Below the pieces are notes generated by a model that was not told where the DNA came from, searched no databases, and worked only from the letters and a program-made list of their open reading frames with translations. Source: a virus. Taken from it: a stretch of 41,782 nucleotides of DNA. Position 1 is the stretch's first letter, and each line of letters begins with the position of its first letter. Shown in pieces: positions 1-41,782 of this stretch. The translations under genes were made by a program, and so were the position numbers. Location of the stretch: the IMG/VR virus record IMGVR_UViG_3300002460_000070, positions 1 to 41,782 of that record. One strand, given 5' to 3'.

Positions 1-50
1 AAAAAAAAAAAAAAAAAAAAAAAATAATAAGACACTTCTTATTTCTGCTC

Positions 51-134
51 ACCTATTATAGTTCACCTTTGTTAGCTCACCTAAACTTGGTTATTTAACT
101 CATGCTACCTAATTCTGGTTACCTAATTCTGGTT
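51..134. repeat. 14-bp-period tandem array
   Basis: ACCT recurs at 51, 65, 79, 107 and 121, exactly in a 14-bp register. The units at 107-120 and 121-134 are identical (ACCTAATTCTGGTT), the unit at 79 is close, and the unit at 93 is decayed. Short phased repeats near a genome end resemble iterons bound by a replication initiator or packaging protein; that role is inference. Confidence 0.7.
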
Positions 135-150
135 ATTTATTAAAATGCGG

Positions 151-250
151 TAGGTGGGTAGGGTGGAGGTAGGAAAAATGAGAAAAGATTGTAAATACTT
201 GATTTTATTAACTTTTATAGACCACAACAAATAGCAATTTTTCTCAACCA
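151..250 (+). repeat. Subterminal inverted repeat, left arm
   Basis: The reverse complement of this stretch aligns with 41617-41713 over almost its whole length with scattered mismatches. Shared blocks include GGTTGAGAAAAATTGCTATT, AATAAAATCAAGTATTTA and CCACCCTACCC. A further partial copy of its core (186-210) occurs in the opposite orientation at 41434-41458 with 23 of 25 matches. Confidence 0.85.
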
Positions 251-441
251 GCGACTATCAATAACTATCTTGCGGTTGGTGGTCTTGTATATTGTAATTG
301 CCAATAAGGCTAAAGATAGGCAGGTATTGTAGTTAGGTGGGCTTACAATAAGAGATTTTAAATTTTTGGATATAGTATATCAAGAGACACTACCAATACT
401 CTTGAGCCTTGAGGTGGGCTTTTGTAGTAGATAATAGAAAG

Positions 442-473
442 TTTTTGACAACTTAACAACACAGCGGTTTCTC
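442..473 (+). repeat. Inverted repeat arm downstream of the 479-916 gene
   Basis: Matches the reverse complement of 929-960 at 27 of 32 positions. Both arms contain TTTGACAA and GCGGTTTCTC. The pair brackets the leftward gene, so the 5' leader and 3' end of its transcript could base-pair. It could also mark an inserted or invertible cassette. Confidence 0.75.
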
Positions 474-478
474 TAATT

Positions 479-916
479 TTATTTTACTGCCAGAATTTCC
501 TTCACTTTTTCAACAGATAATTTCTCTATATGAGAAATCTGCTCCACTGATAACTTAAGAGAAGGATTGTTATACATGTCCCGCACCTTTGCAATGCGCT
601 TATCAGAGATGGTGGAAAGACCGAATGTAGTATTGACAATATTGGCCGTTTCCGTGCTAATGACAGAGATGACATATTGTGCCGCTAACATCTCGGCCTT
701 TTCTTCATCTGTCATTTTTTTAAGCGCATCGGGAATATCACATGATATAACTCTATATACAGTTATATCATCTGCCCCCTTGTAATAATACATTCCCTCT
801 GCAAAAGAGTCCACATCTCCCCGTGATAACTTGGCGGGTGCAACTTTCCAAGTTTTGGGTATTAGTGAAAGATACTTCACATCTACATTCCTCAAAGTTA
901 AATACTTCTTTATCAT
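479..916 (-). CDS. Hypothetical protein (145 aa)
   Basis: I do not recognise this protein. It is a soluble, charged 145-residue product with no membrane segment. The C-terminal third (about 108-145) contains short predicted helices reminiscent of a small helix-turn-helix or zinc-independent binding fold, but no diagnostic motif is visible. The ATG at 916 is preceded by a good ribosome site (AAAGGAGAT) and by its own sigma70-like promoter at 976-1004. It is the only leftward gene at the left end, divergent from the late operon, and it is bracketed by a 32-bp inverted repeat (442-473 and 929-960). Its position beside the late promoter would suit a regulator, which is inference. Confidence 0.75.
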   Translation of the reverse strand: MIKKYLTLRNVDVKYLSLIPKTWKVAPAKLSRGDVDSFAEGMYYYKGADDITVYRVISCDIPDALKKMTDEEKAEMLAAQYVISVISTETANIVNTTFGLSTISDKRIAKVRDMYNNPSLKLSVEQISHIEKLSVEKVKEILAVK

Positions 917-928
917 AGTATCTCCTTT

Positions 929-960
929 GAGAAACCGCCGTGCTATTAAATTGTCAAAGA
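929..960 (-). repeat. Inverted repeat arm in the leader of the 479-916 gene
   Basis: Reverse complement of 442-473 with five mismatches. It lies between the promoter at 976-1004 and the start codon at 916, so it is transcribed as part of the 5' leader. It ends right at the ribosome site. Confidence 0.75.
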
Positions 961-975
961 GCTATTGTTATATTT

Positions 976-1004
976 AGTATACTGTAATATGATAGAAAAG
1001 TCAA
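976..1004 (-). promoter_or_regulatory. Sigma70-type promoter for the 479-916 gene
   Basis: On the minus strand: -35 TTGACT (1004-999), 17-bp spacer, -10 TATACT (981-976). This predicts a start near 969 and a leader of about 50 nt. Confidence 0.7.
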
Positions 1005-1256
1005 GGATAAAATAGAATAGAATAGAGTAGTAATATCAACTACTTACAACAAATAGATAGAGTGTAATGGTGGTGTGGAATAGATGGGGGGATACAGGAC
1101 AACACAAGTGAGGGAAGTTACATGTTACTTTCCCTTTCATCTATAATTTTTCAGCTCAAAATACACACTACCAAGTTGTGTGCTATCAAGTTGTATGGTG
1201 TGCTACCAAATTAAAGAAAAGTAAATAATATGGCGGTATAGTGGGAATAATAAAGC
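1005..1256. other. Gene-free stretch between divergent promoters
   Basis: No gene is seen. It contains AATAG-type 5-bp repeats (about 1010-1026), a short hairpin with GGGAA/TTCCC arms near 1114-1136, and three imperfect copies of a CTACCAAGTTGTGTG-like unit at about 1166-1210. Its place between the two promoters makes it a likely operator region. Confidence 0.5.
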
Positions 1257-1285
1257 TTGACAAACTACCTGTATTCTGGTATAAT
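1257..1285 (+). promoter_or_regulatory. Consensus promoter of the rightward late operon
   Basis: TTGACA at 1257-1262, a 17-bp spacer, then TATAAT at 1280-1285 with an upstream TGG (extended -10). This is a perfect sigma70 consensus. The predicted start near 1292 lies just upstream of the terminase genes. No other strong promoter was seen in the rightward block, so it may drive most of 1370-27984 through host RNA polymerase. Confidence 0.85.
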
Positions 1286-1336
1286 GCGTGTAAGATATTG
1301 ATTTTATTGGTGTTTTGGGGTTTGGTAGTTGAATGT

Positions 1337-1365
1337 AGTAAGTCTAACCATTAGAGTTGATAGGT
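1337..1365. promoter_or_regulatory. Dispersed palindrome, copy 1
   Basis: Left half AGTAAGTCTAA, 3-nt centre, right half TTAGAGTTGATAGGT. It ends four bases before the start codon of the small-terminase gene, so it occupies the ribosome-binding position. Confidence 0.75.
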
Positions 1366-1369
1366 AATT

Positions 1370-1732
1370 ATGGTAAAACAGGTTACAAATAGACATCGGC
1401 GCATTATGGAGGATTTGGTTTTGGAGGGGATGAGGCCGTGTGAGGTGGCGATTCGCTATGCTATCACTGAGTCAAGGTTATCAATATTGAGGAGAAGCCC
1501 ACTTTGGCAGGCGGAGGAGGCAAAAATGCGGGAGGAGCACCTTGCAGTTCATAAATCAACCCTGCATACCCTAATCCCCGCCGCTCTCTCCACATTAAAG
1601 ACAGCGGTTAATGATGAGGATGTGAGGGTGGGGTTAGCCGCTGCGAAGGATATATTGAATAGAAATGGGCTGTTACATAGGGAGGTAGTTGGTGGAAGCG
1701 GAACGTCAATTAGAATCGTGCTTGATGACTGA
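1370..1732 (+). CDS. terS: Terminase small subunit (probable)
   Basis: First gene of the packaging block, directly before the large terminase. Small terminases bind phage DNA and load it on the large subunit. The 120-residue size, a helix-turn-helix-like N-terminus (about residues 8-36, containing PCEVAIRYAITESRLSILRR), a central charged helical oligomerisation-like segment and a C-terminal tail ending in hydrophobic plus acidic residues (IRIVLDD) all fit the family. It lacks a diagnostic catalytic motif, so the call rests on fold-like features and context. The start sits just after dispersed palindrome copy 1, and the site before it is weak. It overlaps the next small gene by 8 bp. Confidence 0.8.
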   Translation: MVKQVTNRHRRIMEDLVLEGMRPCEVAIRYAITESRLSILRRSPLWQAEEAKMREEHLAVHKSTLHTLIPAALSTLKTAVNDEDVRVGLAAAKDILNRNGLLHREVVGGSGTSIRIVLDD

Positions 1733-1868
1733 TTACCAATATGTGTTGGACAGGGATGTGGATAAGTTCACCAACAATGGGTGGGAGCTTGCAAGGCCTT
1801 ATCCAGTGATGATGCTGGGGGGCTTTACAGGGTATTTAATGAGGAGGGAGAAATTTGGGACTGCTTGA
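1725..1868 (+). CDS. Small conserved-type phage protein (47 aa)
   Basis: Begins MTDYQYVLDRDVDKFTNNGW and ends in REKFGTA. The pattern of a short two-strand protein with NxGWEL followed by GGFTGYLM resembles the small DUF1737-like proteins found between phage genes; that relation is my inference. It overlaps the end of the small terminase (8 bp) and the start of the large terminase (14 bp), which is typical translational coupling. It fills what would otherwise be an unexplained gap between the terminase genes. Confidence 0.7.
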   Translation: MTDYQYVLDRDVDKFTNNGWELARPYPVMMLGGFTGYLMRREKFGTA

Positions 1869-3282
1869 TAGCATCTCATACCCCATTGCAAAAGATGGGT
1901 CAACCATCAAAGCACTCTCTACTGGAGTTGCATTTCACCGAGATGATGGTAGGATGAGGATGGTGGTTGGTCCGGTGGGGAGTGGTAAATCCACCATGAT
2001 GGCGATGGAGATATTTAGGCGGGCATCTCGGCAACTACCACAAAGTGATGGTGTGAGGAGGAGTCGCTGGGCGGTGATTAGAGGCACTTACCCCCAACTT
2101 AAAGATACCACCATTAAAACTTGGTTGAATTTGTTTCCTGAACATAAATACGGCAAATTCTACCACGCCCCACCCTCCAACCACCTAATGAGCTGGGAGG
2201 TGGAGGATAAGCAGGGAGGAGTTACAAAGGTTGAGTGTGAGGTGATGTTTAGAGCACTTGACCGACCAGAGCAGATTAGCAACCTATTATCGCTTGAGTT
2301 AACTGGTGCGTGGGTAAATGAGGTGAGAGATACACCCAAGCCTGTGTTGGATGCACTTGATAGTAGGATTGGGAGATACCCCGCTGTTAAAGAGGGTGGA
2401 TGCACATGGAGAGGTATTATAATGGATACCAACCCGTTTGATATTGACCACTATTTATATGATTTATTTGAAAAGAACCCTCCGCTTGGGTATAGGGTGT
2501 GGAGGCAACCACAGAGAGAAAATGAGCACAATCTGGATGCTAACTATTATGCAAACATGTCGCATGGTAAATCAGAAGAGTGGATTAAGATATATGTGAA
2601 AGGTGAGTATGGCTACATTTGTGAAGGCAAGATAGTTTACCCCGAATTTAATTATAATATGCACATCGCATCTTCCCCCCTATTATACAGTGTTTATTCG
2701 CCCATTTATTGTGGTATAGATTTTGGCTTAACCCCAGCTATTGTGTGGACTCAAATAAACGCAGAGGGGCAATGGCTCATAATTAGAGAACTATTTGCTG
2801 ATGAAGTTGGTAAGATGGGTATTGAGCGATTTGGTGATGAATTTCTTGACCTACAAAAACAGCTATTCCCAAAGCAGCAGGATTTTAGATACTTTGTTGA
2901 CCCCGCAGGGTTCACCAGGTCTCAGACGGATGAGAAGAGTTGTTGTGATATATTGAATAATAAAGGTGTTGTTACATCTCCTGGGCGGCAGGACTTGACA
3001 TCAAGGAGAGAGTCGGTAGCCAAACGATTAACAACACTAATTGGAGGTAAGCCTGCCCTCTTGATTGACCCTTCTTGTAAGCAGTTAATTGCTGGATTTA
3101 TGGGTAAATACTATTACCCCCAAACAAATACGGGGCTTATCATGGAAAGGCCACAGAAAAACATATACAGCCACATTCACGATGCACTGCAATATTGTGG
3201 CACTGGTATATTTGGCAGCTATGAAGGTGCGAGGAAGAAAAAAAGGGTGAAAAAGAAGAGACCTAATTGGATAACTGTATGA
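1855..3282 (+). CDS. terL: Terminase large subunit
   Basis: ATP-driven DNA packaging motor and headful/cos nuclease acting at the portal. Residues 39-47 (GPVGSGKST) are the Walker A loop. The segment ELTGAWVNEVRD (about 150-162) matches the Walker B/coupling region of podoviral terminases. The C-terminal half is an RNase H-like nuclease: GIDFG near residue 287, FVDPAG near 347 and HIHDALQY near 442 carry the expected acidic residues. The 475-residue length is normal. The start is a TTG at 1855 behind GAGGAGGGAG; no in-frame ATG lies nearby. It overlaps the portal gene by four bases (ATGA) if that gene starts at 3279. Confidence 0.97.
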   Translation: MGLLDSISYPIAKDGSTIKALSTGVAFHRDDGRMRMVVGPVGSGKSTMMAMEIFRRASRQLPQSDGVRRSRWAVIRGTYPQLKDTTIKTWLNLFPEHKYGKFYHAPPSNHLMSWEVEDKQGGVTKVECEVMFRALDRPEQISNLLSLELTGAWVNEVRDTPKPVLDALDSRIGRYPAVKEGGCTWRGIIMDTNPFDIDHYLYDLFEKNPPLGYRVWRQPQRENEHNLDANYYANMSHGKSEEWIKIYVKGEYGYICEGKIVYPEFNYNMHIASSPLLYSVYSPIYCGIDFGLTPAIVWTQINAEGQWLIIRELFADEVGKMGIERFGDEFLDLQKQLFPKQQDFRYFVDPAGFTRSQTDEKSCCDILNNKGVVTSPGRQDLTSRRESVAKRLTTLIGGKPALLIDPSCKQLIAGFMGKYYYPQTNTGLIMERPQKNIYSHIHDALQYCGTGIFGSYEGARKKKRVKKKRPNWITV

Positions 3283-5162
3283 CTACACCAAGACGCCGTT
3301 CTGAGGCGGGTCAGGTAGGTAAGCAGGTAGGTGAGGCTGAGAAAAAGATAGATAAGTTAAAATCCATGTTTAAATCCGCAATTAGCCACAAAGCGTGGGC
3401 TAATTGGAGGCGGGAGAAGAAAGAGGATAGGGATTTTTATGTGGGCAATCAATTATCACAGGTGGATAAGGAGGAGTTGGCGGAGCGGGGTCAGCCAGAG
3501 GTTGTTGTGAATAAGATATTTAGTAAGATAAACAATTTATTGGGAGCACAGAGGTATTTGAGAAGTGCGATAGTTGCAAAACCACGAACACCAGCACATG
3601 AGACAACCGCATTTGCAATTACCGATGCATTTAAATATATCCAGTATAGAAATGCATTTGCTTTTATTGAGAGTGATGTATTTGAGGATTGTGTTGTAGC
3701 TGGTCTTGGATGGTTTGAGGCTGGTGTTGAGCAGGGGGATGATAATGAAGCTGATATATTTATAGCAAGTGAGCTACCTGATGATGTTAGGATTGACCCA
3801 TTTTCTCGGAGATATGATTTGAGTGATGCTAAATTTGTAGCAAGAGAGAAGTGGGTTGATTATGATGATGTGTATGAGCTGTTTCCAGAAGCAAAAGAGG
3901 AGGTAAGGAAGCATGTGGTAGATGGTGAGGCTTATTTTGATAGTCTGGATTTGGTGAAGCAGAGTAAGATGGATGATTATGATGGGGATGATGGGCAGCC
4001 CTTTTATGTTGACCCAAACAGGGAGAGGGTTAGGTTGGTGGAGATGTGGTATAGAGAGTGGGCGGAGGTGATGTATAGAGGGGATGAGTATGTGGCAAAT
4101 TTGGATGGGTTTGATAAGCAGAGGAGTGAGGTGTTTGAAAATGCGGAGGGCGTTAGTGAAATAAAGACAGTTGATATGACAGATGATGAGATAATGGCGA
4201 TGAATAATATGGTTAAAAGGAAGATGCGAGTGGTTAGGTTGGCAATATTTACGGGTGATTTGCTGTTAAGTGATGATGTAACTCCCTATAATCACCCACT
4301 CAACATCACAACTATCCCATTCTTCCCTGTTTTTTGCTTTAGAAAGATTGATGGTGAACCTTTTGGTGTGATTAGGCAGATGAAATCGGTCCAGCGGGAA
4401 GTGAATAAGAGGAGGAGTAAAGCACTTCATATACTAAATACAACAAGGGTGATAATGGAAAGGGGTGCGGTTGAGGATTTGGATGAGTTGAGAGAGGAAG
4501 TGGCACGGCCAGATGCTATTATTGAAGTTAGTGCTGGAAAAAAGATGGATATTTCAACCGATATAAACCTCGCCGCTACTCAATTTAATGTTATGCAGCA
4601 AAGTGAAGAGGATTTGCAGGATATAAGCGGGATATTTGATGAAGCGATTGGAAAGGCGACAAATGCAAGAACTGGTATTGCTGTGCAAACAAGGGTGCAG
4701 TCGAGTAACCAAAACAATATTAGGTTGTTTGATAACTTGAGGAGAACAAAATTGCAGCTTGGTAAGTTTGTTCTTGGTTTGATAAAGCAATTTTACACTG
4801 CCGAAAAGATGTTTTATATTACAGATGATGAGGAAGCGGCGAGGAGTGTTATATTAAATCAGGAGTTGGAGGATGGAAGTATTGCTAATAGTGTGAGAGA
4901 GGCGAGAGTTGATATAGTGGTTGAAGAAGCACAACCACTCCCAACTGTTAGTGAAGAGCAATTTGTTGCTTTGAGCGAGATGGTCAAAAGTGGTGCTTTA
5001 CCCCCCCAGGTGTTAATTGAGTCAAGTAATATAAGAGGTAAACAAAAGATATTAGGCATGCTTTCTGCGAGTGCTAATGCAGGTGCTAATGCAGGAGCAA
5101 ATACTGCACCTTCACCAAAGATGCAAATGGTGGGGACAGAAAAAGGAGGAGGAATGGTATGA
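3279..5162 (+). CDS. P22-type portal protein
   Basis: Dodecameric channel at the packaging vertex, the docking site for terminase and later the adaptor. The 627 residues show the P22 portal pattern: an N-terminal RREKKEDRDFYVGNQ stretch, then QREVNKRRSKALHILN in the core, and a C-terminal Ala/Gly/Asn low-complexity tail (SANAGANAGAN). P22 gp1 is somewhat longer. I chose the ATG at 3279 because it overlaps the terminase stop as ATGA. A TTG at 3267, twelve bases upstream with an AGAAGAG site, is a fair alternative. It overlaps the scaffold gene by four bases. Confidence 0.95.
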   Translation: MTTPRRRSEAGQVGKQVGEAEKKIDKLKSMFKSAISHKAWANWRREKKEDRDFYVGNQLSQVDKEELAERGQPEVVVNKIFSKINNLLGAQRYLRSAIVAKPRTPAHETTAFAITDAFKYIQYRNAFAFIESDVFEDCVVAGLGWFEAGVEQGDDNEADIFIASELPDDVRIDPFSRRYDLSDAKFVAREKWVDYDDVYELFPEAKEEVRKHVVDGEAYFDSLDLVKQSKMDDYDGDDGQPFYVDPNRERVRLVEMWYREWAEVMYRGDEYVANLDGFDKQRSEVFENAEGVSEIKTVDMTDDEIMAMNNMVKRKMRVVRLAIFTGDLLLSDDVTPYNHPLNITTIPFFPVFCFRKIDGEPFGVIRQMKSVQREVNKRRSKALHILNTTRVIMERGAVEDLDELREEVARPDAIIEVSAGKKMDISTDINLAATQFNVMQQSEEDLQDISGIFDEAIGKATNARTGIAVQTRVQSSNQNNIRLFDNLRRTKLQLGKFVLGLIKQFYTAEKMFYITDDEEAARSVILNQELEDGSIANSVREARVDIVVEEAQPLPTVSEEQFVALSEMVKSGALPPQVLIESSNIRGKQKILGMLSASANAGANAGANTAPSPKMQMVGTEKGGGMV

Positions 5163-6010
5163 GTGAAGAAATTAAGGATGGTGCTATACCCACCGAGAAG
5201 GTAGTTGAGAGTGAGGATGGTGGACAGCCAGAAAGTGTGGTGGGTGACCTCTTTGATAGAACAAAGGAGGTTGCGATAGTTGAAGTAGTTGAAGAGAAAG
5301 TGAAACCGCCTGTTGATACTCCTAAACCGGATTTGGGTGAAAAGAAAAAGGAGGAGGTAGTAGCAGTTGGGGAAGATAAGAAAGAGTGGGAAAAGAGGTA
5401 TAAAGACCAGCAGGCGTTTCTTCAGGAGTCAAGAATTGAGAATAGGGAGCTGAAGAAGATGTTGGTGGGATTGGGAGCGCAGGTAAAAACTCTCAAGGAT
5501 GTGGCAATTACACATCACAAAGAGTTACACCCAGACGACCAGTTTCCAGAACCAGCGCCTCCTCCAAGTGATGAGCCAGCACCCCAATCAAAGATGCTTT
5601 TAAACAGGGTGAAGGAGAGTGAGGAGATGGTGAAGGAGGTTTATGGTGATTATGAGGCAATAGTGGGTAAGTCGGGGGATGATAATAGCCCCTTTGCTCA
5701 AGCCGTTACTAAAAAGCCACACCTTCTTCAGCAAGTATTCACCGCACCTAATCCTGCACTTGAAGCGTATAACATTGGGAGGGATTATCAAAATAAGGAG
5801 AAGTATGGTCACACCCCTGAAGAGATGAGGACAAAGATTGAGAGGGAGGTTAGAGAGGCGATTGATAAAGAGATGAAGCAAAAAGAAAAGGAGAAAAAAC
5901 CCGCATCTCCATCCGCTCCCACATTAAGGAAAGTGGCAAGTAAGGAAGGTGGGGGGGACCCACCGACGGTTAGGCCAGGCGGTGGATTGCGGCAAATATT
6001 TGGGAGGTAA
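5159..6010 (+). CDS. Putative scaffolding protein
   Basis: 283 residues, highly charged, low in aromatics, lying between portal and capsid genes. Residues about 72-110 form a coiled coil (KEWEKRYKDQQAF...), followed by a Pro-rich linker (about 120-140) and a helical, basic C-terminal part. This order and composition fit phage scaffolds, which assemble inside the procapsid and leave or are degraded. The first third is rich in Glu, Val and Pro and probably disordered. No protease domain is seen. ATGA overlap with the portal gene. Confidence 0.75.
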   Translation: MSEEIKDGAIPTEKVVESEDGGQPESVVGDLFDRTKEVAIVEVVEEKVKPPVDTPKPDLGEKKKEEVVAVGEDKKEWEKRYKDQQAFLQESRIENRELKKMLVGLGAQVKTLKDVAITHHKELHPDDQFPEPAPPPSDEPAPQSKMLLNRVKESEEMVKEVYGDYEAIVGKSGDDNSPFAQAVTKKPHLLQQVFTAPNPALEAYNIGRDYQNKEKYGHTPEEMRTKIEREVREAIDKEMKQKEKEKKPASPSAPTLRKVASKEGGGDPPTVRPGGGLRQIFGR

Positions 6011-6013
6011 ACG

Positions 6014-7051
6014 ATGTATACCACAATAGAAACTACCCACGGTTTGACACAGGAACAGTGGGAAGATAAACTGTATAGAGAGTATCTTGGAGAGTTTCCA
6101 CTTAAAGAGTTGATGGGAACTGACAGTGATGCTGTTATACAGGTTAAGGAAGAGTTGATGAAACAGGTTGGTGATGCTATTACAATAGGCGTGAGGGCAA
6201 AGCTGACAGGTGCTGGGGTTACAGGGTTGACCAGATTAAAAGACCAGGAAGAAGCACTCAACTTCTACGACCAGCGCATCACCATTGATGAGTTTAGGCA
6301 TGGTGTTGCGTTGAAGGGGAAGATGAGCCAAAAGAGGGTTGCTTTTGATTTGAGAGAGCAGGCAAAAGAAGCACTCACTGATTGGAATGCGGAGAAGCTG
6401 GAGAATGATGTTATCACGGGGTTAACAGATACAAGCATTGGCAGGGTTCGGGGGAGGTATTTATATGGAGCGGTTGATGGTAACTGGGATGCAACACACG
6501 CAACTGCCCTTACGAATGTGGATGATACCGCTGACAAACTCACACTCGCTATGCTGAGCCTTGCAAAAAGAAAGGCAGAGTTTGGAACAAGTATTAAGAT
6601 GCGGCCTTTTTCAGTCAAGGCAAAGGGGTTAACGATTGCAAGAAAGTATATTTGTCTTGCGCATCCCCTCGCTATTAGAGATTTGAAGGCGGATACCACA
6701 TGGACAACCCTGATGCAGAATTTGATACAGGGGGGAGAAGACCAGGTTCCTACCATCACAGGCTCAACCTTTCTTGGGGAGTATGATGGAATTTATATTT
6801 ATAGCTATGATAGAATTCCACTCATTGCCTCCACAATTCAAGTGGCTCATAATGTATTGCTTGGTGCACAGGCAGCTGCTGTTGTTTGGGGTGAGAAAAC
6901 AACCTGGGCAGAGGAGTTGGATGACTATCAGGCGGAGCATGGTTTTAAGATTGGGGAGATTAGAGGTGTCAGTAAGTTGGTGTTTAGCAGGGCAACACCA
7001 GAGGATAACGGTGTTGTGAATGTATTTAGTGCTGCAGTAGCAGACGCATAA
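6014..7051 (+). CDS. Major capsid protein, N4 gp56 family
   Basis: Forms the icosahedral head shell (HK97 fold). The 345 residues match the N4 gp56/DUF4043 pattern: LTGAGVTGLTRLKDQEEAL near 60, an HGVALKGKMSQKR strand near 97, YICLAHPLAIRDLK near 212, and the C-terminal block NVLLGAQAAAVVWGE near 285 followed by DYQAEHGFKIGEIRGV. It starts three bases after the scaffold stop. No N-terminal prohead-protease propeptide or Ig-like insertion is obvious. Confidence 0.93.
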   Translation: MYTTIETTHGLTQEQWEDKLYREYLGEFPLKELMGTDSDAVIQVKEELMKQVGDAITIGVRAKLTGAGVTGLTRLKDQEEALNFYDQRITIDEFRHGVALKGKMSQKRVAFDLREQAKEALTDWNAEKLENDVITGLTDTSIGRVRGRYLYGAVDGNWDATHATALTNVDDTADKLTLAMLSLAKRKAEFGTSIKMRPFSVKAKGLTIARKYICLAHPLAIRDLKADTTWTTLMQNLIQGGEDQVPTITGSTFLGEYDGIYIYSYDRIPLIASTIQVAHNVLLGAQAAAVVWGEKTTWAEELDDYQAEHGFKIGEIRGVSKLVFSRATPEDNGVVNVFSAAVADA

Positions 7052-7066
7052 GCGAGGAGGTAGAAA

Positions 7067-7825
7067 ATGAACGCTTTATACACTAACTGGAAGTTTCAGC
7101 TTTTCAACAGTAGGACTGGAAATCAGATTGATGATGATACAGGTAAGTTGCAGGTAATGACTGCAGGCTCACCTGTAGTGCCGACTATTTATAGTGATGA
7201 TAGGGGAACAGTGGGGTCAAGTCCCCTAACATTCACAAATGGGTTGGTGGAGTTTTGGACTGTAAACACAATTACCAGCCTTGACATTAGCATACTGACG
7301 GCCGCTGGTGATGCAATACTACTTGCAGGCACAACCCCCGGATTGACAAGAGTTACGGTGGATGTGAGTAGGAGGGAACAGCTTTTGGTTATCCCCTGGC
7401 TGTTTCTGGCGGGTGGGACGGTGGTGGATACAGGGCTTGATATGCCAGCAAATATGTTGGTGGAGTTTGCTGGGGTGAGAGTTACTGCCATTGATGCAGG
7501 AGAAACGATTGATTTTGGCACTCTCGCAGGTGAGGCTGGGGGAGATGAGAATGGTTTCATCACTTTAGCCAGCATTGCAACACTGGGGATGGTTGAGTTA
7601 GAACCACAGATAACTGGTGGAACTAACATTGACTATGTTGGCACCAACTATGTGGGAGTGCTGTTATGCACAACTATAGCAGGTGCTGATGCAGTTGCGA
7701 CGGTGGGCGGTTATACAAGAAAGAGGTATAGAACAGACGGAACAGCAAAGAGCCTTGTATATACTCCAAGCTCAAGTGATACAGGTAGGGGTTATTTGTA
7801 TTTGGGGTATAAAAAGCTGGTATAA
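7067..7825 (+). CDS. Putative virion protein downstream of capsid (252 aa)
   Basis: I do not recognise it. It is Gly/Thr/Val-rich and beta-strand-like, with few charges, and sits directly after the capsid gene with a strong GAGGAGG site. In many podoviruses this place holds a head-decoration or head-fibre protein, so a capsid-surface role is plausible but inferred. The N-terminal about 100 residues contain a GTVGSSPLTFTNGLVEFW segment like those of phage appendage domains. It is the last gene before dispersed palindrome copy 2. Confidence 0.7.
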   Translation: MNALYTNWKFQLFNSRTGNQIDDDTGKLQVMTAGSPVVPTIYSDDRGTVGSSPLTFTNGLVEFWTVNTITSLDISILTAAGDAILLAGTTPGLTRVTVDVSRREQLLVIPWLFLAGGTVVDTGLDMPANMLVEFAGVRVTAIDAGETIDFGTLAGEAGGDENGFITLASIATLGMVELEPQITGGTNIDYVGTNYVGVLLCTTIAGADAVATVGGYTRKRYRTDGTAKSLVYTPSSSDTGRGYLYLGYKKLV

Positions 7826-7828
7826 CAT

Positions 7829-7858
7829 ACTATTGAGTCTAATCAATAGACTTAATAG
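7829..7858. promoter_or_regulatory. Dispersed palindrome, copy 2
   Basis: Left arm ACTATTGAGTCTA, right arm TAGACTTAATAG, 4-nt centre. Eight bases separate it from the ATG of the adaptor gene; the AGGAG ribosome site overlaps its right edge. Confidence 0.8.
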
Positions 7859-7866
7859 GAGTTGAG

Positions 7867-8529
7867 ATGACACTGAGAGAGCTGAGAAATAAGGTTAACG
7901 ATTGGCTGGCGGTGGATAAGCTTCGGCTGCTTGTGCCCGACTTTATAAGGTTTGGGCAGAAGTCGTTGGAGCGCCACCTCCGCCTCTCAGTGATGCGTTA
8001 TCACCCAGTAACTGCTTCTTTAAGTGCTGGAGTTAATAAGTTAGCACTACCAAGTGATTATATAGAAATGATTAGCCTTTGCTTAATTGAAGGAACGGCC
8101 CGTTATCCAATCACCGAAAGGTTGAGTGATGGAGCAATGGTGGATGAGTATAGAAATACAGTGGCGGATGTAACAACCACAGGCCGACCTATAGCATTTA
8201 GGCGGGTTGTGTTACTGGAGACTGGCGTTTATAATAATTATCTCCAATTTGATAGATACACTGATAAGGTGTATAGTTATGAAATGGTGTATTATAGGCA
8301 TTTAATAACACTTGATGATGATGCTGATACTAATTGGTGGCTTACAAATGCGGAGGATGTGCTGTTATATGCCGCTTTGTTGGAGGCCGCACCCTTACTA
8401 CCCCCCGATGATGGGAGAATACAAGGGTGGATACAGATGCATGGAAAGAAGGTGGATGAGTTGAAAGGGATGGATGGTAGGGAGAAGTTGGGAGGAACGA
8501 GGAAGAGGGTGAGGTATCAAAATGGCTAA
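7867..8529 (+). CDS. Head-tail adaptor protein
   Basis: Ring protein that binds beneath the portal and joins the head to the short tail. The 220-residue sequence has the phage adaptor pattern: N-terminal helices (LRNKVNDWL), then YHPVTASLSAGVNKLALPSDYIEM at about 38-62, a central beta part, and a helical C-terminus (ALLEAAPLLPPDDGRIQGW...) with a basic tail. It follows palindrome copy 2 and overlaps the next gene by 8 bp. Confidence 0.8.
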   Translation: MTLRELRNKVNDWLAVDKLRLLVPDFIRFGQKSLERHLRLSVMRYHPVTASLSAGVNKLALPSDYIEMISLCLIEGTARYPITERLSDGAMVDEYRNTVADVTTTGRPIAFRRVVLLETGVYNNYLQFDRYTDKVYSYEMVYYRHLITLDDDADTNWWLTNAEDVLLYAALLEAAPLLPPDDGRIQGWIQMHGKKVDELKGMDGREKLGGTRKRVRYQNG

Positions 8530-9343
8530 TCCAATATCACCCACAGCTATTACTATAGTAACAGAGGCTTATCGCAGGTGCGGCTTATCCTTGCCCACAA
8601 ATGTAGATATTCAAAAAGGAATTGATGAGCTGTTAGAGGAGGTAAAAAAGCAGATTGCTTCAGTGAGAAAATGGAAGATGCTGGAAGAGAGTGTGACTAC
8701 TGTGCTTACTGCATATCAGAGAAATTACTCCCTACCCAGCGATATGAATTATGAGGAAGTAATTCGGCTTTATAGTGGTAACGCAGGTATAAGTCAAGCT
8801 GTAAGTGCTAACTCAATTACACTTGCTGCTGCAGAGGCATTAACACAGGTTCAAGCACAAGGAGCGGTTGTGTTTATAACAAGTGGTGCAGCGGTAGGTA
8901 GCTACGCCAGGATATTAAGCTATTCAATAACAACAAAAGTGGCGTCAACTACCGCTTTTTCTCCAAATACACCAGGTGGAACACCTAATTATATGGTGGT
9001 AACGGCCGAAACGGCACTTGACGCTGTTGTAGAAGAACAATTAACACTGTTTGATGAACTTGGCATCCCAAAGCGGTATAGTAAGTATGAAGGTGAGCTA
9101 ATACTTTCTCCCATACCCAATGTTTCTAATTTGGTGATATGTAATTGGTATCAACTACGAGTTGATAGGGTGGATTTAACAGGAAGTAAAATAACTGAAG
9201 TTTATGAAAAGTGGCATCCAGCTTTGGTGAGGGGCATTATGTGGGGTATTTATCAGGCATCGGCAAACGATAAGCAGGAAAGTGCTAAAGCTGAATTTGC
9301 GGATGCTGTTAAACTATTAGTTGAGGAAGAAAATAGGAGGTAA
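8522..9343 (+). CDS. Second adaptor-like/connector protein
   Basis: Shares the same plan as the preceding gene: N-terminal helices (AITIVTEAYRRCG, residues 7-19), RNYSLPSDMNYEEVIRL at about 61-77, and a helical C-terminus. A beta-rich insertion (about 85-165) separates the halves. It is probably a second connector ring, comparable in position to gp4-like adaptors, though a precise role cannot be assigned. The tandem arrangement suggests duplication followed by divergence. Confidence 0.65.
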   Translation: MANPISPTAITIVTEAYRRCGLSLPTNVDIQKGIDELLEEVKKQIASVRKWKMLEESVTTVLTAYQRNYSLPSDMNYEEVIRLYSGNAGISQAVSANSITLAAAEALTQVQAQGAVVFITSGAAVGSYARILSYSITTKVASTTAFSPNTPGGTPNYMVVTAETALDAVVEEQLTLFDELGIPKRYSKYEGELILSPIPNVSNLVICNWYQLRVDRVDLTGSKITEVYEKWHPALVRGIMWGIYQASANDKQESAKAEFADAVKLLVEEENRR

Positions 9344-9345
9344 TT

Positions 9346-9846
9346 ATGTCAGCAACAGTGCAAATACATGAAATGACAGCAGCTGCGACGGGAGTTGATA
9401 AAACGAGTGGGACAGTGCGATTTAAGAGTATTGATGAGACATCGGTGGATAGTAATAATAGAATTTCAATTCCTGCCGCAGGAACAAATTACAGCTACAC
9501 GAAGCATGTTAGATTTTACTTTGCCACTGCTCCAAACGTGGATATACAAAATTTTCGTGCCTATAGTGATGGGGGTAATGGATTTGGAACTGGAGTCGGA
9601 GTGGGGTATGATATACCTGCGGGAGGACTTGGAACATTTCCAAATATCAATACGAATATTGCTGGCACTGATATATTCACTAAAACAAGCGGAGCACCGA
9701 TTGATATGGATACGATAAATGTTGGACCACATACAGGCACTGGGTATAAAGGAGACCATTTAAGAATGCAACTTAATGTAGCAAATACAGCTACTCAGGG
9801 GCAGCTATCAGCAGAGACGCTGACTTTTGCTTATGATGAAACATAG
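9346..9846 (+). CDS. Putative structural protein (166 aa)
   Basis: Beta-rich, Gly/Thr/Asn-rich, low-charge protein without signal peptide or known motif. It lies between connector and fibre-like genes behind a good AGGAGG site, so it is probably part of the virion. Function not recognised. Confidence 0.65.
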   Translation: MSATVQIHEMTAAATGVDKTSGTVRFKSIDETSVDSNNRISIPAAGTNYSYTKHVRFYFATAPNVDIQNFRAYSDGGNGFGTGVGVGYDIPAGGLGTFPNINTNIAGTDIFTKTSGAPIDMDTINVGPHTGTGYKGDHLRMQLNVANTATQGQLSAETLTFAYDET

Positions 9847-10087
9847 TTATTATATACGAGAGGTTGTGGATGGTCGCATTTCGGTAATTCCTCAATTAAA
9901 GGGATTGCCTAAACACGATTTTGATTTGGTTGGTGAGCATTTTATTCGTGCTTTTGGGAGAGGCTTTATCAGAGGCAATAAGTTAATTGAGTATGTGCAT
10001 TGTATTGTTACCGATAAATGTAAAAGATGGGTATTTTCTAATGGGCAGCTTTTAGTGACAAGACCAGATGCTGAGGTATATGTATGA
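9833..10087 (+). CDS. Hypothetical protein (84 aa)
   Basis: Small protein with two Cys (CIVTDKC) and alternating hydrophobic strands; unrecognised. The start is uncertain: ATGs at 9833 and 9836 and a TTG at 9827 are all possible inside the end of the preceding gene. It overlaps the next gene by four bases, which supports it being translated as part of the cluster. Confidence 0.55.
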   Translation: MMKHSYYIREVVDGRISVIPQLKGLPKHDFDLVGEHFIRAFGRGFIRGNKLIEYVHCIVTDKCKRWVFSNGQLLVTRPDAEVYV

Positions 10088-11304
10088 TAGTATTTAGTAA
10101 AGAGTGGTTTATTAAGCATCAGCGAAAGCTGTTATGGCTTGCCAACACCTCTTTTGGCAGATGGCTTCTTCGTATTCATAACGATTGCCCGAAGGATAAG
10201 CGTATAGTTAAGCTTCTGCCTAATTGCTACACTTGGGCTAATGAGGATGGGACAGTTACCACCGATTTCAGGACACACAACAAATTTGCAAAGAGGCTTT
10301 ATTATGGGTTGAAACCACTCTGGCATATTCTGCACTTTTGGGATTGGCTGGTTGCGGATAAATGGATACTTGAATTAAGTTTTGGGTTTGATACTCTAAC
10401 AACTTATCCAGCCGCAGGTGCGAATAGTCCGTGTGATGGATGGGTTAGAAGGACAGGGGTGAGTGAAATATTTTCTACTATCCGAACTGGGGTTGGTTCG
10501 GATGTATCAGTAGTTCAAACATCGGGTATTTTTTTACAACTGATATCTTCGGTGACATCAAACCAATACGAGACTATACGGCGAGGAATTTTTTTGTTTG
10601 ATACCTCATCTATTCCAAACAGTACTTCAATACAAAGCGGAAGTTTTTCGTTATATGGAGTTAACAAAGCTAACACTTTAAATCTTACAGATGGCCATGC
10701 CTCACTCACTTTATCTGCCGTTTCTCCTGCTTCTACTTCTACTTTAGCGGCATCTGATTATAATATTGCGAACTGGGGTTCAACACGATTTGCAACGGAT
10801 TTTTCTTATGCCGCATATAGCATAACTGCCTATAACGATATGGCTTTAAACGCAAGTGGTTTGGCAGCAATAGATAAAGCAGGAATTACCAAATTAGGCA
10901 CACGGCTTGCGGTAGATTTTGATAACGGAACTCCAAATTGGGTTAGCTCGCAGGGCACATCTTATTACGCATATTTTGCTGACCAAACAGGAGTATCTCA
11001 AGACCCAAAGTTGGTGGTGAATTATGTATTAATGCTAATTTCTATTGATAGCATGCTTCTTAAAGCGGATATTACCAAAGCATTCTCTGCTGATGGGATT
11101 TTGCAGAAGGAGTTTATCCGCCCACTTTCTACCGATAGTTTACTTAATAAATCTAATATTATCAAATCACTCTCTGCTGATAGTCTACTTAATAAAGCCG
11201 ATATTACCCTGAACCTCTTTATTGATGCCTTTCTTTCACCTTATCGGCAGACCCGTTCATACTTTAAGAAAGAACTTTTGCGTAGGTTTAGGTTTAGAAC
11301 ATGA
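10084..11304 (+). CDS. Putative tail appendage/fibre protein
   Basis: A 406-residue mosaic. Residues 1-95 are basic and Trp-rich. Residues about 100-315 look like a beta-sandwich of the DNRLRE/carbohydrate-binding kind: GIFLFDTSSIPNS at about 169 and DPKLVVNYV at about 306 bound it. Residues 320-378 are four repeats of about 15 residues (IDSMLLKADI, ADGILQKEFI, TDSLLNKSNI, ADSLLNKADI). The C-terminus is strongly basic. It is likely a host-binding appendage; receptor unknown. Base use shifts to fewer G and more T than the neighbouring head genes, compatible with exchange. Confidence 0.6.
   Translation: MIVFSKEWFIKHQRKLLWLANTSFGRWLLRIHNDCPKDKRIVKLLPNCYTWANEDGTVTTDFRTHNKFAKRLYYGLKPLWHILHFWDWLVADKWILELSFGFDTLTTYPAAGANSPCDGWVRRTGVSEIFSTIRTGVGSDVSVVQTSGIFLQLISSVTSNQYETIRRGIFLFDTSSIPNSTSIQSGSFSLYGVNKANTLNLTDGHASLTLSAVSPASTSTLAASDYNIANWGSTRFATDFSYAAYSITAYNDMALNASGLAAIDKAGITKLGTRLAVDFDNGTPNWVSSQGTSYYAYFADQTGVSQDPKLVVNYVLMLISIDSMLLKADITKAFSADGILQKEFIRPLSTDSLLNKSNIIKSLSADSLLNKADITLNLFIDAFLSPYRQTRSYFKKELLRRFRFRT
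11041..11217 (+). repeat. In-frame 45-bp repeats in the appendage gene
   Basis: Four degenerate repeats of about 45 bp encode the 15-residue repeats at residues 320-378 of the 10084-11304 product. They are a natural site for length change by slipped pairing. Confidence 0.65.
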
Positions 11305-11651
11305 TAGAGACATTTTACCTAACAAAAAATGACCTGCAGCCTTATTATAAAGTATCTCTGACCGACTCTGGTGGTGTGCCAATTGATTTAACAGGAGCTA
11401 CTATTAAATGCTCTATGAAAAATCTTGCTTCTGGTGTATTAAAGATAAATCAGCAGACAACAGGAGTTGCAGTAACCTCAGCCGCAACAGGAGAATTTGA
11501 GTATCGTTGGCAGACAGCCGATGTAGATGCAGCAGCTACTTATGCTATTGAGTTTGAGATTACTCCTGCTACAGGAGGAAAATTTACAATCCCAAACCCA
11601 GGTGATGGTCGTGCGATTGTTGTAATAAGGGAGAGTTTAGATGCCAGCTAA
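11301..11651 (+). CDS. BppU-N-like appendage domain protein (116 aa)
   Basis: The whole protein resembles the N-terminal domain of baseplate upper protein/fibre anchors: KNDLQPYYKVSLTDSGGVPI then DLTGATIKCSMKN, TGEFEYRWQTADVDAAATYA and a final IVVIRE strand. Here it stands alone rather than fused to a fibre. It probably anchors or bridges tail appendages. It overlaps both neighbours (4 bp and 11 bp). Confidence 0.65.
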   Translation: MIETFYLTKNDLQPYYKVSLTDSGGVPIDLTGATIKCSMKNLASGVLKINQQTTGVAVTSAATGEFEYRWQTADVDAAATYAIEFEITPATGGKFTIPNPGDGRAIVVIRESLDAS

Positions 11652-14091
11652 CTCGCAGCAACCACAACAACAGCAACAATTAGAGCAGCTAATTCCAGTA
11701 GAATTGCGTGGTGGGGTTGATACAATACATGATAAGACAGCACTGCCTCCAAAGCGTTTTTCCACTCTGCAGAATGTGCGGGGGATGTATCCTGGGTTTG
11801 AGAAGCGGAGGGGGCAAGTTAAGCAGCATAGCACCGCAAGCGCAGAGTTGCTCACCAAAAGTCTTTATGGTTATTCTAAAGGTGGGATAAGTGAGGTGAA
11901 GTTGCTCAGGCAACTTGGAGATGGCTCATTGGAGATAGCAAGTAATAATCCACCTGCCATTACAACAGGGGTGTTTGGGAGTCAAGCATTGGGAGCTATA
12001 GCTGGCACTATTCCAGCCAGCTACTCTATGATGAGGGATATGTTAGTGTATAGTGATAGTGGAAGGCAGCACCAGCTATTTGGTGGAAATAACTACCCCG
12101 TATCAGCATTTATTGTATATCCCTCGTCCACCGTCCCTAATATGCCTGAGCTTGGGAAGGATTATAGCAGGGAGGTGGTTGACGGTGTTACTACCACCTA
12201 TGGTGATTTGAGCAATCTTGGTATATTAAATAAGGTGTATGTAATGACGATGATACCAAGCAGTAACCTTAAATTTACATTGAGTCAATTTAATGGAAAT
12301 GCAGCAGTTTCATCGGTTAAGTATTGGAATGGAGCTTTTACTGCGGTAAGCGGCTATGTTGATGCAACACTACTTGCAGGAGCAACATTTGGGCAAAATG
12401 GGAGTATGAGTTGGACAGCACCAAGTGACGAGCTGCCAAGCTACATGTTTGGTAGGAGTGGATTTTGGTATGAGATTACAGTAAGCGCTGCCCTTGATGC
12501 TGGTGTTTGGGTTCAGGAATGTGTATTTGACAGCACATGGCAAACCCTGCAAAATGTGTGGGATGGGGTGTTGGTTGATGCGGTGGAGGTATTGATATAT
12601 GACCAAAGTGCATCAAATTATCTGGTATTTGATTCGGGTGCAGTTAGTTTTGCGACATTTGATTACACCACCGATAAGATATATATTGCAGGGGTTAGCC
12701 GATATGCAGGGATTTATGTTGATGTAGGTGCAACACCCAACACAGCAGCATCTACCATTGCTTCACTGAAAGTGTGGGATGGAAGTGTGTTTACTGCAGT
12801 GAGTGGATTGGTAGATGGAAGTGATGGCTTTAGAAAGAATGGCTGGGTAACTTGGAATAGAGCGACTTCTCCTGTCTCACAACCATCACAATTCAATGAC
12901 TCGGTGTATTATGGTTATTGGATTGAGATTACCATTGGGGCAGCTAATGTAGTTGCAACTACTAATATTGGAGTGCAGACTGTTCCATACCACACACTGG
13001 TTGACTTTGGGACAAAGGGTCTGGTTAATGTGGCATGGAAAAATAGGATGGGGTATGTATTTGACAAGTTTCCTAATACAATTAACTTCACTGCTAAAGA
13101 CCGACCAATGACTCTAAATGGAAGTGATTTTGGAATTATTGAAGCAGGGGATGGAAGGAGTTATGCAATATTGTGTATAAGGAAGTTTTATAATGAGTTA
13201 CTGGTGTGGCAGGAAGAGCGGGGTGTGGAGGGTGGATGTCTTACTTTGGTTGAGGGATATAGCCCAACTACATTTGCAAAGTTGGTTTTAAGTAGTAGAA
13301 TTGGAATATTGAATAGTAAGTGTGCTGCTGTTATAGAGGGGGTATCAGTAAAAACAACGACTGTTGATTTATTGAAAACGGTCGCATTTTGGCTCTCCCA
13401 CTTTGGTGTGTTTATGACTGATGGTAAGTCGGTCATTTTAGTGAGCCAGGATATTCAAAATTACTTTGACCCAACCAAAGCAGAGTGTATTAGACGAGGG
13501 TATGAGGATAAGATGTGGCTTGCACATGATAGTGCTGAGAATGTATTGAGATTGGGATTGGTGAGTGGGGGTTCGGCAACTGTGCCAAATATATTCCCTG
13601 TTTATGACATAGTTGATGGCACTTGGAGTTTTGATGTGCTTGGACAGGCATTAACCACAGTGGTAGAGATGGAGGCGGGGAGTGGTAATGCAATGACTCT
13701 ACAAGTGGGTGGGGGAGCGGGTGATGGGTTTGTGTATGTTTTAAACAGTGGGTATGATGATGTAGCAATTCCAATTACCGCTGCCGTTGGTATTGAGGTT
13801 AGTGGGCAAGGCAGGCGATTACAATTAAAACGAGAAATAGTGCGCTTGGGAAGTCAATCACAGGGTGTGCTTGAAAGGCAGCTTGCGCTGGATGGTGATA
13901 GTGATTATGGATTGGTGCACTATTTACCCATGCCAGCCGCAACATTAACAGGGACATATAGGAGGCATTCTATTCAAAGTGCAATCAAGGCACATCATTT
14001 ATCCCTGAAATACTTAAATCAGGATTTGGGTGATAGTTTTAAATTACAGGATGTTTCACTGATTGCATCACTGGTGGAGGATAATGTATGA
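11641..14091 (+). CDS. Large tail protein, nozzle/hub candidate (816 aa)
   Basis: Beta-rich 816-residue protein with a Gln-rich start (QQPQQQQQ), then the pattern ELRGGVDTIHDKTALPPKRF that resembles the start of podoviral nozzle/gp10-like proteins. Two copies of a domain of about 70 residues lie at about 221-288 and 369-437; each contains W(N/D)GxxFTAVSG followed by a Y(W)xEIT strand. The C-terminal 350 residues carry repeated beta blades (DKMWLAHDSAENVLRLG, DIVDGTWSFD). Its position after connectors supports a tail-tube/nozzle role. The assignment is from architecture, not from a signature motif. Confidence 0.65.
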   Translation: MPANSQQPQQQQQLEQLIPVELRGGVDTIHDKTALPPKRFSTLQNVRGMYPGFEKRRGQVKQHSTASAELLTKSLYGYSKGGISEVKLLRQLGDGSLEIASNNPPAITTGVFGSQALGAIAGTIPASYSMMRDMLVYSDSGRQHQLFGGNNYPVSAFIVYPSSTVPNMPELGKDYSREVVDGVTTTYGDLSNLGILNKVYVMTMIPSSNLKFTLSQFNGNAAVSSVKYWNGAFTAVSGYVDATLLAGATFGQNGSMSWTAPSDELPSYMFGRSGFWYEITVSAALDAGVWVQECVFDSTWQTLQNVWDGVLVDAVEVLIYDQSASNYLVFDSGAVSFATFDYTTDKIYIAGVSRYAGIYVDVGATPNTAASTIASLKVWDGSVFTAVSGLVDGSDGFRKNGWVTWNRATSPVSQPSQFNDSVYYGYWIEITIGAANVVATTNIGVQTVPYHTLVDFGTKGLVNVAWKNRMGYVFDKFPNTINFTAKDRPMTLNGSDFGIIEAGDGRSYAILCIRKFYNELLVWQEERGVEGGCLTLVEGYSPTTFAKLVLSSRIGILNSKCAAVIEGVSVKTTTVDLLKTVAFWLSHFGVFMTDGKSVILVSQDIQNYFDPTKAECIRRGYEDKMWLAHDSAENVLRLGLVSGGSATVPNIFPVYDIVDGTWSFDVLGQALTTVVEMEAGSGNAMTLQVGGGAGDGFVYVLNSGYDDVAIPITAAVGIEVSGQGRRLQLKREIVRLGSQSQGVLERQLALDGDSDYGLVHYLPMPAATLTGTYRRHSIQSAIKAHHLSLKYLNQDLGDSFKLQDVSLIASLVEDNV

Positions 14092-14309
14092 GGGATAGTG
14101 GGAAGATACCTTATCGTGAGGATAATGATTATATTACAATGATGTATAGGTCATTAACAAGAAGGGAAGTGCCTATTCAGTTCCCCTACGCAGCATTTGC
14201 TAAACCATATTTAGCGGGGAGTTATGCTGAGATGCAGTATTATTTCCCACAAAGACAGATAAATCTAACATTGGATGGTAAGCCGATTTTATCAAGATTG
14301 AGAGGGTGA
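14088..14309 (+). CDS. Hypothetical protein (73 aa)
   Basis: Small Tyr/Arg-rich protein, unrecognised. ATGA overlap with the preceding tail gene and one base between its stop and the next start imply co-translation. Confidence 0.65.
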   Translation: MRDSGKIPYREDNDYITMMYRSLTRREVPIQFPYAAFAKPYLAGSYAEMQYYFPQRQINLTLDGKPILSRLRG

Positions 14310-14310
14310 T

Positions 14311-15291
14311 ATGGGTTGGTTGAGTGATAGTTTTAATACAAGTGATTGGAACTCGCCTCGGGATTGGATTAAGCGTGGCAATGAAGCTATTTATGGTCAA
14401 GAAATGCCAAGAGAAACTCGTGAACGGTATGAAGCATGGCTTGCTAATAAAGAGGCAGAAAGACAGGCAGAATATAATAAATGGACATCTCTTAATTATA
14501 CACCAAATACAGAGTTTGATAAAGCGGCACCTGATTGGGCAGCAATGCTTGGTTCGCCAGAACAGAGAGATGTTAGGGGAGAGGAAAGCAGTTATTTAAC
14601 GCAATTAAGCGGTCTTTACAATCCCGCAGAACAGATGGTTGAGCGTGCACGTTTTACTGGTAGAGATACAGGAGATTGGAGTGAGCAGGCAATGCAGCAG
14701 TATGCACTTGGAAGGGCACCTGGATTAAAAGAGGAGAATTATGCTGACCTAACCAATTTACAGAGCCAGCTTATGAACTCCTATCTTTCTTGGATTGCAA
14801 AATCACAACAGCCTAATAATACAGATTTGGCCGCACAGCTTGGCGTTAGTCTTGATGAGTTAAGTGAAATATCACATATGAGACCGGTGGCGTGGAATAC
14901 ACAAATAGCCGCAAGTGCTCCTACAATAGAGCAGCTATTATCAGGATGGGGAAGTCGGTATGTTGAAAGTGAGGCGGAGATAAATAGACAATTAGCAGAA
15001 TTAGCAAAATCAACTCCTCAAGGTGCTGATACACAATATCCAGTAGATGATGAATTGTCATCATTATTAGGTGCTTATGCTGAATTATATAGAGACGCTT
15101 TCCGCCCATCTGCGGTTGCTGTTGACCAAAACATCACACAGCCAATGGGTGCATCACCTTCTCCATACTTCACACCTCAACAGCGTATGGGAGGTTATGG
15201 TAACTGGGGCTTATACGGCAGTTATAGTGGAGGCTCTTACGATGGTGGTGATGATGACTATATTGGGGTTGAATATGAAATACCTTATTGA
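14311..15291 (+). CDS. Putative internal virion protein (326 aa)
   Basis: Mostly helical, polar, Gln/Ala/Tyr-rich with no signal peptide. The C-terminal 40 residues are a Gly/Tyr/Ser/Asp low-complexity tail. First of four adjacent genes with this kind of composition (14311-18435), the usual place of podoviral ejection proteins. Individual function not recognised. Confidence 0.6.
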   Translation: MGWLSDSFNTSDWNSPRDWIKRGNEAIYGQEMPRETRERYEAWLANKEAERQAEYNKWTSLNYTPNTEFDKAAPDWAAMLGSPEQRDVRGEESSYLTQLSGLYNPAEQMVERARFTGRDTGDWSEQAMQQYALGRAPGLKEENYADLTNLQSQLMNSYLSWIAKSQQPNNTDLAAQLGVSLDELSEISHMRPVAWNTQIAASAPTIEQLLSGWGSRYVESEAEINRQLAELAKSTPQGADTQYPVDDELSSLLGAYAELYRDAFRPSAVAVDQNITQPMGASPSPYFTPQQRMGGYGNWGLYGSYSGGSYDGGDDDYIGVEYEIPY

Positions 15292-15303
15292 TAGGAGGTT
15301 TTT

Positions 15304-16029
15304 ATGCCACAGTTTGGAAGCACTTTAGCACCAGCAACACCCTATACACCTATACCGTATGATATGTCAAAGCTGATGAGTTATGCACAGCAGGCTTCAT
15401 CTGCTCCCCTACGCAAAGCTCGGAGGGGGTTGCAGGGTGCGCTTTTGCAAGCACAGGGACAGGAGAACCCAGCTATCGCAGCAATGATGTTGAGAGAGGC
15501 GTTAAGTGGGCATGGTGGGGCGATAGGTGAGGCAATGGCAGCGGGGCAGAAAACAGGAGCGGAAATATATGGACAAGAATATCAGGGTGCTTCTGAAGCA
15601 GCAAAAGCGAGTTGGCTTGAGAATGTAACAAGGGAAAGGTCACAGTGGCAGAGTGATGTAGAAACGGCATATAATCAATATGCGCTCAATCGGCAGTTAG
15701 CTTCACAAGAAGATATTGCAAGGAAGAGTAGAAAAAGGCAGGATATTGGGTATGGGGTTCAAGGTGCGGGGATATTATCACAACTACTTGCTGCTTATAT
15801 GGCCGAAAAGGGTGCACATAAAAGGGCGTTGTATGGGCGGGGGTATTCACCAGAAGTAGCACCTACAGGTATGACGCCCCCTCCACGGTCTCGTGGAGTT
15901 GATACATTATTTAAGTGGTTGGGACCAAATTGGGGTAATCGTTCTATGGACTATAATCCAAACAAAGACTATTCTTTGAACTACCGACCACTCAGAGCGA
16001 ATGATGACTATTTGGGTGCATCATATTAG
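15304..16029 (+). CDS. Putative ejection/internal virion protein (241 aa)
   Basis: Ala/Gln/Gly-rich helical protein. Residues about 23-75 resemble small-residue-rich amphipathic helices (AQQASSAPLRKARRGLQ), residues 90-140 are a long polar helix, and a short apolar stretch (AGILSQLLAAYMAE) lies near 160. The composition matches T7 gp14/P22 gp7-like ejection proteins. Strong AGGAGG site. Confidence 0.6.
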   Translation: MPQFGSTLAPATPYTPIPYDMSKLMSYAQQASSAPLRKARRGLQGALLQAQGQENPAIAAMMLREALSGHGGAIGEAMAAGQKTGAEIYGQEYQGASEAAKASWLENVTRERSQWQSDVETAYNQYALNRQLASQEDIARKSRKRQDIGYGVQGAGILSQLLAAYMAEKGAHKRALYGRGYSPEVAPTGMTPPPRSRGVDTLFKWLGPNWGNRSMDYNPNKDYSLNYRPLRANDDYLGASY

Positions 16030-16047
16030 TCGGATTAGGAGGAGATA

Positions 16048-16863
16048 ATGCCAAAACTAATAAGAAGCAGAGCAGAAATAGAGCAGCAAAAACGAGAGGA
16101 AGATGAAAGAGAGCAGGAAGCTGCTAATCGCCTCAATCCCAGGGGTCGTGCTCCTGGCACTTTTATACCAGGTATTGGAGAGGTGTTTCTTAAGCAAAGT
16201 CCACGAGACTCTACTATTAGTAATTTATATAACGCATTTAGGGAAGATGAAGCAAGAAGGATGAGGTTACCTGACCGCTCATTATCAACTGCTTATCCTC
16301 CATCTCCAACTACACCTCCGCCCATGTTACAAGCTGTGGGTGTTAATAAACCCCTAACTATTCCAGGTGGTGGTGAGGATAGTAGATTAGGGTTGCTGAC
16401 AAAAATAGAAGAGATGAGGAGGATGAAGCAGAGTGATGTGCAGAGGTTGATACAGGGTATATCACAAGAACCGTGGAGTGATGAGGAAAAGCAGTTAACA
16501 TTTATTGATGCAATGAAAATGTTGGAGGGGAGTGATAGATATTTAATTCCAGAGCTTGAAGCATACAAAGCAACACAGGCGGAGAGGGTAGCTGGGATGC
16601 AGGTAGGTGGACAAGAGAGGGTGGCAAAAATAGGCGCACAAGCTAAAGAGGCAAAACCTGAAATTGAGTTGAAGGATAGAATGGCTGCGATACAGAAGCA
16701 TATAGAAATGCTGATGAACTCAGGACTTAGCAAAGACCATCCTGAAGTGCAAAAGTGGATAAAGGAGCTTGATGCCCTGGAAGCACCGTGGAAGTTGGGA
16801 CAAAAACCAAAAAAATCTATGCTTGATAACCGAATAAACAAGTTACTCTCACCTCAAAGGTAG
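16048..16863 (+). CDS. Putative internal virion protein (271 aa)
   Basis: Starts with a charged helix (EIEQQKREEDEREQEAANR), then a Pro-rich linker at about 90-105 and a long helical second half rich in Lys/Glu/Met. Unrecognised; context suggests an ejection-protein partner. Good AGGAGG site. It is the last gene before palindrome copy 3. Confidence 0.6.
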   Translation: MPKLIRSRAEIEQQKREEDEREQEAANRLNPRGRAPGTFIPGIGEVFLKQSPRDSTISNLYNAFREDEARRMRLPDRSLSTAYPPSPTTPPPMLQAVGVNKPLTIPGGGEDSRLGLLTKIEEMRRMKQSDVQRLIQGISQEPWSDEEKQLTFIDAMKMLEGSDRYLIPELEAYKATQAERVAGMQVGGQERVAKIGAQAKEAKPEIELKDRMAAIQKHIEMLMNSGLSKDHPEVQKWIKELDALEAPWKLGQKPKKSMLDNRINKLLSPQR

Positions 16864-16889
16864 TAAGTCTAACAAATAGACTTGATAGT
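16862..16889. promoter_or_regulatory. Dispersed palindrome, copy 3
   Basis: AGTAAGTCTA, 4-nt centre, ATAGACTTGATAGT. It overlaps the previous stop codon and ends seven bases before the ATG at 16897. Copy 6 near the right end has nearly the same sequence in the opposite orientation. Confidence 0.8.
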
Positions 16890-16896
16890 ATATAAT

Positions 16897-18435
16897 ATGA
16901 CATTAGACGAGTTTAAATACAGACTTGAAAATTCATCAGCTTCCACCGAAGCTAAAAGGGAAGCGGTTCGCCTATATTTTGATGATATGACGACCGAGTC
17001 TACACATTGGCCACAGTTGGATGATGAGCAAAAGCGGGTGGTATTTGAAGATTTTAGTAGGGAGATGGAGGGTGTTTATAACCCACCACCAGGGGTAGGT
17101 GGGCAATTTGTGGAGGGTTTAAGAGGCGGTGTTGGAGATGTGGCTGATATGGTGGGAACATTGACAGGGCTTGTTCCTGTTGTTGGAGAAACTTCAAAGG
17201 AAGGGTGGAGGGGAATAGCGGAAGCGGTGAGGGGTGAACAGCATGACCCAACCTCTCTACTACAAACAATAGCAAAGACGGCAGGTGAGTGGACACCAAT
17301 GTTGCCTGTTTATGGAGCAACTTTTGCTGCTGCAGCACCGATAAAAGGGGTAGTGGCTGGAAGTAAGGCAATTCAAGCTGCATCTCCATTTATAAGAAAG
17401 GCAGTGCCTGCATTAGCCGCTGAAGCTACTGCATTTGCTGGGATTGGAGCCTTGCAAGGAGGTAAAGAAGGTGTTGAGGGGGCATTAAAAGGAGCGGCAA
17501 GTGGAGCAGTAGCCGCTGTTCCATTTGTGTTTTCAAGACTACCAGCAAGTGTGCTTGCGAGAATGGCAAGTATGGGTACAACTGGTGTGGGGTTAAGTGC
17601 GGCAGGTGGGGGGAGTAGGGATGAGATAATTGCGGGTGGGGTGTTGATGGGGATATTGGGTGGGTTATCTCCACAGTTGAGGGAGCAGGTGCTAAAATCT
17701 AAATTATCAACTAAAGAAGCACTTAAAAAAGCTGGTGTTACAGAGGAAGCACAAAAAGCGTTAATGCAGGGAGCGTTGATAACACCACCTCCCGAAGGGT
17801 CTGTAAAAGCTCCCAGAAAGCCTGTTGAAACTGAAATAATTGAAACTCCCACTGGTCAAAAGGTAGTCCCTGTTGATGCGTTTAATAGGGGTATTAAGGA
17901 TACACAGACAGCGATTGTGAAAGAAGCACAGCAGCAGGGGATTAGTGAGGAGGAGTATCTACATAAAATATGGAAAGCTCCACCTACCATAAAAACAACC
18001 GAAACGACTAAACCAATTATAAGTGAACCAAAGGTGAGGGCAGCAGAGCCAGCTATAAAACCTGTTGTAGATGAACTTGCTCAAGCACATTCATATTTCC
18101 GCAAGTGGTTTCCGTATGTAAATGAGAAGGATATAAGTGATGGGTTAGTGCGTTCTTACTGGGAAAAATCACAGGGTGGTAAATTATCACCCGAAGAGGC
18201 CACACTAAAAGGTAAAACTGCGATAGATATAGGGGACAGAAGGAGCAATGTTAGTCAGCGAGAAGAGGTCAACAAAGTTGCTAATGTGACGATGGCAAAA
18301 ACAGTGGGTGTTGATTATAGATTAGGAGAGGTAAAGTGGGAAGATAAGCCGATGAAGAGTGGTGAGTGGCTGAAAAAATCGGCAAGCAGGATTGATAAGT
18401 TGAAGCAGTTTATTAACTGCCTGGGGACAGCATGA
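16897..18435 (+). CDS. Putative ejection protein with apolar helices (512 aa)
   Basis: Residues about 60-250 hold several Ala/Gly/Val-rich helices (VADMVGTLTGLVPVVGE, ALAAEATAFAGIGALQGG, AGGVLMGILGGL) that could enter a membrane; the rest is polar. Such glycine-zipper-like segments are typical of internal proteins that form a channel across the envelope at infection. I chose the ATG at 16897 over a TTG at 16882 because the TTG lies inside the palindrome. No SD-like site precedes either. ATGA overlap with the next gene. Confidence 0.65.
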   Translation: MTLDEFKYRLENSSASTEAKREAVRLYFDDMTTESTHWPQLDDEQKRVVFEDFSREMEGVYNPPPGVGGQFVEGLRGGVGDVADMVGTLTGLVPVVGETSKEGWRGIAEAVRGEQHDPTSLLQTIAKTAGEWTPMLPVYGATFAAAAPIKGVVAGSKAIQAASPFIRKAVPALAAEATAFAGIGALQGGKEGVEGALKGAASGAVAAVPFVFSRLPASVLARMASMGTTGVGLSAAGGGSRDEIIAGGVLMGILGGLSPQLREQVLKSKLSTKEALKKAGVTEEAQKALMQGALITPPPEGSVKAPRKPVETEIIETPTGQKVVPVDAFNRGIKDTQTAIVKEAQQQGISEEEYLHKIWKAPPTIKTTETTKPIISEPKVRAAEPAIKPVVDELAQAHSYFRKWFPYVNEKDISDGLVRSYWEKSQGGKLSPEEATLKGKTAIDIGDRRSNVSQREEVNKVANVTMAKTVGVDYRLGEVKWEDKPMKSGEWLKKSASRIDKLKQFINCLGTA

Positions 18436-18839
18436 CAAAAGAGAATGTGGTATATGAAGAAGAGGTTTTGGAACACCCTATTTATGAACAGATTAGAATT
18501 GAGCAAAAAAGGGTGGAGTTATTAACAGAGCAGAATAAGTTGCTCAAACAATCTGTTGAGCAGACCAACGCTGCGTTGGTTAAAATTAAAGAAGCAATTC
18601 TTATGAAAGAAGATACACCTAAGTGGGTTATGGAGTTGTTTGTAAAAATACAGAAGGTGATGGACAATTTGGTGGAGGTAGTTAATAAACCACAGGCAGA
18701 GGTTAGGGTGGAAAATGTGATTGCAAAAGAGGAGAGAGTGCTGGAGAGGTGGGAGTTTGAGATAAGAGATGAGGGTGGTAATGTGACTAAAACCATAACA
18801 GCGGTGGAGAAGCAAATGGAGGTGAGAGTAAATGGCTGA
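18432..18839 (+). CDS. Coiled-coil protein (135 aa)
   Basis: Residues about 15-60 form a coiled coil (EQKRVELLTEQNKLLKQSVE), and the rest is charged with a short beta C-terminus. Unrecognised; may trimerise and join appendage parts. Overlaps both neighbours. Confidence 0.65.
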   Translation: MTKENVVYEEEVLEHPIYEQIRIEQKRVELLTEQNKLLKQSVEQTNAALVKIKEAILMKEDTPKWVMELFVKIQKVMDNLVEVVNKPQAEVRVENVIAKEERVLERWEFEIRDEGGNVTKTITAVEKQMEVRVNG

Positions 18840-20019
18840 CAATATAGTTCTTAATACAGGTAGTGGTGGAGATACTGCGGGGGCGGATGATATAGGTGGA
18901 GTTAAATTTCAGCGCATTAAGCTCATTCATGGTGCAGATGGAACTAATGATGGAGATGTATCGTCTGTAAATCCCCTGCCGATTAACTACACCAAGAGTG
19001 CAACGGTAATTGATACCTATACGACTCCTCTTGGAATAGGTGGGTCTTATACTTCGCCTGCCCTTGACCATTCCATAAATGGAGCATATGTTACACACTT
19101 TATCTTTGCCAATGTTGACGGCACACATTATGCAGAGGAAAGCGCAGATGGCTCTACAAACTGGCAAATTGTAGATACTGAAGCTGTTACAGGTGGAACA
19201 GTTTTAAGGGAGTCTCATCAATCGGTAGCTCGTTATTCAAGGGCGAGGTTTGTTAATGGTGGAACTGCTCAGGCAACTTTCATTCATCAGGTTATCCAGA
19301 AGCATATTGGACAAGATGAGTATATTAAAATAAGCGATAGCCAGAACACTGTAGATACTGAACTACCAGCCGCTGCGGCTCTTGGTGATGGTGTGGGCAA
19401 TCCAACAACACCGATGATAGGTGCTTGTGTGCTTGTGTATAACGGCAGCACTTATAGTAGGGTGGGAGGTGATGCTGCTTCTGGTATGGAGATACAGGTT
19501 TTGGGTTGGGATGCTGGTGTTATAGCTTTAATTCAAGGGGCAAATGCACATGACGCAGCAACAAGTGGAAACCCTATTTTAGGCGGTGGTAACGCATCTG
19601 CGGCTTTTCCGTCAGAAGTAAGTGCTGATGGAGATGCAGTCAAGAATTGGAGTGATAGAATAGGGAGGCAAATAGTATCTCCTCACGCCCCGCCTAATGT
19701 AGCAAGTGCTACACGAGGCCCAAGTTATGTAACACTTACCACAACAAGCAATGTTGCTATTGTAGCTGCACCAGGTGCGGGGCAGAGTATTTATGTTACT
19801 GAAATAATGGCAGGTAATGCCTCTGCTGTCTTGACAAAGTTACTCTTAAAAGATGGGACTTCTACAAAAATGCAGCAGGTTCTTGCCGCATCGGGAGGAG
19901 GTTTTGTTTTTAAGTTTGACCCTGCGTGGAAAATAACCGCTAATACAGCGTTAAATGGAGCTTTAAGTGTCGGTGTAACCGATGTAGATGTTTCTGTCCA
20001 CTTTTTTGTAGCACCGTAA
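18832..20019 (+). CDS. Tail appendage/fibre-related protein (395 aa)
   Basis: The N-terminus has the pattern common in phage tail proteins: DDIGGVKFQRIKLIHGADGT followed by NDGDVSSVNPLPI. The rest is beta-rich and Gly/Ala/Thr-rich without charges in clusters. Probably a surface appendage; the exact place is not known. Confidence 0.65.
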   Translation: MADNIVLNTGSGGDTAGADDIGGVKFQRIKLIHGADGTNDGDVSSVNPLPINYTKSATVIDTYTTPLGIGGSYTSPALDHSINGAYVTHFIFANVDGTHYAEESADGSTNWQIVDTEAVTGGTVLRESHQSVARYSRARFVNGGTAQATFIHQVIQKHIGQDEYIKISDSQNTVDTELPAAAALGDGVGNPTTPMIGACVLVYNGSTYSRVGGDAASGMEIQVLGWDAGVIALIQGANAHDAATSGNPILGGGNASAAFPSEVSADGDAVKNWSDRIGRQIVSPHAPPNVASATRGPSYVTLTTTSNVAIVAAPGAGQSIYVTEIMAGNASAVLTKLLLKDGTSTKMQQVLAASGGGFVFKFDPAWKITANTALNGALSVGVTDVDVSVHFFVAP

Positions 20020-20033
20020 AAGGAGGTAGTAAA

Positions 20034-21134
20034 ATGAGCAATGTAGATAATATAGCAAGTCATTTGATGGAACTTGGGAGGATTGGCAGGAATATGCCGC
20101 CTTCATGGGATAAGGCAATGGTTTCCATACCTGTAATGAGTTTGGATGGTGAGGGATATGTGGGAAAGGTGCTTCCAGGTAAGGGGTTGTATTTGGATAT
20201 GGATTTAAAATATCTTGGTATTACAAAACCCCTGCCAAATGTATTTCAGAGGACAATTGTTCGGCGGTTGGTAGAACTTATAGGTAATGAGGTTGGTGCA
20301 ATTACCGCCTATGATGGAATTATCAATGCAAGGGGGGGAGGGCTTTCTCAGGATATATCCCTATCAAAAACATCTATAACCACAGTTGCAAATGCATACT
20401 CATCCTTATTTAGAGCATCAGGCTCACCGCCAAATGTGGGGACTTATACCAATATTCCAGGTGGGGCTGTTATGATAAATACCAATGTAGGTGCTTGGTC
20501 GCTTGGATTATCTAATCCAGGTGGGAGCAATAAGAAGTATTTAATAACACTTGGTTTTACCCATGCTGCAACGGTTAATATGATTATTCTCCACGATTTA
20601 CTTGTGGCTGCTGGGAATATAGGAATTTCCACTTCTCCAGTTACAATCAATTCCGCTGCTCTTACAAGATACACAACAGGTGCGGGAGTTTTGATGACTT
20701 TTGAGATTACAACAGCATTATCTGCAACTGCCTCTAATATAACGGTTACTTATACCAATCAGGCAGGAACTGGCAGCAGGTCAACTGGTGCTATTCCAAT
20801 AACTACAAGTGCTATTGTTTACCGATTGCAACCAGTAGAACTTGGTCCTTATATGCGGTTACAAACTGGAGATTATGGGGTTCGGTCTGTTGAGTCTATA
20901 GTAGCTTCAGCAAATAACACAGGTATTCTGGCGCTTAATTTATATTATCCACTCGCTTTTATTCCAGGTGTTGCTGCTAATCTCTATATTGAGCGGGACT
21001 CTACTATTCAAGTGGATGGAATTGCAGAAATTACAACAGCAGCGGGGGTGCTTGGTTGTTTAAGTGCCTATGTGCTTGCAAATACTACAAGCACTGGTGT
21101 TGGAACTTATTTTATGAGAACTTGTGAGGGATAA
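20034..21134 (+). CDS. Putative virion appendage protein (366 aa)
   Basis: N-terminal 100 residues are mixed helical; the remainder is Thr/Ala/Gly-rich beta sequence like fibre or decoration domains. No recognised motif. Very strong AAAGGAGG ribosome site suggests high expression. Confidence 0.6.
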   Translation: MSNVDNIASHLMELGRIGRNMPPSWDKAMVSIPVMSLDGEGYVGKVLPGKGLYLDMDLKYLGITKPLPNVFQRTIVRRLVELIGNEVGAITAYDGIINARGGGLSQDISLSKTSITTVANAYSSLFRASGSPPNVGTYTNIPGGAVMINTNVGAWSLGLSNPGGSNKKYLITLGFTHAATVNMIILHDLLVAAGNIGISTSPVTINSAALTRYTTGAGVLMTFEITTALSATASNITVTYTNQAGTGSRSTGAIPITTSAIVYRLQPVELGPYMRLQTGDYGVRSVESIVASANNTGILALNLYYPLAFIPGVAANLYIERDSTIQVDGIAEITTAAGVLGCLSAYVLANTTSTGVGTYFMRTCEG

Positions 21135-21136
21135 AA

Positions 21137-21421
21137 ATGGCACTAATGACAACTAATCCCACCCTTGCTTCCCCTGTTGTGAATGTTACCTTTCAGGGTA
21201 TTTTTGTTCTCAATATTCAAGGTGCGGGTTTTATAGTTTCGCAAATCTGTGCTATGAGCTTTCGTCAAAGATGGCGTGCTAAAAGCACTTCTGCTTCTGG
21301 ATTTAGGCGGGATTTCACTTCGCAAACAGATAAGAAAATTCCGTGGACAGTGAAGGATTATGTAGCTCCTCCAAGTGGTCAACTTTCTTCATTTATAACT
21401 CTAACAGGGGTGGGTATATGA
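21137..21421 (+). CDS. Hypothetical protein (94 aa)
   Basis: Small beta-rich basic protein with no recognised motif, inside the appendage gene set. Its stop overlaps the next ATG (ATGA). Confidence 0.6.
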   Translation: MALMTTNPTLASPVVNVTFQGIFVLNIQGAGFIVSQICAMSFRQRWRAKSTSASGFRRDFTSQTDKKIPWTVKDYVAPPSGQLSSFITLTGVGI

Positions 21422-21561
21422 CACTTTTAATGCTGATGAATTTAGGCTTTGCAGGTGGTGGGGCTGCTGTAACTGATGTATTTTTTGAGAATAAACAATC
21501 TATTGAGGTAGGGATGAAGGCGCAGACGGCAAGTGAGATGGGAGGTGTGCTTTGCGAATAG
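21418..21561 (+). CDS. Small hydrophobic-start protein (47 aa)
   Basis: Starts MTLLMLMNLGFAGGGAAVTD. The ATG at 21418 overlaps the preceding stop as ATGA, which I prefer to upstream in-frame codons. It ends over the ribosome site of the next gene. Similar short GFAGGGAA-type proteins occur among phage tail genes. Confidence 0.6.
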   Translation: MTLLMLMNLGFAGGGAAVTDVFFENKQSIEVGMKAQTASEMGGVLCE

Positions 21562-22421
21562 TAAGTGGGTCAACTACTGAATATATCTATTTTGTAGCGG
21601 TTGATGCTACCGACCTAAAAACAAGAGAGACTGGGTTATCAGGATTTACAGTATATCGGAGTCGTAATAATGGTGCAGCTACAGCATATACCACACCAAC
21701 AGTAAGTGAAATAAGTGCAGCCAATATGCCAGGAGTTTATACGTTATTGGTTGATGAAGATACTACAATCGGAGCGGGTAATGATAGTGAGGAGTATTGT
21801 GTGCATATAACACAAGCATCTATGGCACCTGTTACGAGGAGTGTTGAATTATATAGAGCTAAAGCAACATTAGGAACGACTATAGCAACAGCCAATATAG
21901 ATGCTACTATTAGCTCCCGTCTTGCAACTGCTGGTTATACTGCTCCAGATAACGGCACTATAGCAACAATTCAAACAGATACCAATGATATACAAAGTAG
22001 ATTGCCTGCAGCGTTGGTGGCAGGGAAGATGGATGGTAGTGTTGGAGCGTATCAAGCTGGTCAAACACCCGCAGATTCAGTGTTAGTTACCCCAGCCAAT
22101 AAGCTGGCTACAGATGGAAGTGGATATGTAACTGAGGTTAATGTGGATGGGGTCAAGAAAAATGCAGCACTCAGCAACTTTGAATTTTTGATGGTAGATG
22201 CAACCGATGGCTACACTGAAGAAACAGGGCTGAGTGTAACTGCACAGAGAAGTATAGATGGTGGAGCATTTGCAGCCTGCGCTAATGCAGTTAGCGAGGT
22301 GGGGAATGGGATTTATAAAATCAATCTTGCAGCGACGGATTTAAACGGTGATGTGATAACACTGAGATTTAGCGCAGCAGGTGCAAGAACACGATACATT
22401 ACTATTAAGACAAACCAATAA
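21552..22421 (+). CDS. Tail fibre-like protein with duplicated domain (289 aa)
   Basis: Two related beta domains, about residues 5-75 and 205-285, share a (V/M)DATDxxTxETGL core. Between them lies a phage tail linker with GTIATIQTDTNDIQSRLPAA and TPADSVLVTPANKLATDG. Likely a surface appendage assembled from repeats. Start is TTG at 21552 behind GGAGGTG. Confidence 0.65.
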   Translation: MRIVSGSTTEYIYFVAVDATDLKTRETGLSGFTVYRSRNNGAATAYTTPTVSEISAANMPGVYTLLVDEDTTIGAGNDSEEYCVHITQASMAPVTRSVELYRAKATLGTTIATANIDATISSRLATAGYTAPDNGTIATIQTDTNDIQSRLPAALVAGKMDGSVGAYQAGQTPADSVLVTPANKLATDGSGYVTEVNVDGVKKNAALSNFEFLMVDATDGYTEETGLSVTAQRSIDGGAFAACANAVSEVGNGIYKINLAATDLNGDVITLRFSAAGARTRYITIKTNQ

Positions 22422-22422
22422 A

Positions 22423-22692
22423 ATGAGGATAGATTGGCAGTATGATTTATATTCCAGTGATGATTTTATCAGCTATAATGATAGCAATTTCATTGCGTCA
22501 TTTCCTGCTATCTGGAATAGTCTGGGGATTGAGCGGGAGTGGTTACAATATGAGGAGTGGATTACAGCTGAAACAGCAGCTATGCTTCAACCAAGACGAG
22601 TAGTTAGAGTTATGGGGAGAAAAAAGCGGTTTGAGGATGATGAGGTGATGAATATTATACTCGCATTTTTGCATACAAGAAGGAGGCACTGA
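22423..22692 (+). CDS. Hypothetical protein (89 aa)
   Basis: Acidic/aromatic first half, Arg-rich C-terminus (RRVVRVMGRKKRF, HTRRRH). Unrecognised. ATG at 22423 chosen, one base after the preceding stop; overlaps the next gene at TGATG. Confidence 0.6.
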   Translation: MRIDWQYDLYSSDDFISYNDSNFIASFPAIWNSLGIEREWLQYEEWITAETAAMLQPRRVVRVMGRKKRFEDDEVMNIILAFLHTRRRH

Positions 22693-25600
22693 TGGGTGAC
22701 TTTTACAAGTGCTTGGATATGGTGTTTCCAAAACCTGCTGAAAAGGGGAAAGCGTATCCTGATAAAGAGATTAGGGATTTTTTATCTACCGAACACATGA
22801 AAAAGTATAAGAACAATCCCAACGCTTCAGAGGGTGAAAGGAACGCTCGCCTTATAAGCGATTTCGGGCGGTTGGTGAGGATGGAGGAAGGTGCACGAAC
22901 ACAAATGCTTGAACAAGCGGTGAAGATGATGGGAGAAGTCCCACAGGCGGTTGTAACTCCTGAGCAGAGGCAGTGGATATTTCAAAGGATGGTTAAGAAT
23001 GAGGGTTTTAGTGAGAATGAGGTTGGTGTAACAAAGCAGATGTTTGATGATGTTGTGGGCGAACATAAGTTTAAAGGAGTTAGGGTGGAGGGTGACCCAT
23101 ACGCTTTGCGTGAATACGGTAAGGGAAATGCGCCCGATTCTATTGAAGGTGTGGGTGAAGGACAGCCGCTGGATGTTAAAAAAGGTGCTGTCTTTTATTT
23201 TAAGATGACAACAGACCCAGATGGTTTAGCAAAGTTGGGACTTCCAGGTGCTGGTGGGGTTGGTAAATTATCAACTCGTGAGGTGATGTATCCTTTCCCT
23301 GCTTCCATTAAAGTTATAGTTGACTCAAAAGCATATGACCGATTGTTTGCTGAGGGCACACCAACGCTTGAACAAGTTGTGGACCTACCTGAGTTGTTTA
23401 AAGTAACCCCAAGATTACGTTCTGCACCTATTATAAGAGATGTTAAAGCTCCAAACAACGGAACATATGACCCTAATACAAATACCATACACATCAGAGA
23501 GAGCGCTTCCTTGAAAGATGTTGTTGAGGTGTTTGTGCATGAGGGGGTGCATGGACATGATTTTTCCAGCAGTTTTCTTTCTTATGGTAGTTCACCAAAA
23601 CACATGGGCGAGGGGTTGTTTTTTAATATAGATACGATGTTGGCTGATGCCATAAAGAATCATAAGTATTGGTTATCACAATCAATAGATGTAAACAACC
23701 GCACTCAGATGATAGCACGAGCTTACTCTGTGAAAGAGCTTGTCACAATGCAAGAGAATAATGCAAATGCGTGGCTTGCGTTTACGAGAGACCCAGAGCT
23801 GGGAGCGTTGTTTGCTTATTTAAAGGAGGCAGGTGAAAAGAGGTCACAGAGAGCAGTAAAATCACTTACTCCTTTTGAACCCAATGAAAGTTTTTTTGTG
23901 CTGGAAAACCAAGCAGATAGTTTATACGACCTATATCATTTAAAAAGCAATAAAGAGGTTTCATTATCTATATCTCCCCCAGAAACACCTAAAGAGGTTG
24001 ATGTATATGCGAGAAAGGTGTGGAATATGTTGCCCTGGCTTGCTAATAAAGTTGGGATTATGCCAAAAATTATGGTAGAGGCAAGGGATGTGAATAGGCT
24101 GCAGCACTTGTTCATGTTCCCAGAAACAGCAGCTAAAAAGTTTGGAGAAGTTGCGGGGTTTAAAGATTTTGTAAATGCGAATTTAAAGCACAGACAGTTG
24201 TGGATTTCAAAAGCGTTTGTTGAAAGTGAGCATTACAACAATTTAATGCGGAGGCAAAAACCAGAAGAGGTGGTTAAGGGATTGTGGTGGTATGCAAAGA
24301 TTGGAAATGAGGGTGGGAAAATACCACCCGAATTTTATAAAGAGGCAGTTGGTGTTAGGAGGGTGTATGAGATTGCAGACCGAGCGATGAAGAAAGTGAG
24401 GGAGGAGTATGTTAAAGAGAAGCAGAATGAGTTGGTGGAAATTGCCAAAAATAGAAAACAGCTTGATGCCATACCTCTCATTAGAGAATTAAAGGCAGAT
24501 AAGATTAGGGATGAGAAGATAAGGTTTGAGGTGGAGAGGTTAAAAGAAATTGGAGATGTGATGAATTACATGCCTCAGGTGAGACAGGGGAAGTGGACGG
24601 TGGGTATTGGTGATAGTGAGGGGAAGAGTTATTATGATGAGGCATTTGATTCCACCTATCAAGCAGCAGTCTTCAAGCGGAGGTTGGAGCAATCACTAAT
24701 AAGTGGGGATTATGCACCAATTAGGGAGTGGTTTGGAAAGTTGGATAGAGAAATACCAGGTAATTATTTGGCAGAACTTAATACCAAAAGAGGTGAGTTA
24801 AGGGTGTATGTTAGAGAAAATAAGGCATTACCTCCAGAAGCTGGCTTTGATGTTCCACTAACAAAAAGCTTTGCAATTATAAAAGAGATAGCACAAAAAG
24901 GTGGTTATGATAAGGCGGAGTTTGAGGAAGCACTTTTGGGCGATATGATGGAGTGGCAGTATCAGCAGGGGTTTAAAAGGCATCAATTACAAAGGCAGAA
25001 GGTGGGTGGTGAGTGGATACCAGGGTATGAGGTTGACCCACTGAAGGTGCACAAATCATTAGGTGAGTATATACAGGGTAGTTATTATGCAAAGGGTAAG
25101 ATGGTGGCAGCAAGGGAGATGGCAAAGGGGATGGCAGAGGTGGTAACACAAAAACCATATAGGACAGAGCTAATTAAGTGGATGCAAGAATATGCAGATA
25201 AAACAATGTCACCAGCCCTTGAGGGAGAGAGATACGCCAGATTTCTTGCTCGTTATTTTTTATTTGGGAAGGTGGTTAGTGTGTTGAGAAATGCAACACA
25301 GAATTTTATTAGTGGAGCGGCAGCTTACATTCACAATGAAATACCGCTCAGGGAGCTGTGGAAGGCGATGATGGATGTTCCACTTAAACGAGTGTCATTC
25401 CTTGAAAAGAGAGCACTTTCTAATTTATTTTTGGAGGGTGAGGGGCAAGCACTAATGCTGGAAGAGATGTGGGGAGGTAAGTTATCAAGCAAAAAAATGT
25501 GGGATATTGGGCTAATACCCTTCCAAGCAGTGGAGGTTTATGTAAATAGATTACCAGCTTTTCTTGGTGCATTTCGCCACTTCTACAAAGAAACCAAGCA

Positions 25601-26558
25601 TTTTGAGATGAGTTTTGATAAAGCACTGGAGGTTATGAGGGAAGGCCATTATCTTGCAAGTCGCTTTAATAGACCGATGATTATTAACAATAATACTGGT
25701 AGAATTGCTACCTCACTCCAAACATTCACCATGCACTATTTAAAGCAGGCTAAACATTATTTGGATGAGGGGGATTATAAAGCATTTGTTTATTTACTTG
25801 GTATGCCAATGGTGCTTGGTGGGTTGGCAGCAATGCCTGGTGGTGACCTTGCGGTTGCGGGGGTTAAGAAGGTGTATAAAGAGGTGCTGGGTGGGGAATT
25901 AATGCTGGATGTGAAGAAGATTGATAATGAGAGGATGGAGAGTTTGGTTGAGCATGGTCTATTTGGGGTGGTGGAGATGAGTGGAATGAGTCAGGGATTG
26001 GGGGTAGGGATTAGTGAGGACCCGATTAGGAGTGTGGTGGTGGTGAATTTGGCAAAGCAGGTTAATAAATCAATGCAATTAGCACGGGAGGGGCAAGGGT
26101 GGTTGGCATTTGAAGCACTACTTCCAGGTGGGATTAAGGATGCTGCCCGTTCTATCAGAGAAACACAGGATAAGGTGGTGAGTGGGAGTGGGACACCGAT
26201 GCTTGATGTGGAGGGGAAAGAGGTGAAATTAACTCCCACTGAGGGAGTTAAGAGGGTGATGGGAATACTACCTGAAAGGATGGTGGATATATATGGAGTA
26301 AAGGAGGTGGAGAGTGATATTAAGAAAGAGAGGCAGCTCAATTTAGCAGAAATGCGGAATGAGTGGATTAAAGGTAACCACACAGAAGCGATGGACTTGT
26401 GGAGAACGTGGAACTCCCTCATCAGAAAGAGGCTTGCTAAAGAGAGAAATGTGATGGAAATAAGGAGGCTGAGGATGCTGCTTATCACCAGAGATGAGTT
26501 GGAGAAGAGTGTAAAAGCTAAACAACGAGCGGGTGAGTTAGAGGGGGTGATGAAGTGA
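22692..26558 (+). CDS. Giant internal/polyvalent-like protein with HExxH motif
   Basis: At 1288 residues this is the largest product. Residues 283-287 are HEGVH, preceded by TYDPNTNTIHI and a VVEVF strand, which is the usual setting of zincin-like metallopeptidase domains in phage polyvalent proteins. Residues about 130-215 have a beta-rich domain (KKGAVFYFKM, YPFPASIKVIVD). Residues 560-900 are long charged helices, and about 900-1150 include apolar helical stretches (YFLFGKVVSVLRNATQNFISGAAAYI region, AFVYLLGMPMVLGGLAAMPGG). It is probably packaged in the head and injected with DNA, comparable to gp16-like or N4 vRNAP-position proteins, with the protease acting on itself or on host targets. 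Role inferred. Confidence 0.6.
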   Translation: MGDFYKCLDMVFPKPAEKGKAYPDKEIRDFLSTEHMKKYKNNPNASEGERNARLISDFGRLVRMEEGARTQMLEQAVKMMGEVPQAVVTPEQRQWIFQRMVKNEGFSENEVGVTKQMFDDVVGEHKFKGVRVEGDPYALREYGKGNAPDSIEGVGEGQPLDVKKGAVFYFKMTTDPDGLAKLGLPGAGGVGKLSTREVMYPFPASIKVIVDSKAYDRLFAEGTPTLEQVVDLPELFKVTPRLRSAPIIRDVKAPNNGTYDPNTNTIHIRESASLKDVVEVFVHEGVHGHDFSSSFLSYGSSPKHMGEGLFFNIDTMLADAIKNHKYWLSQSIDVNNRTQMIARAYSVKELVTMQENNANAWLAFTRDPELGALFAYLKEAGEKRSQRAVKSLTPFEPNESFFVLENQADSLYDLYHLKSNKEVSLSISPPETPKEVDVYARKVWNMLPWLANKVGIMPKIMVEARDVNRLQHLFMFPETAAKKFGEVAGFKDFVNANLKHRQLWISKAFVESEHYNNLMRRQKPEEVVKGLWWYAKIGNEGGKIPPEFYKEAVGVRRVYEIADRAMKKVREEYVKEKQNELVEIAKNRKQLDAIPLIRELKADKIRDEKIRFEVERLKEIGDVMNYMPQVRQGKWTVGIGDSEGKSYYDEAFDSTYQAAVFKRRLEQSLISGDYAPIREWFGKLDREIPGNYLAELNTKRGELRVYVRENKALPPEAGFDVPLTKSFAIIKEIAQKGGYDKAEFEEALLGDMMEWQYQQGFKRHQLQRQKVGGEWIPGYEVDPLKVHKSLGEYIQGSYYAKGKMVAAREMAKGMAEVVTQKPYRTELIKWMQEYADKTMSPALEGERYARFLARYFLFGKVVSVLRNATQNFISGAAAYIHNEIPLRELWKAMMDVPLKRVSFLEKRALSNLFLEGEGQALMLEEMWGGKLSSKKMWDIGLIPFQAVEVYVNRLPAFLGAFRHFYKETKHFEMSFDKALEVMREGHYLASRFNRPMIINNNTGRIATSLQTFTMHYLKQAKHYLDEGDYKAFVYLLGMPMVLGGLAAMPGGDLAVAGVKKVYKEVLGGELMLDVKKIDNERMESLVEHGLFGVVEMSGMSQGLGVGISEDPIRSVVVVNLAKQVNKSMQLAREGQGWLAFEALLPGGIKDAARSIRETQDKVVSGSGTPMLDVEGKEVKLTPTEGVKRVMGILPERMVDIYGVKEVESDIKKERQLNLAEMRNEWIKGNHTEAMDLWRTWNSLIRKRLAKERNVMEIRRLRMLLITRDELEKSVKAKQRAGELEGVMK

Positions 26559-26809
26559 CCGAGTTTCTACTAAAATATGCCGAATATATCCCACTACTTT
26601 TTGTTAGCAGTGGTAAACCGAGGCTAAATACCGCAAGGTTGATGGAGATAATTACAATAATAGCAGTTGTTTCGGTGGTTAGCTTCTTTATGATAAGAGA
26701 GGTTAAAATTGAGTTAGCTCAAACTAATAAGGAGTTGGTGGAGGTTAAAGGAACAGTGGAAAAGATTTATGATGATTTGTATAGACCCACACTGCCAGGA
26801 GGTAATTGA
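26555..26809 (+). CDS. Single-pass membrane protein with coiled coil (84 aa)
   Basis: Residues about 28-50 (LMEIITIIAVVSVVSFFMI) span a membrane, followed by a short coiled coil (QTNKELVEVKGTVEKIYDDL). Adjacent to the muramidase gene, so an accessory lysis role is likely: holin regulator, pinholin-like or spanin-like. GTG start overlaps the preceding stop as GTGA. Confidence 0.6.
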   Translation: MTEFLLKYAEYIPLLFVSSGKPRLNTARLMEIITIIAVVSVVSFFMIREVKIELAQTNKELVEVKGTVEKIYDDLYRPTLPGGN

Positions 26810-27231
26810 TGGATGCCTTTGAAGTTGCTCTTAATTTTGTATTAAAGTGGGAAGGTGGGTATGTGAATGACCCAAGAGATAGTGGAGGAGAGACAAAGTT
26901 TGGGATTAGTAAGAAGGCATATCCTAACCTTGACATTAAAAATTTGACACAGCAGCAGGCAGGTGAGATTTATAGGAGTGATTATTGGGAGAAAGCTGGG
27001 TGTGAGGGGATGTCAACACCCCTCAATTTGGTTGTGTTTGATACGGCGGTTAATTGTGGTGTAAAAAAGGCGGGGGAGATGCTTAAGTTTTGTGGTGGAG
27101 AGTGGGTTGATTATTTATTTTTGAGGGTTGCACACTATGTCAGTTTAAATAAGAGTGTGTATTTAAGAGGGTGGTTAAATAGGGTTATTGATTTGTATAA
27201 GTTGTGTAGGTTAACAAGTAGGGTGATGTAA
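26809..27231 (+). CDS. Endolysin: glycosyl hydrolase family 108 muramidase
   Basis: Cuts the glycan chains of peptidoglycan at lysis. The first 35 residues have the family signature: LKWEGGYVNDPRDSGG then ETKFGIS, with Glu15 as the expected catalytic residue. DTAVNCGVKKA near 80 matches the second conserved helix. At 140 residues it is slightly short, with no binding domain. No signal peptide, so it needs a holin. ATG at 26809 is preceded by AGGAGG. Overlaps the preceding stop by one base. Confidence 0.9.
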   Translation: MDAFEVALNFVLKWEGGYVNDPRDSGGETKFGISKKAYPNLDIKNLTQQQAGEIYRSDYWEKAGCEGMSTPLNLVVFDTAVNCGVKKAGEMLKFCGGEWVDYLFLRVAHYVSLNKSVYLRGWLNRVIDLYKLCRLTSRVM

Positions 27232-27234
27232 GTT

Positions 27235-27260
27235 ACTATTAAGTCTAATTGATAGACTAT
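27235..27260. promoter_or_regulatory. Dispersed palindrome, copy 4
   Basis: ACTATTAAGTCTA, 3-5-nt centre, TAGACTAT. Its last bases include the ATG of the next gene, which has no separate SD site. Confidence 0.75.
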
Positions 27261-27663
27261 GTATAAACTACTACTAATCATCTTGGTATTATTCAGCATA
27301 CCAAACCACAGCATTTCTCTAACCTACAATAGAGATAAGGAAGATGCTGTCAGGGGAGTGTTGGGTAGATATTTTCCAGATAAGGTAACATTCCTGAATC
27401 AGCAAACAATTATTCAATTAAAACTGCATGATGTGGGTGAGTTTTGTGTGAATGAAATGGTTTTCTTTTCTATTTACGGTGACCGTATTAGCGGTGTTGT
27501 TATGCTATTTAATAATAGTGGAAAGATGGTGAGTGAGTATTGTAGTAGGGTGGTGGGTGTTTGGTGGGGGTATGTATTTATACCAAGGAGGTATACAATA
27601 AATGACATAGTTTTGGAGTATAGAAGTAGGTTGGTCATAGTTACAAGTGAGTTTGATATATAA
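27259..27663 (+). CDS. Secreted or membrane-anchored protein (134 aa)
   Basis: Residues 1-19 form a signal peptide (MYKLLLIILVLFSIPNHSIS). The mature part is beta-rich and unrecognised, with two Cys. Lying in the lysis cluster, it could act in the periplasm or cell wall. Translation must rely on the palindrome copy 4 region because no SD site is visible. Confidence 0.6.
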   Translation: MYKLLLIILVLFSIPNHSISLTYNRDKEDAVRGVLGRYFPDKVTFLNQQTIIQLKLHDVGEFCVNEMVFFSIYGDRISGVVMLFNNSGKMVSEYCSRVVGVWWGYVFIPRRYTINDIVLEYRSRLVIVTSEFDI

Positions 27664-27677
27664 AGGAGGTGGATATA

Positions 27678-27809
27678 GTGCCCAAAGCAGCTGAAAAAGC
27701 ACTGAGAAAAACAGCTAAAAAGAGAGGTTATGGAGAAAAGAAAACCAAGAGGTATGTTTATGGTGGGTTGAGAAAAGCTGGGTGGAAGCCACAGAAGGAG
27801 GGGAGGTGA
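27678..27809 (+). CDS. Small basic phage protein (43 aa)
   Basis: Starts MPKAAEKALRKTAKKRGYGE and continues with KRYVYGGLRKAGWKP. This compact basic pattern (KRYVYGxLRKxGWKP) is often seen as a small unassigned phage protein. GTG start at 27678 behind a strong AAAGGAGG site. Nucleic-acid binding is plausible from charge only. Confidence 0.75.
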   Translation: MPKAAEKALRKTAKKRGYGEKKTKRYVYGGLRKAGWKPQKEGR

Positions 27810-27813
27810 TAAT

Positions 27814-27984
27814 ATGAAGCCGGGATGGAAAACGACCGAATTTTGGTTGACTGTATTTACAACTGCGGGGGGTTTGCTATCTACCTATAGTGGGTTAATT
27901 CCCACGCCTTGGGGGATGGTTATATCGGCAGTGGTTGCGTGTGGTTATACCATTAGTAGGGGGTTGGCGAAGAGTGGTAGATAG
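27814..27984 (+). CDS. Holin (56 aa)
   Basis: Starts MKPGWKTTEFWLTVFTTAGG, the usual beginning of a class of small phage holins. Two apolar segments (about 10-28 and 34-52) separated by GLIPTPW, then a basic tail. It would make membrane pores that release the muramidase. GGGGAGGTG lies just upstream and overlaps the preceding stop. It is the last gene of the late operon, right before the terminator. Confidence 0.8.
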   Translation: MKPGWKTTEFWLTVFTTAGGLLSTYSGLIPTPWGMVISAVVACGYTISRGLAKSGR

Positions 27985-27988
27985 GGGA

Positions 27989-28019
27989 GGGGGAGCTATT
28001 TATTTAGCTCCCCCTTTTT
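27989..28019 (+). terminator. Rho-independent terminator of the late operon
   Basis: GGGGGAGCTA (27989-27998), 6-nt loop, TAGCTCCCCC (28005-28014), then five T. The stem is perfect at 10 bp. It separates the two convergent operons; the opposite strand has no T run after the stem, so it works mainly rightward. Confidence 0.93.
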
Positions 28020-28848
28020 AATCAACTCTAAACCCTTTGAATATTGGACTGCGAGGTTTATCTTTAACTCCGTGTGGGAAGTATTTGAATGTGATGGTTG
28101 CTCCTATATATTTAGATGCATTAACCCACACCTCATTTCTTTGTTCATCAGTAAATCCGCTTCCTACTTTGAATACGCCCCACCTTTGTGAGTTCACAAC
28201 CAACGCCCCGAGAGTATTCATTGGCTGCATGTTGGCAAGAACGCTACTTCGTTTGGAGTAACCACGCTCATCAAGAGTGACCTCATTTAGGTTGTGCATC
28301 TTTTCTACTAAATCAATAATCATTGCCTCCTCATCCACAAACCTTTTTAACTTCAGCAAAATACCCTCATTGACTGTGCTTCTTCCATACTTATATCTAC
28401 CATCGGGGTCTCGCAGCATTACACCCTCATACCCCATCATCACTGCTTTTTCCTCATACTCAATTAACTCTGCTATGCTGCTGATAATTATGTGCTCCAG
28501 CTTTACCAACCTATCGCCTTTTACATCTATCAATAATAACCTCTCCTTAAATGGTTTTGCTACATCCACAAAATCAAAGATGAAGTATTTAAAATCTGGG
28601 TTACCTTGTATTGACATAACGGCAGATGTGGTGGTAGAAAAGCAGTCACCAACTACCAACTCTCCATCATAAGGTGGTAATCCCATGAGCTGTGATGTGA
28701 TATATTTATTTGGGATTTGTTTTAAACTCCTTGTTAGAGGCTGACCATCAACTATAACACATCTAATCCCATCTATTTTGGGGGAAGCTAATAGTGGGAA
28801 TTGCAGTTTATCTATAATAGCATCGGCAGCTAATAGTGGTCTAAACAT
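28018..28848 (-). CDS. ATP-dependent DNA ligase (minimal)
   Basis: Seals nicks during phage replication and repair. Motif I is SPKIDGIR with Lys24 as the adenylated residue; DGELVVG near 60, YFIFDFVDV near 87, GYEGVMLR near 140 and LLKLKRF near 165 give motifs III, IIIa, IV and V. A C-terminal OB domain ends with DKPRSPIFKGFR. The 276-residue size is the short two-domain viral form. Last gene of the leftward operon. Confidence 0.93.
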   Translation of the reverse strand: MFRPLLAADAIIDKLQFPLLASPKIDGIRCVIVDGQPLTRSLKQIPNKYITSQLMGLPPYDGELVVGDCFSTTTSAVMSIQGNPDFKYFIFDFVDVAKPFKERLLLIDVKGDRLVKLEHIIISSIAELIEYEEKAVMMGYEGVMLRDPDGRYKYGRSTVNEGILLKLKRFVDEEAMIIDLVEKMHNLNEVTLDERGYSKRSSVLANMQPMNTLGALVVNSQRWGVFKVGSGFTDEQRNEVWVNASKYIGATITFKYFPHGVKDKPRSPIFKGFRVD

Positions 28849-28856
28849 ATAACCTC

Positions 28857-29993
28857 CTACTCATCTATCACCCTATAATACACCTTCCCTTTATCAACCA
28901 TCTCCTCCATCACCCCACTATCTTTTAATGTATCCACCACCTCCTTAAATTCAGTTTTGTTTAAGTAGCAGCTATTTTTCTTCAATAAATCACTATGCCT
29001 AACCCACCCTCCTATCTTCTTCAACTGCAACTGCACTCTATCAATGTGCTTTGCACTCTTACTAAATGTAACACCAGCAAATACACTGGGCATCTCCTTC
29101 TCCGCATCTTCAATATGCCCTATTGCATCCTCAATGTGAGGTGCGTCAACTGTTAAACTCATCCCCTCACTAAGCGAAAGTATCATAGCAAGTTTTAAGA
29201 TGTGGTCTCCCTTCCTTCCAAAGAAGCCCATCATTCTAACATCCTCTGGCTCTTTCATTTCTGTGTAATACACATCAAATAATTCACGAGCTTCGGGTGT
29301 TACCTTAAACTGTCCTCTAATTTGAGTTAAGTCAACCAACTGCTTTACTAACTCCTCCTTTAACTTAACCTCATGCTCTGCTGGTTCTGGCCACGCCTCT
29401 CTAAATCGTGGTTGCTTGCCAACTACAAATATCACCCTGCTTGGGAAGCCGTCTTCAAAGGCATCGCCTGGGAAGTTACTGCTCATAAAGTTGGGGGTAG
29501 CTGCACCTATTATATTGATGCAGGGGTTGTGAATTACATCAACACCAGCTGTTTTGGTTCTACTTCCACCTTCTCTATTTGGACAGTCGTATAGTTCAGT
29601 CATGGTGGATATTAAACCAGAGGCGTATGCTTCTGCATTGATTATTGTTTTTAGCTCACTGGCACAAATATACACAAAGCTCTCTTCTTTGTTTTTTCCA
29701 CTACTTGCAAGGTGCTTATAAAAATATGCCTGTGTTAGTTTCTCCTTTATTACATCAATACCAGTATATTCAACCAATGCGGCCGATAATCTAATAGCTG
29801 TGCTCTTTGTGCACAACGCACTAATACCAATCAATATAATATAGTGGTTCGGGAATAAACTATAATACCCTCTGTGCATCCACACCCTTCTTCCCAGCAC
29901 AGCAGCAAGGGCACTAACCGCACACCAGAAATGAAATTGGTCGGGTGCTTGTTGGTTGGCGGTATATTGCATATATTTCTCTATCCACCCCAT
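28857..29993 (-). CDS. DUF3987-like ATPase, primase/helicase-type candidate
   Basis: The 378-residue sequence shows the DUF3987 plan: FHFWCAVSALAAVLGRRVWM near 20-40, then a P-loop-like GISALCTKST (56-65), ELKTIIN near 107 and INIIGAATPNFM near 150, plus a C-terminal winged-helix-like part (about 290-378). In the P-loop the usual Gly before Lys is Thr. Members lie with phage replication genes and are thought to be helicase/primase-like. ATG at 29993 (TTG at 30002 possible); overlaps the polymerase end by 13 bp. Confidence 0.7.
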   Translation of the reverse strand: MGWIEKYMQYTANQQAPDQFHFWCAVSALAAVLGRRVWMHRGYYSLFPNHYIILIGISALCTKSTAIRLSAALVEYTGIDVIKEKLTQAYFYKHLASSGKNKEESFVYICASELKTIINAEAYASGLISTMTELYDCPNREGGSRTKTAGVDVIHNPCINIIGAATPNFMSSNFPGDAFEDGFPSRVIFVVGKQPRFREAWPEPAEHEVKLKEELVKQLVDLTQIRGQFKVTPEARELFDVYYTEMKEPEDVRMMGFFGRKGDHILKLAMILSLSEGMSLTVDAPHIEDAIGHIEDAEKEMPSVFAGVTFSKSAKHIDRVQLQLKKIGGWVRHSDLLKKNSCYLNKTEFKEVVDTLKDSGVMEEMVDKGKVYYRVIDE

Positions 29994-32239
29994 TTTGCAC
30001 AATCCCTTTCATGCCAACTTTTACCAACTCTAATTTCAAGGGGGATTGTCATCCAATCACCACCCACCAATATGGGTTTTTCAACCTCACTTTTGAATAA
30101 CCTCGCCACCCTATCAACATCACCTTCCCTCACCTGCCACACCAACTCATCATGACATTGTATCAATAACCAATCGCTATCTTGTAGTTGTGGCTGCATA
30201 CGCACTGCCGCCATATTTATATGGTCAGCCGCACATCCCTGTGGTATTGAAGCCCAGGCTTCCCTAAACATATCATCTCCCCACCACCCAAAGAATGTCC
30301 TTCTCCTACCAAATGGGGAAATTAAGGTTCTATTTCTCCCCAGTTGTTGCTTAACCCCTTCTTGGTATGCTGACCTCACATTGGGGAATAGTATGAAGTA
30401 TTGGTCAATTAACCACTGTGCTTCTGTGAGTGGTAAATCATACATAGCGCTTATCTTTTTTGCAGCTATACCATACGGTGCACCATGCGCCATAGCTTTA
30501 GCTCTCTGCCGTTCAAGTTTTTCAACCATACTAACATCTTTCTTAAACACCCACGCTGCCACCTCTTTGTGTATATCACCTCCCTTCTTAAATAGTGCTT
30601 TATAATTATCATCCTGCGCTAACCATGCTACAAAGCGAGCCTCTACCTGACTCTCATCTCCTATAACAAAAACACAACCATCATCTGCTATAAACATATC
30701 CCTCATCTCTTTTGGGATGTTTTGGAGATTACCACCAGTTCCTCTAATGTTGGTCCTGCTTGATAACCGCCCTGTAACCGTTCCACTCAACACCCACTCT
30801 GTTCTAAACCTACCATCACCATCAACTACACTGGGTGATAGATACTTGCTGATTGTATTCTCACACTTCCTAACTGCCATTATTAACTCCAAACAAGGGT
30901 GGGTATATTTGCTGTATAAGTTCTGCAGAGCGTCCTCATCAGCTGTTATTTTACCCTTCTTTCGTTGGATTGGTAGCTTTAATTCATCATATAATAGCTT
31001 AGCCATTTGTTTTGATGACCTAACATTAACCTCATACCCCACTATTTTATTTAATTCGTCTTGCAGTGGCTTCTTTGCTTCCTCCAACTCTCTCTTATAG
31101 TGTGCTTGTCTATCTAAATCAAATCTCACCCCCCTTTGTGTAGCCTTCCACATCACTTCTGCAAAAGGTTGTTGGTATTCATCATGGAATTTTAATAGAT
31201 TGAAGTGTTGTAATTCCTGCTTTAGGTTAATTGCACTTTCAAAAGTAGCAACTACATCTTTTACATTATACTCCTCATGCTCTCTATCACCCTTCCACGC
31301 TGGCATGGTGCTAAATAAGCTACCAATAATTGCTAAACTTTTGGGTAGCTCACAATAACAAAGATGCATTGCTAACATGGTATCGCAGTAGATTGGTTTT
31401 ATTTCTCCACACCAATTTAATAGTTGGGTTTTCTCGTAATTTTGATTTTGCACTATCTTACCAATGTTTGGATGTGTTAGCAATTCCCCCACCCGCAACC
31501 AAATTTCAGCCTCCTGCTCTTCACTCCACACAGGGCGATTTTTAAAAATAGGTATGGTGATGGCAAAATCAACCGCATCACCAAGCCCTATCTCTGTTAT
31601 TATATTGGTGGAGGGTATTGCTTCAATGTCAACACTTAACAATTTTGCACTCTTAAACCGTTCAAGGGTGGTAATTACCTGCTCAAAGGAGGGGTTTAAT
31701 ATATAGGTTCTGTCTATTAAGCTGGTGAGAAGGGGGGTGACGGCCTCTTTCTGTGCTCTTGCTAAATCAGCACTTATCAAAGCACACAACTCAATCTCTC
31801 CCCTTAATGCTGCGGAGGGGTGGATGGTGGGTATTACTTTTAAATTTGGTATTAAGGTGGATGTTAGTATTGAACCCCTCCACCTTTTTATACCACTTAA
31901 ACCTGTCAACGCCATTAGGGGTGTATTGCCAAGCGGTATCACCACATTGGGCCTCACCACCATCAACTCATCTCTTAATTGGGGATAGCACTGGGTTACT
32001 ATATCGGTGATACCGATTTCAGGGAGGCGCTCCATCTTATTATTTGGTGGGCGGTATTTTACCACATTTGTAATGTAGCATTGCGAACGGGCAATTCCCA
32101 CACCGCTGAGTAAGCGGTTAAGTAACTGCCCCGCCTTGCCCACAAATGGAACTCCCTCTATCTCCTCTTCAGCACCCGGTGCTTCCCCAACTATGCAGAT
32201 TTTTGCTGGCTTTGGACCAACACCATTAACTCTCCTCAC
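29981..32239 (-). CDS. Uracil-DNA glycosylase/family A DNA polymerase fusion
   Basis: Replicative polymerase. Residues 1-165 are a family 4/5-like uracil glycosylase: GEAPG (18-22), TNVVKYRPP (57-65) and IHPSA near 139. Residues about 185-350 are a DnaQ-type 3'-5' exonuclease: VDIE (Exo I), QNQNYEKT (Exo II, Glu where Asp is usual) and YNVKDVVAT (Exo III). Residues about 360-752 are PolA: TGRLSS, motif A GDESQVEARF, motif B RQRAKAMAHGAPYG, motif C QCHDE. No 5' nuclease domain. The N-terminal Cys pair of the Fe-S glycosylases is absent. GTG start overlaps the upstream stop (GTGA). Confidence 0.93.
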   Translation of the reverse strand: MRRVNGVGPKPAKICIVGEAPGAEEEIEGVPFVGKAGQLLNRLLSGVGIARSQCYITNVVKYRPPNNKMERLPEIGITDIVTQCYPQLRDELMVVRPNVVIPLGNTPLMALTGLSGIKRWRGSILTSTLIPNLKVIPTIHPSAALRGEIELCALISADLARAQKEAVTPLLTSLIDRTYILNPSFEQVITTLERFKSAKLLSVDIEAIPSTNIITEIGLGDAVDFAITIPIFKNRPVWSEEQEAEIWLRVGELLTHPNIGKIVQNQNYEKTQLLNWCGEIKPIYCDTMLAMHLCYCELPKSLAIIGSLFSTMPAWKGDREHEEYNVKDVVATFESAINLKQELQHFNLLKFHDEYQQPFAEVMWKATQRGVRFDLDRQAHYKRELEEAKKPLQDELNKIVGYEVNVRSSKQMAKLLYDELKLPIQRKKGKITADEDALQNLYSKYTHPCLELIMAVRKCENTISKYLSPSVVDGDGRFRTEWVLSGTVTGRLSSRTNIRGTGGNLQNIPKEMRDMFIADDGCVFVIGDESQVEARFVAWLAQDDNYKALFKKGGDIHKEVAAWVFKKDVSMVEKLERQRAKAMAHGAPYGIAAKKISAMYDLPLTEAQWLIDQYFILFPNVRSAYQEGVKQQLGRNRTLISPFGRRRTFFGWWGDDMFREAWASIPQGCAADHINMAAVRMQPQLQDSDWLLIQCHDELVWQVREGDVDRVARLFKSEVEKPILVGGDWMTIPLEIRVGKSWHERDCAKWGG

Positions 32240-32403
32240 TCTCTCTCACCGACTTTGTCTTGCGGGAGCTTACCTTTTCGTTTTAGAAACTCCCTGATTA
32301 GGGTGCGGATGATATGAGCAAGGTCACCGTGGTGAGTGCATAGTGCTTTTAGTTGTTGGTAATCATGCTCTGGTATTGAGAGGTTTAGAATTCTCTTTGA
32401 CAT
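32236..32403 (-). CDS. Ribbon-helix-helix DNA-binding protein (55 aa)
   Basis: Starts MSKRILNLSIPEHDYQQLKA. The short strand (RILNLSIP) followed by two helices (DYQQLKALCTHH and LAHIIRTLIREFLKRKG) is the CopG/Arc fold, which dimerises and reads DNA with the paired strands. Excellent GAAAGGAGGTG site and 4-bp overlap with the polymerase gene. It is the best regulator candidate in the window; the 10-bp direct repeats at the early promoter are a suitable target, which is inference. Confidence 0.8.
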   Translation of the reverse strand: MSKRILNLSIPEHDYQQLKALCTHHGDLAHIIRTLIREFLKRKGKLPQDKVGERE

Positions 32404-32796
32404 TTAATTTTCACCTCCTTTCATAGGCATTACTTCAATTAAATATCCACTGTCCTTTGCTATCTTATAATCTATAAGCCACTCCCTCTTAAATCTATAT
32501 CCAGCCAACTCTAACTTGTTATCAGTTGTAGCAATGTAGTGATACGGTCGGCAGATATCCTCCTTTACTTTAATAATTTCTCCTGCGTGTGCGTTCATAG
32601 CTGCGGTGAAAGCGGCTCCGTCTGCTGTGGTGAAGTAACTTATAGAACCATCAGTTAAACCCAGTATATGATCAGCACTTCTAATTCTTGCTGTGATTAT
32701 CTTACCATTGCGTGGATACTCTTTATGTATTATGCTAACCACCCACGCTTCGCCTGTTCTTTCGTTAATTAAAATGTCATCATTTGAAATACTCAT
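32404..32796 (-). CDS. Hypothetical protein (130 aa)
   Basis: Mixed alpha/beta protein, unrecognised, no Cys motif other than one Cys. It contains the only GATC that I found in the window (32670-32673). Overlaps the methylase gene by four bases; its stop abuts the RHH start (TAAATG). Confidence 0.65.
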   Translation of the reverse strand: MSISNDDILINERTGEAWVVSIIHKEYPRNGKIITARIRSADHILGLTDGSISYFTTADGAAFTAAMNAHAGEIIKVKEDICRPYHYIATTDNKLELAGYRFKREWLIDYKIAKDSGYLIEVMPMKGGEN

Positions 32797-34043
32797 ACCA
32801 CACCTCCGCTTTCTTTTATTTTTGTTACTGCTAACTCATACCACACTCTCTCTTTATCACCTCCAATCCCCCTTCTTCCACTTTTTATTGCCGCCAATAT
32901 AGCATTACCACTCCCCATCGTCGGGTCAACCACCAACTCACCTTCATGTGTGCTCAGCTCTATCAACTCCTGATAGAGAGAGATGGGCTTTTCGGTGGGG
33001 TGATTTTTTTGTGATGTGTTCACCACAGCGTTGAAGGTAGCAAAGTGGGGTTTTGTGAGCGGGTTGGGCTTAGCCCCTTTCCAACACCAATAAATCGGCT
33101 CATAGTTGATTGCAAAGCGGGAGTAAGGTTCTTTGTTACTGTGTGTTGTTTTAACCCACAATAAAGGTTGTTTTTGGTGGTTCAAATATTTTTGTATCAT
33201 TTTTGAGATGCCCCACTCACTTTCTCGTTCAACATTTAATCCAAAAAACAGGTAGCAATGTGCACCTTCTCTCAACACCCGTGAGGTTTCTTCCAGCAAG
33301 ACCTCCATTAACTTCATAGCAGAGGCGGTTGTGTCGTCAAACATCTGATGCCAGTTTTCTCTGTAGTCGCCATCCGCACTCCTCATCTCTTTATCAATCC
33401 CCAACCCATAGGGTGGGTCAAGTAGCATTAAATCAACACTACCATCATCAAGCCTTTTTAATAGTTGTTCGGCAGGTAGGTGAAATAAAAATTCAACATC
33501 CTGTTCTTCCTGGTCAACCAACAACGCCCTTCTTTTTGCGTCTTTTAATCTCTTTAGTTTGGAAATTGCAGAGTTTCTATCTTCCACCGTCTTTAACTCT
33601 GGAAATTCCTCCATTCCATTCGCCAAGTTTATATCGTGAAATATGGATGTCTTATCTCTATTGGTGTATTCAGCAGTATCGTTTACATGCCACTGCTCGC
33701 CATGCATTTGCTTCTTCAGCTCGGTTATTTGCTTTGTCAATAGTGAAGTTTCCTGCCAAGTTAAATCCTTTCGTCTAATATTCTCCTCCAACTCCACCTC
33801 TTTAGCATGAAGTGGGTCAAGTGTTGTAAATTCGGTGTATGGAATTTCCATCCAGCCAAGTAATGCACAGGCAGTCAATCTCCTTCCACCTGTTCTTAAC
33901 TTAAACTTATCTCCATCTCTTTCCAGCACGATTGGCTGTATCAACCCCAACCGCTTGATAGAAGCGGCGAGCTCATCAACACCACTATAATCGCTTCTTG
34001 CTCTATCTCCCCAGTCAATGTCACTTATCTTTGCTTTTATCAT
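32793..34043 (-). CDS. ParB-domain/DNA methyltransferase fusion
   Basis: Residues 1-95 are a ParB-N domain: GLIQPIVLERDG, then TGGRRLTACALLGW (51-64) and EENIRRKDLTWQE (86-98). Residues 96-170 contain a helix-turn-helix-like part (NDTAEYTNRDKTSIFHDI). Residues 180-416 are an N6/N4 methyltransferase of the beta order: DPPY (209-212) first, HPTEKP near 341 and DPTMGSG (373-379) last. It would methylate adenine or cytosine amino groups; the target is unknown. It may protect phage DNA or mark replication sites. Confidence 0.88.
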   Translation of the reverse strand: MIKAKISDIDWGDRARSDYSGVDELAASIKRLGLIQPIVLERDGDKFKLRTGGRRLTACALLGWMEIPYTEFTTLDPLHAKEVELEENIRRKDLTWQETSLLTKQITELKKQMHGEQWHVNDTAEYTNRDKTSIFHDINLANGMEEFPELKTVEDRNSAISKLKRLKDAKRRALLVDQEEQDVEFLFHLPAEQLLKRLDDGSVDLMLLDPPYGLGIDKEMRSADGDYRENWHQMFDDTTASAMKLMEVLLEETSRVLREGAHCYLFFGLNVERESEWGISKMIQKYLNHQKQPLLWVKTTHSNKEPYSRFAINYEPIYWCWKGAKPNPLTKPHFATFNAVVNTSQKNHPTEKPISLYQELIELSTHEGELVVDPTMGSGNAILAAIKSGRRGIGGDKERVWYELAVTKIKESGGVV

Positions 34044-34260
34044 TTATCGCCTCACCTTCAACCCCATAATCAACCTTCCAGTCAAAGCTGGGAAAGTCCC
34101 TCCATCTTTTAATGAGTGAATAATCATTAAGCCTTTCATCTACCTCAAGTATCCATGCCTCTGCTTTATCTCCCTCAAGTGATTGTGAAAAGCGTTTACC
34201 ATCTGTATCTACACCAATGATGGTTATGCTAATAATCTTTTCTGGTGTTATTTTGTCCAT
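34021..34260 (-). CDS. Hypothetical protein (79 aa)
   Basis: Small acidic protein with an N-terminal beta pattern (ISITIIGVDTDG). Unrecognised. Overlaps the methylase start by 23 bp and joins the transglycosylase stop as TAATG. Confidence 0.65.
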   Translation of the reverse strand: MDKITPEKIISITIIGVDTDGKRFSQSLEGDKAEAWILEVDERLNDYSLIKRWRDFPSFDWKVDYGVEGEAINDKSKDK

Positions 34261-34841
34261 TATCTCATCTCCTTTCTTATCTTCTTATAGTATGTTAAAT
34301 CCAAGCACCTCCATTTCTCTTCTAATTTACACCTCTTTAAAGTTCCATCCACATAGCTCTCACCTTTATTATATGCTACTATCACCAATAGCTCATCGTT
34401 ATACTTCATGCTTAATAGCTTAACAAACGCTATAGCCACCTCAAAATTAAGTTCATCATCAACAGCAAGACGCCATGCTAATAAAACAGGTGCTCTAACC
34501 AAGGTTATATCTACCCCTCGTTCATACCAATATCTAATCACACCTAATGCAGTTGGCACTTGAACCTGCATACACCCCCAACTTGGGTCATCATTACCCA
34601 CTCTCTCTCTACAGTTACCACTCTCTACCTGCTTAATAGCCATTATGATGGGTCGGAGATGCTCAGCATCATACTTTGTGATAAACTTGTTTATATAATG
34701 AGAGCGGTATAACTCTTTCTTTACCTCCGAGCTCAGTTGCTTTGCACTTACACTAATAGGAAGAAGCACAATAGCAACAGTGAGTACCATAATAGTATAA
34801 GCGTAAGTCCAAGACCGTAAAGTTGAAGGCTTGGTTTCCAT
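34260..34841 (-). CDS. Exported lytic transglycosylase-like protein
   Basis: Residues 1-33 are a signal sequence or N-terminal anchor (TIMVLTVAIVLLPISVSA). The rest is a Slt-type fold: MAIKQVESGN with Glu73 as the expected acid, WGCMQVQ near 88-94 and VAYNKGE near 166. Such an enzyme opens peptidoglycan locally; placed in the early operon, it may not be the main endolysin. ATG at 34841 chosen over TTG at 34853. A second reading frame overlaps its first 31 codons (34748-34879). Confidence 0.82.
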   Translation of the reverse strand: METKPSTLRSWTYAYTIMVLTVAIVLLPISVSAKQLSSEVKKELYRSHYINKFITKYDAEHLRPIIMAIKQVESGNCRERVGNDDPSWGCMQVQVPTALGVIRYWYERGVDITLVRAPVLLAWRLAVDDELNFEVAIAFVKLLSMKYNDELLVIVAYNKGESYVDGTLKRCKLEEKWRCLDLTYYKKIRKEMR

Positions 34842-34879
34842 AGACCCTCCCAACTACTGTATTCTTTTAACCTATTCAT
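34748..34879 (-). CDS. Possible overlapping membrane micro-protein (43 aa)
   Basis: A different frame over the signal-peptide part of the transglycosylase gene. It starts MNRLKEYSSWEGLWKPSLQL and ends in an unbroken apolar stretch (GLTLILLWYSLLLLCFFLLV). AAGGAGG lies nine bases before its ATG. The site is better than that of the transglycosylase. Nested lysis genes of this kind are known from phages, but translation is unproven; a chance open frame over a hydrophobic signal is the alternative. Confidence 0.4.
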   Translation of the reverse strand: MNRLKEYSSWEGLWKPSLQLYGLGLTLILLWYSLLLLCFFLLV

Positions 34880-34883
34880 CTCT

Positions 34884-35024
34884 TTATTCCTCCTTATACT
34901 GTTCCTTTCTCCCCATCAAAGCAGCTAACTTATCAAGCCTTCGGTGCTCTCTCTCCAACAAGACTCCTGTAACCCAACCTAAAAGATAACCAAGCAACAA
35001 TCCTATTACTAAACCAAGTAGCAT
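34884..35024 (-). CDS. Small membrane protein (46 aa)
   Basis: Starts MLLGLVIGLLLGYLLGWVTG, one membrane span with a glycine-rich face, then a charged tail (LEREHRRLDKL). AAAGGAGG precedes the ATG. It lies just upstream of the transglycosylase and might help it, or act as a pinholin-like protein; role inferred. Confidence 0.7.
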   Translation of the reverse strand: MLLGLVIGLLLGYLLGWVTGVLLEREHRRLDKLAALMGRKEQYKEE

Positions 35025-35038
35025 TATAGTCCTCCTTT

Positions 35039-35323
35039 TTAGGCCAATTTAACAACTTGAAAATGCAGTCCACCCCAGCCGGCCATAAGACTCCAAATTC
35101 CCTCTGCATCTTTGGTTGATAGTTGCTCATCAGTTATGTCAAGATATGCTGTCAATTTATCAATAACTCCTACTTCACTAAGTTTATCTGCACGGGCAAA
35201 CCATCCCTCAGTGTTATATGATTTAGCAACATCAAGAACCTTACTGCGGTTAAGGGTAGCTTTTAACCCTATTGGACCATCTTCCTCGTGATGCCAAAAA
35301 AGATATACATATTGGTCATCCAT
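35039..35323 (-). CDS. Hypothetical protein (94 aa)
   Basis: Soluble acidic protein, begins MDDQYVYLFWHHEEDGPIGL, unrecognised. Strong AAGGAGG site. Part of the small-gene row of the early operon. Confidence 0.65.
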   Translation of the reverse strand: MDDQYVYLFWHHEEDGPIGLKATLNRSKVLDVAKSYNTEGWFARADKLSEVGVIDKLTAYLDITDEQLSTKDAEGIWSLMAGWGGLHFQVVKLA

Positions 35324-35328
35324 TTATT

Positions 35329-35526
35329 TTATTCCTCCTTTTCTATTGATGGAAGGAACTCATCTGTTTGACTGGTTGCAACTCCTTCGGCAAGCTCCAC
35401 AGATGTGCAATCAATGTGTGCAATACAGTGAGGATGGCAGTTCTCATTCATCCACTTGATGAATGGTTTTGCTGCTTCAAACATCGTTTGCTGCTGTTTT
35501 TTTGTCAATATCAATCCTTCTTTCAT
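35329..35526 (-). CDS. Hypothetical protein (65 aa)
   Basis: Small protein with a helical first half and Cys/His residues at NENCHPHCIAHIDC, which may bind a metal. First gene after the structured intergenic RNA candidate; AAAAGGAG site. Confidence 0.6.
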   Translation of the reverse strand: MKEGLILTKKQQQTMFEAAKPFIKWMNENCHPHCIAHIDCTSVELAEGVATSQTDEFLPSIEKEE

Positions 35527-35547
35527 ACTCTCTCCTTTTTAATTATT

Positions 35548-35707
35548 GACAGGGCAGGGTTTGATACCTGCATGGTTGCGTCCTACCGTCAGCTCGGGTA
35601 GCAACCAAGTATTTTGGTGCTGATTCCTTGCGTCTACTTCTCGTATACTATCAGCATTGCAGGAGGCTCACTCCTGGGCTTAATAATATGCGCTTCCGCC
35701 ACCTGTC
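35548..35707 (-). ncRNA. Candidate structured RNA (five hairpins, closed)
   Basis: A 160-nt intergenic segment in the leftward transcript. The ends pair (GACAGG with CCTGTC: 35702-35707 with 35548-35553). Inside are hairpins at 35690-35699 (GCG/CGC), 35660-35676 (CAGGAG/CTCCTG), 35618-35656 (7-bp TGCTGAT/ATCAGCA), 35574-35606 (5 bp, 4-nt bulge, 5 bp) and 35554-35571 (GCAGG/CCTGC). No good open frame is present. The segment is richer in G+C than its surroundings. It ends just before the ribosome site of the 65-aa gene. It does not match tRNA, tmRNA or a known ribozyme core that I can recall. Confidence 0.6.
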
Positions 35708-35712
35708 AACTA

Positions 35713-36108
35713 TTACACCCAACTACCGACTCTATTCCACTTACCTTCCTCATCAACCGTTACATTAGCCTGTGCTGTTTTCCCGAGATAATCATCAGTG
35801 TTTAGCTGATTACCACTCCAGGCCTTTCCCAGCTTACTGGTTATATCAACCAAAAACCCAATCCCACTTAAGTTACCATCACTGGGGTCTACTACATAGA
35901 CACTCATCCTTTTCCCGTTGAGGTTCGGGTCGGCTGCATTTACAATCACAAAATCCCATTTCATTTGTGGTCTTCCTTTTTGTGTTTTCAACCCCACCTC
36001 AATACCTTTGCATTGAAGTGTGTATACCCCTGGAGGTACGGGAGCAATCTGTTTCTCCCCCTCCAACTTTGCCTGTGCAAAGTCAATTCCAAGATTTATT
36101 ACTGGCAT
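35713..36108 (-). CDS. DUF669-like, probable ssDNA-binding protein
   Basis: Pattern PPGVYTLQCKGIEVGLKTQK, then GRPQMKWDFVIVNAADPNLNG and GFLVDITSKLGK, as in DUF669-type phage proteins that neighbour Sak4-like recombinases and behave as single-strand-binding proteins. 131 residues, OB-fold-like. Its presence with the Sak4-like ATPase and the RecB-like nuclease supports a recombination set. Confidence 0.75.
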   Translation of the reverse strand: MPVINLGIDFAQAKLEGEKQIAPVPPGVYTLQCKGIEVGLKTQKGRPQMKWDFVIVNAADPNLNGKRMSVYVVDPSDGNLSGIGFLVDITSKLGKAWSGNQLNTDDYLGKTAQANVTVDEEGKWNRVGSWV

Positions 36109-36110
36109 TT

Positions 36111-36239
36111 TTACTTTCCTCCTTTTGTTGGTTTTTCTACTAACAACTCATAACACTCAGAACAATAAGTGCTACCATCTACTCTAACTACTTCCTCTCC
36201 TGTAATTCTTGCCCCACACAGGGCACAGTAAACTGACAT
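36111..36239 (-). CDS. Zinc-ribbon micro-protein (42 aa)
   Basis: Starts MSVYCALCGARITGEEVVRV; a second pair YCSECY makes a classic CxxC-CxxC zinc ribbon. GGAGGTGG precedes the ATG. Possibly binds nucleic acid or a host protein; unknown. Confidence 0.75.
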   Translation of the reverse strand: MSVYCALCGARITGEEVVRVDGSTYCSECYELLVEKPTKGGK

Positions 36240-36254
36240 TACCACCTCCGCCTT

Positions 36255-36479
36255 TCAATCTGGCATCTTTTTCTTACTCCACCTCGCAAAGTTATCGGCC
36301 TGTAATATAACTTTACGGTATTGCTCTGTATCTCCACTATACAGCCTAACCATATCTGCATATAAGCGTAATAGTGGTTCTGCTAACTTATCCTGTGCTC
36401 TAAATAGGAACACTGGCTCATCGTGGGGTATTACCTCTTTACTTATTGGTAATACTCCATATTTCATACACTTTGCCAT
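36255..36479 (-). CDS. Hypothetical protein (74 aa)
   Basis: Begins MAKCMKYGVLPISKEVIPHD. The pattern PISKEVIPHDEPVFLFRAQDKLA recalls small phage proteins of unknown role. ATG at 36479 is preceded by AAAGGAGGTG, better than an in-frame codon eight residues upstream. Confidence 0.7.
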   Translation of the reverse strand: MAKCMKYGVLPISKEVIPHDEPVFLFRAQDKLAEPLLRLYADMVRLYSGDTEQYRKVILQADNFARWSKKKMPD

Positions 36480-36493
36480 GTTATCACCTCCTT

Positions 36494-36688
36494 TCACTTC
36501 CACTCCTCACACGCCTGTCTATACACCTTCTCCTCCTTTTCACATGTTTTTGTAGTTAAACAATTACCACACCGTGCTTCCAACACCACCACTTTATTAT
36601 TCCTAAGTGTTGGTGTCACCATGAGGTAATCCATAATTGCAACTATCACCTCATTGGGAGGAAAACCATCGCCGTATTTGTTGCTCAT
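36494..36688 (-). CDS. Hypothetical Cys-containing protein (64 aa)
   Basis: C-terminal CGNCLTTKTCEKEEKVYRQAC could bind zinc or an Fe-S cluster. Unrecognised. ATGA overlap with the Sak4-like gene upstream. Confidence 0.65.
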   Translation of the reverse strand: MSNKYGDGFPPNEVIVAIMDYLMVTPTLRNNKVVVLEARCGNCLTTKTCEKEEKVYRQACEEWK

Positions 36689-37428
36689 TTTAAATACTCC
36701 TTCACTGCCTCAAAGTTTGCGGTGATGGGGTTGGGTAGATTTCGGCGTGAACCAGCACCCTCAAATAAACCCCTCTTACGAGTCCACCATTTATAGCTAC
36801 CATCCCCCTCGGCTGTTTGCAGCCACACCTCATCAAACTCTTTACTTAACGCTCTCCCCATGTTTCTACTTGGACCAACAGGAAATTCCTCTATCATTCC
36901 TGTTATCTCATCCTTGTCAACATCAATGTGGTCTATCAGGATAATATACTTAACTGGTAAAATTCGCAGGGTGGGGATAAACTGTCCAAATAGTATTGAT
37001 TCCAGTGTCATGTAATCCTGGATTTGCAGCGTTGATTGACTGTTGTTAAATAGGAGTGCGTCTTTCCACAACCTAAAGAAGGTGGTTAAGGAGTCAAATA
37101 TCAGTGTTTCTACCTTAATCTCCTTGTTTGCTATCTGTTGAATTATTTGATTAACTTTGTTTATCTGCTGAATTGCCTCGGCAGTGTGTGCGGGGGCTAC
37201 CTTACCTTTTAGGTTGGTTCTAAAGTCAAGGTTATAAACCGCACTTCGGGTGAACTTTTCAACGGTGATTTGACTTGCATCCTTTACCACCAACTCACCT
37301 TTGCTGTTGGTAGTGTGGAGAATGGAGGAAGCACCGTCATCAAAGTCAAGCAGTAGAGATTGCTTTGGGAATGTGGCAGAACTTAGCGTTTTACCTACCT
37401 TTGGTTTACCCACTATTGTTATTATCAC
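36685..37428 (-). CDS. Sak4-like/AAA_24 recombination ATPase
   Basis: RecA-fold ATPase. Walker A is GKPKVGKT (7-14), LLLDFDDG follows at about 26, Walker B-like VETLIFDSLTTF is near 100, and LIDHIDVDKDE lies near 165. The length (247) and order match phage Sak4-type single-strand annealing/recombination proteins. GTG start behind AAGGAGG. Confidence 0.82.
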   Translation of the reverse strand: MIITIVGKPKVGKTLSSATFPKQSLLLDFDDGASSILHTTNSKGELVVKDASQITVEKFTRSAVYNLDFRTNLKGKVAPAHTAEAIQQINKVNQIIQQIANKEIKVETLIFDSLTTFFRLWKDALLFNNSQSTLQIQDYMTLESILFGQFIPTLRILPVKYIILIDHIDVDKDEITGMIEEFPVGPSRNMGRALSKEFDEVWLQTAEGDGSYKWWTRKRGLFEGAGSRRNLPNPITANFEAVKEYLK

Positions 37429-37443
37429 TAAAACCTCCTTTTA

Positions 37444-37932
37444 TTAGTGTAGAGTATCTGGCACTTCCCGTGTATATGTTGCTTTGCTAAGCATGCTGTC
37501 TATTATACCCTTGAACACTAATGCTAATGCAAGTGCTATGTAGAGGGGATTTTCTCCAAGCTTTTCAAAAAAAATAGATGGTAGAGTTGTTGCGTGCTCC
37601 TCAGAAAGGTCAATGACATGATGCATAAAATTCCTGACCCTATTAGAGAAGCTTTCAAACTCCTCTTTTGATATATTTAACGCTTCTGTAAGAGTGGGGG
37701 CTGAGTGATTAAACCCTTTGGTGGATGTGGGTGCTTTTGTGGGGCTCACTACACTCAAAAAAAGCAGCAGGTCAGCATTAGCTAATGCAAAATTAAAAAA
37801 GAGGAATGACCCTTCTACGGCTTCTTTAGCTCCGTTCTTTTCTATCATTAGCAAAAACCTTTCCACCATCCCGCTGGTCTTTTGTGTGTTGATTATATCC
37901 ACAAAAGTGTTAAATAACACATCTCTATCCAT
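37444..37932 (-). CDS. Hypothetical protein (162 aa)
   Basis: Mostly helical with two apolar stretches (SFLFFNFALANADLLLFLSVV; NPLYIALALALVFKGII), so it may be membrane-associated. No recognised motif. ATG at 37932 chosen over GTG at 37944 for its GAGG spacing. Lies between the recombination ATPase and the nuclease. Confidence 0.6.
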   Translation of the reverse strand: MDRDVLFNTFVDIINTQKTSGMVERFLLMIEKNGAKEAVEGSFLFFNFALANADLLLFLSVVSPTKAPTSTKGFNHSAPTLTEALNISKEEFESFSNRVRNFMHHVIDLSEEHATTLPSIFFEKLGENPLYIALALALVFKGIIDSMLSKATYTREVPDTLH

Positions 37933-38776
37933 TGTTAGCCTCACTTTCGTAGTTTCTGGAGTCTGGGTAGGGGTTCCATATATCCTTATTATACACCGCT
38001 TCTATAAGTGCCTCCTGCTCACTTGGTGTTTTTGCTCTGCAAAGGTGAATATACTCACAAGAACGCCAGTATGCTCCACAATTATTGCTATTGCGCCCCC
38101 ACTTACCCTTCTTGACACTCTCATTCACCGCATTACACCAACCTATTGTATCCTCCTCCCATTTTACTATCTGCTCAGCTGTTCGGTAGGTGAGGGTGCG
38201 GCTAAATTCTACATCTTCTGGGTCTTTTTTGGTGTGATATACTAAATTGAAGTAAGCACCTATTACATTCTCTTGTGTAAGCTGCTTCACACCCCAGATA
38301 TAGGTATCCAACTGTTGATTGGGGTCAACAATTAAATAGCCTTTGCTTGCACTAAATTTGTGCTCTAACACAACCAAACCATTAAAACCCAGCGTCCAGT
38401 TTACCATACCATCCATCTTCCCGCATATTATATACTCCCCCAACTCTGCACTAAACCCCACCTCCACATGCTTGATGGTAAATGGTTCTTCTTTGTATTT
38501 CTCAAAATACTGTGTGAGTATTATTACTCCCCTCCCCAAAGAACGCTTCTCCTCTTTTCCATTGTGTGGGGTAAACTCGGTGATGAATGTATCAATAGCA
38601 GCTTGCTGACCTTCGCCTGAATACCACCTTGCAAGGGCGGAGTGTAATGCACTCCCCCACTGTTTGGCACTTCCCTCCTCAACCTTTGGTATTAGGTGTA
38701 ATACCATACGGTAGTGGAATTTTTGGGGACACTGCTTATACAGTGATAGCATGGAATTGTCAAAAACTTCTATCAT
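37925..38776 (-). CDS. RecB/Cas4-like PD-(D/E)XK nuclease with Fe-S cysteines
   Basis: Cys16 in LYKQCPQKFHYR and three C-terminal Cys in NNCGAYWRSCEYIHLC form the 4-Cys arrangement of AddB/Cas4 exonucleases. The active-site elements are ICGKMDGMV (GxxDG) near 118 and VVLEHKFSAS (ExK) near 135; LDTYIWG (QxxxY-like) follows near 155. It would resect DNA ends for recombination with the Sak4-like protein. ATG at 38776 with AGGAAGGGAG chosen over an upstream in-frame start. Confidence 0.85.
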   Translation of the reverse strand: MIEVFDNSMLSLYKQCPQKFHYRMVLHLIPKVEEGSAKQWGSALHSALARWYSGEGQQAAIDTFITEFTPHNGKEEKRSLGRGVIILTQYFEKYKEEPFTIKHVEVGFSAELGEYIICGKMDGMVNWTLGFNGLVVLEHKFSASKGYLIVDPNQQLDTYIWGVKQLTQENVIGAYFNLVYHTKKDPEDVEFSRTLTYRTAEQIVKWEEDTIGWCNAVNESVKKGKWGRNSNNCGAYWRSCEYIHLCRAKTPSEQEALIEAVYNKDIWNPYPDSRNYESEANNG

Positions 38777-39000
38777 AAAGCTCCCTTCCTTAATCGGAGG
38801 AGAACAACTTGATGTAAAGCGTCTTCCACAATAATCCAATCCGAGAGGTCTGAGGGTAGGTAATAACCTAACTCTGCAAACTCTCCCATCCCTCTTGGGG
38901 AAAGGTGTGTAGTGAGTTGCTTGGGTGGTATAATATCTTCAACCTTGATTGCGAGAGGGTCATCACTATCACACATAAGGCGAGCTTTTATATAGTTCAT
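38773..39000 (-). CDS. Hypothetical protein (75 aa)
   Basis: Acidic small protein (begins MNYIKARLMCDSDDPLAIKV), unrecognised. Overlaps both neighbours by four bases. Confidence 0.65.
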   Translation of the reverse strand: MNYIKARLMCDSDDPLAIKVEDIIPPKQLTTHLSPRGMGEFAELGYYLPSDLSDWIIVEDALHQVVLLRLRKGAL

Positions 39001-39368
39001 ATTTCCTCCCTTATCAATTTCATGGTTATCTCTTCAACAACCGCTTCGTGCATATTGTTTGCTTTATCATCTACATCTGGTTCTGAAATACTTCCACATG
39101 AATTACTATTAAACCTTATCTCTTTAGTTACATCCGCATTAAAGTATCTTGTGTCTTTTTTCTTTGCATGAAAAGCTTTGGTTTTATAGTATCTATTATA
39201 TCCAATTTGCTCAATATCTCCGTCAGTTATCATATTACCGACAGTTGATACAACTATCTTTACATTCTTGAAAGTAAGCAGTGTGTTTCGTCTAAATCTA
39301 CATTTATCAGCACAAATATAATGCGCTGCCCATCCTCGTTCTACTCTATTTACTTTCTTTTTACTCAT
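38997..39368 (-). CDS. Conserved-type phage protein with RGWAAHYI/CRFRRNTLL (123 aa)
   Basis: Contains GWAAHYICADKCRFRRNTLL, then VKIVVSTVGNMI and IGYNRYYKTKAFHA. This pattern recurs in unassigned phage proteins. Two Cys near the start may bind metal. It is the first gene after palindrome copy 5 in the direction of transcription. Confidence 0.7.
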   Translation of the reverse strand: MSKKKVNRVERGWAAHYICADKCRFRRNTLLTFKNVKIVVSTVGNMITDGDIEQIGYNRYYKTKAFHAKKKDTRYFNADVTKEIRFNSNSCGSISEPDVDDKANNMHEAVVEEITMKLIREEI

Positions 39369-39388
39369 ACTTTGCCCCCCCTTTAACT

Positions 39389-39419
39389 ACTATTAAGTCT
39401 AACTATTAGACTTGATAGT
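39389..39419. promoter_or_regulatory. Dispersed palindrome, copy 5 (best copy)
   Basis: Arms ACTATTAAGTCTAA and TTAGACTTGATAGT with a 3-nt centre; 13 of 14 positions pair. Lies upstream of the 38997-39368 gene, about 20 bases from its start. Flanked by a TATCAATA repeat like those at the early promoter. Confidence 0.85.
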
Positions 39420-39467
39420 TATCAATATAAAGAGCAGTTTAACCACATGCTCAGGTGGCACTCCCAC

Positions 39468-39785
39468 CTACGCTGCTTTCTGTGCAGAAAGTGCGTCTTT
39501 TAACTCCGCCTCTGTCAGCTCCGCAACCAATAGAGCCTTCACTCTATCAATTCCAACGCTGATGCACTTGTTAAATCTCTCCACTTTTTTGGAGATAGCA
39601 CTTCCGCTTACTGGCCGTGCCATGTTGTTTCTGGTATTTGTGGCATACTGCTGATTGAAGAGGGCTACAACCCTCTCCTCACCACCACCAATCTTCACTG
39701 CCTCTGCGAGGTTGTCGGCAAGTTTAATCACCTTTTCCCCCACAACCTTACCTCCTACCTTTGCTACTACTTTGTGGTCATGCAT
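39468..39785 (-). CDS. Hypothetical protein (105 aa)
   Basis: Ala/Val/Lys-rich, basic; begins MHDHKVVAKVGGKVVGEKVI. The middle part has NTRNNMARPVSGSAISKK. Unrecognised; may bind DNA by charge. AGGAGGTG site overlaps the end of the upstream small frame. Confidence 0.65.
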   Translation of the reverse strand: MHDHKVVAKVGGKVVGEKVIKLADNLAEAVKIGGGEERVVALFNQQYATNTRNNMARPVSGSAISKKVERFNKCISVGIDRVKALLVAELTEAELKDALSAQKAA

Positions 39786-39794
39786 AGTTTAGTT

Positions 39795-39905
39795 TCACCT
39801 CCTTTTTTTACTGCATATAAAACACAGCTTTACACCATAACCCGCCTCATAACCCGCCTCACTACGGCGTCTTGGATTAAACACAGTTTTGGTAACATAT
39901 AGCAC
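39795..39905 (-). CDS. Possible small basic protein (36 aa)
   Basis: From a GTG at 39905: MLYVTKTVFNPRRRSEAGYE then AGYGVKLCFICSKKRR. The composition is protein-like and a CxxC pair is present. The start is unclear and the ribosome site poor. A tandem 12-bp repeat (GAGGCGGGTTAT) encodes EAGYEAGY. Confidence 0.4.
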   Translation of the reverse strand: MLYVTKTVFNPRRRSEAGYEAGYGVKLCFICSKKRR

Positions 39906-39966
39906 ACTCCCAGCAGATGAAAAATCCCGCCTTAAAGCTCCAGTATATTACCAACAACAGTTTCAT
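39877..39966 (-). CDS. Possible Cys-rich micro-protein (29 aa)
   Basis: ATGA-coupled to the preceding gene's stop: MKLLLVIYWSFKAGFFICWE, ending CAICYQNCV. Four closely spaced Cys follow an apolar start. It overlaps the previous candidate in another frame, so at most one may be real. Confidence 0.3.
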   Translation of the reverse strand: MKLLLVIYWSFKAGFFICWECAICYQNCV

Positions 39967-40148
39967 AACAGCCCCCTCTCCTTCATCAACACCTCAACTT
40001 CCTCTTTTGTATTGCACTTATCCAACAAAGCGGTGAGAGATGGCTCTCTCTTTGGTCGTTTGGTGGTATGTTCAGAAGCCGCCAGTGAAGCGGCGGCTTG
40101 GTTGCGGTGCTTTATCAATGCTTTTATTGTATCTCTACCAATCATCAT
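39963..40148 (-). CDS. Hypothetical basic protein (61 aa)
   Basis: Begins MMIGRDTIKALIKHRNQAAA; Lys/Arg-rich middle (TTKRPKREPS). Unrecognised. GAGGAG stands close to a double ATG (40148/40145); the second gives better spacing. Confidence 0.6.
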   Translation of the reverse strand: MMIGRDTIKALIKHRNQAAASLAASEHTTKRPKREPSLTALLDKCNTKEEVEVLMKERGLL

Positions 40149-40312
40149 TACTCCTCGTCCACTGTTACACTTATCTGCTTTGGTTTGGTTATAAAGCAGA
40201 ATTTCTGAACATACAGAGTCCCCAACTTAATGGGTTCACCCACACTCTCTACCTCAGTGAACTTTAGAGTTCTCTTTGTTTCTTTCTCAAACTTCATGCT
40301 TACTTTTATCAC
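40148..40312 (-). CDS. Small phage protein, KFEKETKRT/GTLYVQK type (54 aa)
   Basis: Starts MIKVSMKFEKETKRTLKFTE and contains IKLGTLYVQKF. This two-part pattern is familiar from unassigned small phage proteins near replication genes. GTG start at 40312 behind AAAAAAGGAGG. It fills an otherwise empty gap. Confidence 0.75.
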   Translation of the reverse strand: MIKVSMKFEKETKRTLKFTEVESVGEPIKLGTLYVQKFCFITKPKQISVTVDEE

Positions 40313-40327
40313 TGTTTACCTCCTTTT

Positions 40328-40528
40328 TTATTCCTCTATTATAGCGTCGTTATAGCCCTCTTTATAACCTTCGTTATAACCTTCTTTAAAGCACTCCTTA
40401 CAGAATTTTACCACTAAGATGGGTTTAGTGGGGATTTGGGAAGCCTGCACATTGTTGATTTCTACCTGTGTTGGCTCTCTTTCACTAAACTCTAACTCCT
40501 GACCACATGTCTTGCATGTCAGCTTCAT
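40328..40528 (-). CDS. Zinc-finger protein with GY-repeat tail (66 aa)
   Basis: Begins MKLTCKTCGQELEFSERE; a second pair FCKECF closes a CxxC-CxxC site. The tail is KEGYNEGYKEGYNDAIIEE, a (E/K)GYx repeat. ATG at 40528 with AGAGGT chosen over an upstream in-frame start. Confidence 0.7.
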   Translation of the reverse strand: MKLTCKTCGQELEFSEREPTQVEINNVQASQIPTKPILVVKFCKECFKEGYNEGYKEGYNDAIIEE

Positions 40529-40542
40529 ATTTTTACCTCTTT

Positions 40543-40761
40543 TTATAACCACCTTGAAGATGGTGCTTTTCTAAACTCGTTATAAGCCACACGGAGGCTT
40601 GAGATGCGTGGCCTCCTGGGCTTTGGTAACCCCCTTTTCTCTGCCAACAACCGAGCTTCTTTATACCACACAACCAAAACACCAAACACTTCCTTCCATG
40701 ATGGATTTTTTTTACCAATAATCTGGCTTGCATATACTATTTGCTGGTAGGCGGTTTTCAC
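40543..40761 (-). CDS. Hypothetical protein (72 aa)
   Basis: Begins MKTAYQQIVYASQIIGKKNP; helical and basic, C-terminal PRRPRISSLRVAYNEFRKAP. Unrecognised. GTG start with GGAGGTGAAG. I prefer this frame to an alternative overlapping frame in the same place (40533-40733) because of its site and composition. Confidence 0.65.
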   Translation of the reverse strand: MKTAYQQIVYASQIIGKKNPSWKEVFGVLVVWYKEARLLAEKRGLPKPRRPRISSLRVAYNEFRKAPSSRWL

Positions 40762-40949
40762 AATTTCTTCACCTCCGCCTTTGCTTTCTTTAACTTCTCC
40801 TTCGCCTTATCCAACTCCATCGCTGCGTTCACCCACACTTCTCTTATCCTTATCATTTTTTGCTTTGCTTTCTGCCACTCTTGTTGGAGCTTCTTTACAT
40901 CTATCTCTACCTCCGCTTCAGGTTTTGTGCATACAATTTGTCTCTGCAT
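40758..40949 (-). CDS. Coiled-coil protein (63 aa)
   Basis: Almost wholly a long charged helix (VKKLQQEWQKAKQKMIRIRE ... AKEKLKKAKAEVKKL), likely a dimeric coiled coil. Unrecognised. ATG at 40949 behind AGGAGGTG. Confidence 0.65.
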   Translation of the reverse strand: MQRQIVCTKPEAEVEIDVKKLQQEWQKAKQKMIRIREVWVNAAMELDKAKEKLKKAKAEVKKL

Positions 40950-40962
40950 CTCATTGCACCTC

Positions 40963-41262
40963 CTAATATATGTTTAAATACTGCTGTATCTTATCCTCAC
41001 TAACTCCACACTCCCTCATCCTTTTAACAATGCTGGGTTCGGTTGATTTGAGCGGTGGCGTTTTGTTGGATGGAACAGAGGCAAAGCACTCCTCAAGCGA
41101 GAGTGGTGCTGATTTGGGAAGCTTAAATAGCTTTTTGTGTGATTGTAATGGTGGGGATGCAGTAAATGGTAATTTCTTGCCAATGTTGATGATAGAGGAT
41201 GGAGATATTTGTATCCAATCCCCCTCACCATTTTTTATATACCGTGTTAAATTTGGTTGCAT
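40963..41262 (-). CDS. First gene of the early operon, hypothetical (99 aa)
   Basis: Begins MQPNLTRYIKNGEGDWIQIS; basic/Pro/Ser-rich linker in the middle; C-terminal helix RMRECGVSEDKIQQYLNIY. Unrecognised. ATG at 41262 with AGGGAGGTG chosen over GTG at 41271. Being first expressed, it is a candidate for host take-over or regulation, which is inference only. Confidence 0.6.
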   Translation of the reverse strand: MQPNLTRYIKNGEGDWIQISPSSIINIGKKLPFTASPPLQSHKKLFKLPKSAPLSLEECFASVPSNKTPPLKSTEPSIVKRMRECGVSEDKIQQYLNIY

Positions 41263-41317
41263 GGTTATCACCTCCCTTCTGCCACTCTATCATTTCATTT
41301 TGCTTCCTCTCTAATAG

Positions 41318-41349
41318 CTATCAATAGGAAGTCAATGGCCTATTGATAG
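41318..41349. promoter_or_regulatory. Inverted repeat at the start of the early transcript
   Basis: CTATCAATAGG and CCTATTGATAG are perfect 11-bp arms around a 10-nt loop. They lie about 30-60 nt into the early mRNA; suited to an operator or an RNA hairpin. Confidence 0.75.
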
Positions 41350-41373
41350 TTATTGATAGTTATTGATATTTAA
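41344..41373. repeat. 10-bp direct repeats by the early promoter
   Basis: TTGATAGTTA occurs twice in a row and a third decayed copy (TTGATATTTA) follows. The one-helical-turn spacing is typical for cooperative regulators such as RHH proteins. The same TTGATAGT core is in the arms of palindrome copies 3 and 5. Confidence 0.75.
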
Positions 41374-41382
41374 GTATATAAA

Positions 41383-41411
41383 AGAATAGCAAATTATGAA
41401 TTGTTTGTCAA
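41383..41411 (-). promoter_or_regulatory. Early leftward promoter
   Basis: On the minus strand: TTGACA (41411-41406), 17-bp spacer, TATTCT (41388-41383). Predicted start near 41376, right beside the 10-bp repeats. It would drive the whole leftward operon. Confidence 0.75.
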
Positions 41412-41536
41412 GGCTTTTTTTAAAAATAAATGTCAATAAAATTAAGTATTTACAATCTATAGAAGTTTAAATTTATACAGTTTTGATATTGATAATGATT
41501 TTCATTTTCAATACTACAAGCCGCCTAATAGCACCC

Positions 41537-41565
41537 ACTATCATGTCTATTTGTTAGACTTACTA
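41537..41565. promoter_or_regulatory. Dispersed palindrome, copy 6
   Basis: ACTATCATGTCTA, 4-nt centre, TTAGACTTACTA. Its reverse complement closely matches copy 3 (16862-16889). No gene starts beside it, so a DNA-level role is also needed to explain the family. Confidence 0.75.
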
Positions 41566-41616
41566 CTACTCACCACAAATTGCTGGTAATTTGGGATGGA
41601 GGTAAATGGTAGTAAA

Positions 41617-41713
41617 TGGTTGAGAAAAATTGCTATTTCTACTGGTCTATAAACTTCAATAAAATCAAGTATTTATAGCCTTTTTGAAATTTCCTACCCC
41701 CCCCACCCTACCC
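41617..41713 (-). repeat. Subterminal inverted repeat, right arm
   Basis: Inverted counterpart of 151-250. The start (GGTTGAGAAAAATTGCTATT) is identical to the left copy, the middle (AATAAAATCAAGTATTTA) is identical, and the C-rich end differs mainly in run length. Confidence 0.85.
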
Positions 41714-41754
41714 CTCAAAGCAGGCATAAAATCATGCACAAAAATTCATGAACA

Positions 41755-41782
41755 TGCGCACATGTATATACACACGTGCGCA
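41755..41782. repeat. Terminal palindrome, alternating purine/pyrimidine
   Basis: 28 nt with TGCGCAC at the left edge and GTGCGCA at the window end; 12 of 14 positions pair. Every step alternates pyrimidine-purine from 41753 to 41782. It could form a hairpin or Z-DNA, or be a true molecular end; it may also be the reason the contig stops. Confidence 0.7.

Follow-up and report, generated by a model that had tools for sequence, protein, structure and literature searches.

The genome of a tailed phage carries six copies of one palindromic DNA site that are probably read by the phage's own ParB-methyltransferase fusion protein. The sites lie in a 41,782-nt stretch of viral DNA (IMG/VR record IMGVR_UViG_3300002460_000070; hereafter the window) in which the late genes (terS, TerL, portal, MCP) form a rightward operon and the early genes (ligase, primase, DNA polymerase, ParB-MTase, Sak4-like ATPase, PD-(D/E)XK nuclease) a leftward one. 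We find that the six sites share a fixed geometry and behave as double-stranded DNA sites, that palindrome families are associated with the fusion gene across phage genomes, that their half-sites covary with the HTH segment of the fusion, and that they are evenly spaced along genomes.

Six palindromic DNA sites in the phage genome

All six sites fit a common 29-bp geometry. Each comprises two 12-bp inverted half-sites TAGACTTRATAG, 17 bp apart, around a variable 5-bp centre. The initial annotation of this DNA had listed six palindrome copies with a centre of 3-5 nt. All six were correctly located, and all take a 5-bp centre once placed in the common register, but the left arms of sites 1 and 3, which carry the outer-arm variant GTAGTAAGTCTA, begin two bases earlier than annotated.

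The sites are all non-coding. Site 1 (1335..1363, + strand) is 6 bp upstream of the terS ATG (1370); a perfect sigma70-type match for the late operon (TTGACA-17-TATAAT, 12/12; 1257..1285, +) lies ~50 bp upstream of this site. Site 2 (7830..7858, +) is within the 41-bp gap between gene 7067-7825 and the adaptor gene 7867-8529, while site 3 (16860..16888, +) overlaps the stop codon of gene 16048-16863 and ends 8 bp before the ATG at 16897. Site 4 (27236..27264, +), with a perfect left and a degenerate right arm, overlaps the ATG at 27259. Site 5 (39390..39418, +) has two perfect half-sites and occupies the gap between the leftward genes 39468-39785 and 38997-39368, ~20 bp from the start of the latter. 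Site 6 (41538..41566, −) nearly repeats site 3 in inverted orientation and lies ~125 bp upstream of the match for the leftward early promoter (TTGACA-17-TATTCT, 10/12, with TG before the -10; 41383..41411, −).

The genome contains exactly six such half-site pairs. A scan for facing TAGACTTRATAG half-sites separated by 0-12 bp, allowing up to 5 mismatches summed over both arms, returned only these six, all with a gap of 5. In 200 dinucleotide shuffles the same scan gave a mean of 0.13 pairs (maximum 2). At no more than 3 mismatches there are five pairs in the genome and 0 in the 200 shuffles. Five of the sites made up the first direct-repeat family reported by an independent repeat finder, which listed the copy at 41538 as an inverted repeat of the copy at 16862 (97% over 30 nt). 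No second family comparable to the six emerged from a de novo search of the window for dispersed palindromes.

The six palindromes are double-stranded DNA sites and not RNA switches. Six of the 12 arm pairs are invariant and 0 have changed on both sides; where TAGACTTACTAC and TAGACTTGATAG variants differ, pairs are broken and compensation is absent. Pairing between the arms (83%) is below the mean for shuffled partners (87%) and not above any shuffle. Because the arms are conserved as sequence, as had been noted from the start, and not as pairing, the sites resemble those of a DNA-binding dimer.

RNA elements, in the form of hairpins that replace the Shine-Dalgarno (SD) site, translational switches or processing sites, are by comparison extremely improbable. 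These readings drew on the position of four sites 0-9 bases ahead of start codons (about 4, 8 and 7 bases and one overlap, counted from the originally annotated ends) and on the SD sites behind them. The distances hold; the SD site is weak at terS, none is present at genes 16897 and 27259, and gene 7867 does have one, GGAG. However, we reject an RNA hairpin on the absent compensatory change and the low pairing, and neither translational switching nor RNA processing is supported. Two sites (39390 and 41538) lie ahead of leftward genes, one of them distant from any start; an Rfam search gave no match; and SD sites behind palindromes are not weaker than controls (4.9 vs 4.3 in 28 genomes). The sites are not terminators either, as originally stated. 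Against the criterion of a G+C-rich stem followed by a T run, all six lack the T run, and terminator scans of positions 1-20000 and 38000-41782 listed none of them.

Several further features lie near the window ends. An independent contig (L106) links the end of the window to its start, and the genome is therefore circular or permuted. This contig joins window position 41766 directly to base 1, so that the last 16 bases (41767-41782) are missing, and its own last 200 bases (9350-9549; join at 1010) do not match the window from 8341 on. Window positions 1-24 are a 24-nt poly-A. These end discrepancies are assembly-end artefacts or real ends. A ~33-nt element AGATTGTAAATACTTGATTTTATTRAC has three copies, at 186-218 (+), 41426-41458 (−) and about 41640-41680 (−), two of which fall within an 83-nt, 82% inverted repeat flanking the window junction. 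A Fur-box-like sequence GATAATGATTTTCATTTTC lies in non-coding DNA at about 41488-41508, upstream of the leftward early promoter, and tandem repeats of CTATCAATA lie just downstream of that promoter at 41325-41366. The latter resemble the palindromes' outer arm (ACTATCAA) and are perhaps extra or half-site operators. Elsewhere, gene 10084-11304 contains three degenerate 56-nt direct repeats at 11039-11226.

The ParB-methyltransferase fusion and palindrome families in other phages

The proposed reader of the six sites is a 416-aa ParB_N-HTH-N6/N4 DNA methyltransferase fusion (32793..34043, −). ParB_N spans about residues 1-113, with GxRR at 51-54 and E..EN..R at 83-90. It is followed by an HTH/DNA-binding domain (about 114-186, with modelled helices at 119-126, 130-145 and 155-178) and a beta-class methyltransferase (about 190-410). 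Pfam ParB_N matches at 29.9 bits (cut-off 26.3), and N6_N4_Mtase (PF01555) at 84.5 bits, above its curated cut-off. The nucleotide motifs (G51 R53 R54, E83 E86 N87 R90) are invariant or near-invariant in 33 sequences and are also kept in our ParB alignment A1. Nucleotide specificity is not predictable from sequence in the ParB-CTPase fold (PMC12704722).

Profile and structure comparisons place the fusion among both of its parent families. A fusion-family profile matched the solved structures of ParB, Spo0J, Noc and KorB (E to 4e-22), with Noc and KorB matched via the DNA-binding domain, in alignments that reach profile positions 190 and 203. The profile also matched CcrM, DpnA and M.BceJIV-type methyltransferases. 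An AlphaFold2 model built from 33 sequences (pLDDT 83) comprises ParB_N, HTH and beta-class methyltransferase, and its structural matches are Noc, ParB and m6A/m4C methyltransferases. By domain, the protein is an N6/N4 beta-class DNA methyltransferase with predicted activity. The record has no AAA_31 or CbiA match indicative of ParA, with control searches positive; a ParABS partition system is rejected, the ParA ATPase being absent from the replicon.

The same motif had no usable match elsewhere. Searches with portal, TerL and MCP recovered only pieces of the same virus (100% identity) and distant MCP relatives. The exact motif had one coding match in IMG/VR (L111), taken as chance, and zero matches in 257 Gb of GTDB; a looser scan of IMG/VR gave 101 single matches, also taken as chance. 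Phages that share the early module do have palindrome families of their own, mostly in intergenic gaps. Desulfofustis phage LS06-2018-MD01 carries nine copies of GCTATGTCCCAAnTTGGGACATAGC, and ctMlz233 several copies of CCGCCGGGTTTACn6GTAAACC. In Vibrio phage VS-ABTNL-3, a cultivable relative, the sites read CAATCG-n6-CGATTG. Capsid-only relatives (L112, L113, L115 and L117) have no palindrome family. Looking for the same arms ahead of equivalent genes in relatives, the check proposed in the initial annotation, was thus the wrong test, since distant relatives keep the system with different arm sequences.

In our survey, palindrome families occurred only in genomes that encode the fusion. The survey covered 57 genomes: the window, 43 IMG/VR genomes found by DNA polymerase and 13 phages from INPHARED. 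ParB alignment A1 proved too diverse for the locus scan, which therefore relied on the polymerase alignment. Polymerase or capsid similarity decided which genomes entered the set, and these genomes are not independent. To count as a family, palindromes had to number 4 or more and to outnumber those in each of six shuffles; ParB was called by HMM. By this fixed criterion, families occur in 24 of 37 fusion-encoding genomes and 0 of 20 fusion-less genomes. After PWM refinement the counts are 28/37 and 0/20 (Fisher P = 1e-8), the former taking in four smaller families (G014, G019, G032 and L124) added by inspection. The palindrome-positive count shifts modestly with the criteria (24, 28, or 30 with G005 and G001). 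Spelling differs from phage to phage, and copy number ranges over 3-15. The largest family belongs to G023 (loci L264-L266), whose 58.5 kb hold 15 copies of a CGTAAAnTTTACG palindrome; one copy lies ~90 bp from the parB-MTase frame at its 5' end. About 7-9 fusion-bearing genomes have no detectable family, which implies that sites there are too degenerate or absent. In the palindrome-positive L121, the fusion match is weak and aberrant, without an alignable HTH.

When all called proteins in the 57 genomes were clustered without supervision, the fusion showed a stronger association with palindromes than any other gene family (P = 9e-7). Fusion presence changes state at least 11 times on the DNA-polymerase tree. 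Palindromes follow the fusion in a mean of 4.4 out of 6 independent pairs, and no pair shows the opposite; with so few pairs, this sign test alone is not significant (median P 0.125).

The next most associated family is a DUF3987-type primase, which may be functionally linked to the palindromes. It is found in all 30 palindrome-positive genomes, and together with a residual polymerase signal (see below) this could point to sites of some other shared system (replication, recombination or packaging) that travels with the fusion. We consider this quite improbable, as 15 of the 27 palindrome-negative genomes have the primase too and the HTH signal holds when polymerase identity is controlled for.

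A second protein of the window was weighed as a reader or possible partner: a 55-aa ribbon-helix-helix (RHH)-like protein (32236..32403, −). TAGA is present in Arc operators, and TAGA occurs likewise in the half-sites of the window. The protein has a weak Arc-like profile match and an RHH-like model, whose top structural matches are Arc, ParG and VapB, none significant. That the sites are operators of this Arc-like protein is nevertheless improbable: the other 56 genomes, 27 of which have palindrome families, hold no convincing relative of it, the best match (E 0.02) being in a palindrome-negative genome. We reject the RHH protein as a general palindrome reader on this comparison. Of the two candidates proposed at the outset, the ParB fusion is the one that the association, together with the covariation and motif transfer described next, favours.

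Half-sites covary with the HTH of the fusion. In pairwise comparisons of 24 genomes, half-site similarity correlates with identity of the HTH segment between ParB_N and the methyltransferase (Mantel r 0.50). Given polymerase identity, the HTH signal persists (partial r 0.30; P = 0.0005, the lowest value that the permutation test can give). Neither ParB_N nor the methyltransferase contributes anything, either given the polymerase (partial r 0.02 and 0.07) or given the HTH (0.03 and 0.04). A residual polymerase signal (partial Mantel r 0.24) indicates that shared ancestry contributes. G006, G010, G015 and G019 have a GTTCA-n5-TGAAC core and belong to a single polymerase clade; L114, G007, G009 and G018 share related cores flanked by outer arms rich in G+C.

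A motif from one phage can reveal sites in another. Fusion-bearing G005 had zero sites de novo, and transfer of the G006 motif uncovered three (25-30 bits; shuffle maximum 14.9), whereas the same motif found no sites in fusion-less G004, G017 and G020. In line with this, the G010 motif found no sites in G027, and the G042 and G032 motifs none in G038. Transfer failed for several more divergent genome pairs: no sites were found with the G042 and G032 motifs on G029, the G015, G010 and G019 motifs on G016, the G033 and G008 motifs on L120, the G013 motif on L116, or the window motif on G001. The G002 motif gave one marginal match on G001, which has a possible three-copy family of its own (ATCAATTTCAAnnnTTGAA).

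Site placement and the proposed role of the fusion

Sites are concentrated outside genes and near gene starts. By crude gene calls, 97 of the families' 185 sites fall in non-coding DNA, compared with an expectation of 13; this share is probably an underestimate because the gene caller over-calls in G+C-rich genomes. Sites within 60 bp upstream of a start make up 38%, compared with 9% of random points. Sites are also more evenly spaced than random points (P = 2e-8; median spacing 5.3 kb), in a test of 19 clade representatives that used internal spacings only, with first and last site fixed, and more evenly than random intergenic gaps. The evenness of the window's own six sites is weak (P 0.07-0.17).

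The comparative evidence fits the initial suggestion of a phage-wide regulator in that the sites look like those of a phage-wide DNA-binding protein. We consider it likely, from the sequence comparisons above, that they are parS/OB-like loading sites of the ParB-MTase at 32793-34043(−). The HTH between ParB_N and methyltransferase would read the half-sites as a dimer, and, as in ParB, Noc and KorB, the ParB_N domains would close around DNA with bound nucleotide. The fusion would then slide off its loading site, so that a few sites ~5 kb apart could spread the methyltransferase genome-wide. We infer physical binding and nucleotide-dependent clamping from these analogues, and give clamp loading and sliding about an even chance.

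The outcome could be spread methylation or KorB-like regulation. The presence of a fused methyltransferase suggests that methylation is spread, for example to counter restriction, and the most likely purpose would be methylation or occupancy of all phage DNA, such as protection from host restriction. That spread methylation or genome coverage is the main role is plausible, although somewhat short of even. A second, non-exclusive role could be to influence transcription, locally or at long range, from module-leading sites. We tentatively propose, at a further remove, a widespread form of phage self-marking: the clamp-methyltransferase would load at phage-specific, evenly spaced palindromes and slide, directing methylation or a protective coating to site-bearing DNA.

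Transcription control is a serious alternative or second role, even if unlikely to be the main one. The sites might be operators of a KorB/VirB-like or classical regulator (the ParB-MTase or another protein) at early and late promoters, with methylation a separate activity of the protein. The late and early operons have their best sigma70-type matches close to sites 1 and 6, respectively, and promoter-like scores are higher in site-bearing upstream gaps than in other gaps (7.9 vs 6.8, P 9e-8, 28 genomes). Furthermore, KorB on plasmid RK2 acts at 12 sites, proximal or distal, and slides up to 1.5 kb (PMC11790492). However, the distance from site to -10 box is not fixed, a strong promoter match within 200 bp is lacking at most sites, and a site lies close to the 5' end of the parB gene in just 4 of 28 genomes. 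Even spacing at a few kb and the presence of mid-operon sites fit whole-genome loading points better than promoter operators, and on balance we regard the operator reading as possible but doubtful.

Relation to known systems and implications

The nearest working analogue is KorB with its dispersed OB sites. As proposed for the phage fusion, KorB is a ParB-family CTPase clamp, and its HTH reads several dispersed short palindromes on RK2 (PMC11790492). It differs in that KorB works without a methyltransferase and with the partner KorA, whereas the phage fusion carries a methyltransferase; OB sites also stand at defined distances from promoters (PMC11790492), while phage sites vary in sequence between phages. 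The ParB-parS and Noc-NBS systems share with the phage fusion a ParB_N with GxRR and ENxxR, an HTH, and a palindromic site, a candidate one in the phage. Unlike these systems, the phage protein ends in a DNA methyltransferase and not a dimerisation domain, the window lacks ParA, and the phage sites are strongly diverged.

Dispersed repeats ahead of genes are known from other phages. In cluster K mycobacteriophages, SAS/ESAS repeats lie directly before starts and include imperfect 17-bp inverted repeats with a consensus that varies by subcluster, whose reader was left open (PMC3203893). SAS itself is an asymmetric 13-mer (PMC3203893). The window lacks it: the 13-bp SAS GGGATAGGAGCCC had one 2-mismatch match (0.70 expected).

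The fusion architecture is already known in phages; its cognate site families are apparently new. Phage ParB-CTPase-fold N6_N4 methyltransferase fusions are phage-enriched and of unknown function, with an anti-defence role proposed (PMC12704722), and PMC5512222 cites a ParB-methylase, Bce_0392, with nicking activity. Both the surveyed phage fusions and Bce_0392 have the same domain pair as the window protein. The text of PMC12704722 does not contain the word palindrome, and we found no mention of cognate sites or dispersed site families there or in PMC5512222. We found no report of cognate sites of phage fusions in a literature search that reached few subscription journals and no preprints.

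ParB-methyltransferase fusions are common in phages and previously had no assigned DNA target or role. About 30 phage genomes now each gain a concrete, testable protein-site pair, and their diverged HTH-site pairs are material for deriving a recognition code. The finding would extend the clamp principle of ParB, Noc and KorB to phages and suggests how a methyltransferase could target one replicon, and not a short motif everywhere. If self-marking is true, sites and HTH would co-evolve to give each phage its own address code.
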